From: Lepisosteus oculatus
Lineage: Eukaryota; Chordata; Actinopteri; Semionotiformes; Lepisosteidae
DNA length: 64,000 nt
Direction of reading: 5' to 3'
Assembly: GCF_040954835.1 (NCBI RefSeq)
Contig: NC_090711.1
Span: 17,538,734 to 17,602,733, forward strand
Part shown: in pieces, positions 1-64,000 of the stretch
Layout: each line of letters begins with the position of its first letter
Position numbering within the stretch: the first letter of the stretch is position 1
Translations under genes and position numbers: made by a program
The notes under the pieces: generated by a model
The model's input: only the letters and a program-made list of their open reading frames with translations
What the model was told of the DNA's origin: nothing
The model's database searches: none

Positions 1-71
1 ATATGTTTGCTGTTCAGTTCTAGTTGATATACTTTTAAGATGTAGCTGTGATAATGCCTTTTTCCCATCAG
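1..71 (+). other. Intron 3' end with splice acceptor before SGNH exon (copy A)
   Basis: A T-rich stretch ends in tttttcccatcag at 59-71, a good polypyrimidine tract plus AG acceptor. The same acceptor precedes the duplicate exon at 8702. The first exon for this copy would lie left of the window. The exon begins with two bases of a split codon, so it needs a donor that leaves one base over (phase 1). Confidence 0.55.
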
Positions 72-588
72 GTCCAAAGAAAGTGTATGTCTTCGGTGAC
101 TCTATGTTGCGGGGCCTGGAGAAACTGATGCCAGCAGAGCAGGTGTGGCTGCACCCTGGCACAGCCCTGCAGCGCAGTGCCCACCAGCACCTGCACCACC
201 TCCAGGCCCTGAACAGGGATATATTACTGATCGTTAACACAGGGACCAATAACAGAGCCCTGGGTGACATCCTTAGAGCTAGGGAAGAGCTGACTGTGGC
301 AGTAAGAGCATCTCCTTGGAAGGTTCATATGGCAGTTTGCTCAGTTTTGCCACGGCTCTGCGATGCCTCTTTGCTGCTGGAGCTGTGAAAGAAGCTGCCC
401 GGGCTCTTCCACAGCTCCCCTCTCACATGGACCATGTGCAGCTCCTCAGGAGCAACAGAGTGCTTCTGCAGAACCAGCAGCCTCAGGCCTCTGCTGCTGA
501 TGGGCTTCATCTCAGTGCCACTGGGAAAAGGAGCATTTTTCAGTATATTTTACATTTTATTTCTCATTATTTTAGAACTTTAGTTTGA
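72..588 (+). pseudogene. SGNH/GDSL-hydrolase-like terminal exon, copy A (frame-shifted)
   Basis: Reading from 74 gives PKKVYVFGDSMLRGLEK, with the block-I GDS nucleophile motif at about 98-106. A TGTNN motif (block III, oxyanion Asn) follows near 238-252. A DGLHLS motif at about 499-516 fits the block-V Asp-x-x-His of the SGNH fold. The first two motifs share one frame, which stops at 388; the third lies in a second frame open to 588. The domain is therefore split by a frame change in the 316-388 overlap. The same change is present in the duplicate at 8702-9218, so it predates the duplication or is not a sequencing error. SGNH domains occur in esterases and in ORF1 proteins of some fish LINEs. 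Here the exon-intron structure argues for a spliced gene or a repeat that captured one. The substrate is unknown. Confidence 0.55.
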
Positions 589-1010
589 TTTATTTTACTA
601 GTGCCGCATTTTATTTCATAATTTACTTTTTTGTTTACTTTCATTTTGTGATATTTTTATGTTGTCAGATCAAATGCACATTTGACCAAAGTCTTGTAAA
701 TGATTACGTTTTACAAGACATGGGAAAAAAGTGCAACAATTTATTTCAACGCAATTTTAATATTAATTACTATATTTGTCATTCATACTTAATATTATGT
801 ATGACAATTATGATATTTATAATGTATACTAAGTATTTTTGTACCTCTTCAAAATGTATAAATCATTAAAGATGATTAAAAACGTATTTTCCACGTGTAA
901 GTACAATAAGATCCCGTTTTGTTTAACGATGTTATGAGTGATCCGTCTAATTTGTTGAAAAAGCTCTGTTTGTTTAATGATAAGTAGAGGACTTGGAAGT
1001 AAAAAGAGAT
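589..1010 (+). other. AT-rich 3' UTR-like segment of the SGNH unit
   Basis: This is an AT-rich segment after the SGNH stop. Two overlapping-type ATTAAA poly(A) signals lie at 865-870 and 875-880. No coding signal was seen. Parts of it recur at about 1645-1975, 9219-9610 and 10285-10580, and a short piece recurs at about 7185-7250. Confidence 0.45.
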
Positions 1011-1013
1011 GCC

Positions 1014-1170
1014 TCACACTGCTTGATTAAGTTTAAACACTAGGCTGTGATTGCAGACGCGGTCGGTGCCGTTAGCGCTCCGGGCAGCAGAGCGCCCATG
1101 AGGCACTGCGGAGCCCCGCCCGCTGACGTCACGGTGGTTTGAATCTGCGGGCGGGAGAAGGACGAGCGGC
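1014..1170 (+). promoter_or_regulatory. CpG-rich promoter of first exon, copy A (short form)
   Basis: This GC-rich block sits immediately before an ATG first exon. It holds a perfect cAMP-response element TGACGTCA at 1124-1131 and a GC-rich ccgcccgc stretch just upstream, with no clear TATA box. The same block recurs before the exon at 9807. The promoter role is inferred from composition, the CRE and its position. Confidence 0.5.
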
Positions 1171-1189
1171 ATGGCGGCACCGCGGTGCG
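1171..1189 (+). CDS. Tiny first coding exon MAAPRC+1 nt (copy A)
   Basis: ATG GCG GCA CCG CGG TGC G is followed directly by GTAAGA, a near-consensus splice donor at 1190. One base is left over. The SGNH exon acceptor supplies GT, giving a Gly codon and an in-frame join MAAPRC-G-PKKVYV. The nearest downstream SGNH exon is at 8702. The four first exons in the window differ by only one residue (C or R at position 6). Whether it is transcribed is unknown. Confidence 0.5.
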
Positions 1190-1640
1190 GTAAGAGATTT
1201 ATTTTCAAATAGTTCCTTAAAATCGCACATCCTAGCGCAGTAACTTCGAGTTGCACACTGCACAATTCAGTTCATCAGGGGTCATGGTCTGATAAGTGTA
1301 CAGCATAACGTTAACGTTTAGTCTTTTACACCTGTTCGCTGTCTTTTGATAAAAAATGTGTTTATTACAAAACGCGCAATGCGGTTATTCGGTGGTTGTT
1401 GTGTTTGTGTTACAAAGCTGTGCTCTTTGAACCGAGAGCGATGCGAAGGGCTCGTTTTGCACCTGTATCATTGTTTTAATAGCAGCAGTAGTTGCAGCTG
1501 CCTGTTATGATCGAAGCAGTAAAAAGCTCTCAGGTGAAAAATACCGCTGCGTGTTAATTCAGCATGATGCGTGCTGGCACAGCTCACAGTAGTGACGCCA
1601 TGGAACCCAGGACGGTTTTAACCGCCAGAACCCAGCTCAA
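1190..1640 (+). other. Intron 5' segment of the SGNH unit (copy A)
   Basis: This non-coding stretch after the splice donor is repeated nearly unchanged after the other three first exons (2666, 9826 and 11303). It shows no ORF, RNA gene or element ends. Conservation among copies reflects recent duplication. Confidence 0.45.
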
Positions 1641-1644
1641 CTGC

Positions 1645-2080
1645 AGTTGTAAATGATTACGTTTTACAAGACATGGGGAAAAAGTGCAACAATTTATTCC
1701 AACGCAATTTTAATATTAATTACTATATTTGTCATTCATACTTAATATTATGTATGAAAATTATGATATTTATAATGTATACTAACTGTTTTTATACCTT
1801 TCCAAAATGTAGAAATCATTAAAGACGATTAAAAACGTATTTTTCACGTGTAAGTACAATAAGATCCCGTTTTGTTAAACGATGTTATCAGTGATCCGTC
1901 TAATTTGTTGAAAAAGCTCTGTTTGTTTAATGCTAAGTAGAGGACTTGGAAGTAAAAAGAGATGCCTCACACTGCTTGATTAAGTTTAAACACTAGGCTG
2001 TGATTGCAGACGCGGTCGGTGCCGTTAGCGCTCCGGGCAGCAGAGCGCCCATGAGGCACTGCGGAGCCCCGCCCGCTCCG
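1645..2080 (+). repeat. Partial duplicate of 3' UTR and promoter start (unit B)
   Basis: From about 1650 the sequence repeats 695-1120 with a few substitutions, including the run from the tgattacgttttacaagac motif through the ccgcccgct block. The duplication joins intron sequence to 3' UTR sequence. This shows that unit B arose by a rearrangement that skipped the SGNH exon. Confidence 0.6.
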
Positions 2081-2082
2081 TG

Positions 2083-2165
2083 ACGTGGCGTGACGTGCGC
2101 GATGGGCGGGGCGCGCTTCTCCCAGACCCGCCCATCTGCTTCACAACACGAAGAGAAAAGGTGAA
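2083..2165 (+). promoter_or_regulatory. GC-box/CRE-half-site promoter-like block (unit B)
   Basis: Two TGACGT half-CREs and a GGGCGGGG GC box lie close together. About 45 nt on comes a purine-rich stretch ending in a donor-like aaaag/gtgaat near 2158. It may be an alternative non-coding first exon. It recurs at 10715-10800. The role is inferred. Confidence 0.35.
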
Positions 2166-2459
2166 TTTTTCTATAGGATATGCCTCTTGTGTATGAAATT
2201 CAAGTATTTTAAACGTTTAATTAAGAAGTAAAACACTTCCAGCGTACACGAAGATTGTAAGCTGATCACGAGGATGAAAAGTCACCAGACGTACTGAACG
2301 CATTATTTTATTTTTTAATAAAAATATTCTGCCTCGTCAGAAGTCCAGCAACGGGCTGTCACCGTCCCTCGACACGTTACAAACTCGGTCTGTTACAGTA
2401 TCCTGGCTTTCTTGACAATTACTGATATTTCGACAGAAACACAGGCGCTGAGCTCCGTG

Positions 2460-2646
2460 ACGAGTCTACAGGCAGACACGAGCACCGCGCGCGCTTCCAC
2501 TCTACCGTCCCTCCTCCCTGGCGCGCGCGGGGGCAGGCGGGGTGACGTCAGCTCTCGCGAGAGGCGAGCTCAGCCGAGCCCGACGGAGCCACGCCCCGCT
2601 GACGTCACGGCGGTTTGAATCTGCGGGCGGGAGAAGGACGAGCGGC
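2460..2646 (+). promoter_or_regulatory. CpG-island promoter with two CREs and a TCTCGCGAGA element (unit B)
   Basis: A CpG-dense stretch contains TGACGTCA at 2543-2550 and again at 2600-2607. The palindrome TCTCGCGAGA at 2553-2562 is the CGCG element known at vertebrate CpG-island promoters and bound by BANP. It ends directly at the ATG first exon at 2647. Duplicate sites lie at 11180-11187, 11190-11199 and 11238-11245. Confidence 0.6.
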
Positions 2647-2665
2647 ATGGCGGCACCGCGGCGCG
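2647..2665 (+). CDS. Tiny first coding exon MAAPRR+1 nt (copy B)
   Basis: This has the same exon structure as 1171-1189 but an Arg codon (CGC) as codon 6. A GTAAGA donor starts at 2666. Of the four copies, this one and the copy at 11284 carry the fuller promoter. It could splice to the SGNH acceptor at 8702 across about 6 kb of intron that now holds three repeats. Confidence 0.5.
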
Positions 2666-3055
2666 GTAAGAGATTTATTTTCAAATAGTTGCTTAAAATC
2701 CCACATCCTAGCGCAGTAACTTCAAGTTATTTGGTTACTGCACAATTCAGTTAATCGGGGTCATAGTCTGATCAGTGTACAGCATAACGTTAACGTTTAG
2801 TCTTTTACACCTGTTCGCTGTCTTTTGATAAAAAATGTGTTTATTGCAAAACGCGCAATGCGGTTATTCGGTGGTTGTTGTGTTTGTGTTGGAAAGCTGT
2901 GCTCTTTGAACCGAGAGCGATGCGAAGGGCTCGTTTTGCACCTGTATCATTGTTTTAATAGCGGCAGTAGTTGCAGCTGATCAGAGCTGTAAGGTGAAAA
3001 AATACCACTGTGTGTTAATTCAGCATGATGCGCGCTGGCACAGCTCACAGTAGAC
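2666..3055 (+). other. Intron 5' segment (copy B), cut short at 3055
   Basis: This matches 1190-1600 until about 3055, where it stops and LINE-derived sequence begins. No gene was seen in it. Confidence 0.45.
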
Positions 3056-3056
3056 A

Positions 3057-3320
3057 CGGTGGATGAATTAATACCCTTATTCATTTATTCCTTTTTTAAT
3101 TGTATAATGTTAGCAAGCCCAGAGGGGGTTGGGCAGCCAGTTGACCTTGGACCCCTAGAGGTTTCTTTTCTAATTACTTACTGAGGAGTTTTGGGTTCCT
3201 TTCCTCCGTTGTCTTCTGGTCTGTATTCACATGCATGGTCACCTGCTTTGTTAAGCGCCTTGGAGCAACCTTGTTGTGAAAGGCGCTATATAAAAATAGA
3301 TTCAATTGAATTTGGGTCTG
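3057..3320 (+). mobile_element. L2-type LINE (or L2-tailed SINE) 3' end
   Basis: The segment reads like the 3' UTR of fish L2-clade elements. A ggagttttgggttcctttcc region is followed by aagcgccttggagcaacc and aggcgctatataaaaatag, then a short attgaatt-type repeat tail ending near 3320. No ORF remains. Assignment is by recalled resemblance of the tail, and the 5' limit is uncertain. Confidence 0.6.
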
Positions 3321-3531
3321 AGTTTGGAAAGCTTAACCTATCGGCTACAACGAAAAACTTACACGCTAGGCTCAAACTGTCAGTCACATGGCTGTGTGTG
3401 TCGCTTAAGCCACTACTATTTGGCTTTCTAGTTGTGGGGGTGGGAAGGCGCCCCCTCTGGGTGCCTGACTTGTCGCCGTCTTTAACCGCTCTGGTGCCGA
3501 GCCGCAGCGACTGAGAGACCCTGAGAAAGAA
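3321..3531. other. Unassigned spacer before the transposase-like gene
   Basis: This is GC-moderate unique-looking sequence. It may be the 5' flank or UTR of the decayed gene that follows. No terminal inverted repeats could be recognised by eye. Confidence 0.3.
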
Positions 3532-6500
3532 AATGAATCCTGAGAAAGCGCTTGTGTGCCCTGGTGGTAAGGGATAGCAAAACATCAGCAGCTACTGCGA
3601 GGAATCGGGGATAGATGTAATCAGAGTTAAAATCTGAACGAATTCAAAAACTAGATGTTACAATCCTGAGGAACAGAGCGATGATGGAGATGAACACATT
3701 TTCCGGAGCCAAGAAATCAAATAGGAATCAAGTTTTCTGATATCTGAAATCACAATTTCGATCTAGGTCTTGAACATAAAAAACAATATTTTCAGAGAGT
3801 GGTTGGTTTGTATGTACAGAGGATCATTGATAAGAAATCCCGCTTAAGAAAAAGTGAAAGGGAAGATTTTGACCTCCAGATGTTTGCTCTGCCCCTAGTA
3901 AGAAAGGAGAGCAGTGAAATTTCAGCTGCAGAAGATGCGCAGCGAACAGCGAGCACTAGCTGTGCTTGTGATGTGAGATCAGAAACGGGTGAATTCAGTG
4001 CTGTAAAGTGCACTAATGAGGTAGTAGGTGAATTAGGAGCACAGTTTTAATGTGCATAGATGAATGGAAGAATGCAGGAAGCTAGATGATGAAAGAGCTA
4101 GGTTAGACAAGAAAAAAAGAGAGAGGACTTCTGCTTTATAAGGCTGAAACTGAAATTCAAGCTCTCAAAATAAATAAGCAAGGCAAATGAAAAGTTAGCG
4201 TATGGAGGTTTTAGGAATGTGAATAAAAGGCTTAAACGTCGGGATAGTAAAATTAAAATGTGGAGTGTGAGCAGGCAGTCATTTTGAATGAACAGGAGAA
4301 AAGTGAGCCAGAGAAGGAAAGGGCACAGCTAGAGAAGAGTATTGATGAATTGCATGAACAGTTGCAAATCCTTAGATATACAAATAAAGGAATCGCAGAA
4401 GGTTGCGTGTCACAAAAGGAAATGTGATTCTGAAGCAGATTGAGCAGATGGGGTGAGGGACCTGAACGAGCAGGTGCACTTCTGGCAGGGAGAACATGAA
4501 GGCTTGAAAACAGAGACAGAGGGGCGAGTGAGTCACAATATGAGCACATGTGAAAAAGGAGAGTATAGTGATGCTGGAAGAGAGGCTTATATGGAGTTAG
4601 TTGCAAACATGGGTGTTGGTGCAGGAAAGGCTTCTCAGACAGTCAGAATGTTTTTGGATAAATTGGTAAATATTCAGGTTGACAGATTGGCAGGGGAAAG
4701 TTTTTGTAAATATCTCGTGTTAGAAGCAGGGCAAGTTTCTTTGCAACATCTGAAAGAAAAACTGTTGCAAAGTAATTTAAGCCTTGCCACAGATGGGACC
4801 ACTAAATATGGCCATAAATATGGAACTGCAGGGATTTCTTTCCAGGAGGGTAGCAGAATGCATTTAGGACTCGGAGAGCAGGCGTCGGGTTCAGCTCAGC
4901 GCATATTTGACACGGTTAGAGAGGTGGTGCAAGATGTTATCAGTGGAAGCACGGATTCGCATGCAACACGTTCCGAGAAGGAAATGTTCTGCAAAATTAC
5001 AAATCTAATGGGCGACAGGGCAAGTACAGAAAACAAATTAGTGAAATCCTGGCGCAGTACAGAGCTGAAATCTTCCCTGAAATTGTAGATGGATTTGATG
5101 ACCTCAGTGAGACAGAGTAGGGAGGATCGGGGTTATCAATGAGTTGTTCTGTGGATTGCATTTAATTGATGGCTTGGCACATCAGGCCAATGTTACACTT
5201 TCTGTCTGGGAAGGCATGATTGTTGGTGGTGAAAAGGTGGACAGTGCTACTTTAGACTGGATGCACAGAACGGTTGGAGAGAGTGGTAGTTAGATTGATT
5301 AGATCAGTGTGCAAAGCTGTCCATGAAAGAGGGTGTGAGAAAAGTGGCAAATCTGTGCAGTTCAGATCTTTTCGTTGAGTCAGGGGAAATCTGATCATGT
5401 CCCTCTGGTTCCCTTTAAAGGAAACTTGCAGCTGGAGTTTATTTTTTATGTGCTGAATTGCTGGAAATCACGCTTGATATATGTAATGAAAACAAATGAA
5501 TAGAAGCAGTGTTTGAGGATTTGAGTGTAGGTCAGTTCACTGCAGGATGCTGAGCACTGGGAATTATTTGTAAATTAGTGACACAGCCTTTGTGGAAAGC
5601 TCTGGGGAAAAAAGAGCATGTTTTAGAAATGAATTCAAGATACAGGGAGCTAGTGTGCAAACTGAAGAATGGCAGGATGATAGCAGTATGTTAGTCAGCT
5701 TGTTTACTGACACACAGGTACATTCTGGACCTGATCTGCAGAACCTAACAGAACAGAGGAGCCCTGAATCTGAGGACATGACTAGACAGGCTGTGGAACT
5801 GATCCTTGCTAGTTTTGTAAAGGTGTGTTGTAGGATGGTAGCAGATCATTTAGAATATGGCAGGTATGATGAGGTTTCAGAGGAGATGTTTGAAAAGCTT
5901 GAATTAGCACCCAAGACGAATGTCAGCCGTGAGAGGGATTTTGGAATCTTTGACAATTTACTTAAAGTTAAGGCCAGAGCAACAGCATTAGCTGTCGGGG
6001 GTATGGTTATGTTCAAGGAGAACAGGTCTTGGCAGTGGCTTGAAAAACTGGATTCTGAAAAGAAGGCAGAAGTTTTATCTCAAGCTTGAGTATCAGTTAA
6101 AGAGCAGAGGGCTGTGTTTCGTGAGAGGATGGCTAGGATAAGAGATGCCAGGTTGCGGACACTTTGAGAGAAGAAGGAAAAAAAGATAGAAAAGGAAACA
6201 AGAGATATAAGGACAAAGGAAGTACTAACGGTAGAGACAGGAGAGTATGGGGGAGTTTGGAACAGCGAGGAAGAAATAGACGAGCAACTGAGGAATTTAG
6301 ATGAGGACAAGAAGCTTCCTGCAGTTACAACACAGTTGAGGTTTAGGAGACTTGTGAGAGGAATGAAACATGAAAATGGAGTTTTCAATTTTTCAAAGGA
6401 CAGGAAAAGGCTTAGTCTAGAACAGCTCATTGATCATTTAAAAAAGGTGTTGTCTGCAGGCCAGAGGAAATCCCAGCTGCATCTAGAGAAGACAAAGATT

Positions 6501-7054
6501 ATTGTTTGGCACCGTCAGAACGCATTGTTAAAGAAAAGGCAGAGTTTTTAAAGGAGGCCGTTAAGCAGCATTTTAAGGCTAGAGATCTAGGTAGAAAACA
6601 GGTTGGTATTGAAAGATGAAGATTCCTATGTTAATTAAACCAGAACACTTGTTAGGAAAGAGAGTTAGACATGCCTTTGAGAAAGCTAGGAAGGTGTGGT
6701 ACAAGGGCACAGTTGCTGAAATGAGACTAGATGCCCAGGAGTATATTTTTTTAAATAAAATATGCATTTTGAAAAATGTGGTGGTTTGCTTTGTGGACAG
6801 ATGATGTGGATAGTTGTTTAGAATCGCTTCCTGTTAGTGCAGAGGAGTTCGTAGGCAAGAAAGTAGAGCCCATGTTTGTGAGCAGTGAAGATGGGAGTGA
6901 ATGTTGGCGGCCAGGCAGGGCAGTCCGTGCAGATAGAACAGGAGACTTGTTTGTCGTGGATTATGTAGAGGGCGGTGATGATGAAGTTAGTGGCATAATT
7001 GAGTATCCATTGTTAGATGATCGCATGGATAATGAGGTGAGGATTGTTGCTTAA
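3532..7054 (+). pseudogene. Decayed transposase-like multicopy gene with C-terminal Tudor-like segments
   Basis: Coding-like sequence continues on one strand across about 3.5 kb but is broken by many stops and frame changes. A possible start is ATG at 3532 (MNPEKALVCPGG). A Lys/Glu-rich, coiled-coil-like N-terminal part follows (about 3800-4450). The best-preserved block is 4453-5088: a helical stretch, then a LATDGTTKYGHKYGT motif near 4783, resembling DDE-like 'TDGTT' motifs of uncharacterised repetitive proteins in fish and invertebrates. Another block is at 5592-6089, containing KTNVSRERDFGIFD. A Lys/Glu-rich coil lies at about 6100-6440. Two LxGKRV/VGKKV Tudor- or Agenet-like segments follow at about 6640-6720 and 6860-7050. 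I do not recognise the family by name. The resemblance to a DNA-transposon-encoded protein is inferred. It lies between the two copies of the SGNH block. Confidence 0.5.
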
Positions 7055-7280
7055 GTTCCAGGCTGTTGCTAATGTTACGCTGTGTGTCAGATGCAGATAA
7101 TTTTGAGGAAGACAAAAAGGAAAACATCTGGTAGCCGATGCTGATGCGTCAGGTAGGATGTTGAACAGTGAATAATGTAAATATTTTCTACGTGTAACAT
7201 AATTAGAAAGTACAATAAGATCCCGTTTTGTTTAAAGATGTTATCTTTGTTATGGTGAAAAGCTGATCCCTGGAGCCAGC
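7055..7280. repeat. Repeat-derived spacer including SGNH 3' UTR fragment
   Basis: It contains a fragment (about 7185-7250) like the SGNH-unit 3' UTR, with the ataagatcccgttttgttta motif also found near 908, 9545 and 10497. It is flanked by gctgatgcgtcaggtagg (7139) and gctgatccctggagccag (7261). Versions of these two also occur at 8430 and 8450 beyond the Penelope insert. No gene was seen. Confidence 0.4.
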
Positions 7281-7293
7281 ATCTTAAGATATC
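7281..7293. repeat. Target-site duplication, left copy (13 bp)
   Basis: The sequence atcttaagatatc is identical to 8361-8373 and bounds the Penelope-like insert. The first ten bases form a perfect palindrome. Confidence 0.75.
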
Positions 7294-8360
7294 AAGTTCG
7301 ACATCGGCTTCCAGAACCAAGCCCTCAAAATGTTCTCCTTTTTCATCAACAGAGGATACCCCAGCAGTGTGATTGACAGGGCCCTCGCCCGAGCCAAAAA
7401 CACCCCTCAGACCATCAACTCGATCAGGAACTCCCGCCGTAACAACCGCATTCCTTTGGTGCTTCCCTACCACCCCAACACACTTCCTATCCCCAGGACT
7501 ATTAACCACAACTTTTCCATCCTACAGGATGATCCCTCCATTGGAGCCCTCTTTTCTGACTGCCCCATCATCTCATATCGCCAATCACCTAATCTGCGCA
7601 ACTTTCTTGTTCACAGCTCCCTTGACGGCCCTCAGAAACCATCCACACCAGCACCTTCCCTTGCAACAGAGTTCGCTGTATCACCTGCAAGTACACAGCC
7701 ACCACCACACTCATTCATGGCCCCTCAGGACAATTCCGCATCACCCAGATGGCATCTTGTACCTCCAGCAACCTTATTTATTGTATCTCCTGCAGTAAAT
7801 GCCCAGCCATCCACATTGGAGAAACAGGAAGGAGACTTGGAGATGGCTTCAGAGAACACGTCAGGGCTGTGAAGATTAAAGATCTCTCCAAGCCCATTGT
7901 TTCTCATTTCACCTCATATGGCCACGACCACTCTAATCTCTCTGTCTGTGTTCTCAAAGACGGTTTTCCGAACTCATACATCAGATACACCACCGAAACC
8001 AAAATTATTCTGCAGCTAGGATCACACATTCTCCCTTCTCTTAACGACAGACTACTGTTCTTTTAAATTTTCTCCATTCATTGGAAGTTTCATTTCACAC
8101 CTTTCTGCACCCATTTTGACTTCACACCTCTTGATTGGCCTCTCTGTCTGTCCCCTGCTCCTGCCTCTCAATCCTCCTCCCTCCCAGTCTTTGTTCTCCT
8201 GCTAATTTACCTTTGCTGACTGCCCTGTCTCTCTCACACCTGAAGAAGGCTCCATGGCCAAAACGTCGTGTTCTTTCTTCTTTTTTTCAGCATGGAATAA
8301 ACCCATTACTTGTTCCTTTGCAGCCTACGCATGCTGACATAGCTCCCCACCTGAACTACT
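7294..8360 (+). mobile_element. Penelope-like retroelement, 5'-truncated, with GIY-YIG endonuclease end
   Basis: Residues from 7330 (YPSSVIDRALARAK, then LVLPYHPNTLP, then LRNFLVHSSL) match the order of motifs at the end of the Penelope reverse-transcriptase region. A CITCKYTAT zinc-binding stretch follows. The GIY-YIG nuclease part (NLIYCISCSKCP, HIGETGRRLGD, FREHV) lies in another frame at 7749-8066, ending in a stop near 8064. The 5' part of the reverse transcriptase is missing, so the copy is dead. A 13-bp direct repeat flanks it, and the 3' UTR (8067-8360) holds a hammerhead-like motif. Confidence 0.75.
8236..8272 (+). ncRNA. Relic hammerhead-ribozyme motif in the Penelope 3' UTR
   Basis: CTGAAGA at 8240-8246 fits the CUGANGA core. 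A short GGC/GCC stem follows with a small loop. Then comes CAAAAC where an active core would have CGAAAC, followed by GTC. Penelope-like elements are known to carry minimal hammerhead motifs. The altered GAAA box suggests this copy is inactive. Confidence 0.45.
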
Positions 8361-8373
8361 ATCTTAAGATATC
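8361..8373. repeat. Target-site duplication, right copy (13 bp)
   Basis: Identical to 7281-7293; it marks the right edge of the Penelope-like insert. Confidence 0.75.
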
Positions 8374-8618
8374 TGTATTTGTGGATACCTAGGGAGTAAA
8401 TTAATTTGGAAACATGCAGATTATGGGTGCTGATGCGCCAGGGAGGTCAAAAGGCTGATCCCTGGAGCCAGTAATATGAAATTAATTAAATTTAATTAAA
8501 AAATTAAATCCTCTATACATAACTTCCCTGTGCCTTCAGATAGCTGGTTTCCAGCACTGTGTATAGTTAGTCGTTAGTTATAATTTTTAACATTTACATT
8601 GTCATTGTTATTCATTGA
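8374..8618. other. Spacer with second copy of the gctgat direct-repeat pair
   Basis: It holds gctgatgcgccagggagg at 8430 and gctgatccctggagccag at 8450, then AT-rich sequence up to the start of the duplicated SGNH block. No gene was seen. Confidence 0.4.
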
Positions 8619-8701
8619 ATATGTTTGCTGTTCAGTTCTAGTTGATATACTTTTAAGATGTATCTTATGATGTAGCTGTGATAATGCCTTTTTCCCATCA
8701 G

Positions 8702-9218
8702 GTCCAAAGAAAGTGTATGTCCTCGGTGACTCTATGTTGCGGGGCCTGGAGAAACTGATGCCAGCAGAGCAGGGGTGGCTGCACCCTGGCACAGCCCTGC
8801 AGCGCAGTGCCCACCAGCACCTGCACCACCTCCAGGCCCTGAACGGGGATATATCACTGATCGTTAACACAGGGACCAATAACAGAGCCCTGGGTGACAT
8901 CCTTAGAGCTAGGGAAGAGCTGACTGTGGCAGTAAGAGCATCTCCTTGGAAGGTTCATATGGTAGTTTGCTCAGTTTTGCCACGGCTCTGCGATGCCTCT
9001 TTGCTGCTGGAGCTGTGAAAGAAGCTGCCCGGGCTCTTCCACAGCTCCCCTCTCACATGGACCACGTGCAGCTCCTCAGGAGCAACAGAGTGCTTCTGCA
9101 GAACCAGCAGCCTCAGGCCTCTGCTGCTGATGGGCTTCATCTCAGTGCCACTGGGAAAAGGAGCATTTTTCAGTATATTTTACATTTTATTTCTCATTAT
9201 TTTAGAACTTTAGTTTGA
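8702..9218 (+). pseudogene. SGNH/GDSL-hydrolase-like terminal exon, copy C (frame-shifted)
   Basis: Duplicate of 72-588 with substitutions: Val-Leu-Gly-Asp-Ser in place of Val-Phe-Gly-Asp-Ser, and an Asn-Gly-Asp in place of Asn-Arg-Asp. It has the same acceptor, the same GDS and TGTNN motifs, and the DGLHLS motif in a second frame after a shared frame change (first frame ends at 9018, second at 9218). Upstream first exons at 1171 and 2647 are phase-compatible. This is the only SGNH exon in the window with potential first exons 5' of it. Confidence 0.55.
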
Positions 9219-9645
9219 TTTATTTTACTAGTGCCGCATTTTATTTCATAATTTACTTTTTTGTTTACTTTCATTTTGTGATATTTTTATGTTGTCAGAT
9301 CAAATGCACATTTGACCAAGGTCTTGTAAATGATTACGTTTTACAAGACATGGGAAAAAAGTGCAACAATTTATTCCAACGCAATTTTAATATGAATTAC
9401 TATATTTGTCATTGATACTTAATATTATGTATGACAATTATTATATTTAAAATTTATACTAACTGTTTTTGTACCTTTCCAAAATGTATAAATCATTAAA
9501 GACGATTAACAACGTATTATATTCCACGTGTAACGTAATTAGAAAGATCCCGTTTTGTTTAAAGATGTTATCAATGATCCGTCTAATTTATTGAAAAAGC
9601 TCTGTTTGTTTAATGCTAAGGAAAGGACTTGGAAGTAAAAAGAGA
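9219..9645 (+). other. AT-rich 3' UTR-like segment (copy C)
   Basis: Counterpart of 589-1010, with an attaaa signal near 9495. No gene was seen. Confidence 0.45.
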
Positions 9646-9649
9646 TGCC

Positions 9650-9806
9650 TCACACTGCTTGATTAAGTTTAAACACTAGGCTGTGATTGCAGACGCGGTC
9701 GGTGCCGTTAGCGCTCCGGGCAGCAGAGCGCCCATGAGGCACTGCGGAGCCACGCCCGCTGACGTCACGGCGGTTTGAATCTGCGGGCGGGAGAAGGACG
9801 AGCGGC
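9650..9806 (+). promoter_or_regulatory. CpG-rich promoter of first exon, copy C (short form)
   Basis: Counterpart of 1014-1170, with the CRE TGACGTCA at 9760-9767 just before the ATG exon. Confidence 0.5.
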
Positions 9807-9825
9807 ATGGCGGCACCGCGGTGCG
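9807..9825 (+). CDS. Tiny first coding exon MAAPRC+1 nt (copy C), orphaned
   Basis: Same sequence as 1171-1189, with donor GTAAGA at 9826. No SGNH acceptor exon lies downstream in the window, because the U2 array starts at 11.76 kb. The exon probably has no partner. Confidence 0.45.
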
Positions 9826-10284
9826 GTAAGAGATTTATTTTCAAATAGTTGCTTAAAATCCCACATCCTAGCGCAGTAACTTCGAGTTATTTGTTTACTG
9901 CACAATTCGGTTCTTCGGGGTCATGGTCTGATAAGTGTACAGCATAACGTTAACGTTTAGTCTTTTACACCTGTTCGCTGTCTTTTGATAAAAAATGTGT
10001 TTATTACAAAACGCGCAATGCGGTTATTCGGTGGTGGTTGTTTGTGTTGGAAAGCTGTGCTCTTTGAACCGAGAGCGATGCGAAGGGCTCGTTTTGCACC
10101 TGTATCATTGTTTTAATAGCAGCAGTAGTTGCAGCTGCCTGTTATGATCGAAGCAGTAAAAAGCTCTGAGGTGAAAAATACCGCTGCGTGTTAATTCAGC
10201 ATGATGCGCGCTGGCACAGCTCACAGTAGTCACGCCATGTAACCCAGGACGGTTTTAACCGCCAGAACCCAGCTCAACTGCAGT
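9826..10284 (+). other. Intron 5' segment (copy C)
   Basis: Counterpart of 1190-1640; nothing gene-like was seen. Confidence 0.4.
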
Positions 10285-10714
10285 TGTTAATGATTACGTT
10301 TTACAAGACATGGGGAAAAAGTGCAACAATTTATTCCAACGCAATTTTAATATGAATTACTATATTTGTCATTCATACTTAATATTATGTATGAAAATTA
10401 TGATATTTATAATGTATCCTAACTGTTTTTGTACCTTTCCAAAATGTAGAAATCATTAAAGACGATTAAAAACGTATTTTCCCTGTGTAAGTACAATAAG
10501 ATCCCGCTTTGTTTAACGATGTTATCAATGATCCATCTAATTTGTTGAAAAAGCTCTGTTTGTTTAATGCTAAGTAAAGGACTTGGAAGTAAAAAGAGAT
10601 GCCTCACACTGCTTGATTAAGTTTAAACACTAGGCTGTGATTGCAGACGCGGTCGGTGCCGTTAGCGCTCCGGGCAGCAGAGCGCCCATGAGGCACTGCG
10701 GAGCCCCGCCCGCT
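10285..10714 (+). repeat. Partial duplicate of 3' UTR and promoter start (unit D)
   Basis: Counterpart of 1645-2080. It shows the same intron-to-3' UTR junction, so the rearrangement predates the 3.1-kb duplication. Confidence 0.55.
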
Positions 10715-10800
10715 CCGTGACGTGGCGTGACGTGCGCGGTGGGCGGGGCGCGCTTCTCCCAGACCCGCCCATCTGCTTCACAACACGAAGAGAAAAGGTG
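10715..10800 (+). promoter_or_regulatory. GC-box/CRE-half-site promoter-like block (unit D)
   Basis: Counterpart of 2083-2165, with TGACGT half-sites, GGGCGGGG at 10740-10747 and the same donor-like aaaag/gtgaat. Confidence 0.35.
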
Positions 10801-11096
10801 AATTTTTCTGTAGGATATGCCTCTTCTGTATGAAATTCAAGTATTTTAAACGTTTAATTAAGAAGTAAAACACTTCCAGCGTACACGAAGATTGTAAGCT
10901 GATCACGAGGATGAAAAGTCACCAGACGTACTGAACACATTATTTTATTTTTTAATAAAAATATTCTGCCTCGTCAGACGTCCAGCAACGGGCTGTAACC
11001 GTCCCTCGACACGTTACAAACTCGGTCTGTTACAGTATCCTGGCTTTCTTGACAATTACTGATATTTCGACAGAAACACAGGCGCTGAGCTCCGTG

Positions 11097-11283
11097 ACGA
11101 GTCTACAGGCAGACACGAGCACCGCGCGCGCTTCCACTCTACCGTCCCTCCTCCCTGGCGCGCGCGGGGGCAGGCGGGGTGACGTCAGCTCTCGCGAGAG
11201 GCGAGCTCAGCCCAGCCCGACGGAGCCACGCCTGGCTGACGTCACGGTGGTTTGAATCTGCGGGCGGGAGAAGGACGAGCGGC
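11097..11283 (+). promoter_or_regulatory. CpG-island promoter with CREs and a TCTCGCGAGA element (unit D)
   Basis: Counterpart of 2460-2646, with TGACGTCA at 11180-11187 and 11238-11245 and TCTCGCGAGA at 11190-11199. It is intact and points towards the U2 array, 0.5 kb upstream of the first U2 gene. Confidence 0.55.
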
Positions 11284-11302
11284 ATGGCGGCACCGCGGTG
11301 CG
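11284..11302 (+). CDS. Tiny first coding exon MAAPRC+1 nt (copy D), orphaned
   Basis: ATG exon with donor GTAAGA at 11303. Its intron piece runs directly into the U2 array at about 11756, so no downstream SGNH exon is visible. Confidence 0.45.
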
Positions 11303-11755
11303 GTAAGAGATTTATTTTCAAATAGTTGCTTAAAATCCCACATCCTAGCGCAGTAACTTCGAGTTGAGTTATTTGGTTACTGCACAATTCAGTTCTTCGG
11401 GGTCATGGTCTGATCAGTGTACAGCATAACGTTAACGTTTAGTCTTTTACACCTGTTCGCTGTCTTTTGATATAAAATGTGTTTATTACAAAACGCGCAA
11501 TGCGGTTATTCGGTGGTTGTTGTGTTTGTGTTAGAAAGCTGTGCTCTTTGAACCGAGAGCGATGCGAAGGGCTCGTTTTGCACCTGTATCATTGTTTTAA
11601 TAGCGGCAGTAGTTGCAGCTGCCTGTTATGATCGAAGCAGTAAAAAGCTCTGAGGTGAAAAATACCGCTGCGTGTTAATTCAGCATGATGCGTGCTGGCA
11701 CAGCTCACAGTAGTGACGCCATGGAACCCAGGACGGTTTTAACCGCCAGAACCCA
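11303..11755 (+). other. Intron 5' segment (copy D) up to the array boundary
   Basis: It follows the unit-A intron through gaacccag at about 11754, then switches to unrelated sequence that leads into the first U2 gene. This marks the left edge of the array. Confidence 0.5.
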
Positions 11756-11775
11756 GTTTCCGTGCAAGAGTGTGT

Positions 11776-11807
11776 GGCCGAGAAGCGATGGGGACCGCTT
11801 CTCGGCC
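11776..11807. repeat. Inverted repeat of the U2 5' end at the array boundary
   Basis: ggccgagaagcg at 11776-11787 is the exact reverse complement of cgcttctcggcc at 11796-11807, the start of the first U2 gene, with an 8-nt loop. With the next three bases the left arm equals a 15-nt reverse complement of the U2 5' end including its -1 C. It looks like a rearrangement scar. Confidence 0.7.
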
Positions 11808-11981
11808 TTTTGGCTAAGATCAAGTGTAGTATCTGTTCTTATCAGTTTAATATCTGATACGTCCCCCATCGGGGGACCACATATTAAACGGATTTTTGGA
11901 ACAGGGAGCTGGATCAGGAGCTTGCTCCGTCCTCTCCACGCATCGGCCCGGTATTGCAGCGCCTCCGGGAGCGGTGCACCA
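11794..11981 (+). ncRNA. RNU2: U2 snRNA gene, first copy of array (promoter replaced)
   Basis: The RNA part is complete but begins ACC instead of ATC (nt 2 changed), right at the inverted-repeat scar. The pre-U2 GC-rich segment found before every other copy is absent; unrelated DNA lies upstream. It probably lacks its own promoter, so it is likely a boundary pseudogene despite an intact body and 3' box. Next copy starts 1,016 bp on. Confidence 0.8.
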
Positions 11982-12263
11982 CCTTCTCTCAGCGGTGAAA
12001 AGACAGACGTAGCTAGCAAGCAAGCAAGCAAGCAAGCAAGCGAGGTGGACTGGAGCTCCTTCTTCTCGGGTCTCGTCTCTCGTCCATCTGTGTGTCTCTC
12101 TCTCCCCCTCCCCCTCCCCGTCTCCGTTCCCGTGCTCCCTCTGTGCACTTTCCCGCGTCTCGACTCTCTGGGCAAGCAGGCCGGCCCCCTTTTCGGCTCC
12201 CGTGCGTTTTCCCTCCAAAAAACTTAGTTTTTTCAGCCTTTTCCCAGGGAGGCAGGCGTGGCT

Positions 12264-12325
<62 letters not shown>

Positions 12326-12809
12326 CGTCCTCGCAGGCGGGCCCCTTTCGACAGCCGGGCGGTTTCCCTCCAAAAAACTTAGTATATACACCTTTTCTTC
12401 CTTTTTTTCCGGCAGGCGGGCAGGCGCGCGCGTCTGTGTGTGTGTGTGTCCCCGTCCCTCCCGAGAGAGCGCTGCCCCTTGCCTCTGCCCGCAGGTGCCG
12501 ACGGTCCGCTTTCGCTTGCAGCTCGCTCGGCACAGCTGCTGCTGGTGGGAGGGGCCTAAGCTAAGGAGGCCGGCCGGCTGGCGCCCCCCTGCGGCTGCGG
12601 TCGTTGTCGGGCCGTTGACAGGAGATCCAAGAGCAGGGCCCCCGCCCGGGACTGGCGGGCAGGCAGGCGAGCAAGCAGGCAGGCAAGAGAGGGGGAGAGC
12701 GGAGTCCGGGCGGCCGGCAGCCGCGTGCGGACCGGGCTCCCGAGGCGTCGGCCTGCGCCGCTGCGCGCCAGCCGGACGCCCGCGCGCCCGCCCAAGGCCG
12801 GCGTCGGGC

Positions 12810-12997
12810 ATCGCTTCTCGGCCTTTTGGCTAAGATCAAGTGTAGTATCTGTTCTTATCAGTTTAATATCTGATACGTCCCCCATCGGGGGACCACATAT
12901 TAAACGGATTTTTGGAACAGGGAGCTGGATCAGGAGCTTGCTCCGTCCTCTCCACGCATCGGCCCGGTATTGCAGCGCCTCCGGGAGCGGTGCACCA
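12810..12997 (+). ncRNA. RNU2: U2 snRNA gene (reference copy of the array)
   Basis: This is the 188-nt U2 small nuclear RNA, which pairs with the intron branch point in the major spliceosome and with U6. The 5' end atcgcttctcggcc is the canonical U2 start. GTAGTA (nt 33-38) is the branch-point recognition box. The stem IIa region follows. Stem IIb gtccccc/gggggac (nt 68-84) is GC-richer than the human one. ATTTTTGG (nt 99-106) is the Sm site, and stems III-IV end in GGTGCACCA. Compared with human U2 the 5' 67 nt are identical, and changes lie in IIb, III and IV, mostly paired. The 3' end is set by the family's usual length. Unit length 1,015 bp, with a long GT tract broken by TTG. Confidence 0.97.
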
Positions 12998-13010
12998 CCT
13001 TCTCTCAGCG

Positions 13011-13023
13011 GTGAAAAGACAGA
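13011..13023 (+). terminator. snRNA 3' box (representative)
   Basis: gtgaaaagacaga begins 13 nt after the U2 end. It fits the vertebrate snRNA 3'-box pattern GTTTN0-3AAARNNAGA, which directs Integrator-dependent 3'-end formation. It is present after every U2 copy read here. Confidence 0.75.
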
Positions 13024-13277
13024 CGTAGCTAGCAAGCAAGCAAGCAAGCAAGCAAGCGAGGTGGACTGGAGCTCCTTCTTCTCGGGTCTCGTCTCTCGTC
13101 CATCTGTGTGTCTCTCTCTCCCCCTCCCCCTCCCCGTCTCCGTTCCCGTGCTCCCTCTGTGCACTTTCCCGCGTCTCGACTCTCTGGGCAAGCAGGCCGG
13201 CCCCCTTTTCGGCTCCCGTGCGTTTTCCCTCCAAAAAACTTAGTTTTTTCAGCCTTTTCCCAGGGAGGCAGGCGTGG

Positions 13278-13340
<63 letters not shown>

Positions 13341-13584
13341 CGTCCTCGCAGGCGGGCCCCTTTCGACAGCCGGGCGGTTTCCCTCCAAAAAACTTAGTAT
13401 ATACACCTTTTCTTCCTTTTTTTCCGGCAGGCGGGCAGGCGCGCGCGTCTGTGTGTGTGTGTGTCCCCGTCCCTCCCGAGAGAGCGCTGCCCCTTGCCTC
13501 TGCCCGCAGGTGCCGACGGTCCGCTTTCGCTTGCAGCTCGCTCGGCACAGCTGCTGCTGGTGGGAGGGGCCTAAGCTAAGGAGG

Positions 13585-13824
13585 CCGGCCGGCTGGCGCC
13601 CCCCTGCGGCTGCGGTCGTTGTCGGGCCGTTGACAGGAGATCCAAGAGCAGGGCCCCCGCCCGGGACTGGCGGGCAGGCAGGCGAGCAAGCAGGCAGGCA
13701 AGAGAGGGGGAGAGCGGAGTCCGGGCGGCCGGCAGCCGCGTGCGGACCGGGCTCCCGAGGCGTCGGCCTGCGCCGCTGCGCGCCAGCCGGACGCCCGCGC
13801 GCCCGCCCAAGGCCGGCGTCGGGC
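13585..13824 (+). promoter_or_regulatory. Pre-U2 GC-rich segment, presumed promoter (representative)
   Basis: RNA polymerase II snRNA promoters need a proximal element near -55 and a distal enhancer. The region where a PSE should lie is a CG-rich string without the usual TCACC-type core, and no TATA box or clear octamer is seen. The promoter position is inferred from its conservation before each gene, not from recognised elements. Confidence 0.4.
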
Positions 13825-14012
13825 ATCGCTTCTCGGCCTTTTGGCTAAGATCAAGTGTAGTATCTGTTCTTATCAGTTTAATATCTGATACGTCCCCCAT
13901 CGGGGGACCACATATTAAACGGATTTTTGGAACAGGGAGCTGGATCAGGAGCTTGCTCCGTCCTCTCCACGCATCGGCCCGGTATTGCAGCGCCTCCGGG
14001 AGCGGTGCACCA
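13825..14012 (+). ncRNA. RNU2: U2 snRNA gene copy
   Basis: The body matches the reference copy. Three bases are missing between the gene and its 3' box (ctctcggtg in place of ctctcagcggtg), which brings the box to about 10 nt from the end. Unit 1,007 bp. Confidence 0.95.
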
Positions 14013-14289
14013 CCTTCTCTCGGTGAAAAGACAGACGTAGCTAGCAAGCAAGCAAGCAAGCAAGCAAGCGAGGTGGACTGGAGCTCCTTCTTCTCGGGTC
14101 TCGTCTCTCGTCCATCTGTGTGTCTCTCTCTCCCCCTCCCCCTCCCCGTCTCCGTTCCCGTGCTCCCTCTGTGCACTTTCCCGCGTCTCGACTCTCTGGG
14201 CAAGCAGGCCGGCCCCCTTTTCGGCTCCCGTGCGTTTTCCCTCCAAAAAACTTAGTTTTTTCAGCCTTTTCCCAGGGAGGCAGGCGTGG

Positions 14290-14327
<38 letters not shown>

Positions 14328-14831
14328 TGTGTGTGTGTGTGTGTCCCCGTCCTCGCAGGCGGGCCCCTTTCGACAGCCGGGCGGTTTCCCTCCAAAAAAC
14401 TTAGTATATACACCTTTTCTTCCTTTTTTTCCGGCAGGCGGGCAGGCGCGCGCGTCTGTGTGTGTGTGTGTCCCCGTCCCTCCCGAGAGAGCGCTGCCCC
14501 TTGCCTCTGCCCGCAGGTGCCGACGGTCCGCTTTCGCTTGCAGCTCGCTCGGCACAGCTGCTGCTGGTGGGAGGGGCCTAAGCTAAGGAGGCCGGCCGGC
14601 TGGCGCCCCCCTGCGGCTGCGGTCGTTGTCGGGCCGTTGACAGGAGATCCAAGAGCAGGGCCCCCGCCCGGGACTGGCGGGCAGGCAGGCGAGCAAGCAG
14701 GCAGGCAAGAGAGGGGGAGAGCGGAGTCCGGGCGGCCGGCAGCCGCGTGCGGACCGGGCTCCCGAGGCGTCGGCCTGCGCCGCTGCGCGCCAGCCGGACG
14801 CCCGCGCGCCCGCCCAAGGCCGGCGTCGGGC

Positions 14832-15019
14832 ATCGCTTCTCGGCCTTTTGGCTAAGATCAAGTGTAGTATCTGTTCTTATCAGTTTAATATCTGATACGT
14901 CCCCCATCGGGGGACCACATATTAAACGGATTTTTGGAACAGGGAGCTGGATCAGGAGCTTGCTCCGTCCTCTCCACGCATCGGCCCGGTATTGCAGCGC
15001 CTCCGGGAGCGGTGCACCA
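14832..15019 (+). ncRNA. RNU2: U2 snRNA gene copy
   Basis: The body matches the reference. The spacer has a small deletion just before the GT tract (caggtggc near 15291). Unit 1,008 bp. Confidence 0.95.
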
Positions 15020-15297
15020 CCTTCTCTCAGCGGTGAAAAGACAGACGTAGCTAGCAAGCAAGCAAGCAAGCAAGCAAGCGAGGTGGACTGGAGCTCCTTC
15101 TTCTCGGGTCTCGTCTCTCGTCCATCTGTGTGTCTCTCTCTCCCCCTCCCCCTCCCCGTCTCCGTTCCCGTGCTCCCTCTGTGCACTTTCCCGCGTCTCG
15201 ACTCTCTGGGCAAGCAGGCCGGCCCCCTTTTCGGCTCCCGTGCGTTTTCCCTCCAAAAAACTTAGTTTTTTCAGCCTTTTCCCAGGGAGGCAGGTGG

Positions 15298-15335
<38 letters not shown>

Positions 15336-15839
15336 TGTGTGTGTGTGTGTGTCCCCGTCCTCGCAGGCGGGCCCCTTTCGACAGCCGGGCGGTTTCCCTC
15401 CAAAAAACTTAGTATATACACCTTTTCTTCCTTTTTTTCCGGCAGGCGGGCAGGCGCGCGCGTCTGTGTGTGTGTGTGTCCCCGTCCCTCCCGAGAGAGC
15501 GCTGCCCCTTGCCTCTGCCCGCAGGTGCCGACGGTCCGCTTTCGCTTGCAGCTCGCTCGGCACAGCTGCTGCTGGTGGGAGGGGCCTAAGCTAAGGAGGC
15601 CGGCCGGCTGGCGCCCCCCTGCGGCTGCGGTCGTTGTCGGGCCGTTGACAGGAGATCCAAGAGCAGGGCCCCCGCCCGGGACTGGCGGGCAGGCAGGCGA
15701 GCAAGCAGGCAGGCAAGAGAGGGGGAGAGCGGAGTCCGGGCGGCCGGCAGCCGCGTGCGGACCGGGCTCCCGAGGCGTCGGCCTGCGCCGCTGCGCGCCA
15801 GCCGGACGCCCGCGCGCCCGCCCAAGGCCGGCGTCGGGC

Positions 15840-16027
15840 ATCGCTTCTCGGCCTTTTGGCTAAGATCAAGTGTAGTATCTGTTCTTATCAGTTTAATATC
15901 TGATACGTCCCCCATCGGGGGACCACATATTAAACGGATTTTTGGAACAGGGAGCTGGATCAGGAGCTTGCTCCGTCCTCTCCACGCATCGGCCCGGTAT
16001 TGCAGCGCCTCCGGGAGCGGTGCACCA
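15840..16027 (+). ncRNA. RNU2: U2 snRNA gene copy
   Basis: Body as reference; unit 1,009 bp. Confidence 0.95.
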
Positions 16028-16308
16028 CCTTCTCTCAGCGGTGAAAAGACAGACGTAGCTAGCAAGCAAGCAAGCAAGCAAGCAAGCGAGGTGGACTGGA
16101 GCTCCTTCTTCTCGGGTCTCGTCTCTCGTCCATCTGTGTGTCTCTCTCTCCCCCTCCCCCTCCCCGTCTCCGTTCCCGTGCTCCCTCTGTGCACTTTCCC
16201 GCGTCTCGACTCTCTGGGCAAGCAGGCCGGCCCCCTTTTCGGCTCCCGTGCGTTTTCCCTCCAAAAAACTTAGTTTTTTCAGCCTTTTCCCAGGGAGGCA
16301 GGCGTGGC

Positions 16309-16342
<34 letters not shown>

Positions 16343-16848
16343 TGTGTGTGTGTGTGTGTGTCCCCGTCCTCGCAGGCGGGCCCCTTTCGACAGCCGGGCG
16401 GTTTCCCTCCAAAAAACTTAGTATATACACCTTTTCTTCCTTTTTTTCCGGCAGGCGGGCAGGCGCGCGCGTCTGTGTGTGTGTGTGTCCCCGTCCCTCC
16501 CGAGAGAGCGCTGCCCCTTGCCTCTGCCCGCAGGTGCCGACGGTCCGCTTTCGCTTGCAGCTCGCTCGGCACAGCTGCTGCTGGTGGGAGGGGCCTAAGC
16601 TAAGGAGGCCGGCCGGCTGGCGCCCCCCTGCGGCTGCGGTCGTTGTCGGGCCGTTGACAGGAGATCCAAGAGCAGGGCCCCCGCCCGGGACTGGCGGGCA
16701 GGCAGGCGAGCAAGCAGGCAGGCAAGAGAGGGGGAGAGCGGAGTCCGGGCGGCCGGCAGCCGCGTGCGGACCGGGCTCCCGAGGCGTCGGCCTGCGCCGC
16801 TGCGCGCCAGCCGGACGCCCGCGCGCCCGCCCAAGGCCGGCGTCGGGC

Positions 16849-17036
16849 ATCGCTTCTCGGCCTTTTGGCTAAGATCAAGTGTAGTATCTGTTCTTATCAG
16901 TTTAATATCTGATACGTCCCCCATCGGGGGACCACATATTAAACGGATTTTTGGAACAGGGAGCTGGATCAGGAGCTTGCTCCGTCCTCTCCACGCATCG
17001 GCCCGGTATTGCAGCGCCTCCGGGAGCGGTGCACCA
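16849..17036 (+). ncRNA. RNU2: U2 snRNA gene copy
   Basis: Body as reference; unit 1,008 bp. Confidence 0.95.
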
Positions 17037-17318
17037 CCTTCTCTCAGCGGTGAAAAGACAGACGTAGCTAGCAAGCAAGCAAGCAAGCAAGCAAGCGAGG
17101 TGGACTGGAGCTCCTTCTTCTCGGGTCTCGTCTCTCGTCCATCTGTGTGTCTCTCTCTCCCCCTCCCCCTCCCCGTCTCCGTTCCCGTGCTCCCTCTGTG
17201 CACTTTCCCGCGTCTCGACTCTCTGGGCAAGCAGGCCGGCCCCCTTTTCGGCTCCCGTGCGTTTTCCCTCCAAAAAACTTAGTTTTTTCAGCCTTTTCCC
17301 AGGGAGGCAGGCGTGGCT

Positions 17319-17352
<34 letters not shown>

Positions 17353-17856
17353 TGTGTGTGTGTGTGTGTCCCCGTCCTCGCAGGCGGGCCCCTTTCGACA
17401 GCCGGGCGGTTTCCCTCCAAAAAACTTAGTATATACACCTTTTCTTCCTTTTTTTCCGGCAGGCGGGCAGGCGCGCGCGTCTGTGTGTGTGTGTGTCCCC
17501 GTCCCTCCCGAGAGAGCGCTGCCCCTTGCCTCTGCCCGCAGGTGCCGACGGTCCGCTTTCGCTTGCAGCTCGCTCGGCACAGCTGCTGCTGGTGGGAGGG
17601 GCCTAAGCTAAGGAGGCCGGCCGGCTGGCGCCCCCCTGCGGCTGCGGTCGTTGTCGGGCCGTTGACAGGAGATCCAAGAGCAGGGCCCCCGCCCGGGACT
17701 GGCGGGCAGGCAGGCGAGCAAGCAGGCAGGCAAGAGAGGGGGAGAGCGGAGTCCGGGCGGCCGGCAGCCGCGTGCGGACCGGGCTCCCGAGGCGTCGGCC
17801 TGCGCCGCTGCGCGCCAGCCGGACGCCCGCGCGCCCGCCCAAGGCCGGCGTCGGGC

Positions 17857-18044
17857 ATCGCTTCTCGGCCTTTTGGCTAAGATCAAGTGTAGTATCTGTT
17901 CTTATCAGTTTAATATCTGATACGTCCCCCATCGGGGGACCACATATTAAACGGATTTTTGGAACAGGGAGCTGGATCAGGAGCTTGCTCCGTCCTCTCC
18001 ACGCATCGGCCCGGTATTGCAGCGCCTCCGGGAGCGGTGCACCA
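17857..18044 (+). ncRNA. RNU2: U2 snRNA gene copy before the assembly gap
   Basis: Body as reference; its spacer runs into the run of N at 18801. Confidence 0.95.
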
Positions 18045-18347
18045 CCTTCTCTCAGCGGTGAAAAGACAGACGTAGCTAGCAAGCAAGCAAGCAAGCAAGC
18101 AAGCGAGGTGGACTGGAGCTCCTTCTTCTCGGGTCTCGTCTCTCGTCCATCTGTGTGTCTCTCTCTCCCCCTCCCCCTCCCCGTCTCCGTTCCCGTGCTC
18201 CCTCTGTGCACTTTCCCGCGTCTCGACTCTCTGGGCAAGCAGGCCGGCCCCCTTTTCGGCTCCCGTGCGTTTTCCCTCCAAAAAACTTAGTTTTTTCAGC
18301 CTTTTCCCAGGGAGGCAGGCGTGGCTTTTGTGTGTGTGTGTGTGTGT

Positions 18348-18384
<37 letters not shown>

Positions 18385-18800
18385 CGTCCTCGCAGGCGGG
18401 CCCCTTTCGACAGCCGGGCGGTTTCCCTCCAAAAAACTTAGTATATACACCTTTTCTTCCTTTTTTTCCGGCAGGCGGGCAGGCGCGCGCGTCTGTGTGT
18501 GTGTGTGTCCCCGTCCCTCCCGAGAGAGCGCTGCCCCTTGCCTCTGCCCGCAGGTGCCGACGGTCCGCTTTCGCTTGCAGCTCGCTCGGCACAGCTGCTG
18601 CTGGTGGGAGGGGCCTAAGCTAAGGAGGCCGGCCGGCTGGCGCCCCCCTGCGGCTGCGGTCGTTGTCGGGCCGTTGACAGGAGATCCAAGAGCAGGGCCC
18701 CCGCCCGGGACTGGCGGGCAGGCAGGCGAGCAAGCAGGCAGGCAAGAGAGGGGGAGAGCGGAGTCCGGGCGGCCGGCAGCCGCGTGCGGACCGGGCTCCC

Positions 18801-19000
18801 NNNNNNNNNNNNNNNNNNNNNNNNNNNNNNNNNNNNNNNNNNNNNNNNNNNNNNNNNNNNNNNNNNNNNNNNNNNNNNNNNNNNNNNNNNNNNNNNNNNN
18901 NNNNNNNNNNNNNNNNNNNNNNNNNNNNNNNNNNNNNNNNNNNNNNNNNNNNNNNNNNNNNNNNNNNNNNNNNNNNNNNNNNNNNNNNNNNNNNNNNNNN
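18801..19000. other. Assembly gap (200 N) hiding at least one U2 gene
   Basis: Sequence stops at unit position -69 relative to the next U2 start and resumes at position +350. At least 418 nt, including one whole U2 gene, are missing. The 200-N run is therefore a placeholder. Any whole number of further units could also be missing. Confidence 0.9.
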
Positions 19001-19141
19001 TGCACTTTCCCGCGTCTCGACTCTCTGGGCAAGCAGGCCGGCCCCCTTTTCGGCTCCCGTGCGTTTTCCCTCCAAAAAACTTAGTTTTTTCAGCCTTTTC
19101 CCAGGGAGGCAGGCGTGGCTTTTGTGTGTGTGTGTGTGTGT

Positions 19142-19173
<32 letters not shown>

Positions 19174-19660
19174 CCCCGTCCTCGCAGGCGGGCCCCTTTC
19201 GACAGCCGGGCGGTTTCCCTCCAAAAAACTTAGTATATACACCTTTTCTTCCTTTTTTTCCGGCAGGCGGGCAGGCGCGCGCGTCTGTGTGTGTGTGTGT
19301 CCCCGTCCCTCCCGAGAGAGCGCTGCCCCTTGCCTCTGCCCGCAGGTGCCGACGGTCCGCTTTCGCTTGCAGCTCGCTCGGCACAGCTGCTGCTGGTGGG
19401 AGGGGCCTAAGCTAAGGAGGCCGGCCGGCTGGCGCCCCCCTGCGGCTGCGGTCGTTGTCGGGCCGTTGACAGGAGATCCAAGAGCAGGGCCCCCGCCCGG
19501 GACTGGCGGGCAGGCAGGCGAGCAAGCAGGCAGGCAAGAGAGGGGGAGAGCGGAGTCCGGGCGGCCGGCAGCCGCGTGCGGACCGGGCTCCCGAGGCGTC
19601 GGCCTGCGCCGCTGCGCGCCAGCCGGACGCCCGCGCGCCCGCCCAAGGCCGGCGTCGGGC

Positions 19661-19848
19661 ATCGCTTCTCGGCCTTTTGGCTAAGATCAAGTGTAGTATC
19701 TGTTCTTATCAGTTTAATATCTGATACGTCCCCCATCGGGGGACCACATATTAAACGGATTTTTGGAACAGGGAGCTGGATCAGGAGCTTGCTCCGTCCT
19801 CTCCACGCATCGGCCCGGTATTGCAGCGCCTCCGGGAGCGGTGCACCA
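19661..19848 (+). ncRNA. RNU2: U2 snRNA gene copy
   Basis: First complete copy after the gap; body as reference; unit 1,010 bp. Confidence 0.95.
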
Positions 19849-20151
19849 CCTTCTCTCAGCGGTGAAAAGACAGACGTAGCTAGCAAGCAAGCAAGCAAGC
19901 AAGCAAGCGAGGTGGACTGGAGCTCCTTCTTCTCGGGTCTCGTCTCTCGTCCATCTGTGTGTCTCTCTCTCCCCCTCCCCCTCCCCGTCTCCGTTCCCGT
20001 GCTCCCTCTGTGCACTTTCCCGCGTCTCGACTCTCTGGGCAAGCAGGCCGGCCCCCTTTTCGGCTCCCGTGCGTTTTCCCTCCAAAAAACTTAGTTTTTT
20101 CAGCCTTTTCCCAGGGAGGCAGGCGTGGCTTTTGTGTGTGTGTGTGTGTGT

Positions 20152-20183
<32 letters not shown>

Positions 20184-20670
20184 CCCCGTCCTCGCAGGCG
20201 GGCCCCTTTCGACAGCCGGGCGGTTTCCCTCCAAAAAACTTAGTATATACACCTTTTCTTCCTTTTTTTCCGGCAGGCGGGCAGGCGCGCGCGTCTGTGT
20301 GTGTGTGTGTCCCCGTCCCTCCCGAGAGAGCGCTGCCCCTTGCCTCTGCCCGCAGGTGCCGACGGTCCGCTTTCGCTTGCAGCTCGCTCGGCACAGCTGC
20401 TGCTGGTGGGAGGGGCCTAAGCTAAGGAGGCCGGCCGGCTGGCGCCCCCCTGCGGCTGCGGTCGTTGTCGGGCCGTTGACAGGAGATCCAAGAGCAGGGC
20501 CCCCGCCCGGGACTGGCGGGCAGGCAGGCGAGCAAGCAGGCAGGCAAGAGAGGGGGAGAGCGGAGTCCGGGCGGCCGGCAGCCGCGTGCGGACCGGGCTC
20601 CCGAGGCGTCGGCCTGCGCCGCTGCGCGCCAGCCGGACGCCCGCGCGCCCGCCCAAGGCCGGCGTCGGGC

Positions 20671-20858
20671 ATCGCTTCTCGGCCTTTTGGCTAAGATCAA
20701 GTGTAGTATCTGTTCTTATCAGTTTAATATCTGATACGTCCCCCATCGGGGGACCACATATTAAACGGATTTTTGGAACAGGGAGCTGGATCAGGAGCTT
20801 GCTCCGTCCTCTCCACGCATCGGCCCGGTATTGCAGCGCCTCCGGGAGCGGTGCACCA
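20671..20858 (+). ncRNA. RNU2: U2 snRNA gene copy
   Basis: Body as reference; unit 1,012 bp. Confidence 0.95.
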
Positions 20859-21161
20859 CCTTCTCTCAGCGGTGAAAAGACAGACGTAGCTAGCAAGCAA
20901 GCAAGCAAGCAAGCAAGCGAGGTGGACTGGAGCTCCTTCTTCTCGGGTCTCGTCTCTCGTCCATCTGTGTGTCTCTCTCTCCCCCTCCCCCTCCCCGTCT
21001 CCGTTCCCGTGCTCCCTCTGTGCACTTTCCCGCGTCTCGACTCTCTGGGCAAGCAGGCCGGCCCCCTTTTCGGCTCCCGTGCGTTTTCCCTCCAAAAAAC
21101 TTAGTTTTTTCAGCCTTTTCCCAGGGAGGCAGGCGTGGCTTTTGTGTGTGTGTGTGTGTGT

Positions 21162-21198
<37 letters not shown>

Positions 21199-21682
21199 CG
21201 TCCTCGCAGGCGGGCCCCTTTCGACAGCCGGGCGGTTTCCCTCCAAAAAACTTAGTATATACACCTTTTCTTCCTTTTTTTCCGGCAGGCGGGCAGGCGC
21301 GCGCGTCTGTGTGTGTGTGTGTCCCCGTCCCTCCCGAGAGAGCGCTGCCCCTTGCCTCTGCCCGCAGGTGCCGACGGTCCGCTTTCGCTTGCAGCTCGCT
21401 CGGCACAGCTGCTGCTGGTGGGAGGGGCCTAAGCTAAGGAGGCCGGCCGGCTGGCGCCCCCCTGCGGCTGCGGTCGTTGTCGGGCCGTTGACAGGAGATC
21501 CAAGAGCAGGGCCCCCGCCCGGGACTGGCGGGCAGGCAGGCGAGCAAGCAGGCAGGCAAGAGAGGGGGAGAGCGGAGTCCGGGCGGCCGGCAGCCGCGTG
21601 CGGACCGGGCTCCCGAGGCGTCGGCCTGCGCCGCTGCGCGCCAGCCGGACGCCCGCGCGCCCGCCCAAGGCCGGCGTCGGGC

Positions 21683-21870
21683 ATCGCTTCTCGGCCTTTT
21701 GGCTAAGATCAAGTGTAGTATCTGTTCTTATCAGTTTAATATCTGATACGTCCCCCATCGGGGGACCACATATTAAACGGATTTTTGGAACAGGGAGCTG
21801 GATCAGGAGCTTGCTCCGTCCTCTCCACGCATCGGCCCGGTATTGCAGCGCCTCCGGGAGCGGTGCACCA
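21683..21870 (+). ncRNA. RNU2: U2 snRNA gene copy
   Basis: Body as reference; unit 1,010 bp. Confidence 0.95.
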
Positions 21871-22152
21871 CCTTCTCTCAGCGGTGAAAAGACAGACGTA
21901 GCTAGCAAGCAAGCAAGCAAGCAAGCAAGCGAGGTGGACTGGAGCTCCTTCTTCTCGGGTCTCGTCTCTCGTCCATCTGTGTGTCTCTCTCTCCCCCTCC
22001 CCCTCCCCGTCTCCGTTCCCGTGCTCCCTCTGTGCACTTTCCCGCGTCTCGACTCTCTGGGCAAGCAGGCCGGCCCCCTTTTCGGCTCCCGTGCGTTTTC
22101 CCTCCAAAAAACTTAGTTTTTTCAGCCTTTTCCCAGGGAGGCAGGCGTGGCT

Positions 22153-22186
<34 letters not shown>

Positions 22187-22692
22187 TGTGTGTGTGTGTG
22201 TGTGTCCCCGTCCTCGCAGGCGGGCCCCTTTCGACAGCCGGGCGGTTTCCCTCCAAAAAACTTAGTATATACACCTTTTCTTCCTTTTTTTCCGGCAGGC
22301 GGGCAGGCGCGCGCGTCTGTGTGTGTGTGTGTCCCCGTCCCTCCCGAGAGAGCGCTGCCCCTTGCCTCTGCCCGCAGGTGCCGACGGTCCGCTTTCGCTT
22401 GCAGCTCGCTCGGCACAGCTGCTGCTGGTGGGAGGGGCCTAAGCTAAGGAGGCCGGCCGGCTGGCGCCCCCCTGCGGCTGCGGTCGTTGTCGGGCCGTTG
22501 ACAGGAGATCCAAGAGCAGGGCCCCCGCCCGGGACTGGCGGGCAGGCAGGCGAGCAAGCAGGCAGGCAAGAGAGGGGGAGAGCGGAGTCCGGGCGGCCGG
22601 CAGCCGCGTGCGGACCGGGCTCCCGAGGCGTCGGCCTGCGCCGCTGCGCGCCAGCCGGACGCCCGCGCGCCCGCCCAAGGCCGGCGTCGGGC

Positions 22693-22880
22693 ATCGCTTC
22701 TCGGCCTTTTGGCTAAGATCAAGTGTAGTATCTGTTCTTATCAGTTTAATATCTGATACGTCCCCCATCGGGGGACCACATATTAAACGGATTTTTGGAA
22801 CAGGGAGCTGGATCAGGAGCTTGCTCCGTCCTCTCCACGCATCGGCCCGGTATTGCAGCGCCTCCGGGAGCGGTGCACCA
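22693..22880 (+). ncRNA. RNU2: U2 snRNA gene copy
   Basis: Body as reference; unit 1,009 bp. The spacer has the ggctttgtg variant (one T fewer before the GT tract). Confidence 0.95.
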
Positions 22881-23163
22881 CCTTCTCTCAGCGGTGAAAA
22901 GACAGACGTAGCTAGCAAGCAAGCAAGCAAGCAAGCAAGCGAGGTGGACTGGAGCTCCTTCTTCTCGGGTCTCGTCTCTCGTCCATCTGTGTGTCTCTCT
23001 CTCCCCCTCCCCCTCCCCGTCTCCGTTCCCGTGCTCCCTCTGTGCACTTTCCCGCGTCTCGACTCTCTGGGCAAGCAGGCCGGCCCCCTTTTCGGCTCCC
23101 GTGCGTTTTCCCTCCAAAAAACTTAGTTTTTTCAGCCTTTTCCCAGGGAGGCAGGCGTGGCTT

Positions 23164-23197
<34 letters not shown>

Positions 23198-23701
23198 TGT
23201 GTGTGTGTGTGTGTCCCCGTCCTCGCAGGCGGGCCCCTTTCGACAGCCGGGCGGTTTCCCTCCAAAAAACTTAGTATATACACCTTTTCTTCCTTTTTTT
23301 CCGGCAGGCGGGCAGGCGCGCGCGTCTGTGTGTGTGTGTGTCCCCGTCCCTCCCGAGAGAGCGCTGCCCCTTGCCTCTGCCCGCAGGTGCCGACGGTCCG
23401 CTTTCGCTTGCAGCTCGCTCGGCACAGCTGCTGCTGGTGGGAGGGGCCTAAGCTAAGGAGGCCGGCCGGCTGGCGCCCCCCTGCGGCTGCGGTCGTTGTC
23501 GGGCCGTTGACAGGAGATCCAAGAGCAGGGCCCCCGCCCGGGACTGGCGGGCAGGCAGGCGAGCAAGCAGGCAGGCAAGAGAGGGGGAGAGCGGAGTCCG
23601 GGCGGCCGGCAGCCGCGTGCGGACCGGGCTCCCGAGGCGTCGGCCTGCGCCGCTGCGCGCCAGCCGGACGCCCGCGCGCCCGCCCAAGGCCGGCGTCGGG
23701 C

Positions 23702-23889
23702 ATCGCTTCTCGGCCTTTTGGCTAAGATCAAGTGTAGTATCTGTTCTTATCAGTTTAATATCTGATACGTCCCCCATCGGGGGACCACATATTAAACGGA
23801 TTTTTGGAACAGGGAGCTGGATCAGGAGCTTGCTCCGTCCTCTCCACGCATCGGCCCGGTATTGCAGCGCCTCCGGGAGCGGTGCACCA
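23702..23889 (+). ncRNA. RNU2: U2 snRNA gene copy
   Basis: Body as reference; unit 1,008 bp. Confidence 0.95.
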
Positions 23890-24171
23890 CCTTCTCTCAG
23901 CGGTGAAAAGACAGACGTAGCTAGCAAGCAAGCAAGCAAGCAAGCAAGCGAGGTGGACTGGAGCTCCTTCTTCTCGGGTCTCGTCTCTCGTCCATCTGTG
24001 TGTCTCTCTCTCCCCCTCCCCCTCCCCGTCTCCGTTCCCGTGCTCCCTCTGTGCACTTTCCCGCGTCTCGACTCTCTGGGCAAGCAGGCCGGCCCCCTTT
24101 TCGGCTCCCGTGCGTTTTCCCTCCAAAAAACTTAGTTTTTTCAGCCTTTTCCCAGGGAGGCAGGCGTGGCT

Positions 24172-24205
<34 letters not shown>

Positions 24206-24709
24206 TGTGTGTGTGTGTGTGTCCCCGTCCTCGCAGGCGGGCCCCTTTCGACAGCCGGGCGGTTTCCCTCCAAAAAACTTAGTATATACACCTTTTCTTC
24301 CTTTTTTTCCGGCAGGCGGGCAGGCGCGCGCGTCTGTGTGTGTGTGTGTCCCCGTCCCTCCCGAGAGAGCGCTGCCCCTTGCCTCTGCCCGCAGGTGCCG
24401 ACGGTCCGCTTTCGCTTGCAGCTCGCTCGGCACAGCTGCTGCTGGTGGGAGGGGCCTAAGCTAAGGAGGCCGGCCGGCTGGCGCCCCCCTGCGGCTGCGG
24501 TCGTTGTCGGGCCGTTGACAGGAGATCCAAGAGCAGGGCCCCCGCCCGGGACTGGCGGGCAGGCAGGCGAGCAAGCAGGCAGGCAAGAGAGGGGGAGAGC
24601 GGAGTCCGGGCGGCCGGCAGCCGCGTGCGGACCGGGCTCCCGAGGCGTCGGCCTGCGCCGCTGCGCGCCAGCCGGACGCCCGCGCGCCCGCCCAAGGCCG
24701 GCGTCGGGC

Positions 24710-24897
24710 ATCGCTTCTCGGCCTTTTGGCTAAGATCAAGTGTAGTATCTGTTCTTATCAGTTTAATATCTGATACGTCCCCCATCGGGGGACCACATAT
24801 TAAACGGATTTTTGGAACAGGGAGCTGGATCAGGAGCTTGCTCCGTCCTCTCCACGCATCGGCCCGGTATTGCAGCGCCTCCGGGAGCGGTGCACCA
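24710..24897 (+). ncRNA. RNU2: U2 snRNA gene copy
   Basis: Body as reference; unit 1,008 bp. The spacer has a 2-nt deletion near 25510 (ctgcgggttgtc). Confidence 0.95.
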
Positions 24898-25200
24898 CCT
24901 TCTCTCAGCGGTGAAAAGACAGACGTAGCTAGCAAGCAAGCAAGCAAGCAAGCAAGCGAGGTGGACTGGAGCTCCTTCTTCTCGGGTCTCGTCTCTCGTC
25001 CATCTGTGTGTCTCTCTCTCCCCCTCCCCCTCCCCGTCTCCGTTCCCGTGCTCCCTCTGTGCACTTTCCCGCGTCTCGACTCTCTGGGCAAGCAGGCCGG
25101 CCCCCTTTTCGGCTCCCGTGCGTTTTCCCTCCAAAAAACTTAGTTTTTTCAGCCTTTTCCCAGGGAGGCAGGCGTGGCTTTTGTGTGTGTGTGTGTGTGT

Positions 25201-25232
<32 letters not shown>

Positions 25233-25717
25233 CCCCGTCCTCGCAGGCGGGCCCCTTTCGACAGCCGGGCGGTTTCCCTCCAAAAAACTTAGTATATACA
25301 CCTTTTCTTCCTTTTTTTCCGGCAGGCGGGCAGGCGCGCGCGTCTGTGTGTGTGTGTGTCCCCGTCCCTCCCGAGAGAGCGCTGCCCCTTGCCTCTGCCC
25401 GCAGGTGCCGACGGTCCGCTTTCGCTTGCAGCTCGCTCGGCACAGCTGCTGCTGGTGGGAGGGGCCTAAGCTAAGGAGGCCGGCCGGCTGGCGCCCCCCT
25501 GCGGCTGCGGGTTGTCGGGCCGTTGACAGGAGATCCAAGAGCAGGGCCCCCGCCCGGGACTGGCGGGCAGGCAGGCGAGCAAGCAGGCAGGCAAGAGAGG
25601 GGGAGAGCGGAGTCCGGGCGGCCGGCAGCCGCGTGCGGACCGGGCTCCCGAGGCGTCGGCCTGCGCCGCTGCGCGCCAGCCGGACGCCCGCGCGCCCGCC
25701 CAAGGCCGGCGTCGGGC

Positions 25718-25905
25718 ATCGCTTCTCGGCCTTTTGGCTAAGATCAAGTGTAGTATCTGTTCTTATCAGTTTAATATCTGATACGTCCCCCATCGGGGGA
25801 CCACATATTAAACGGATTTTTGGAACAGGGAGCTGGATCAGGAGCTTGCTCCGTCCTCTCCACGCATCGGCCCGGTATTGCAGCGCCTCCGGGAGCGGTG
25901 CACCA
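25718..25905 (+). ncRNA. RNU2: U2 snRNA gene copy
   Basis: Body as reference; unit 1,015 bp, lengthened by a 7-nt tandem duplication in the pre-U2 segment near 26667-26680. Confidence 0.95.
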
Positions 25906-26732
25906 CCTTCTCTCAGCGGTGAAAAGACAGACGTAGCTAGCAAGCAAGCAAGCAAGCAAGCAAGCGAGGTGGACTGGAGCTCCTTCTTCTCGGGTCTCGT
26001 CTCTCGTCCATCTGTGTGTCTCTCTCTCCCCCTCCCCCTCCCCGTCTCCGTTCCCGTGCTCCCTCTGTGCACTTTCCCGCGTCTCGACTCTCTGGGCAAG
26101 CAGGCCGGCCCCCTTTTCGGCTCCCGTGCGTTTTCCCTCCAAAAAACTTAGTTTTTTCAGCCTTTTCCCAGGGAGGCAGGCGTGGCTTTTGTGTGTGTGT
26201 GTGTGTGTGTGTATGTGTGTGTGTGTGTGTGTGTGTGTCCCCGTCCTCGCAGGCGGGCCCCTTTCGACAGCCGGGCGGTTTCCCTCCAAAAAACTTAGTA
26301 TATACACCTTTTCTTCCTTTTTTTCCGGCAGGCGGGCAGGCGCGCGCGTCTGTGTGTGTGTGTGTCCCCGTCCCTCCCGAGAGAGCGCTGCCCCTTGCCT
26401 CTGCCCGCAGGTGCCGACGGTCCGCTTTCGCTTGCAGCTCGCTCGGCACAGCTGCTGCTGGTGGGAGGGGCCTAAGCTAAGGAGGCCGGCCGGCTGGCGC
26501 CCCCCTGCGGCTGCGGTCGTTGTCGGGCCGTTGACAGGAGATCCAAGAGCAGGGCCCCCGCCCGGGACTGGCGGGCAGGCAGGCGAGCAAGCAGGCAGGC
26601 AAGAGAGGGGGAGAGCGGAGTCCGGGCGGCCGGCAGCCGCGTGCGGACCGGGCTCCCGAGGCGTCGGCCTGCGGCCTGCGCCGCTGCGCGCCAGCCGGAC
26701 GCCCGCGCGCCCGCCCAAGGCCGGCGTCGGGC

Positions 26733-26920
26733 ATCGCTTCTCGGCCTTTTGGCTAAGATCAAGTGTAGTATCTGTTCTTATCAGTTTAATATCTGATACG
26801 TCCCCCATCGGGGGACCACATATTAAACGGATTTTTGGAACAGGGAGCTGGATCAGGAGCTTGCTCCGTCCTCTCCACGCATCGGCCCGGTATTGCAGCG
26901 CCTCCGGGAGCGGTGCACCA
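26733..26920 (+). ncRNA. RNU2: U2 snRNA gene copy
   Basis: Body as reference; preceded by the 7-nt duplicated pre-U2 variant. Unit 1,008 bp. Confidence 0.95.
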
Positions 26921-27202
26921 CCTTCTCTCAGCGGTGAAAAGACAGACGTAGCTAGCAAGCAAGCAAGCAAGCAAGCAAGCGAGGTGGACTGGAGCTCCTT
27001 CTTCTCGGGTCTCGTCTCTCGTCCATCTGTGTGTCTCTCTCTCCCCCTCCCCCTCCCCGTCTCCGTTCCCGTGCTCCCTCTGTGCACTTTCCCGCGTCTC
27101 GACTCTCTGGGCAAGCAGGCCGGCCCCCTTTTCGGCTCCCGTGCGTTTTCCCTCCAAAAAACTTAGTTTTTTCAGCCTTTTCCCAGGGAGGCAGGCGTGG
27201 CT

Positions 27203-27236
<34 letters not shown>

Positions 27237-27740
27237 TGTGTGTGTGTGTGTGTCCCCGTCCTCGCAGGCGGGCCCCTTTCGACAGCCGGGCGGTTTCCCT
27301 CCAAAAAACTTAGTATATACACCTTTTCTTCCTTTTTTTCCGGCAGGCGGGCAGGCGCGCGCGTCTGTGTGTGTGTGTGTCCCCGTCCCTCCCGAGAGAG
27401 CGCTGCCCCTTGCCTCTGCCCGCAGGTGCCGACGGTCCGCTTTCGCTTGCAGCTCGCTCGGCACAGCTGCTGCTGGTGGGAGGGGCCTAAGCTAAGGAGG
27501 CCGGCCGGCTGGCGCCCCCCTGCGGCTGCGGTCGTTGTCGGGCCGTTGACAGGAGATCCAAGAGCAGGGCCCCCGCCCGGGACTGGCGGGCAGGCAGGCG
27601 AGCAAGCAGGCAGGCAAGAGAGGGGGAGAGCGGAGTCCGGGCGGCCGGCAGCCGCGTGCGGACCGGGCTCCCGAGGCGTCGGCCTGCGCCGCTGCGCGCC
27701 AGCCGGACGCCCGCGCGCCCGCCCAAGGCCGGCGTCGGGC

Positions 27741-27928
27741 ATCGCTTCTCGGCCTTTTGGCTAAGATCAAGTGTAGTATCTGTTCTTATCAGTTTAATAT
27801 CTGATACGTCCCCCATCGGGGGACCACATATTAAACGGATTTTTGGAACAGGGAGCTGGATCAGGAGCTTGCTCCGTCCTCTCCACGCATCGGCCCGGTA
27901 TTGCAGCGCCTCCGGGAGCGGTGCACCA
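27741..27928 (+). ncRNA. RNU2: U2 snRNA gene copy
   Basis: Body as reference; unit 1,007 bp with the ggctttgtg variant shared with the next unit. Confidence 0.95.
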
Positions 27929-28209
27929 CCTTCTCTCAGCGGTGAAAAGACAGACGTAGCTAGCAAGCAAGCAAGCAAGCAAGCAAGCGAGGTGGACTGG
28001 AGCTCCTTCTTCTCGGGTCTCGTCTCTCGTCCATCTGTGTGTCTCTCTCTCCCCCTCCCCCTCCCCGTCTCCGTTCCCGTGCTCCCTCTGTGCACTTTCC
28101 CGCGTCTCGACTCTCTGGGCAAGCAGGCCGGCCCCCTTTTCGGCTCCCGTGCGTTTTCCCTCCAAAAAACTTAGTTTTTTCAGCCTTTTCCCAGGGAGGC
28201 AGGCGTGGC

Positions 28210-28243
<34 letters not shown>

Positions 28244-28747
28244 TGTGTGTGTGTGTGTGTCCCCGTCCTCGCAGGCGGGCCCCTTTCGACAGCCGGGCGG
28301 TTTCCCTCCAAAAAACTTAGTATATACACCTTTTCTTCCTTTTTTTCCGGCAGGCGGGCAGGCGCGCGCGTCTGTGTGTGTGTGTGTCCCCGTCCCTCCC
28401 GAGAGAGCGCTGCCCCTTGCCTCTGCCCGCAGGTGCCGACGGTCCGCTTTCGCTTGCAGCTCGCTCGGCACAGCTGCTGCTGGTGGGAGGGGCCTAAGCT
28501 AAGGAGGCCGGCCGGCTGGCGCCCCCCTGCGGCTGCGGTCGTTGTCGGGCCGTTGACAGGAGATCCAAGAGCAGGGCCCCCGCCCGGGACTGGCGGGCAG
28601 GCAGGCGAGCAAGCAGGCAGGCAAGAGAGGGGGAGAGCGGAGTCCGGGCGGCCGGCAGCCGCGTGCGGACCGGGCTCCCGAGGCGTCGGCCTGCGCCGCT
28701 GCGCGCCAGCCGGACGCCCGCGCGCCCGCCCAAGGCCGGCGTCGGGC

Positions 28748-28935
28748 ATCGCTTCTCGGCCTTTTGGCTAAGATCAAGTGTAGTATCTGTTCTTATCAGT
28801 TTAATATCTGATACGTCCCCCATCGGGGGACCACATATTAAACGGATTTTTGGAACAGGGAGCTGGATCAGGAGCTTGCTCCGTCCTCTCCACGCATCGG
28901 CCCGGTATTGCAGCGCCTCCGGGAGCGGTGCACCA
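28748..28935 (+). ncRNA. RNU2: U2 snRNA gene copy
   Basis: Body as reference; unit 1,007 bp, with the same GT-tract state as the preceding unit. Confidence 0.95.
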
Positions 28936-29216
28936 CCTTCTCTCAGCGGTGAAAAGACAGACGTAGCTAGCAAGCAAGCAAGCAAGCAAGCAAGCGAGGT
29001 GGACTGGAGCTCCTTCTTCTCGGGTCTCGTCTCTCGTCCATCTGTGTGTCTCTCTCTCCCCCTCCCCCTCCCCGTCTCCGTTCCCGTGCTCCCTCTGTGC
29101 ACTTTCCCGCGTCTCGACTCTCTGGGCAAGCAGGCCGGCCCCCTTTTCGGCTCCCGTGCGTTTTCCCTCCAAAAAACTTAGTTTTTTCAGCCTTTTCCCA
29201 GGGAGGCAGGCGTGGC

Positions 29217-29250
<34 letters not shown>

Positions 29251-29754
29251 TGTGTGTGTGTGTGTGTCCCCGTCCTCGCAGGCGGGCCCCTTTCGACAGC
29301 CGGGCGGTTTCCCTCCAAAAAACTTAGTATATACACCTTTTCTTCCTTTTTTTCCGGCAGGCGGGCAGGCGCGCGCGTCTGTGTGTGTGTGTGTCCCCGT
29401 CCCTCCCGAGAGAGCGCTGCCCCTTGCCTCTGCCCGCAGGTGCCGACGGTCCGCTTTCGCTTGCAGCTCGCTCGGCACAGCTGCTGCTGGTGGGAGGGGC
29501 CTAAGCTAAGGAGGCCGGCCGGCTGGCGCCCCCCTGCGGCTGCGGTCGTTGTCGGGCCGTTGACAGGAGATCCAAGAGCAGGGCCCCCGCCCGGGACTGG
29601 CGGGCAGGCAGGCGAGCAAGCAGGCAGGCAAGAGAGGGGGAGAGCGGAGTCCGGGCGGCCGGCAGCCGCGTGCGGACCGGGCTCCCGAGGCGTCGGCCTG
29701 CGCCGCTGCGCGCCAGCCGGACGCCCGCGCGCCCGCCCAAGGCCGGCGTCGGGC

Positions 29755-29942
29755 ATCGCTTCTCGGCCTTTTGGCTAAGATCAAGTGTAGTATCTGTTCT
29801 TATCAGTTTAATATCTGATACGTCCCCCATCGGGGGACCACATATTAAACGGATTTTTGGAACAGGGAGCTGGATCAGGAGCTTGCTCCGTCCTCTCCAC
29901 GCATCGGCCCGGTATTGCAGCGCCTCCGGGAGCGGTGCACCA
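29755..29942 (+). ncRNA. RNU2: U2 snRNA gene copy
   Basis: Body as reference; unit 1,002 bp, among the shortest (short GT tract). Confidence 0.95.
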
Positions 29943-30756
29943 CCTTCTCTCAGCGGTGAAAAGACAGACGTAGCTAGCAAGCAAGCAAGCAAGCAAGCAA
30001 GCGAGGTGGACTGGAGCTCCTTCTTCTCGGGTCTCGTCTCTCGTCCATCTGTGTGTCTCTCTCTCCCCCTCCCCCTCCCCGTCTCCGTTCCCGTGCTCCC
30101 TCTGTGCACTTTCCCGCGTCTCGACTCTCTGGGCAAGCAGGCCGGCCCCCTTTTCGGCTCCCGTGCGTTTTCCCTCCAAAAAACTTAGTTTTTTCAGCCT
30201 TTTCCCAGGGAGGCAGGCGTGGCTTTTGTGTGTGTGTGTGTGTGTATGTGTGTGTGTGTGTGTGTGTGTCCCCGTCCTCGCAGGCGGGCCCCTTTCGACA
30301 GCCGGGCGGTTTCCCTCCAAAAAACTTAGTATATACACCTTTTCTTCCTTTTTTTCCGGCAGGCGGGCAGGCGCGCGCGTCTGTGTGTGTGTGTGTCCCC
30401 GTCCCTCCCGAGAGAGCGCTGCCCCTTGCCTCTGCCCGCAGGTGCCGACGGTCCGCTTTCGCTTGCAGCTCGCTCGGCACAGCTGCTGCTGGTGGGAGGG
30501 GCCTAAGCTAAGGAGGCCGGCCGGCTGGCGCCCCCCTGCGGCTGCGGTCGTTGTCGGGCCGTTGACAGGAGATCCAAGAGCAGGGCCCCCGCCCGGGACT
30601 GGCGGGCAGGCAGGCGAGCAAGCAGGCAGGCAAGAGAGGGGGAGAGCGGAGTCCGGGCGGCCGGCAGCCGCGTGCGGACCGGGCTCCCGAGGCGTCGGCC
30701 TGCGCCGCTGCGCGCCAGCCGGACGCCCGCGCGCCCGCCCAAGGCCGGCGTCGGGC

Positions 30757-30944
30757 ATCGCTTCTCGGCCTTTTGGCTAAGATCAAGTGTAGTATCTGTT
30801 CTTATCAGTTTAATATCTGATACGTCCCCCATCGGGGGACCACATATTAAACGGATTTTTGGAACAGGGAGCTGGATCAGGAGCTTGCTCCGTCCTCTCC
30901 ACGCATCGGCCCGGTATTGCAGCGCCTCCGGGAGCGGTGCACCA
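30757..30944 (+). ncRNA. RNU2: U2 snRNA gene copy
   Basis: Body as reference; unit 1,006 bp with a ggcttgtgtg variant at the GT tract start. Confidence 0.95.
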
Positions 30945-31225
30945 CCTTCTCTCAGCGGTGAAAAGACAGACGTAGCTAGCAAGCAAGCAAGCAAGCAAGC
31001 AAGCGAGGTGGACTGGAGCTCCTTCTTCTCGGGTCTCGTCTCTCGTCCATCTGTGTGTCTCTCTCTCCCCCTCCCCCTCCCCGTCTCCGTTCCCGTGCTC
31101 CCTCTGTGCACTTTCCCGCGTCTCGACTCTCTGGGCAAGCAGGCCGGCCCCCTTTTCGGCTCCCGTGCGTTTTCCCTCCAAAAAACTTAGTTTTTTCAGC
31201 CTTTTCCCAGGGAGGCAGGCGTGGC

Positions 31226-31258
<33 letters not shown>

Positions 31259-31762
31259 TGTGTGTGTGTGTGTGTCCCCGTCCTCGCAGGCGGGCCCCTT
31301 TCGACAGCCGGGCGGTTTCCCTCCAAAAAACTTAGTATATACACCTTTTCTTCCTTTTTTTCCGGCAGGCGGGCAGGCGCGCGCGTCTGTGTGTGTGTGT
31401 GTCCCCGTCCCTCCCGAGAGAGCGCTGCCCCTTGCCTCTGCCCGCAGGTGCCGACGGTCCGCTTTCGCTTGCAGCTCGCTCGGCACAGCTGCTGCTGGTG
31501 GGAGGGGCCTAAGCTAAGGAGGCCGGCCGGCTGGCGCCCCCCTGCGGCTGCGGTCGTTGTCGGGCCGTTGACAGGAGATCCAAGAGCAGGGCCCCCGCCC
31601 GGGACTGGCGGGCAGGCAGGCGAGCAAGCAGGCAGGCAAGAGAGGGGGAGAGCGGAGTCCGGGCGGCCGGCAGCCGCGTGCGGACCGGGCTCCCGAGGCG
31701 TCGGCCTGCGCCGCTGCGCGCCAGCCGGACGCCCGCGCGCCCGCCCAAGGCCGGCGTCGGGC

Positions 31763-31950
31763 ATCGCTTCTCGGCCTTTTGGCTAAGATCAAGTGTAGTA
31801 TCTGTTCTTATCAGTTTAATATCTGATACGTCCCCCATCGGGGGACCACATATTAAACGGATTTTTGGAACAGGGAGCTGGATCAGGAGCTTGCTCCGTC
31901 CTCTCCACGCATCGGCCCGGTATTGCAGCGCCTCCGGGAGCGGTGCACCA
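31763..31950 (+). ncRNA. RNU2: U2 snRNA gene copy
   Basis: Body as reference; first of three successive 1,008-bp units with the same GT-tract pattern. Confidence 0.95.
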
Positions 31951-32232
31951 CCTTCTCTCAGCGGTGAAAAGACAGACGTAGCTAGCAAGCAAGCAAGCAA
32001 GCAAGCAAGCGAGGTGGACTGGAGCTCCTTCTTCTCGGGTCTCGTCTCTCGTCCATCTGTGTGTCTCTCTCTCCCCCTCCCCCTCCCCGTCTCCGTTCCC
32101 GTGCTCCCTCTGTGCACTTTCCCGCGTCTCGACTCTCTGGGCAAGCAGGCCGGCCCCCTTTTCGGCTCCCGTGCGTTTTCCCTCCAAAAAACTTAGTTTT
32201 TTCAGCCTTTTCCCAGGGAGGCAGGCGTGGCT

Positions 32233-32266
<34 letters not shown>

Positions 32267-32770
32267 TGTGTGTGTGTGTGTGTCCCCGTCCTCGCAGGCG
32301 GGCCCCTTTCGACAGCCGGGCGGTTTCCCTCCAAAAAACTTAGTATATACACCTTTTCTTCCTTTTTTTCCGGCAGGCGGGCAGGCGCGCGCGTCTGTGT
32401 GTGTGTGTGTCCCCGTCCCTCCCGAGAGAGCGCTGCCCCTTGCCTCTGCCCGCAGGTGCCGACGGTCCGCTTTCGCTTGCAGCTCGCTCGGCACAGCTGC
32501 TGCTGGTGGGAGGGGCCTAAGCTAAGGAGGCCGGCCGGCTGGCGCCCCCCTGCGGCTGCGGTCGTTGTCGGGCCGTTGACAGGAGATCCAAGAGCAGGGC
32601 CCCCGCCCGGGACTGGCGGGCAGGCAGGCGAGCAAGCAGGCAGGCAAGAGAGGGGGAGAGCGGAGTCCGGGCGGCCGGCAGCCGCGTGCGGACCGGGCTC
32701 CCGAGGCGTCGGCCTGCGCCGCTGCGCGCCAGCCGGACGCCCGCGCGCCCGCCCAAGGCCGGCGTCGGGC

Positions 32771-32958
32771 ATCGCTTCTCGGCCTTTTGGCTAAGATCAA
32801 GTGTAGTATCTGTTCTTATCAGTTTAATATCTGATACGTCCCCCATCGGGGGACCACATATTAAACGGATTTTTGGAACAGGGAGCTGGATCAGGAGCTT
32901 GCTCCGTCCTCTCCACGCATCGGCCCGGTATTGCAGCGCCTCCGGGAGCGGTGCACCA
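32771..32958 (+). ncRNA. RNU2: U2 snRNA gene copy
   Basis: Body as reference; second of the three matching 1,008-bp units. Confidence 0.95.
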
Positions 32959-33240
32959 CCTTCTCTCAGCGGTGAAAAGACAGACGTAGCTAGCAAGCAA
33001 GCAAGCAAGCAAGCAAGCGAGGTGGACTGGAGCTCCTTCTTCTCGGGTCTCGTCTCTCGTCCATCTGTGTGTCTCTCTCTCCCCCTCCCCCTCCCCGTCT
33101 CCGTTCCCGTGCTCCCTCTGTGCACTTTCCCGCGTCTCGACTCTCTGGGCAAGCAGGCCGGCCCCCTTTTCGGCTCCCGTGCGTTTTCCCTCCAAAAAAC
33201 TTAGTTTTTTCAGCCTTTTCCCAGGGAGGCAGGCGTGGCT

Positions 33241-33274
<34 letters not shown>

Positions 33275-33778
33275 TGTGTGTGTGTGTGTGTCCCCGTCCT
33301 CGCAGGCGGGCCCCTTTCGACAGCCGGGCGGTTTCCCTCCAAAAAACTTAGTATATACACCTTTTCTTCCTTTTTTTCCGGCAGGCGGGCAGGCGCGCGC
33401 GTCTGTGTGTGTGTGTGTCCCCGTCCCTCCCGAGAGAGCGCTGCCCCTTGCCTCTGCCCGCAGGTGCCGACGGTCCGCTTTCGCTTGCAGCTCGCTCGGC
33501 ACAGCTGCTGCTGGTGGGAGGGGCCTAAGCTAAGGAGGCCGGCCGGCTGGCGCCCCCCTGCGGCTGCGGTCGTTGTCGGGCCGTTGACAGGAGATCCAAG
33601 AGCAGGGCCCCCGCCCGGGACTGGCGGGCAGGCAGGCGAGCAAGCAGGCAGGCAAGAGAGGGGGAGAGCGGAGTCCGGGCGGCCGGCAGCCGCGTGCGGA
33701 CCGGGCTCCCGAGGCGTCGGCCTGCGCCGCTGCGCGCCAGCCGGACGCCCGCGCGCCCGCCCAAGGCCGGCGTCGGGC

Positions 33779-33966
33779 ATCGCTTCTCGGCCTTTTGGCT
33801 AAGATCAAGTGTAGTATCTGTTCTTATCAGTTTAATATCTGATACGTCCCCCATCGGGGGACCACATATTAAACGGATTTTTGGAACAGGGAGCTGGATC
33901 AGGAGCTTGCTCCGTCCTCTCCACGCATCGGCCCGGTATTGCAGCGCCTCCGGGAGCGGTGCACCA
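33779..33966 (+). ncRNA. RNU2: U2 snRNA gene copy
   Basis: Body as reference; third of the three matching 1,008-bp units. Confidence 0.95.
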
Positions 33967-34248
33967 CCTTCTCTCAGCGGTGAAAAGACAGACGTAGCTA
34001 GCAAGCAAGCAAGCAAGCAAGCAAGCGAGGTGGACTGGAGCTCCTTCTTCTCGGGTCTCGTCTCTCGTCCATCTGTGTGTCTCTCTCTCCCCCTCCCCCT
34101 CCCCGTCTCCGTTCCCGTGCTCCCTCTGTGCACTTTCCCGCGTCTCGACTCTCTGGGCAAGCAGGCCGGCCCCCTTTTCGGCTCCCGTGCGTTTTCCCTC
34201 CAAAAAACTTAGTTTTTTCAGCCTTTTCCCAGGGAGGCAGGCGTGGCT

Positions 34249-34282
<34 letters not shown>

Positions 34283-34786
34283 TGTGTGTGTGTGTGTGTC
34301 CCCGTCCTCGCAGGCGGGCCCCTTTCGACAGCCGGGCGGTTTCCCTCCAAAAAACTTAGTATATACACCTTTTCTTCCTTTTTTTCCGGCAGGCGGGCAG
34401 GCGCGCGCGTCTGTGTGTGTGTGTGTCCCCGTCCCTCCCGAGAGAGCGCTGCCCCTTGCCTCTGCCCGCAGGTGCCGACGGTCCGCTTTCGCTTGCAGCT
34501 CGCTCGGCACAGCTGCTGCTGGTGGGAGGGGCCTAAGCTAAGGAGGCCGGCCGGCTGGCGCCCCCCTGCGGCTGCGGTCGTTGTCGGGCCGTTGACAGGA
34601 GATCCAAGAGCAGGGCCCCCGCCCGGGACTGGCGGGCAGGCAGGCGAGCAAGCAGGCAGGCAAGAGAGGGGGAGAGCGGAGTCCGGGCGGCCGGCAGCCG
34701 CGTGCGGACCGGGCTCCCGAGGCGTCGGCCTGCGCCGCTGCGCGCCAGCCGGACGCCCGCGCGCCCGCCCAAGGCCGGCGTCGGGC

Positions 34787-34974
34787 ATCGCTTCTCGGCC
34801 TTTTGGCTAAGATCAAGTGTAGTATCTGTTCTTATCAGTTTAATATCTGATACGTCCCCCATCGGGGGACCACATATTAAACGGATTTTTGGAACAGGGA
34901 GCTGGATCAGGAGCTTGCTCCGTCCTCTCCACGCATCGGCCCGGTATTGCAGCGCCTCCGGGAGCGGTGCACCA
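34787..34974 (+). ncRNA. RNU2: U2 snRNA gene copy
   Basis: Body as reference; unit 1,004 bp. Confidence 0.95.
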
Positions 34975-35790
34975 CCTTCTCTCAGCGGTGAAAAGACAGA
35001 CGTAGCTAGCAAGCAAGCAAGCAAGCAAGCAAGCGAGGTGGACTGGAGCTCCTTCTTCTCGGGTCTCGTCTCTCGTCCATCTGTGTGTCTCTCTCTCCCC
35101 CTCCCCCTCCCCGTCTCCGTTCCCGTGCTCCCTCTGTGCACTTTCCCGCGTCTCGACTCTCTGGGCAAGCAGGCCGGCCCCCTTTTCGGCTCCCGTGCGT
35201 TTTCCCTCCAAAAAACTTAGTTTTTTCAGCCTTTTCCCAGGGAGGCAGGCGTGGCTTTTGTGTGTGTGTGTGTGTGTGTGTATGTGTGTGTGTGTGTGTG
35301 TGTCCCCGTCCTCGCAGGCGGGCCCCTTTCGACAGCCGGGCGGTTTCCCTCCAAAAAACTTAGTATATACACCTTTTCTTCCTTTTTTTCCGGCAGGCGG
35401 GCAGGCGCGCGCGTCTGTGTGTGTGTGTGTCCCCGTCCCTCCCGAGAGAGCGCTGCCCCTTGCCTCTGCCCGCAGGTGCCGACGGTCCGCTTTCGCTTGC
35501 AGCTCGCTCGGCACAGCTGCTGCTGGTGGGAGGGGCCTAAGCTAAGGAGGCCGGCCGGCTGGCGCCCCCCTGCGGCTGCGGTCGTTGTCGGGCCGTTGAC
35601 AGGAGATCCAAGAGCAGGGCCCCCGCCCGGGACTGGCGGGCAGGCAGGCGAGCAAGCAGGCAGGCAAGAGAGGGGGAGAGCGGAGTCCGGGCGGCCGGCA
35701 GCCGCGTGCGGACCGGGCTCCCGAGGCGTCGGCCTGCGCCGCTGCGCGCCAGCCGGACGCCCGCGCGCCCGCCCAAGGCCGGCGTCGGGC

Positions 35791-35978
35791 ATCGCTTCTC
35801 GGCCTTTTGGCTAAGATCAAGTGTAGTATCTGTTCTTATCAGTTTAATATCTGATACGTCCCCCATCGGGGGACCACATATTAAACGGATTTTTGGAACA
35901 GGGAGCTGGATCAGGAGCTTGCTCCGTCCTCTCCACGCATCGGCCCGGTATTGCAGCGCCTCCGGGAGCGGTGCACCA
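35791..35978 (+). ncRNA. RNU2: U2 snRNA gene copy
   Basis: Body as reference; unit 1,006 bp; last intact copy before the first LINE insert. Confidence 0.95.
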
Positions 35979-36796
35979 CCTTCTCTCAGCGGTGAAAAGA
36001 CAGACGTAGCTAGCAAGCAAGCAAGCAAGCAAGCAAGCGAGGTGGACTGGAGCTCCTTCTTCTCGGGTCTCGTCTCTCGTCCATCTGTGTGTCTCTCTCT
36101 CCCCCTCCCCCTCCCCGTCTCCGTTCCCGTGCTCCCTCTGTGCACTTTCCCGCGTCTCGACTCTCTGGGCAAGCAGGCCGGCCCCCTTTTCGGCTCCCGT
36201 GCGTTTTCCCTCCAAAAAACTTAGTTTTTTCAGCCTTTTCCCAGGGAGGCAGGCGTGGCTTTTGTGTGTGTGTGTGTGTGTGTGTATGTGTGTGTGTGTG
36301 TGTGTGTGTCCCCGTCCTCGCAGGCGGGCCCCTTTCGACAGCCGGGCGGTTTCCCTCCAAAAAACTTAGTATATACACCTTTTCTTCCTTTTTTTCCGGC
36401 AGGCGGGCAGGCGCGCGCGTCTGTGTGTGTGTGTGTCCCCGTCCCTCCCGAGAGAGCGCTGCCCCTTGCCTCTGCCCGCAGGTGCCGACGGTCCGCTTTC
36501 GCTTGCAGCTCGCTCGGCACAGCTGCTGCTGGTGGGAGGGGCCTAAGCTAAGGAGGCCGGCCGGCTGGCGCCCCCCTGCGGCTGCGGTCGTTGTCGGGCC
36601 GTTGACAGGAGATCCAAGAGCAGGGCCCCCGCCCGGGACTGGCGGGCAGGCAGGCGAGCAAGCAGGCAGGCAAGAGAGGGGGAGAGCGGAGTCCGGGCGG
36701 CCGGCAGCCGCGTGCGGACCGGGCTCCCGAGGCGTCGGCCTGCGCCGCTGCGCGCCAGCCGGACGCCCGCGCGCCCGCCCAAGGCCGGCGTCGGGC

Positions 36797-36824
36797 ATCG
36801 CTTCTCGGCCTTTTGGCTAAGATC
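36797..36824 (+). pseudogene. RNU2: U2 5' fragment (nt 1-28) upstream of LINE insert 1
   Basis: U2 nt 1-28, with the full pre-U2 segment, end at gatc where the insert starts. U2 nt 29-38 (aagtgtagta) are missing. This gene is destroyed, but the promoter side is intact and could drive transcription into the insert. Confidence 0.95.
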
Positions 36825-37065
36825 GAGGTTTAAGCCGGCAAGCCCGCAATTCCAAGATCTTAGTCCAGGGGGTCGGGAAGGCGACGGGAAGAGCTGGAAG
36901 GATCAGAAGGCGTGAAGGTCTGAGCGTGGAACGTGGAAGGGAGAAGATCGACGGCGGTGACGAGGAGGAGTGCAGAACGGTGCAGAGTTGGACGGCGGTG
37001 GTGGCAGTTACCTGGAGGCCGTGGAAGGAGTTGGGGCAGCGTGCTGTTGGCGTTCGGCTGGAGCG

Positions 37066-39560
37066 ATGGCGGGATTCCCTGGGCCGAGGAAGGAGCGGAG
37101 GAAGAACTCCCTTCGCTTCGTGTTGCGAGGACGGGAAGGCCTGGGAGCATGGAACAGAGGGAAGTTTAAGGATTTAATTTTGAAGCGTTTTTTGAATGTA
37201 CAGATGCCTGATTTAGTTTGTTTGCAAGATTTTTGTGAACGGGGGATTTTTGATTTGACTTTGATTTCTGAGTCTTTGGTTTGGGAACTTTGGGACTTGA
37301 TACAAGTACGAAGGGAGGAGGCGCCATTGAGCCTCTTTAAAGTAGAACCGTGGTTTGCGGGGAATTTGAAAGGCATGACTGTTTTTGTGTTGGATCCTTT
37401 CGTTTCAGAGGAGGACTTAGAGGGGTTTTTGGGGAAGTATGTGACATTGTATGGAAGAGGGAAGAAGGAACGGGATGAAGATGGCGTGTGGACTGGGAAG
37501 CGGCGGTATTGGATGAGTCTGCGTCAGTGTCCGGCGGCTGAGGAGGGGTGCTTCACCCCCCGGCGTTTTTCGAAATAGGCTCGGACGGGGCATACCTGTC
37601 TTATCCGGGCCAGCCCCGGGTGTGTTGGAAATGTTTTGAACTGGGACATTATGCGAAGCAATGTGGAACTATGAACTGTGGTCAGTGTGGATCACGAAGG
37701 CACGGGACAAAGGATTGTGTACGATGTTTTGTATGTGGGGAATGGGGTCATCTGCAGAGGGATTGTTTGAGGGGAAGGGGAAAAGTCTTTGTACAGGAAG
37801 TTGGTGTGAAGGAACAAAAGGGGGCAGAAGAGGTAGGGGGAGGTGTGACAGTTGGGGACGGGGAGGTGAGTGTGCATGATATGAGTGAGGTGTGCGTGGA
37901 GGTCAGGGAATTAGATAGGGAGGGAACGGGTGGGGGTGCCGAGGGAGGTAGTTGTGAGAGTGTGGTAAAGGGAATGGATAGGGTACAAGAGGAGATGTTG
38001 AAGGTAGAGGATAAAGTTACAGGGGAAGGTGTGGGGAGTTTGAGGGTAAACGGAATGCGACCAGCTGAAGAGTTTCAATTGAGTGAAGGGCCAAGCGTAG
38101 CTGAAACAATAAGTAGTGTTTCTAAAGAGGGTGGGAGTGGGAACATTGTGGGGTTAAAGCGTGAATCAGGGGAAGGGGCGAAGGATTGTGTGCATGTGGA
38201 GATGTTGAAAGGGGAGGTAATGGGAAGTTTGAATGTGGGAGAAGGTGTGGGGTGTACGGTGGAGAAGGTTAAAAAAGAAACTGGGAAAAACAAGGAGGGC
38301 GAGGGAGGTAAGAGTAAGTTGGCGGGAGAGGAGATGAAAGATGGTGTGCATGTGGAGACGCCGAAGGAAGAGGTAATGGAAAGTTTGAATGTGGGAGAAG
38401 GTGTGGGGTGTACGGAGGAGAAGGTTAAAAAAGAAACCGGGAAAAACAAGGAAGGTGTGGCATCAAGAGGTGGAGAGCGGATTAAGGATGGAATGAGCAA
38501 AGAACGAGTGGAGGGTGCCGAGGGAGGTAAGGGTAAATTGGCGGGGGAGAGAACGGGCTGTATGCAAGAGGAGATGTTGAAGGTAGAGGATAAGGGGAAG
38601 ATGAGCGTAGGTGAAGGGGAGGGGAATATGAGGGTAAAGGAAAAACGAATAGTAAAAGCAGGTGTTGTAGGTAAGGAGGAATTAGTGGAGGGGGTGAAGA
38701 ATGGTGTGCATGTGGAGACGTCGAAAGGAGAGGTAGTGGAAAGTTTGAAGGTAGGAGAAGTGGTGGGGAGTATAAAAGGGAAAGGTAAAAAAGAAATGGG
38801 GAAAAACAAGGAAGGTGCAATATCAGGAGGTGGAGAGGTGATTAAAGATCGAATGAGTAAAGAACGAGTGGAGAGGTGTCAGCAGAGACCTAAAGTGGAG
38901 GGTGTGAGAGAAGTAGCCTCAAAAGTAAGTGTGAAGGGAAGTAGTAGTGACATTAGAGATAAGGGAATGCTTACTTGGGAGTTTACGGATAGCGATGTTG
39001 AGAGAGAGCATGAGGAGGATGTTAAACAGTGTGAAAAGGAGTGGAAGAAGGAAGGGTATACTGAAGGGTTGGTGAGGATACCGTTAACGTGCATTTCGTG
39101 GGACGTAACACCTGGACCGAAGGTAAAAGAAATTGAGCTGAATGAGGAGAATTTTCCACCCTTGGGGTCTGCAGAGGCCATGAAGGGGAAAAAGAGTACG
39201 AAAAAGAAATCCGATTCAGGGGTGAGTGTTGAGAAAGGTGAATGTAAAAGTAAGTGTGTAAGTGGAGGAGGGGGTGCCCAGAGACAATGTCCAGAGATCA
39301 AGGACATTCAGTGTAAAGTGTGGGAGGAGACTAGTCTCCACCCTGAATGGCAGAGAGTGGTGATGGCTAAATGGAAGAAATGTTTGGCTACAATAAGTGA
39401 AGTGGAACGACGGTTTCCAGAGAGTCGTATTGAGCTAATAAAGGACGGGGATATTCCAGTGAAGTTTCGGATAGGTGGGAAGACAGCGAAGGAGTGCGGC
39501 CAGACAGCGAGAGAGCTGCATAAAGCATTAACTATAAGTTTAGATTTTGATCGGCGGTAA
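37066..39560 (+). CDS. LINE ORF1 (three CCHC knuckles, ZCCHC3-like), one frame slip
   Basis: The start is ATG 37066 (MAGFPGPRKERRKN), chosen because it aligns with the N-terminus of the second insert's ORF1. The N-terminal part (37066 to about 37545) contains LVCLQDFCERGIFDLTLIS and an RRM-like DPFVSEEDLEGFLGKY...WTGKRRYW pattern. The frame then changes within the G-rich run at about 37543-37548 and continues 37548-39560 (670 codons). CCHC knuckles lie at codons 26-39, 44-57 and 60-73 of that part, all CX2CX4HX4C. A long Lys/Glu/Gly-rich middle has three in-frame repeats starting near 38188, 38344 and 38704. A C-terminal domain ends in SRIELIKDGDIPVKFRIGG...LHKALTISLDF. The order PGQPRVC-knuckles resembles vertebrate ZCCHC3 proteins. 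It is probably a nucleic-acid-binding chaperone packaging the element RNA. The slip may be a genuine mutation or a homopolymer error. Confidence 0.8.
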
Positions 39561-39760
39561 TTTTTGTTATGATGGAAGCATTTAGGTGGTGAAGAGTATG
39601 GGATGATCTGAGAATAGAGAACAGTTCATTTGAATAAGGGGTGGGATTATGATAATGAATGGTTTTGTGAAGTTTGGGGTTTTTGTTGGGAAGTTTGGTT
39701 TCAAGGTTTTGGATTTTTGTTTAATGAATTGTGGTTTGATGTATTTTGTATTTTTGTAAT

Positions 39761-39788
<28 letters not shown>
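39561..39788 (+). other. 3' UTR and poly(A) tail of insert 1
   Basis: 200 nt of T/G-rich sequence end in TTTTTGTAATAAA (39751-39763), with AATAAA merging into a 28-nt A run (39761-39788). There is no room for ORF2. Confidence 0.85.
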
Positions 39789-39792
<4 letters not shown>

Positions 39793-39937
39793 TTCTTATC
39801 AGTTTAATATCTGATACGTCCCCATCGGGGGACCACATATTAAACGGATTTTTGGAACAGGGAGCTGGATCAGGAGCTTGCTCCGTCCTCTCCACGCATC
39901 GGCCCGGTATTGCAGCGCCTCCGGGAGCGGTGCACCA
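39789..39937 (+). pseudogene. RNU2: U2 3' fragment (nt 39-188) after LINE insert 1
   Basis: It begins tctgttcttatc directly after the A run. One C is missing in the IIb loop side (gtccccatc). The 3' box follows. It has no promoter. The next copy starts at 40760. Confidence 0.95.
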
Positions 39938-40240
39938 CCTTCTCTCAGCGGTGAAAAGACAGACGTAGCTAGCAAGCAAGCAAGCAAGCAAGCAAGCGAG
40001 GTGGACTGGAGCTCCTTCTTCTCGGGTCTCGTCTCTCGTCCATCTGTGTGTCTCTCTCTCCCCCTCCCCCTCCCCGTCTCCGTTCCCGTGCTCCCTCTGT
40101 GCACTTTCCCGCGTCTCGACTCTCTGGGCAAGCAGGCCGGCCCCCTTTTCGGCTCCCGTGCGTTTTCCCTCCAAAAAACTTAGTTTTTTCAGCCTTTTCC
40201 CAGGGAGGCAGGCGTGGCTTTTGTGTGTGTGTGTGTGTGT

Positions 40241-40272
<32 letters not shown>

Positions 40273-40759
40273 CCCCGTCCTCGCAGGCGGGCCCCTTTCG
40301 ACAGCCGGGCGGTTTCCCTCCAAAAAACTTAGTATATACACCTTTTCTTCCTTTTTTTCCGGCAGGCGGGCAGGCGCGCGCGTCTGTGTGTGTGTGTGTC
40401 CCCGTCCCTCCCGAGAGAGCGCTGCCCCTTGCCTCTGCCCGCAGGTGCCGACGGTCCGCTTTCGCTTGCAGCTCGCTCGGCACAGCTGCTGCTGGTGGGA
40501 GGGGCCTAAGCTAAGGAGGCCGGCCGGCTGGCGCCCCCCTGCGGCTGCGGTCGTTGTCGGGCCGTTGACAGGAGATCCAAGAGCAGGGCCCCCGCCCGGG
40601 ACTGGCGGGCAGGCAGGCGAGCAAGCAGGCAGGCAAGAGAGGGGGAGAGCGGAGTCCGGGCGGCCGGCAGCCGCGTGCGGACCGGGCTCCCGAGGCGTCG
40701 GCCTGCGCCGCTGCGCGCCAGCCGGACGCCCGCGCGCCCGCCCAAGGCCGGCGTCGGGC

Positions 40760-40947
40760 ATCGCTTCTCGGCCTTTTGGCTAAGATCAAGTGTAGTATCT
40801 GTTCTTATCAGTTTAATATCTGATACGTCCCCCATCGGGGGACCACATATTAAACGGATTTTTGGAACAGGGAGCTGGATCAGGAGCTTGCTCCGTCCTC
40901 TCCACGCATCGGCCCGGTATTGCAGCGCCTCCGGGAGCGGTGCACCA
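40760..40947 (+). ncRNA. RNU2: U2 snRNA gene copy
   Basis: First intact copy after insert 1; unit 1,010 bp. Confidence 0.95.
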
Positions 40948-41227
40948 CCTTCTCTCAGCGGTGAAAAGACAGACGTAGCTAGCAAGCAAGCAAGCAAGCA
41001 AGCAAGCGAGGTGGACTGGAGCTCCTTCTTCTCGGGTCTCGTCTCTCGTCCATCTGTGTGTCTCTCTCTCCCCCTCCCCCTCCCCGTCTCCGTTCCCGTG
41101 CTCCCTCTGTGCACTTTCCCGCGTCTCGACTCTCTGGGCAAGCAGGCCGGCCCCCTTTTCGGCTCCCGTGCGTTTTCCCTCCAAAAAACTTAGTTTTTTC
41201 AGCCTTTTCCCAGGGAGGCAGGCGTGG

Positions 41228-41265
<38 letters not shown>

Positions 41266-41769
41266 TGTGTGTGTGTGTGTGTCCCCGTCCTCGCAGGCGG
41301 GCCCCTTTCGACAGCCGGGCGGTTTCCCTCCAAAAAACTTAGTATATACACCTTTTCTTCCTTTTTTTCCGGCAGGCGGGCAGGCGCGCGCGTCTGTGTG
41401 TGTGTGTGTCCCCGTCCCTCCCGAGAGAGCGCTGCCCCTTGCCTCTGCCCGCAGGTGCCGACGGTCCGCTTTCGCTTGCAGCTCGCTCGGCACAGCTGCT
41501 GCTGGTGGGAGGGGCCTAAGCTAAGGAGGCCGGCCGGCTGGCGCCCCCCTGCGGCTGCGGTCGTTGTCGGGCCGTTGACAGGAGATCCAAGAGCAGGGCC
41601 CCCGCCCGGGACTGGCGGGCAGGCAGGCGAGCAAGCAGGCAGGCAAGAGAGGGGGAGAGCGGAGTCCGGGCGGCCGGCAGCCGCGTGCGGACCGGGCTCC
41701 CGAGGCGTCGGCCTGCGCCGCTGCGCGCCAGCCGGACGCCCGCGCGCCCGCCCAAGGCCGGCGTCGGGC

Positions 41770-41957
41770 ATCGCTTCTCGGCCTTTTGGCTAAGATCAAG
41801 TGTAGTATCTGTTCTTATCAGTTTAATATCTGATACGTCCCCCATCGGGGGACCACATATTAAACGGATTTTTGGAACAGGGAGCTGGATCAGGAGCTTG
41901 CTCCGTCCTCTCCACGCATCGGCCCGGTATTGCAGCGCCTCCGGGAGCGGTGCACCA
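41770..41957 (+). ncRNA. RNU2: U2 snRNA gene copy
   Basis: Body as reference; unit 1,006 bp. Confidence 0.95.
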
Positions 41958-42775
41958 CCTTCTCTCAGCGGTGAAAAGACAGACGTAGCTAGCAAGCAAG
42001 CAAGCAAGCAAGCAAGCGAGGTGGACTGGAGCTCCTTCTTCTCGGGTCTCGTCTCTCGTCCATCTGTGTGTCTCTCTCTCCCCCTCCCCCTCCCCGTCTC
42101 CGTTCCCGTGCTCCCTCTGTGCACTTTCCCGCGTCTCGACTCTCTGGGCAAGCAGGCCGGCCCCCTTTTCGGCTCCCGTGCGTTTTCCCTCCAAAAAACT
42201 TAGTTTTTTCAGCCTTTTCCCAGGGAGGCAGGCGTGGCTTTTGTGTGTGTGTGTGTGTGTGTGTATGTGTGTGTGTGTGTGTGTGTGTCCCCGTCCTCGC
42301 AGGCGGGCCCCTTTCGACAGCCGGGCGGTTTCCCTCCAAAAAACTTAGTATATACACCTTTTCTTCCTTTTTTTCCGGCAGGCGGGCAGGCGCGCGCGTC
42401 TGTGTGTGTGTGTGTCCCCGTCCCTCCCGAGAGAGCGCTGCCCCTTGCCTCTGCCCGCAGGTGCCGACGGTCCGCTTTCGCTTGCAGCTCGCTCGGCACA
42501 GCTGCTGCTGGTGGGAGGGGCCTAAGCTAAGGAGGCCGGCCGGCTGGCGCCCCCCTGCGGCTGCGGTCGTTGTCGGGCCGTTGACAGGAGATCCAAGAGC
42601 AGGGCCCCCGCCCGGGACTGGCGGGCAGGCAGGCGAGCAAGCAGGCAGGCAAGAGAGGGGGAGAGCGGAGTCCGGGCGGCCGGCAGCCGCGTGCGGACCG
42701 GGCTCCCGAGGCGTCGGCCTGCGCCGCTGCGCGCCAGCCGGACGCCCGCGCGCCCGCCCAAGGCCGGCGTCGGGC

Positions 42776-42963
42776 ATCGCTTCTCGGCCTTTTGGCTAAG
42801 ATCAAGTGTAGTATCTGTTCTTATCAGTTTAATATCTGATACGTCCCCCATCGGGGGACCACATATTAAACGGATTTTTGGAACAGGGAGCTGGATCAGG
42901 AGCTTGCTCCGTCCTCTCCACGCATCGGCCCGGTATTGCAGCGCCTCCGGGAGCGGTGCACCA
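42776..42963 (+). ncRNA. RNU2: U2 snRNA gene copy
   Basis: Body as reference; unit 1,010 bp, with the same GT-tract pattern as the unit at 40760. Confidence 0.95.
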
Positions 42964-43243
42964 CCTTCTCTCAGCGGTGAAAAGACAGACGTAGCTAGCA
43001 AGCAAGCAAGCAAGCAAGCAAGCGAGGTGGACTGGAGCTCCTTCTTCTCGGGTCTCGTCTCTCGTCCATCTGTGTGTCTCTCTCTCCCCCTCCCCCTCCC
43101 CGTCTCCGTTCCCGTGCTCCCTCTGTGCACTTTCCCGCGTCTCGACTCTCTGGGCAAGCAGGCCGGCCCCCTTTTCGGCTCCCGTGCGTTTTCCCTCCAA
43201 AAAACTTAGTTTTTTCAGCCTTTTCCCAGGGAGGCAGGCGTGG

Positions 43244-43281
<38 letters not shown>

Positions 43282-43785
43282 TGTGTGTGTGTGTGTGTCC
43301 CCGTCCTCGCAGGCGGGCCCCTTTCGACAGCCGGGCGGTTTCCCTCCAAAAAACTTAGTATATACACCTTTTCTTCCTTTTTTTCCGGCAGGCGGGCAGG
43401 CGCGCGCGTCTGTGTGTGTGTGTGTCCCCGTCCCTCCCGAGAGAGCGCTGCCCCTTGCCTCTGCCCGCAGGTGCCGACGGTCCGCTTTCGCTTGCAGCTC
43501 GCTCGGCACAGCTGCTGCTGGTGGGAGGGGCCTAAGCTAAGGAGGCCGGCCGGCTGGCGCCCCCCTGCGGCTGCGGTCGTTGTCGGGCCGTTGACAGGAG
43601 ATCCAAGAGCAGGGCCCCCGCCCGGGACTGGCGGGCAGGCAGGCGAGCAAGCAGGCAGGCAAGAGAGGGGGAGAGCGGAGTCCGGGCGGCCGGCAGCCGC
43701 GTGCGGACCGGGCTCCCGAGGCGTCGGCCTGCGCCGCTGCGCGCCAGCCGGACGCCCGCGCGCCCGCCCAAGGCCGGCGTCGGGC

Positions 43786-43973
43786 ATCGCTTCTCGGCCT
43801 TTTGGCTAAGATCAAGTGTAGTATCTGTTCTTATCAGTTTAATATCTGATACGTCCCCCATCGGGGGACCACATATTAAACGGATTTTTGGAACAGGGAG
43901 CTGGATCAGGAGCTTGCTCCGTCCTCTCCACGCATCGGCCCGGTATTGCAGCGCCTCCGGGAGCGGTGCACCA
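43786..43973 (+). ncRNA. RNU2: U2 snRNA gene copy
   Basis: Body as reference; unit 1,008 bp. Confidence 0.95.
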
Positions 43974-44793
43974 CCTTCTCTCAGCGGTGAAAAGACAGAC
44001 GTAGCTAGCAAGCAAGCAAGCAAGCAAGCAAGCGAGGTGGACTGGAGCTCCTTCTTCTCGGGTCTCGTCTCTCGTCCATCTGTGTGTCTCTCTCTCCCCC
44101 TCCCCCTCCCCGTCTCCGTTCCCGTGCTCCCTCTGTGCACTTTCCCGCGTCTCGACTCTCTGGGCAAGCAGGCCGGCCCCCTTTTCGGCTCCCGTGCGTT
44201 TTCCCTCCAAAAAACTTAGTTTTTTCAGCCTTTTCCCAGGGAGGCAGGCGTGGCTTTTGTGTGTGTGTGTGTGTGTGTGTATGTGTGTGTGTGTGTGTGT
44301 GTGTGTCCCCGTCCTCGCAGGCGGGCCCCTTTCGACAGCCGGGCGGTTTCCCTCCAAAAAACTTAGTATATACACCTTTTCTTCCTTTTTTTCCGGCAGG
44401 CGGGCAGGCGCGCGCGTCTGTGTGTGTGTGTGTCCCCGTCCCTCCCGAGAGAGCGCTGCCCCTTGCCTCTGCCCGCAGGTGCCGACGGTCCGCTTTCGCT
44501 TGCAGCTCGCTCGGCACAGCTGCTGCTGGTGGGAGGGGCCTAAGCTAAGGAGGCCGGCCGGCTGGCGCCCCCCTGCGGCTGCGGTCGTTGTCGGGCCGTT
44601 GACAGGAGATCCAAGAGCAGGGCCCCCGCCCGGGACTGGCGGGCAGGCAGGCGAGCAAGCAGGCAGGCAAGAGAGGGGGAGAGCGGAGTCCGGGCGGCCG
44701 GCAGCCGCGTGCGGACCGGGCTCCCGAGGCGTCGGCCTGCGCCGCTGCGCGCCAGCCGGACGCCCGCGCGCCCGCCCAAGGCCGGCGTCGGGC

Positions 44794-44978
44794 ATCGCTT
44801 CTCGGCCTTTTGGCTAAGATCAAGTGTATCTGTTCTTATCAGTTTAATATCTGATACGTCCCCCATCGGGGGACCACATATTAAACGGATTTTTGGAACA
44901 GGGAGCTGGATCAGGAGCTTGCTCCGTCCTCTCCACGCATCGGCCCGGTATTGCAGCGCCTCCGGGAGCGGTGCACCA
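44794..44978 (+). ncRNA. RNU2: Variant U2 snRNA gene lacking one GUA of the GUAGUA box
   Basis: It reads aagtgtatctg where all other copies read aagtgtagtatctg. Three nucleotides of the branch-point recognition box are deleted; the rest of the body is intact. The RNA would be 185 nt and should not pair normally with branch sites. It is probably a dead copy, or a variant U2 if expressed. Unit 1,007 bp. Confidence 0.9.
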
Positions 44979-45258
44979 CCTTCTCTCAGCGGTGAAAAGA
45001 CAGACGTAGCTAGCAAGCAAGCAAGCAAGCAAGCAAGCGAGGTGGACTGGAGCTCCTTCTTCTCGGGTCTCGTCTCTCGTCCATCTGTGTGTCTCTCTCT
45101 CCCCCTCCCCCTCCCCGTCTCCGTTCCCGTGCTCCCTCTGTGCACTTTCCCGCGTCTCGACTCTCTGGGCAAGCAGGCCGGCCCCCTTTTCGGCTCCCGT
45201 GCGTTTTCCCTCCAAAAAACTTAGTTTTTTCAGCCTTTTCCCAGGGAGGCAGGCGTGG

Positions 45259-45296
<38 letters not shown>

Positions 45297-45800
45297 TGTG
45301 TGTGTGTGTGTGTCCCCGTCCTCGCAGGCGGGCCCCTTTCGACAGCCGGGCGGTTTCCCTCCAAAAAACTTAGTATATACACCTTTTCTTCCTTTTTTTC
45401 CGGCAGGCGGGCAGGCGCGCGCGTCTGTGTGTGTGTGTGTCCCCGTCCCTCCCGAGAGAGCGCTGCCCCTTGCCTCTGCCCGCAGGTGCCGACGGTCCGC
45501 TTTCGCTTGCAGCTCGCTCGGCACAGCTGCTGCTGGTGGGAGGGGCCTAAGCTAAGGAGGCCGGCCGGCTGGCGCCCCCCTGCGGCTGCGGTCGTTGTCG
45601 GGCCGTTGACAGGAGATCCAAGAGCAGGGCCCCCGCCCGGGACTGGCGGGCAGGCAGGCGAGCAAGCAGGCAGGCAAGAGAGGGGGAGAGCGGAGTCCGG
45701 GCGGCCGGCAGCCGCGTGCGGACCGGGCTCCCGAGGCGTCGGCCTGCGCCGCTGCGCGCCAGCCGGACGCCCGCGCGCCCGCCCAAGGCCGGCGTCGGGC

Positions 45801-45988
45801 ATCGCTTCTCGGCCTTTTGGCTAAGATCAAGTGTAGTATCTGTTCTTATCAGTTTAATATCTGATACGTCCCCCATCGGGGGACCACATATTAAACGGAT
45901 TTTTGGAACAGGGAGCTGGATCAGGAGCTTGCTCCGTCCTCTCCACGCATCGGCCCGGTATTGCAGCGCCTCCGGGAGCGGTGCACCA
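45801..45988 (+). ncRNA. RNU2: U2 snRNA gene copy
   Basis: Body as reference; first of two successive, matching 1,008-bp units. Confidence 0.95.
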
Positions 45989-46808
45989 CCTTCTCTCAGC
46001 GGTGAAAAGACAGACGTAGCTAGCAAGCAAGCAAGCAAGCAAGCAAGCGAGGTGGACTGGAGCTCCTTCTTCTCGGGTCTCGTCTCTCGTCCATCTGTGT
46101 GTCTCTCTCTCCCCCTCCCCCTCCCCGTCTCCGTTCCCGTGCTCCCTCTGTGCACTTTCCCGCGTCTCGACTCTCTGGGCAAGCAGGCCGGCCCCCTTTT
46201 CGGCTCCCGTGCGTTTTCCCTCCAAAAAACTTAGTTTTTTCAGCCTTTTCCCAGGGAGGCAGGCGTGGCTTTTGTGTGTGTGTGTGTGTGTGTGTATGTG
46301 TGTGTGTGTGTGTGTGTGTGTCCCCGTCCTCGCAGGCGGGCCCCTTTCGACAGCCGGGCGGTTTCCCTCCAAAAAACTTAGTATATACACCTTTTCTTCC
46401 TTTTTTTCCGGCAGGCGGGCAGGCGCGCGCGTCTGTGTGTGTGTGTGTCCCCGTCCCTCCCGAGAGAGCGCTGCCCCTTGCCTCTGCCCGCAGGTGCCGA
46501 CGGTCCGCTTTCGCTTGCAGCTCGCTCGGCACAGCTGCTGCTGGTGGGAGGGGCCTAAGCTAAGGAGGCCGGCCGGCTGGCGCCCCCCTGCGGCTGCGGT
46601 CGTTGTCGGGCCGTTGACAGGAGATCCAAGAGCAGGGCCCCCGCCCGGGACTGGCGGGCAGGCAGGCGAGCAAGCAGGCAGGCAAGAGAGGGGGAGAGCG
46701 GAGTCCGGGCGGCCGGCAGCCGCGTGCGGACCGGGCTCCCGAGGCGTCGGCCTGCGCCGCTGCGCGCCAGCCGGACGCCCGCGCGCCCGCCCAAGGCCGG
46801 CGTCGGGC

Positions 46809-46996
46809 ATCGCTTCTCGGCCTTTTGGCTAAGATCAAGTGTAGTATCTGTTCTTATCAGTTTAATATCTGATACGTCCCCCATCGGGGGACCACATATT
46901 AAACGGATTTTTGGAACAGGGAGCTGGATCAGGAGCTTGCTCCGTCCTCTCCACGCATCGGCCCGGTATTGCAGCGCCTCCGGGAGCGGTGCACCA
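46809..46996 (+). ncRNA. RNU2: U2 snRNA gene copy
   Basis: Body as reference; second of the two matching 1,008-bp units. Confidence 0.95.
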
Positions 46997-47816
46997 CCTT
47001 CTCTCAGCGGTGAAAAGACAGACGTAGCTAGCAAGCAAGCAAGCAAGCAAGCAAGCGAGGTGGACTGGAGCTCCTTCTTCTCGGGTCTCGTCTCTCGTCC
47101 ATCTGTGTGTCTCTCTCTCCCCCTCCCCCTCCCCGTCTCCGTTCCCGTGCTCCCTCTGTGCACTTTCCCGCGTCTCGACTCTCTGGGCAAGCAGGCCGGC
47201 CCCCTTTTCGGCTCCCGTGCGTTTTCCCTCCAAAAAACTTAGTTTTTTCAGCCTTTTCCCAGGGAGGCAGGCGTGGCTTTTGTGTGTGTGTGTGTGTGTG
47301 TGTATGTGTGTGTGTGTGTGTGTGTGTGTCCCCGTCCTCGCAGGCGGGCCCCTTTCGACAGCCGGGCGGTTTCCCTCCAAAAAACTTAGTATATACACCT
47401 TTTCTTCCTTTTTTTCCGGCAGGCGGGCAGGCGCGCGCGTCTGTGTGTGTGTGTGTCCCCGTCCCTCCCGAGAGAGCGCTGCCCCTTGCCTCTGCCCGCA
47501 GGTGCCGACGGTCCGCTTTCGCTTGCAGCTCGCTCGGCACAGCTGCTGCTGGTGGGAGGGGCCTAAGCTAAGGAGGCCGGCCGGCTGGCGCCCCCCTGCG
47601 GCTGCGGTCGTTGTCGGGCCGTTGACAGGAGATCCAAGAGCAGGGCCCCCGCCCGGGACTGGCGGGCAGGCAGGCGAGCAAGCAGGCAGGCAAGAGAGGG
47701 GGAGAGCGGAGTCCGGGCGGCCGGCAGCCGCGTGCGGACCGGGCTCCCGAGGCGTCGGCCTGCGCCGCTGCGCGCCAGCCGGACGCCCGCGCGCCCGCCC
47801 AAGGCCGGCGTCGGGC

Positions 47817-48004
47817 ATCGCTTCTCGGCCTTTTGGCTAAGATCAAGTGTAGTATCTGTTCTTATCAGTTTAATATCTGATACGTCCCCCATCGGGGGAC
47901 CACATATTAAACGGATTTTTGGAACAGGGAGCTGGATCAGGAGCTTGCTCCGTCCTCTCCACGCATCGGCCCGGTATTGCAGCGCCTCCGGGAGCGGTGC
48001 ACCA
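47817..48004 (+). ncRNA. RNU2: U2 snRNA gene copy
   Basis: Body as reference; unit 1,002 bp, with a short GT tract. Confidence 0.95.
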
Positions 48005-48818
48005 CCTTCTCTCAGCGGTGAAAAGACAGACGTAGCTAGCAAGCAAGCAAGCAAGCAAGCAAGCGAGGTGGACTGGAGCTCCTTCTTCTCGGGTCTCGTC
48101 TCTCGTCCATCTGTGTGTCTCTCTCTCCCCCTCCCCCTCCCCGTCTCCGTTCCCGTGCTCCCTCTGTGCACTTTCCCGCGTCTCGACTCTCTGGGCAAGC
48201 AGGCCGGCCCCCTTTTCGGCTCCCGTGCGTTTTCCCTCCAAAAAACTTAGTTTTTTCAGCCTTTTCCCAGGGAGGCAGGCGTGGCTTTTGTGTGTGTGTG
48301 TGTGTGTGTGTATGTGTGTGTGTGTGTGTGTCCCCGTCCTCGCAGGCGGGCCCCTTTCGACAGCCGGGCGGTTTCCCTCCAAAAAACTTAGTATATACAC
48401 CTTTTCTTCCTTTTTTTCCGGCAGGCGGGCAGGCGCGCGCGTCTGTGTGTGTGTGTGTCCCCGTCCCTCCCGAGAGAGCGCTGCCCCTTGCCTCTGCCCG
48501 CAGGTGCCGACGGTCCGCTTTCGCTTGCAGCTCGCTCGGCACAGCTGCTGCTGGTGGGAGGGGCCTAAGCTAAGGAGGCCGGCCGGCTGGCGCCCCCCTG
48601 CGGCTGCGGTCGTTGTCGGGCCGTTGACAGGAGATCCAAGAGCAGGGCCCCCGCCCGGGACTGGCGGGCAGGCAGGCGAGCAAGCAGGCAGGCAAGAGAG
48701 GGGGAGAGCGGAGTCCGGGCGGCCGGCAGCCGCGTGCGGACCGGGCTCCCGAGGCGTCGGCCTGCGCCGCTGCGCGCCAGCCGGACGCCCGCGCGCCCGC
48801 CCAAGGCCGGCGTCGGGC

Positions 48819-49006
48819 ATCGCTTCTCGGCCTTTTGGCTAAGATCAAGTGTAGTATCTGTTCTTATCAGTTTAATATCTGATACGTCCCCCATCGGGGG
48901 ACCACATATTAAACGGATTTTTGGAACAGGGAGCTGGATCAGGAGCTTGCTCCGTCCTCTCCACGCATCGGCCCGGTATTGCAGCGCCTCCGGGAGCGGT
49001 GCACCA
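48819..49006 (+). ncRNA. RNU2: U2 snRNA gene copy
   Basis: Body as reference; unit 1,010 bp. Confidence 0.95.
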
Positions 49007-49286
49007 CCTTCTCTCAGCGGTGAAAAGACAGACGTAGCTAGCAAGCAAGCAAGCAAGCAAGCAAGCGAGGTGGACTGGAGCTCCTTCTTCTCGGGTCTCG
49101 TCTCTCGTCCATCTGTGTGTCTCTCTCTCCCCCTCCCCCTCCCCGTCTCCGTTCCCGTGCTCCCTCTGTGCACTTTCCCGCGTCTCGACTCTCTGGGCAA
49201 GCAGGCCGGCCCCCTTTTCGGCTCCCGTGCGTTTTCCCTCCAAAAAACTTAGTTTTTTCAGCCTTTTCCCAGGGAGGCAGGCGTGG

Positions 49287-49324
<38 letters not shown>

Positions 49325-49828
49325 TGTGTGTGTGTGTGTGTCCCCGTCCTCGCAGGCGGGCCCCTTTCGACAGCCGGGCGGTTTCCCTCCAAAAAACTTA
49401 GTATATACACCTTTTCTTCCTTTTTTTCCGGCAGGCGGGCAGGCGCGCGCGTCTGTGTGTGTGTGTGTCCCCGTCCCTCCCGAGAGAGCGCTGCCCCTTG
49501 CCTCTGCCCGCAGGTGCCGACGGTCCGCTTTCGCTTGCAGCTCGCTCGGCACAGCTGCTGCTGGTGGGAGGGGCCTAAGCTAAGGAGGCCGGCCGGCTGG
49601 CGCCCCCCTGCGGCTGCGGTCGTTGTCGGGCCGTTGACAGGAGATCCAAGAGCAGGGCCCCCGCCCGGGACTGGCGGGCAGGCAGGCGAGCAAGCAGGCA
49701 GGCAAGAGAGGGGGAGAGCGGAGTCCGGGCGGCCGGCAGCCGCGTGCGGACCGGGCTCCCGAGGCGTCGGCCTGCGCCGCTGCGCGCCAGCCGGACGCCC
49801 GCGCGCCCGCCCAAGGCCGGCGTCGGGC

Positions 49829-50016
49829 ATCGCTTCTCGGCCTTTTGGCTAAGATCAAGTGTAGTATCTGTTCTTATCAGTTTAATATCTGATACGTCCC
49901 CCATCGGGGGACCACATATTAAACGGATTTTTGGAACAGGGAGCTGGATCAGGAGCTTGCTCCGTCCTCTCCACGCATCGGCCCGGTATTGCAGCGCCTC
50001 CGGGAGCGGTGCACCA
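49829..50016 (+). ncRNA. RNU2: U2 snRNA gene copy
   Basis: Body as reference; unit 1,005 bp, with the ggctttgtg variant. Confidence 0.95.
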
Positions 50017-50833
50017 CCTTCTCTCAGCGGTGAAAAGACAGACGTAGCTAGCAAGCAAGCAAGCAAGCAAGCAAGCGAGGTGGACTGGAGCTCCTTCTTC
50101 TCGGGTCTCGTCTCTCGTCCATCTGTGTGTCTCTCTCTCCCCCTCCCCCTCCCCGTCTCCGTTCCCGTGCTCCCTCTGTGCACTTTCCCGCGTCTCGACT
50201 CTCTGGGCAAGCAGGCCGGCCCCCTTTTCGGCTCCCGTGCGTTTTCCCTCCAAAAAACTTAGTTTTTTCAGCCTTTTCCCAGGGAGGCAGGCGTGGCTTT
50301 GTGTGTGTGTGTGTGTGTGTGTATGTGTGTGTGTGTGTGTGTGTGTCCCCGTCCTCGCAGGCGGGCCCCTTTCGACAGCCGGGCGGTTTCCCTCCAAAAA
50401 ACTTAGTATATACACCTTTTCTTCCTTTTTTTCCGGCAGGCGGGCAGGCGCGCGCGTCTGTGTGTGTGTGTGTCCCCGTCCCTCCCGAGAGAGCGCTGCC
50501 CCTTGCCTCTGCCCGCAGGTGCCGACGGTCCGCTTTCGCTTGCAGCTCGCTCGGCACAGCTGCTGCTGGTGGGAGGGGCCTAAGCTAAGGAGGCCGGCCG
50601 GCTGGCGCCCCCCTGCGGCTGCGGTCGTTGTCGGGCCGTTGACAGGAGATCCAAGAGCAGGGCCCCCGCCCGGGACTGGCGGGCAGGCAGGCGAGCAAGC
50701 AGGCAGGCAAGAGAGGGGGAGAGCGGAGTCCGGGCGGCCGGCAGCCGCGTGCGGACCGGGCTCCCGAGGCGTCGGCCTGCGCCGCTGCGCGCCAGCCGGA
50801 CGCCCGCGCGCCCGCCCAAGGCCGGCGTCGGGC

Positions 50834-51021
50834 ATCGCTTCTCGGCCTTTTGGCTAAGATCAAGTGTAGTATCTGTTCTTATCAGTTTAATATCTGATAC
50901 GTCCCCCATCGGGGGACCACATATTAAACGGATTTTTGGAACAGGGAGCTGGATCAGGAGCTTGCTCCGTCCTCTCCACGCATCGGCCCGGTATTGCAGC
51001 GCCTCCGGGAGCGGTGCACCA
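50834..51021 (+). ncRNA. RNU2: U2 snRNA gene copy
   Basis: Body as reference; unit 1,008 bp. The TA break lies further 5' in the GT tract than in neighbours. Confidence 0.95.
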
Positions 51022-51322
51022 CCTTCTCTCAGCGGTGAAAAGACAGACGTAGCTAGCAAGCAAGCAAGCAAGCAAGCAAGCGAGGTGGACTGGAGCTCCT
51101 TCTTCTCGGGTCTCGTCTCTCGTCCATCTGTGTGTCTCTCTCTCCCCCTCCCCCTCCCCGTCTCCGTTCCCGTGCTCCCTCTGTGCACTTTCCCGCGTCT
51201 CGACTCTCTGGGCAAGCAGGCCGGCCCCCTTTTCGGCTCCCGTGCGTTTTCCCTCCAAAAAACTTAGTTTTTTCAGCCTTTTCCCAGGGAGGCAGGCGTG
51301 GCTTTTGTGTGTGTGTGTGTGT

Positions 51323-51354
<32 letters not shown>

Positions 51355-51841
51355 CCCCGTCCTCGCAGGCGGGCCCCTTTCGACAGCCGGGCGGTTTCCC
51401 TCCAAAAAACTTAGTATATACACCTTTTCTTCCTTTTTTTCCGGCAGGCGGGCAGGCGCGCGCGTCTGTGTGTGTGTGTGTCCCCGTCCCTCCCGAGAGA
51501 GCGCTGCCCCTTGCCTCTGCCCGCAGGTGCCGACGGTCCGCTTTCGCTTGCAGCTCGCTCGGCACAGCTGCTGCTGGTGGGAGGGGCCTAAGCTAAGGAG
51601 GCCGGCCGGCTGGCGCCCCCCTGCGGCTGCGGTCGTTGTCGGGCCGTTGACAGGAGATCCAAGAGCAGGGCCCCCGCCCGGGACTGGCGGGCAGGCAGGC
51701 GAGCAAGCAGGCAGGCAAGAGAGGGGGAGAGCGGAGTCCGGGCGGCCGGCAGCCGCGTGCGGACCGGGCTCCCGAGGCGTCGGCCTGCGCCGCTGCGCGC
51801 CAGCCGGACGCCCGCGCGCCCGCCCAAGGCCGGCGTCGGGC

Positions 51842-52029
51842 ATCGCTTCTCGGCCTTTTGGCTAAGATCAAGTGTAGTATCTGTTCTTATCAGTTTAATA
51901 TCTGATACGTCCCCCATCGGGGGACCACATATTAAACGGATTTTTGGAACAGGGAGCTGGATCAGGAGCTTGCTCCGTCCTCTCCACGCATCGGCCCGGT
52001 ATTGCAGCGCCTCCGGGAGCGGTGCACCA
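51842..52029 (+). ncRNA. RNU2: U2 snRNA gene copy
   Basis: Body as reference; unit 1,008 bp. Confidence 0.95.
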
Positions 52030-52311
52030 CCTTCTCTCAGCGGTGAAAAGACAGACGTAGCTAGCAAGCAAGCAAGCAAGCAAGCAAGCGAGGTGGACTG
52101 GAGCTCCTTCTTCTCGGGTCTCGTCTCTCGTCCATCTGTGTGTCTCTCTCTCCCCCTCCCCCTCCCCGTCTCCGTTCCCGTGCTCCCTCTGTGCACTTTC
52201 CCGCGTCTCGACTCTCTGGGCAAGCAGGCCGGCCCCCTTTTCGGCTCCCGTGCGTTTTCCCTCCAAAAAACTTAGTTTTTTCAGCCTTTTCCCAGGGAGG
52301 CAGGCGTGGCT

Positions 52312-52345
<34 letters not shown>

Positions 52346-52849
52346 TGTGTGTGTGTGTGTGTCCCCGTCCTCGCAGGCGGGCCCCTTTCGACAGCCGGGC
52401 GGTTTCCCTCCAAAAAACTTAGTATATACACCTTTTCTTCCTTTTTTTCCGGCAGGCGGGCAGGCGCGCGCGTCTGTGTGTGTGTGTGTCCCCGTCCCTC
52501 CCGAGAGAGCGCTGCCCCTTGCCTCTGCCCGCAGGTGCCGACGGTCCGCTTTCGCTTGCAGCTCGCTCGGCACAGCTGCTGCTGGTGGGAGGGGCCTAAG
52601 CTAAGGAGGCCGGCCGGCTGGCGCCCCCCTGCGGCTGCGGTCGTTGTCGGGCCGTTGACAGGAGATCCAAGAGCAGGGCCCCCGCCCGGGACTGGCGGGC
52701 AGGCAGGCGAGCAAGCAGGCAGGCAAGAGAGGGGGAGAGCGGAGTCCGGGCGGCCGGCAGCCGCGTGCGGACCGGGCTCCCGAGGCGTCGGCCTGCGCCG
52801 CTGCGCGCCAGCCGGACGCCCGCGCGCCCGCCCAAGGCCGGCGTCGGGC

Positions 52850-53037
52850 ATCGCTTCTCGGCCTTTTGGCTAAGATCAAGTGTAGTATCTGTTCTTATCA
52901 GTTTAATATCTGATACGTCCCCCATCGGGGGACCACATATTAAACGGATTTTTGGAACAGGGAGCTGGATCAGGAGCTTGCTCCGTCCTCTCCACGCATC
53001 GGCCCGGTATTGCAGCGCCTCCGGGAGCGGTGCACCA
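52850..53037 (+). ncRNA. RNU2: U2 snRNA gene copy
   Basis: Body as reference. The spacer has a TAG break in the GT tract (53342), an extra T near 53457 and two lost bases near 53690-53706. Unit 1,006 bp. Confidence 0.95.
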
Positions 53038-53855
53038 CCTTCTCTCAGCGGTGAAAAGACAGACGTAGCTAGCAAGCAAGCAAGCAAGCAAGCAAGCGAG
53101 GTGGACTGGAGCTCCTTCTTCTCGGGTCTCGTCTCTCGTCCATCTGTGTGTCTCTCTCTCCCCCTCCCCCTCCCCGTCTCCGTTCCCGTGCTCCCTCTGT
53201 GCACTTTCCCGCGTCTCGACTCTCTGGGCAAGCAGGCCGGCCCCCTTTTCGGCTCCCGTGCGTTTTCCCTCCAAAAAACTTAGTTTTTTCAGCCTTTTCC
53301 CAGGGAGGCAGGCGTGGCTTTTGTGTGTGTGTGTGTGTGTGTAGTGTGTGTGTGTGTGTGTGTGTGTGTCCCCGTCCTCGCAGGCGGGCCCCTTTCGACA
53401 GCCGGGCGGTTTCCCTCCAAAAAACTTAGTATATACACCTTTTCTTCCTTTTTTTTCCGGCAGGCGGGCAGGCGCGCGCGTCTGTGTGTGTGTGTGTCCC
53501 CGTCCCTCCCGAGAGAGCGCTGCCCCTTGCCTCTGCCCGCAGGTGCCGACGGTCCGCTTTCGCTTGCAGCTCGCTCGGCACAGCTGCTGCTGGTGGGAGG
53601 GGCCTAAGCTAAGGAGGCCGGCCGGCTGGCGCCCCCCTGCGGCTGCGGTCGTTGTCGGGCCGTTGACAGGAGATCCAAGAGCAGGGCCCCGCCCGGGACT
53701 GGCGGCAGGCAGGCGAGCAAGCAGGCAGGCAAGAGAGGGGGAGAGCGGAGTCCGGGCGGCCGGCAGCCGCGTGCGGACCGGGCTCCCGAGGCGTCGGCCT
53801 GCGCCGCTGCGCGCCAGCCGGACGCCCGCGCGCCCGCCCAAGGCCGGCGTCGGGC

Positions 53856-54043
53856 ATCGCTTCTCGGCCTTTTGGCTAAGATCAAGTGTAGTATCTGTTC
53901 TTATCAGTTTAATATCTGATACGTCCCCATCGGGGGACCACATATTAAACGGGATTTTTGGAACAGGGAGCTGGATCAGGAGCTTGCTCCGTCCTCTCCA
54001 CGCATCGGCCCGGTATTGCAGCGCCTCCGGGAGCGGTGCACCA
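53856..54043 (+). ncRNA. RNU2: Variant U2 snRNA gene with two single-base indels
   Basis: One C is lost on the 5' side of stem IIb (gtccccatc), and one G is gained just before the Sm site (acgggattttt). Both lie in homopolymer runs, so consensus error is as likely as mutation. Unit 1,005 bp. Confidence 0.8.
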
Positions 54044-54860
54044 CCTTCTCTCAGCGGTGAAAAGACAGACGTAGCTAGCAAGCAAGCAAGCAAGCAAGCA
54101 AGCGAGGTGGACTGGAGCTCCTTCTTCTCGGGTCTCGTCTCTCGTCCATCTGTGTGTCTCTCTCTCCCCCTCCCCCTCCCCGTCTCCGTTCCCGTGCTCC
54201 CTCTGTGCACTTTCCCGCGTCTCGACTCTCTGGGCAAGCAGGCCGGCCCCCTTTTCGGCTCCCGTGCGTTTTCCCTCCAAAAAACTTAGTTTTTTCAGCC
54301 TTTTCCCAGGGAGGCAGGCGTGGCTTTGTGTGTGTGTGTGTGTGTGTGTGTAGTGTGTGTGTGTGTGTGTGTGTCCCCGTCCTCGCAGGCGGGCCCCTTT
54401 CGACAGCCGGGCGGTTTCCCTCCAAAAAACTTAGTATATACACCTTTTCTTCCTTTTTTCCGGCAGGCGGGCAGGCGCGCGCGTCTGTGTGTGTGTGTGT
54501 CCCCGTCCCTCCCGAGAGAGCGCTGCCCCTTGCCTCTGCCCGCAGGTGCCGACGGTCCGCTTTCGCTTGCAGCTCGCTCGGCACAGCTGCTGCTGGTGGG
54601 AGGGGCCTAAGCTAAGGAGGCCGGCCGGCTGGCGCCCCCCTGCGGCTGCGGTCGTTGTCGGGCCGTTGACAGGAGATCCAAGAGCAGGGCCCCCGCCCGG
54701 GACTGGCGGGCAGGCAGGCGAGCAAGCAGGCAGGCAAGAGAGGGGGAGAGCGGAGTCCGGGCGGCCGGCAGCCGCGTGCGGACCGGGCTCCCGAGGCGTC
54801 GGCCTGCGCCGCTGCGCGCCAGCCGGACGCCCGCGCGCCCGCCCAAGGCCGGCGTCGGGC

Positions 54861-55045
54861 ATCGCTTCTCGGCCTTTTGGCTAAGATCAAGTGTAGTATC
54901 TGTTCTTATCAGTTAATATCTGATACGTCCCCCATCGGGGGACCACATATTAACGGATTTTTGGAACAGGAGCTGGATCAGGAGCTTGCTCCGTCCTCTC
55001 CACGCATCGGCCCGGTATTGCAGCGCCTCCGGGAGCGGTGCACCA
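54861..55045 (+). ncRNA. RNU2: Variant U2 snRNA gene with three single-base losses
   Basis: Single bases are lost from the TTT run before stem IIa's 3' side (cagttaat), from attaaacgg (attaacgg) and from cagggag (caggag). 185 nt remain. Unit 1,005 bp. Confidence 0.8.
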
Positions 55046-55325
55046 CCTTCTCTCAGCGGTGAAAAGACAGACGTAGCTAGCAAGCAAGCAAGCAAGCAAG
55101 CAAGCGAGGTGGACTGGAGCTCCTTCTTCTCGGGTCTCGTCTCTCGTCCATCTGTGTGTCTCTCTCTCCCCCTCCCCCTCCCCGTCTCCGTTCCCGTGCT
55201 CCCTCTGTGCACTTTCCCGCGTCTCGACTCTCTGGGCAAGCAGGCCGGCCCCCTTTTCGGCTCCCGTGCGTTTTCCCTCCAAAAAACTTAGTTTTTTCAG
55301 CCTTTTCCCAGGGAGGCAGGCGTGG

Positions 55326-55363
<38 letters not shown>

Positions 55364-55865
55364 TGTGTGTGTGTGTGTCCCCGTCCTCGCAGGCGGGCCC
55401 CTTTCGACAGCCGGGCGGTTTCCCTCCAAAAAACTTAGTATATACACCTTTTCTTCCTTTTTTTCCGGCAGGCGGGCAGGCGCGCGCGTCTGTGTGTGTG
55501 TGTGTCCCCGTCCCTCCCGAGAGAGCGCTGCCCCTTGCCTCTGCCCGCAGGTGCCGACGGTCCGCTTTCGCTTGCAGCTCGCTCGGCACAGCTGCTGCTG
55601 GTGGGAGGGGCCTAAGCTAAGGAGGCCGGCCGGCTGGCGCCCCCCTGCGGCTGCGGTCGTTGTCGGGCCGTTGACAGGAGATCCAAGAGCAGGGCCCCCG
55701 CCCGGGACTGGCGGGCAGGCAGGCGAGCAAGCAGGCAGGCAAGAGAGGGGGAGAGCGGAGTCCGGGCGGCCGGCAGCCGCGTGCGGACCGGGCTCCCGAG
55801 GCGTCGGCCTGCGCCGCTGCGCGCCAGCCGGACGCCCGCGCGCCCGCCCAAGGCCGGCGTCGGGC

Positions 55866-56053
55866 ATCGCTTCTCGGCCTTTTGGCTAAGATCAAGTGTA
55901 GTATCTGTTCTTATCAGTTTAATATCTGATACGTCCCCCATCGGGGGACCACATATTAAACGGATTTTTGGAACAGGGAGCTGGATCAGGAGCTTGCTCC
56001 GTCCTCTCCACGCATCGGCCCGGTATTGCAGCGCCTCCGGGAGCGGTGCACCA
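55866..56053 (+). ncRNA. RNU2: U2 snRNA gene copy
   Basis: The body matches the reference although its spacer has lost single bases (ctctggcaag near 56242, cctccgag near 56520). Its GT tract has a TTGG break. Unit 1,004 bp. Confidence 0.93.
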
Positions 56054-56332
56054 CCTTCTCTCAGCGGTGAAAAGACAGACGTAGCTAGCAAGCAAGCAAG
56101 CAAGCAAGCAAGCGAGGTGGACTGGAGCTCCTTCTTCTCGGGTCTCGTCTCTCGTCCATCTGTGTGTCTCTCTCTCCCCCTCCCCCTCCCCGTCTCCGTT
56201 CCCGTGCTCCCTCTGTGCACTTTCCCGCGTCTCGACTCTCTGGCAAGCAGGCCGGCCCCCTTTTCGGCTCCCGTGCGTTTTCCCTCCAAAAAACTTAGTT
56301 TTTTCAGCCTTTTCCCAGGGAGGCAGGCGTGG

Positions 56333-56375
<43 letters not shown>

Positions 56376-56869
56376 GGTGTGTGTCCCCGTCCTCGCAGGC
56401 GGGCCCCTTTCGACAGCCGGGCGGTTTCCCTCCAAAAAACTTAGTATATACACCTTTTCTTCCTTTTTTTCGGCAGGCGGGCAGGCGCGCGCGTCTGTGT
56501 GTGTGTGTGTCCCCGTCCCTCCGAGAGAGCGCTGCCCCTTGCCTCTGCCCGCAGGTGCCGACGGTCCGCTTTCGCTTGCAGCTCGCTCGGCACAGCTGCT
56601 GCTGGTGGGAGGGGCCTAAGCTAAGGAGGCCGGCCGGCTGGCGCCCCCCTGCGGCTGCGGTCGTTGTCGGGCCGTTGACAGGAGATCCAAGAGCAGGGCC
56701 CCCGCCCGGGACTGGCGGGCAGGCAGGCGAGCAAGCAGGCAGGCAAGAGAGGGGGAGAGCGGAGTCCGGGCGGCCGGCAGCCGCGTGCGGACCGGGCTCC
56801 CGAGGCGTCGGCCTGCGCCGCTGCGCGCCAGCCGGACGCCCGCGCGCCCGCCCAAGGCCGGCGTCGGGC

Positions 56870-57056
56870 ATCGCTTCTCGGCCTTTTGGCTAAGATCAAG
56901 TGTAGTATCTGTTCTTATCAGTTTAATATCTGATACGTCCCCCATGGGGGACCACATATTAAACGGATTTTTGGAACAGGGAGCTGGATCAGGAGCTTGC
57001 TCCGTCCTCTCCACGCATCGGCCCGGTATTGCAGCGCCTCCGGGAGCGGTGCACCA
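56870..57056 (+). ncRNA. RNU2: Variant U2 snRNA gene with one base lost in the IIb loop
   Basis: It reads cccatggggg in place of cccatcggggg in stem-loop IIb; otherwise as reference. Unit 1,005 bp. Confidence 0.85.
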
Positions 57057-57874
57057 CCTTCTCTCAGCGGTGAAAAGACAGACGTAGCTAGCAAGCAAGC
57101 AAGCAAGCAAGCAAGCGAGGTGGACTGGAGCTCCTTCTTCTCGGGTCTCGTCTCTCGTCCATCTGTGTGTCTCTCTCTCCCCCTCCCCCTCCCCGTCTCC
57201 GTTCCCGTGCTCCCTCTGTGCACTTTCCCGCGTCTCGACTCTCTGGGCAAGCAGGCCGGCCCCCTTTTCGGCTCCCGTGCGTTTTCCCTCCAAAAAACTT
57301 AGTTTTTTCAGCCTTTTCCCAGGGAGGCAGGCGTGGCTTTTGTGTGTGTGTGTGTGTGTGTGTATGTGTGTGTGTGTGTGTGTGTGTCCCCGTCCTCGCA
57401 GGCGGGCCCCTTTCGACAGCCGGGCGGTTTCCCTCCAAAAAACTTAGTATATACACCTTTTCTTCCTTTTTTTCCGGCAGGCGGGCAGGCGCGCGCGTCT
57501 GTGTGTGTGTGTGTCCCCGTCCCTCCCGAGAGAGCGCTGCCCCTTGCCTCTGCCCGCAGGTGCCGACGGTCCGCTTTCGCTTGCAGCTCGCTCGGCACAG
57601 CTGCTGCTGGTGGGAGGGGCCTAAGCTAAGGAGGCCGGCCGGCTGGCGCCCCCCTGCGGCTGCGGTCGTTGTCGGGCCGTTGACAGGAGATCCAAGAGCA
57701 GGGCCCCCGCCCGGGACTGGCGGGCAGGCAGGCGAGCAAGCAGGCAGGCAAGAGAGGGGGAGAGCGGAGTCCGGGCGGCCGGCAGCCGCGTGCGGACCGG
57801 GCTCCCGAGGCGTCGGCCTGCGCCGCTGCGCGCCAGCCGGACGCCCGCGCGCCCGCCCAAGGCCGGCGTCGGGC

Positions 57875-58062
57875 ATCGCTTCTCGGCCTTTTGGGCTAAG
57901 ATCAAGTGTAGTATCTGTTCTTATCAGTTTAATATCTGATACGTCCCCCATCGGGGGACCACATATTAAACGGATTTTTGGAACAGGAGCTGGATCAGGA
58001 GCTTGCTCCGTCCTCTCCACGCATCGGCCCGGTATTGCAGCGCCTCCGGGAGCGGTGCACCA
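57875..58062 (+). ncRNA. RNU2: Variant U2 snRNA gene with one gained and one lost G
   Basis: An extra G lies near nt 20 (ttttgggcta) and one G is lost from cagggag. Its spacer has a unique tttttcaaagcc variant near 58315. Unit 1,010 bp. Confidence 0.8.
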
Positions 58063-58884
58063 CCTTCTCTCAGCGGTGAAAAGACAGACGTAGCTAGCAA
58101 GCAAGCAAGCAAGCAAGCAAGCGAGGTGGACTGGAGCTCCTTCTTCTCGGGTCTCGTCTCTCGTCCATCTGTGTGTCTCTCTCTCCCCCTCCCCCTCCCC
58201 GTCTCCGTTCCCGTGCTCCCTCTGTGCACTTTCCCGCGTCTCGACTCTCTGGGCAAGCAGGCCGGCCCCCTTTTCGGCTCCCGTGCGTTTTCCCTCCAAA
58301 AAACTTAGTTTTTTCAAAGCCTTTTCCCAGGGAGGCAGGCGTGGCTTTTGTGTGTGTGTGTGTGTGTGTGTATGTGTGTGTGTGTGTGTGTGTGTGTCCC
58401 CGTCCTCGCAGGCGGGCCCCTTTCGACAGCCGGGCGGTTTCCCTCCAAAAAACTTAGTATATACACCTTTTCTTCCTTTTTTTCCGGCAGGCGGGCAGGC
58501 GCGCGCGTCTGTGTGTGTGTGTGTCCCCGTCCCTCCCGAGAGAGCGCTGCCCCTTGCCTCTGCCCGCAGGTGCCGACGGTCCGCTTTCGCTTGCAGCTCG
58601 CTCGGCACAGCTGCTGCTGGTGGGAGGGGCCTAAGCTAAGGAGGCCGGCCGGCTGGCGCCCCCCTGCGGCTGCGGTCGTTGTCGGGCCGTTGACAGGAGA
58701 TCCAAGAGCAGGGCCCCCGCCCGGGACTGGCGGGCAGGCAGGCGAGCAAGCAGGCAGGCAAGAGAGGGGGAGAGCGGAGTCCGGGCGGCCGGCAGCCGCG
58801 TGCGGACCGGGCTCCCGAGGCGTCGGCCTGCGCCGCTGCGCGCCAGCCGGACGCCCGCGCGCCCGCCCAAGGCCGGCGTCGGGC

Positions 58885-59072
58885 ATCGCTTCTCGGCCTT
58901 TTGGCTAAGATCAAGTGTAGTATCTGTTCTTATCAGTTTAATATCTGATACGTCCCCCATCGGGGGACCACATATTAAACGGATTTTTGGAACAGGGAGC
59001 TGGATCAGGAGCTTGCTCCGTCCTCTCCACGCATCGGCCCGGTATTGCAGCGCCTCCGGGAGCGGTGCACCA
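58885..59072 (+). ncRNA. RNU2: U2 snRNA gene copy
   Basis: Body as reference; unit 1,009 bp with the ggctttgtg variant, closely matching the unit at 22693. Confidence 0.95.
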
Positions 59073-59355
59073 CCTTCTCTCAGCGGTGAAAAGACAGACG
59101 TAGCTAGCAAGCAAGCAAGCAAGCAAGCAAGCGAGGTGGACTGGAGCTCCTTCTTCTCGGGTCTCGTCTCTCGTCCATCTGTGTGTCTCTCTCTCCCCCT
59201 CCCCCTCCCCGTCTCCGTTCCCGTGCTCCCTCTGTGCACTTTCCCGCGTCTCGACTCTCTGGGCAAGCAGGCCGGCCCCCTTTTCGGCTCCCGTGCGTTT
59301 TCCCTCCAAAAAACTTAGTTTTTTCAGCCTTTTCCCAGGGAGGCAGGCGTGGCTT

Positions 59356-59389
<34 letters not shown>

Positions 59390-59893
59390 TGTGTGTGTGT
59401 GTGTGTCCCCGTCCTCGCAGGCGGGCCCCTTTCGACAGCCGGGCGGTTTCCCTCCAAAAAACTTAGTATATACACCTTTTCTTCCTTTTTTTCCGGCAGG
59501 CGGGCAGGCGCGCGCGTCTGTGTGTGTGTGTGTCCCCGTCCCTCCCGAGAGAGCGCTGCCCCTTGCCTCTGCCCGCAGGTGCCGACGGTCCGCTTTCGCT
59601 TGCAGCTCGCTCGGCACAGCTGCTGCTGGTGGGAGGGGCCTAAGCTAAGGAGGCCGGCCGGCTGGCGCCCCCCTGCGGCTGCGGTCGTTGTCGGGCCGTT
59701 GACAGGAGATCCAAGAGCAGGGCCCCCGCCCGGGACTGGCGGGCAGGCAGGCGAGCAAGCAGGCAGGCAAGAGAGGGGGAGAGCGGAGTCCGGGCGGCCG
59801 GCAGCCGCGTGCGGACCGGGCTCCCGAGGCGTCGGCCTGCGCCGCTGCGCGCCAGCCGGACGCCCGCGCGCCCGCCCAAGGCCGGCGTCGGGC

Positions 59894-60081
59894 ATCGCTT
59901 CTCGGCCTTTTGGCTAAGATCAAGTGTAGTATCTGTTCTTATCAGTTTAATATCTGATACGTCCCCCATCGGGGGACCACATATTAAACGGATTTTTGGA
60001 ACAGGGAGCTGGATCAGGAGCTTGCTCCGTCCTCTCCACGCATCGGCCCGGTATTGCAGCGCCTCCGGGAGCGGTGCACCA
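59894..60081 (+). ncRNA. RNU2: U2 snRNA gene copy
   Basis: Body as reference; last intact copy before the second LINE insert; unit 1,010 bp. Confidence 0.95.
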
Positions 60082-60361
60082 CCTTCTCTCAGCGGTGAAA
60101 AGACAGACGTAGCTAGCAAGCAAGCAAGCAAGCAAGCAAGCGAGGTGGACTGGAGCTCCTTCTTCTCGGGTCTCGTCTCTCGTCCATCTGTGTGTCTCTC
60201 TCTCCCCCTCCCCCTCCCCGTCTCCGTTCCCGTGCTCCCTCTGTGCACTTTCCCGCGTCTCGACTCTCTGGGCAAGCAGGCCGGCCCCCTTTTCGGCTCC
60301 CGTGCGTTTTCCCTCCAAAAAACTTAGTTTTTTCAGCCTTTTCCCAGGGAGGCAGGCGTGG

Positions 60362-60399
<38 letters not shown>

Positions 60400-60903
60400 T
60401 GTGTGTGTGTGTGTGTCCCCGTCCTCGCAGGCGGGCCCCTTTCGACAGCCGGGCGGTTTCCCTCCAAAAAACTTAGTATATACACCTTTTCTTCCTTTTT
60501 TTCCGGCAGGCGGGCAGGCGCGCGCGTCTGTGTGTGTGTGTGTCCCCGTCCCTCCCGAGAGAGCGCTGCCCCTTGCCTCTGCCCGCAGGTGCCGACGGTC
60601 CGCTTTCGCTTGCAGCTCGCTCGGCACAGCTGCTGCTGGTGGGAGGGGCCTAAGCTAAGGAGGCCGGCCGGCTGGCGCCCCCCTGCGGCTGCGGTCGTTG
60701 TCGGGCCGTTGACAGGAGATCCAAGAGCAGGGCCCCCGCCCGGGACTGGCGGGCAGGCAGGCGAGCAAGCAGGCAGGCAAGAGAGGGGGAGAGCGGAGTC
60801 CGGGCGGCCGGCAGCCGCGTGCGGACCGGGCTCCCGAGGCGTCGGCCTGCGCCGCTGCGCGCCAGCCGGACGCCCGCGCGCCCGCCCAAGGCCGGCGTCG
60901 GGC

Positions 60904-60925
60904 ATCGCTTCTCGGCCTTTTGGCT
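60904..60925 (+). pseudogene. RNU2: U2 5' fragment (nt 1-22) upstream of LINE insert 2
   Basis: U2 nt 1-22 end at ttggct, after which insert sequence starts. Nt 23-38 (16 nt) are lost. The pre-U2 segment is intact. Confidence 0.93.
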
Positions 60926-61061
60926 GCGATCCCAGTACGTGGCTTGACCGCGGCTGGGAAAACAGTCATAAGGAAGTGAAGGCGGCGGCGGGAAGGATTG
61001 CTTTCGGAGGAGCCATCGAGGATTTGGGATTGCTGAAGGAGCAGAAGACGCTTGGACCAAG

Positions 61062-62966
61062 ATGACTTCGACGATCGGCGGACGACCTTTTTTTATGGCG
61101 GCGGGGGATCCTCTGTCCCGAGAGGGGCAGATGAAAGACACCGTGCGTTTTGTTTTGAAGAGCCTGGATGTTGGGGAACGGTTTGTGATTCGGGGCGTTT
61201 TTGAGAAGGAAATTCTGCATAAGATGTTTGGAATTACGGCTGAAGACACGTTTTGTCTGCAAGATTTTCCAGCCAAAGGGATTTTGAACCTGACTTTGAT
61301 TTCGCCGGCTATATGCAACAGGGTATGGAGCAAAGCGATGGAGTTAAAAGACAAAGAACCCTTGAGTTTTTTTCTGTTAGAGCCACTATTTGCGAGGGAA
61401 GTACGGCCTCTGTACGTACAAATGCACAATCCCTTTGTACCAGAGGCAGAGATTGTGTATTTTTTGAAACGGCATGTGGACGTGGTGAGTGCGGGGAGGA
61501 AGATGTTGGACCCTGAACGTTATTGGAGTGGGAAAAGACAGTTTTTGGTTCGTTTTAGAGCTAAAGCCTCGGAAGCTGGGGGTGTGATGCACCCTCCAGC
61601 CAATTTTTCGATAGGTCCGAATAGAGGTTTTTTGCATTATTCAGGGATGCCTGCAGGTTGTAGGATTTGTGGGGAATTAGGCCATTTGGCCGCCAAGTGT
61701 GAAGCAGTGGTGTGTCGACGGTGTGGGGAGTTGGGACATGTGACAAGCGGATGTACAAAGCGTGCTGCGTGTAATTTGTGTGGAGATCCGGGACATCTGT
61801 ATCGAGCCTGCCCGCAGAGGGAGCGTACATATGCAGCCGCAGTGACGGAGCTGAGAGGCCCGGAGACGGGTCCAAAGGCCACTGTCACCGCTGACCAGCA
61901 GGAGGCGGAAGGGGTTGTCTCTTCCGGAGGCGACCAAGATGCGATGGTTTCGGCGTTGGACAATCAGAACGGGATTGATATGGAGGAAGACAGGATGTCT
62001 ACGTCTTTGGGAGTGCAAAACCTAAGGGAACAGGATCTGGGACACGAGGACTTGGTGCCTCCTAGTCGTGTGTCAGGACTTTTGAGGGAAGCCGGGGGTG
62101 AAAATAAAGAGGTCTCAGGGCAGTCTTCCGGGCAGTGCTCGGTTGTTTCCGGGCACAGCACGGGTGTAGGGTTGGAGGAGGGCTCATCGGGGGTGGGAGA
62201 GAGGCCTGAAGAGGGAAAGGGAGAGTTTCAAGAGGTGTGTACAAAAAGGCAGGGGAAGAGGAAACATGGGAGAGAGGTAGCAGAGCCTAAGAGCAAGGAG
62301 GGTAGGTTGAATGGAGGTGACCCCAATCCTTTTGAGGTTTTGGAGGTTGAGGGATTGGGGGCAGAGAGTGAGGCGGGAGGTAATAGTGGTGAGGCTTTGG
62401 GTCAGATGGGGAGTTTAGAGGCTGTTAGAGGTGCAGAGAGTATTGGGGAGGGTACGACAGGTGAAGAAACAGGGGGAGAAGGTAGGAAGGAAGCGGGTGG
62501 AACGGAGAGGTTTTTGGGGAGGGCACGAATGAAGAAAGGGCTCCGAGCTAAACTTATTGCCTGGAGGGAGGAGCGTAAGCAGAGAGTTTTCTTTGCAGAT
62601 AAGGTCCCTGAATGGGAGGATTGGTACGATGGTGTTAGATTTCAGGAGATGGATGTACTTGTGATTGAGGACAATGCTTTTGTGGATCTAAGTAGTGAGG
62701 GGGAGCTCCTGATGAAGGGGTCACGAGAGTTGGAAATGCAGCATAAGAGCGTGCATATTGAGTACGTATTGAAAGATCATTTCCTTGTTGGGATCCGTGC
62801 TTTGGGGGAGACTGAATTGGAATGTGCACAGTGTGTCGCTAGTTTTGACAAACTGTTTGGGTTTATAGTACGAGACAGCAGTGATGAAGACAGCGACAGA
62901 GAGGTAGTACCAGGGACGGAGAGTGTGATGGAGTGTAGTACTAGTGCTGGAGGTGGGAAGGTATAG
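61062..62966 (+). CDS. LINE ORF1 protein, 634 aa, intact, three CCHC knuckles
   Basis: ATG 61062 opens an intact 634-codon frame. Residues 26-75 (DTVRFVLKSLD...TFCLQDFPAKG) align in motif order with insert 1. An RRM-like part follows at about 115-165 (NPFVPEAEIVYFLKRH...YWSGKRQFLV), then HPPANFSIGPNRG. CCHC knuckles lie at residues 200-213, 218-231 and 237-250. A low-complexity Glu/Gly/Ser-rich linker covers about 270-500. A conserved C-terminal module follows (VHIEYVLKDHFLVGIRALG...FDKLFGFIV), then an acidic-Ser tail. The architecture matches L1/Tx1-type ORF1 and the host ZCCHC3 proteins. It is predicted to bind nucleic acid in a ribonucleoprotein. There is no catalytic domain. Confidence 0.85.
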   Translation: MTSTIGGRPFFMAAGDPLSREGQMKDTVRFVLKSLDVGERFVIRGVFEKEILHKMFGITAEDTFCLQDFPAKGILNLTLISPAICNRVWSKAMELKDKEPLSFFLLEPLFAREVRPLYVQMHNPFVPEAEIVYFLKRHVDVVSAGRKMLDPERYWSGKRQFLVRFRAKASEAGGVMHPPANFSIGPNRGFLHYSGMPAGCRICGELGHLAAKCEAVVCRRCGELGHVTSGCTKRAACNLCGDPGHLYRACPQRERTYAAAVTELRGPETGPKATVTADQQEAEGVVSSGGDQDAMVSALDNQNGIDMEEDRMSTSLGVQNLREQDLGHEDLVPPSRVSGLLREAGGENKEVSGQSSGQCSVVSGHSTGVGLEEGSSGVGERPEEGKGEFQEVCTKRQGKRKHGREVAEPKSKEGRLNGGDPNPFEVLEVEGLGAESEAGGNSGEALGQMGSLEAVRGAESIGEGTTGEETGGEGRKEAGGTERFLGRARMKKGLRAKLIAWREERKQRVFFADKVPEWEDWYDGVRFQEMDVLVIEDNAFVDLSSEGELLMKGSRELEMQHKSVHIEYVLKDHFLVGIRALGETELECAQCVASFDKLFGFIVRDSSDEDSDREVVPGTESVMECSTSAGGGKV

Positions 62967-63329
62967 GAATTTGCATGAGGGGTGGTTTTATGGTAATGAG
63001 GAGTATTGATGTTTTGTGTATTATGCTTTTGGGATTGGATTATGTTTGTATTGTGTAATGACGTTTTTGGTTTGTTAAGTAAGGGAGCGGGTGGGTTTTG
63101 AAGGGTTTGTTTTTGTAGAAAATGATGACTTGCCATAAAGTGTAGTTATATAGGGTTTTGATGCCCTGTGTTGGTAAGTGTTGTGGTTAGGTAAGAGGGT
63201 TGTTGAAAGCTTTTGTTTGTATTGGTAATAAGTTAAATGAATATTATGATTATGTATGAACTGTAGATTTAGGTTGGAATTTGTGTGAATGTGAAGTTAA
63301 TGAAATATTTTATGAACTGTTTTTCTAAT

Positions 63330-63357
<28 letters not shown>
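62967..63357 (+). other. 3' UTR and poly(A) tail of insert 2
   Basis: T/G-rich sequence, poor in C, ends with TTTTTCTAATAAA and a 28-nt A run (63330-63357). No ORF2 was found in any frame. Confidence 0.85.
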
Positions 63358-63361
<4 letters not shown>

Positions 63362-63507
63362 TTCTTATCAGTTTAATATCTGATACGTCCCCCATCGGGG
63401 GACCACATATTAAACGGATTTTTGGAACAGGGAGCTGGATCAGGAGCTTGCTCCGTCCTCTCCACGCATCGGCCCGGTATTGCAGCGCCTCCGGGAGCGG
63501 TGCACCA
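63358..63507 (+). pseudogene. RNU2: U2 3' fragment (nt 39-188) after LINE insert 2
   Basis: It starts tctgttcttatc immediately after the A run, the same base as at 39789. The sequence is otherwise as reference, with 3' box following and no promoter. Confidence 0.95.
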
Positions 63508-64000
63508 CCTTCTCTCAGCGGTGAAAAGACAGACGTAGCTAGCAAGCAAGCAAGCAAGCAAGCAAGCGAGGTGGACTGGAGCTCCTTCTTCTCGGGTCTC
63601 GTCTCTCGTCCATCTGTGTGTCTCTCTCTCCCCCTCCCCCTCCCCGTCTCCGTTCCCGTGCTCCCTCTGTGCACTTTCCCGCGTCTCGACTCTCTGGGCA
63701 AGCAGGCCGGCCCCCTTTTCGGCTCCCGTGCGTTTTCCCTCCAAAAAACTTAGTTTTTTCAGCCTTTTCCCAGGGAGGCAGGCGTGGCTTTTGTGTGTGT
63801 GTGTGTGTGTGTGTATGTGTGTGTGTGTGTGTGTGTGTCCCCGTCCTCGCAGGCGGGCCCCTTTCGACAGCCGGGCGGTTTCCCTCCAAAAAACTTAGTA
63901 TATACACCTTTTCTTCCTTTTTTTCCGGCAGGCGGGCAGGCGCGCGCGTCTGTGTGTGTGTGTGTCCCCGTCCCTCCCGAGAGAGCGCTGCCCCTTGCCT
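63508..64000 (+). repeat. Truncated final U2 spacer at window edge
   Basis: Standard spacer order (3' box, AAGC repeat, C/T tract, GT tract, second sub-block), cut by the window end. The array continues to the right. Confidence 0.9.

Follow-up and report, generated by a model that had tools for sequence, protein, structure and literature searches.

ORF1-only inserts of several families at a single site in the U2 snRNA genes of Lepisosteus oculatus

The U2 snRNA genes of Lepisosteus oculatus are interrupted at one site by inserts that carry an ORF1 and no ORF2. We propose that these inserts are old, HAL1-like, non-autonomous LINEs of many families, which supply their own ORF1 and borrow reverse transcriptase (RT), a reading to which we give a probability of roughly 80%. 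Several of its components can be read directly from the sequence: the inserts occupy the same site as RT-bearing elements and likewise end in poly(A), they lack ORF2, their ORF1 is conserved, they have a 3' motif and 5' ends in common with RT-bearing elements, and some copies are mosaics. From these features we infer that the RT would come from elements residing at the same site.

The U2 array and its inserts

The window, the whole stretch of DNA analysed, comprises 64,000 nucleotides of contig C16 (C16:17538734-17602733) from a 1.2-Gb assembly. It contains a head-to-tail array of U2 snRNA genes with a unit of ~1 kb, in which Rfam detects 46 U2 matches, both interrupted copies counted. Left of the array lie frames of 165-211 aa at 4453-5088, 5592-6089 and 7330-7872, none of which has a Pfam match above cut-off. 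The window's only N run, 200 nt at 18801-19000, lies within the array and outside both inserts.

Inserts 1 and 2 interrupt U2 at an identical 3' position (Table 1). At both 3' junctions, 28 A are followed by TCTGTTCTTATC; one A may come from the gene. Upstream of the inserts U2 is short of about 10 nt at insert 1 and about 16 nt at insert 2, and the last six bases of the U2 remnant preceding insert 1, AAGATC, can be assigned to either the gene or the insert. A relaxed-threshold Rfam search of both 5' UTRs found no known ribozyme family; everything it matched was either a remnant of U2 or scored far under the gathering score.

Both inserts encode the same type of ORF1. Insert 2 contains a first and a second RBD_ZCCHC3 domain and three CCHC stretches, and the only Pfam families matched in insert 1, insert 2 and the related copy L019 are RBD_ZCCHC3 and zf-CCHC, with no L1-type ORF1 among them. 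A first-pass annotation, made from the letters of the window, had given each insert a single ORF1 with three CCHC knuckles, a poly(A) and no ORF2. This description holds throughout for insert 2 and, apart from the single frame, for insert 1, whose protein is broken across frames 36970-37578 and 37548-39560. The frameshift, near 37545, is a one-base length difference from L019, which is 95% identical to insert 1 and has an open 942-aa ORF1 frame. The strong divergence that the annotation saw between the two inserts is also borne out, with 33% ORF1 identity in the RNA-binding domains and 45% in the knuckle region.

Table 1. Features of the two interrupted U2 genes and their inserts; positions count from the first base of the window.
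Feature	Position	Strand	Basis or score
Interrupted U2 gene of insert 1, 5' part, 28 nt	36797..36824	+	sequence read
Insert 1, ORF1-only element of L019's family, clade I	36825..39788	+	sequence
Insert 1, 5' UTR stretch complementary to U2 5' leader (predicted long hairpin)	36856..36884	+	
Insert 1 ORF1, N-terminal part: two ZCCHC3-type RNA-binding domains; ended by frameshift	37066..37578	+	
Insert 1 ORF1, rest, in another frame: CCHC knuckles, linker, C-terminal region	37548..39560	+	
Insert 1, 28-nt 3' UTR motif common to RT families A, B and D	39629..39656	+	28/28
Interrupted U2 gene of insert 1, 3' part	39789..39940	+	sequence, Rfam
Interrupted U2 gene of insert 2, 5' part, 22 nt	60904..60925	+	sequence read
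Insert 2, ORF1-only element, clade beta	60926..63357	+	
Insert 2 ORF1, 634 aa, intact: two RNA-binding domains, three CCHC, linker, C-terminal region	61062..62966	+	
Insert 2, 28-nt 3' UTR motif	62970..62997	+	25/28
Interrupted U2 gene of insert 2, 3' part	63358..63510	+	sequence, Rfam

Contig C296 carries a copy identical to insert 2 and flanked by U2, which may be insert 2's own place in another haplotype. This copy and the location of the N run elsewhere argue against an assembly join that removed ORF2, an explanation raised by the first-pass annotation, and we reject it.

We searched the genome for U2 junctions with a pattern of ten A followed by the U2 3' half, allowing at most one mismatch. 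The pattern matched 128 places and its backward control none, which, together with the exact site common to inserts 1 and 2, agrees with the U2 specificity claimed for them. One hundred of the 128 places were listed. At 30 junction loci the last 1.5 kb was inspected by eye; eight end in ORF1 and 22 in an RT-type ORF2 tail. The 14 complete inserts that were read comprise eight ORF1-only inserts of 2432-3194 bp, inserts 1 and 2 included, and six RT-bearing inserts of 5061-5832 bp, in which the ORF2 frame spans 1115-1149 aa.

Protein-level searches extended this census. Out of 1465 candidates, 150 ORF1 matches were scored, insert 1 not among them. A listed junction follows within 6.5 kb downstream of 73 of these matches, and the other 77 have none nearby. 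The 73 form two distance groups, one of 17 matches 1.1-2.9 kb from the junction and one of 56 at 3.6-5.8 kb; the nearer group consists of 16 ORF1-only inserts and one internally deleted element, L052. Counting insert 1, which was read directly, 17 of the 100 listed junctions are thus ORF1-only. An RT match, among the 86 scored of 5072 candidates, is present at 51 of the 100. At another 17 an ORF1 lies 4.3-6.4 kb upstream and none of those 86 scored RT matches is present, although two of these junctions carry RT by sequence. The remainder are L052, an RT element by origin, and 14 junctions with neither an ORF1 nor an RT match.

The 17 ORF1-only inserts are nine copies of alpha, insert 1, L019, insert 2, its C296 copy, L015, L022, L051 and L053. 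They fall into three ORF1 clades and at least seven families, so that the annotation was right to see more than one ORF1-only family and too low in counting two; the collection of junction inserts that it had suggested yields several families with like ends. ORF1 has a frame of at least 600 aa in 14 of the 17 copies and is damaged or short in three (insert 1, C16:18238970 and L051); the ORF1 of L022 lacks the C-terminal region.

At C16:17.9-18.35 Mb (L012-L050), the spacing of the junctions points to inserts in many U2 units in a row. Outside the main array, an alpha copy with a stop (L090, C1:38962300-38968300) adjoins a partial U2-like 5' end, and a second partial U2-like piece lies 1.3 kb beyond the first.

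Conservation of ORF1 and absence of ORF2

An ORF1 tree of 51 sequences and 222 columns, with L019 representing insert 1 and RT labels taken mostly from distance to the junction, resolves three ORF1-only clades. Clade I contains L019, L022, L015, L051 and L083, the last with its 3' part hidden by N (support 100/100). Clade beta contains insert 2, L053 and the Atractosteus spatula protein P0004 (95.2/96), and clade alpha is represented by L033, L035 and L037 (100/100). Homologues of the ORF1-only proteins are P0004 (71%) and a second A. spatula protein, P0006 (67% over 33%), while a further homologue, P0005, is 99% identical to the ORF1 of RT family A. All three are proteins without genomic context and so cannot be counted as ORF1-only.

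Substitution patterns indicate that selection has maintained ORF1, clearly so only in its N-terminal part. In the conserved region of clade I, four pairs give dN/dS of 0.16-0.26 at near-saturated dS (1.35-1.65), from which it follows that the ORF1-only state is old; whole alignments of the clade give 0.30-0.33. Alpha pairs reach 0.52-0.65 overall. Blocks within their first 300 codons give 0.07-0.20, except for one at 0.48 and one with a dS of zero, and later blocks give 0.43-1.65. The 665 codons compared in the second frame give 0.47 for insert 1 against L019, with blocks between 0.28 and 0.83.

The C-terminal regions of the ORF1-only clades resemble one another to different degrees. By hhalign, alpha matches beta at E 7e-8 (probability 94.5) and clade I at E 7.6e-5 (61.9), and the match of beta to clade I is weak (E 1.5e-3, 16.6). 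Comparisons with RT families A and B give E 0.03-0.29, with the A/B-like ORF1s L065/L068 E 0.01-0.24, and with the RT-bearing L059, L057/L058, L060 and L061/L062 E 0.14-0.78. The alignments to A/B keep a similar register, and the ORF1-only regions may therefore be distant homologues of the A/B region.

These patterns bear on whether an element needs the ORF1 that it encodes. Any ORF1 might coat the RNA, and the element's own might be kept for another purpose, such as interfering with autonomous elements. A separate role of this kind would suit C-terminal regions that lie closer to each other than to those of the tested RT-bearing ORF1s, a resemblance that is strong only between alpha and beta. 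The strongest selection, however, falls on the RNA-binding part, and for HAL1 the available text of PMC3627910 takes the long-kept ORF1 as a sign that ORF1p must be encoded in cis. We consider a dispensable ORF1 improbable.

A different challenge is that the ORF1-only inserts are full-length U2 LINEs that lost internal parts by chance and were then multiplied passively as the U2 array duplicated. Tandem gene arrays are homogenised by unequal exchange, insert 2 and its C296 copy are identical, and L052 (junction C16:18249044) is a real internal deletion. In L052, however, tblastn finds the 5' part of ORF2 at 5e-94, whereas the same search with six ORF2 proteins detected no remnant in insert 1, in insert 2 or in any of the ten ORF1-only inserts tested (best E 0.54). 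The number of families, seven or more, and purifying selection on the N-terminal part of ORF1 also stand against deletion. So does the tree, in which clades I, alpha and beta have no RT-labelled member, with the qualification that most labels reflect junction distance, that an N stretch interrupts L083 in clade I and that P0004 in beta is known as a protein without context. We reject internal deletion as the source of the ORF1-only inserts, in keeping with the original view that their form is unlikely to be one chance deletion; the alternative as a whole is largely refuted and very improbable. Some ORF1-only copies may still have spread through array duplication or gene conversion.

Shared ends, mosaic copies and candidate RT donors

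Full-length RT-bearing elements are common in the same U2 array. The six completely read RT families are 42-60% identical in ORF2. Family D, the only one scanned against Pfam, has Exo_endo_phos, RVT_1 and zf-RVT domains in ORF2, and its best named match is a Lepisosteus oculatus protein at 66%. Judged by their site and the APE-type domain of family D, the RT-bearing partners are likely Keno/Tx1-like members of the Tx1 clade.

A 28-nt motif in the 3' UTR links the ORF1-only inserts to some of these elements. This degenerate 28-mer, composed after the sequences were seen and preceded by a scan with a 23-mer and shuffles, is present at 24/28 or better in all eight ORF1-only loci and in 14 of 22 RT loci. 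The latter belong to just three families (A, nine loci; B, four; D, one). In the other eight RT loci the motif scores at most 20/28; a reversed-motif control reaches no more than 19. The motif is absent from RT families C, E and F and from L011 and L012, although all sit at the same U2 site. It is also absent from the ORF1-only family L053 (15/23 in the 23-mer scan), and in L035 the 23-mer scored 16/23, no better than shuffles, and the 28-mer 24/28.

The motif at 62970-62997, like the 3' UTRs of alpha and family A, places an octamer-like ATTTGCAT beside a GC-box-like stretch, a pairing that we take to be reminiscent of snRNA enhancers. A simple scan of the U2 unit found neither an octamer nor a GC box.

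The 5' ends point to more than one partner. In the first 60 nt, RT family D is the best match of clade I and alpha (0.83-0.95), insert 2 is closest to family B (0.83; family E 0.77), and L053 is closest to L052 (0.87). The search for partners with a common 3' UTR that the first-pass annotation advised has therefore turned up RT-bearing elements at the same site that carry the 3' motif and have matching 5' ends, an outcome in favour of its reading of the inserts as elements that would borrow RT.

The 5' UTRs of clade I and alpha are also complementary to the U2 leader upstream of them (z -2.9 to -3.9, with an equally low value in no more than 2 of 300 shuffles); for insert 1 the duplex has a z of -2.9, and 1 of 300 shuffles is as low. 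Long hairpins are predicted at 36797-36891 and at L104-L106. Complementarity is weaker in RT family D (z -2.2) and was not seen in insert 2 (z 0.0) or in A, B, C, E and L052 (0.2 to -0.7); L053 gives z -1.1, and family F gives z -2.1 elsewhere in the sequence. Such complementarity would make sense if the RNA started at the U2 start, and the hairpin suggests read-through transcription from the U2 promoter.

Parts have been exchanged among copies. Seven of the nine alpha copies were compared (L033, L035, L037 and L100-L103). They are 95-100% identical over the first 800 alignment columns, fall to 44-76% in many pairs beyond column 800, and return to 82-99% in the last stretch. L051 is clade I-like over its first 945 nt and 95% identical to alpha over its last 520 nt. 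Either template jumping or gene conversion could account for these mosaics.

How often ORF2 was lost is a separate matter. ORF2 may have been lost independently in each of the three ORF1-only clades, with their common C-terminal regions swapped by recombination, and we give this history an even chance. The best ORF1 trees set the three clades apart, mosaics occur among ORF1-only elements, and HAL1s arose several times in mammals according to the available text of PMC5753468; yet the deep branches are weakly supported, and the AU test does not reject a tree in which every ORF1-only sequence is forced into one group (p 0.41). We also entertain, more tentatively, a single loss of ORF2 in an ancient, self-sustaining lineage, which retained its own version of the ORF1 C-terminal region and radiated into many families in U2 arrays. 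Its members would be obligate parasites of a diverse guild of U2 LINEs and would keep pace with these hosts through template jumps that swap 5' and 3' parts.

The proposed HAL1-like borrowing of RT would proceed as follows. Transcription would start at the U2 promoter, so that the RNA begins with the U2 leader, and ORF1 would cover its own RNA in cis. The ORF2 protein of a co-resident A, B or D element, bearing APE endonuclease and RT, would cleave U2 and copy the ORF1-only RNA in trans from its poly(A). Jumps of the RT between templates, or gene conversion in the array, would produce the swapped parts.

Relation to known elements

Several ORF1-only families residing beside candidate RT donors would make the division between LINE functions kept in cis (ORF1) and borrowed (ORF2) testable in a small system. 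The RNA signals that decide mobilisation, for which the 3' motif and the U2-leader hairpin are candidates, are open to test in the same system, which would offer a natural host-parasite series inside a single gene array. No ORF1-only LINE in U2 was found in the literature searched, outside which most subscription papers lie.

Two known U2-specific LINEs have the same U2 3' flank as the junctions described here. Keno, of the Tx1 clade, is flanked by TCTGTTCTTATCAG... and has an apurinic-like endonuclease, as does RT family D when compared by description (available text of PMC4640811 and PMC6136364). As described, Keno encodes its own endonuclease, whereas the ORF1-only inserts encode none. Utopia has a restriction-like endonuclease (PMC4640811, as far as its available text describes it), where family D has Exo_endo_phos instead.

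Borrowing in trans has a parallel in SART1, a site-specific LINE with an AP-like endonuclease that copies RNA bearing its 3' UTR in trans. The donor in that case was engineered and lacked an ORF1 of its own, unlike the inserts here (PMC7265360, accessible portions).

The closest likeness is to HAL1, which is non-autonomous and consists of ORF1 only; in the guinea pig its coding capacity was long kept, and ORF2p is thought to be supplied in trans (PMC5753468 and PMC3627910, in the parts available). ORF1 without ORF2 is likewise what we found in all ten inserts tested and at 17 of the 100 listed junctions. In the portions of the literature available, L1-derived HAL1 is the only ORF1-only LINE; the inserts described here have a different type of ORF1, combining ZCCHC3-type RNA-binding domains with CCHC knuckles, and a single target gene. 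Unlike HAL1, they occupy one U2 site, several families share an array, and their 5' ends match those of different autonomous families. The ORF1-only elements are HAL1-like in their working, and they are not HAL1.
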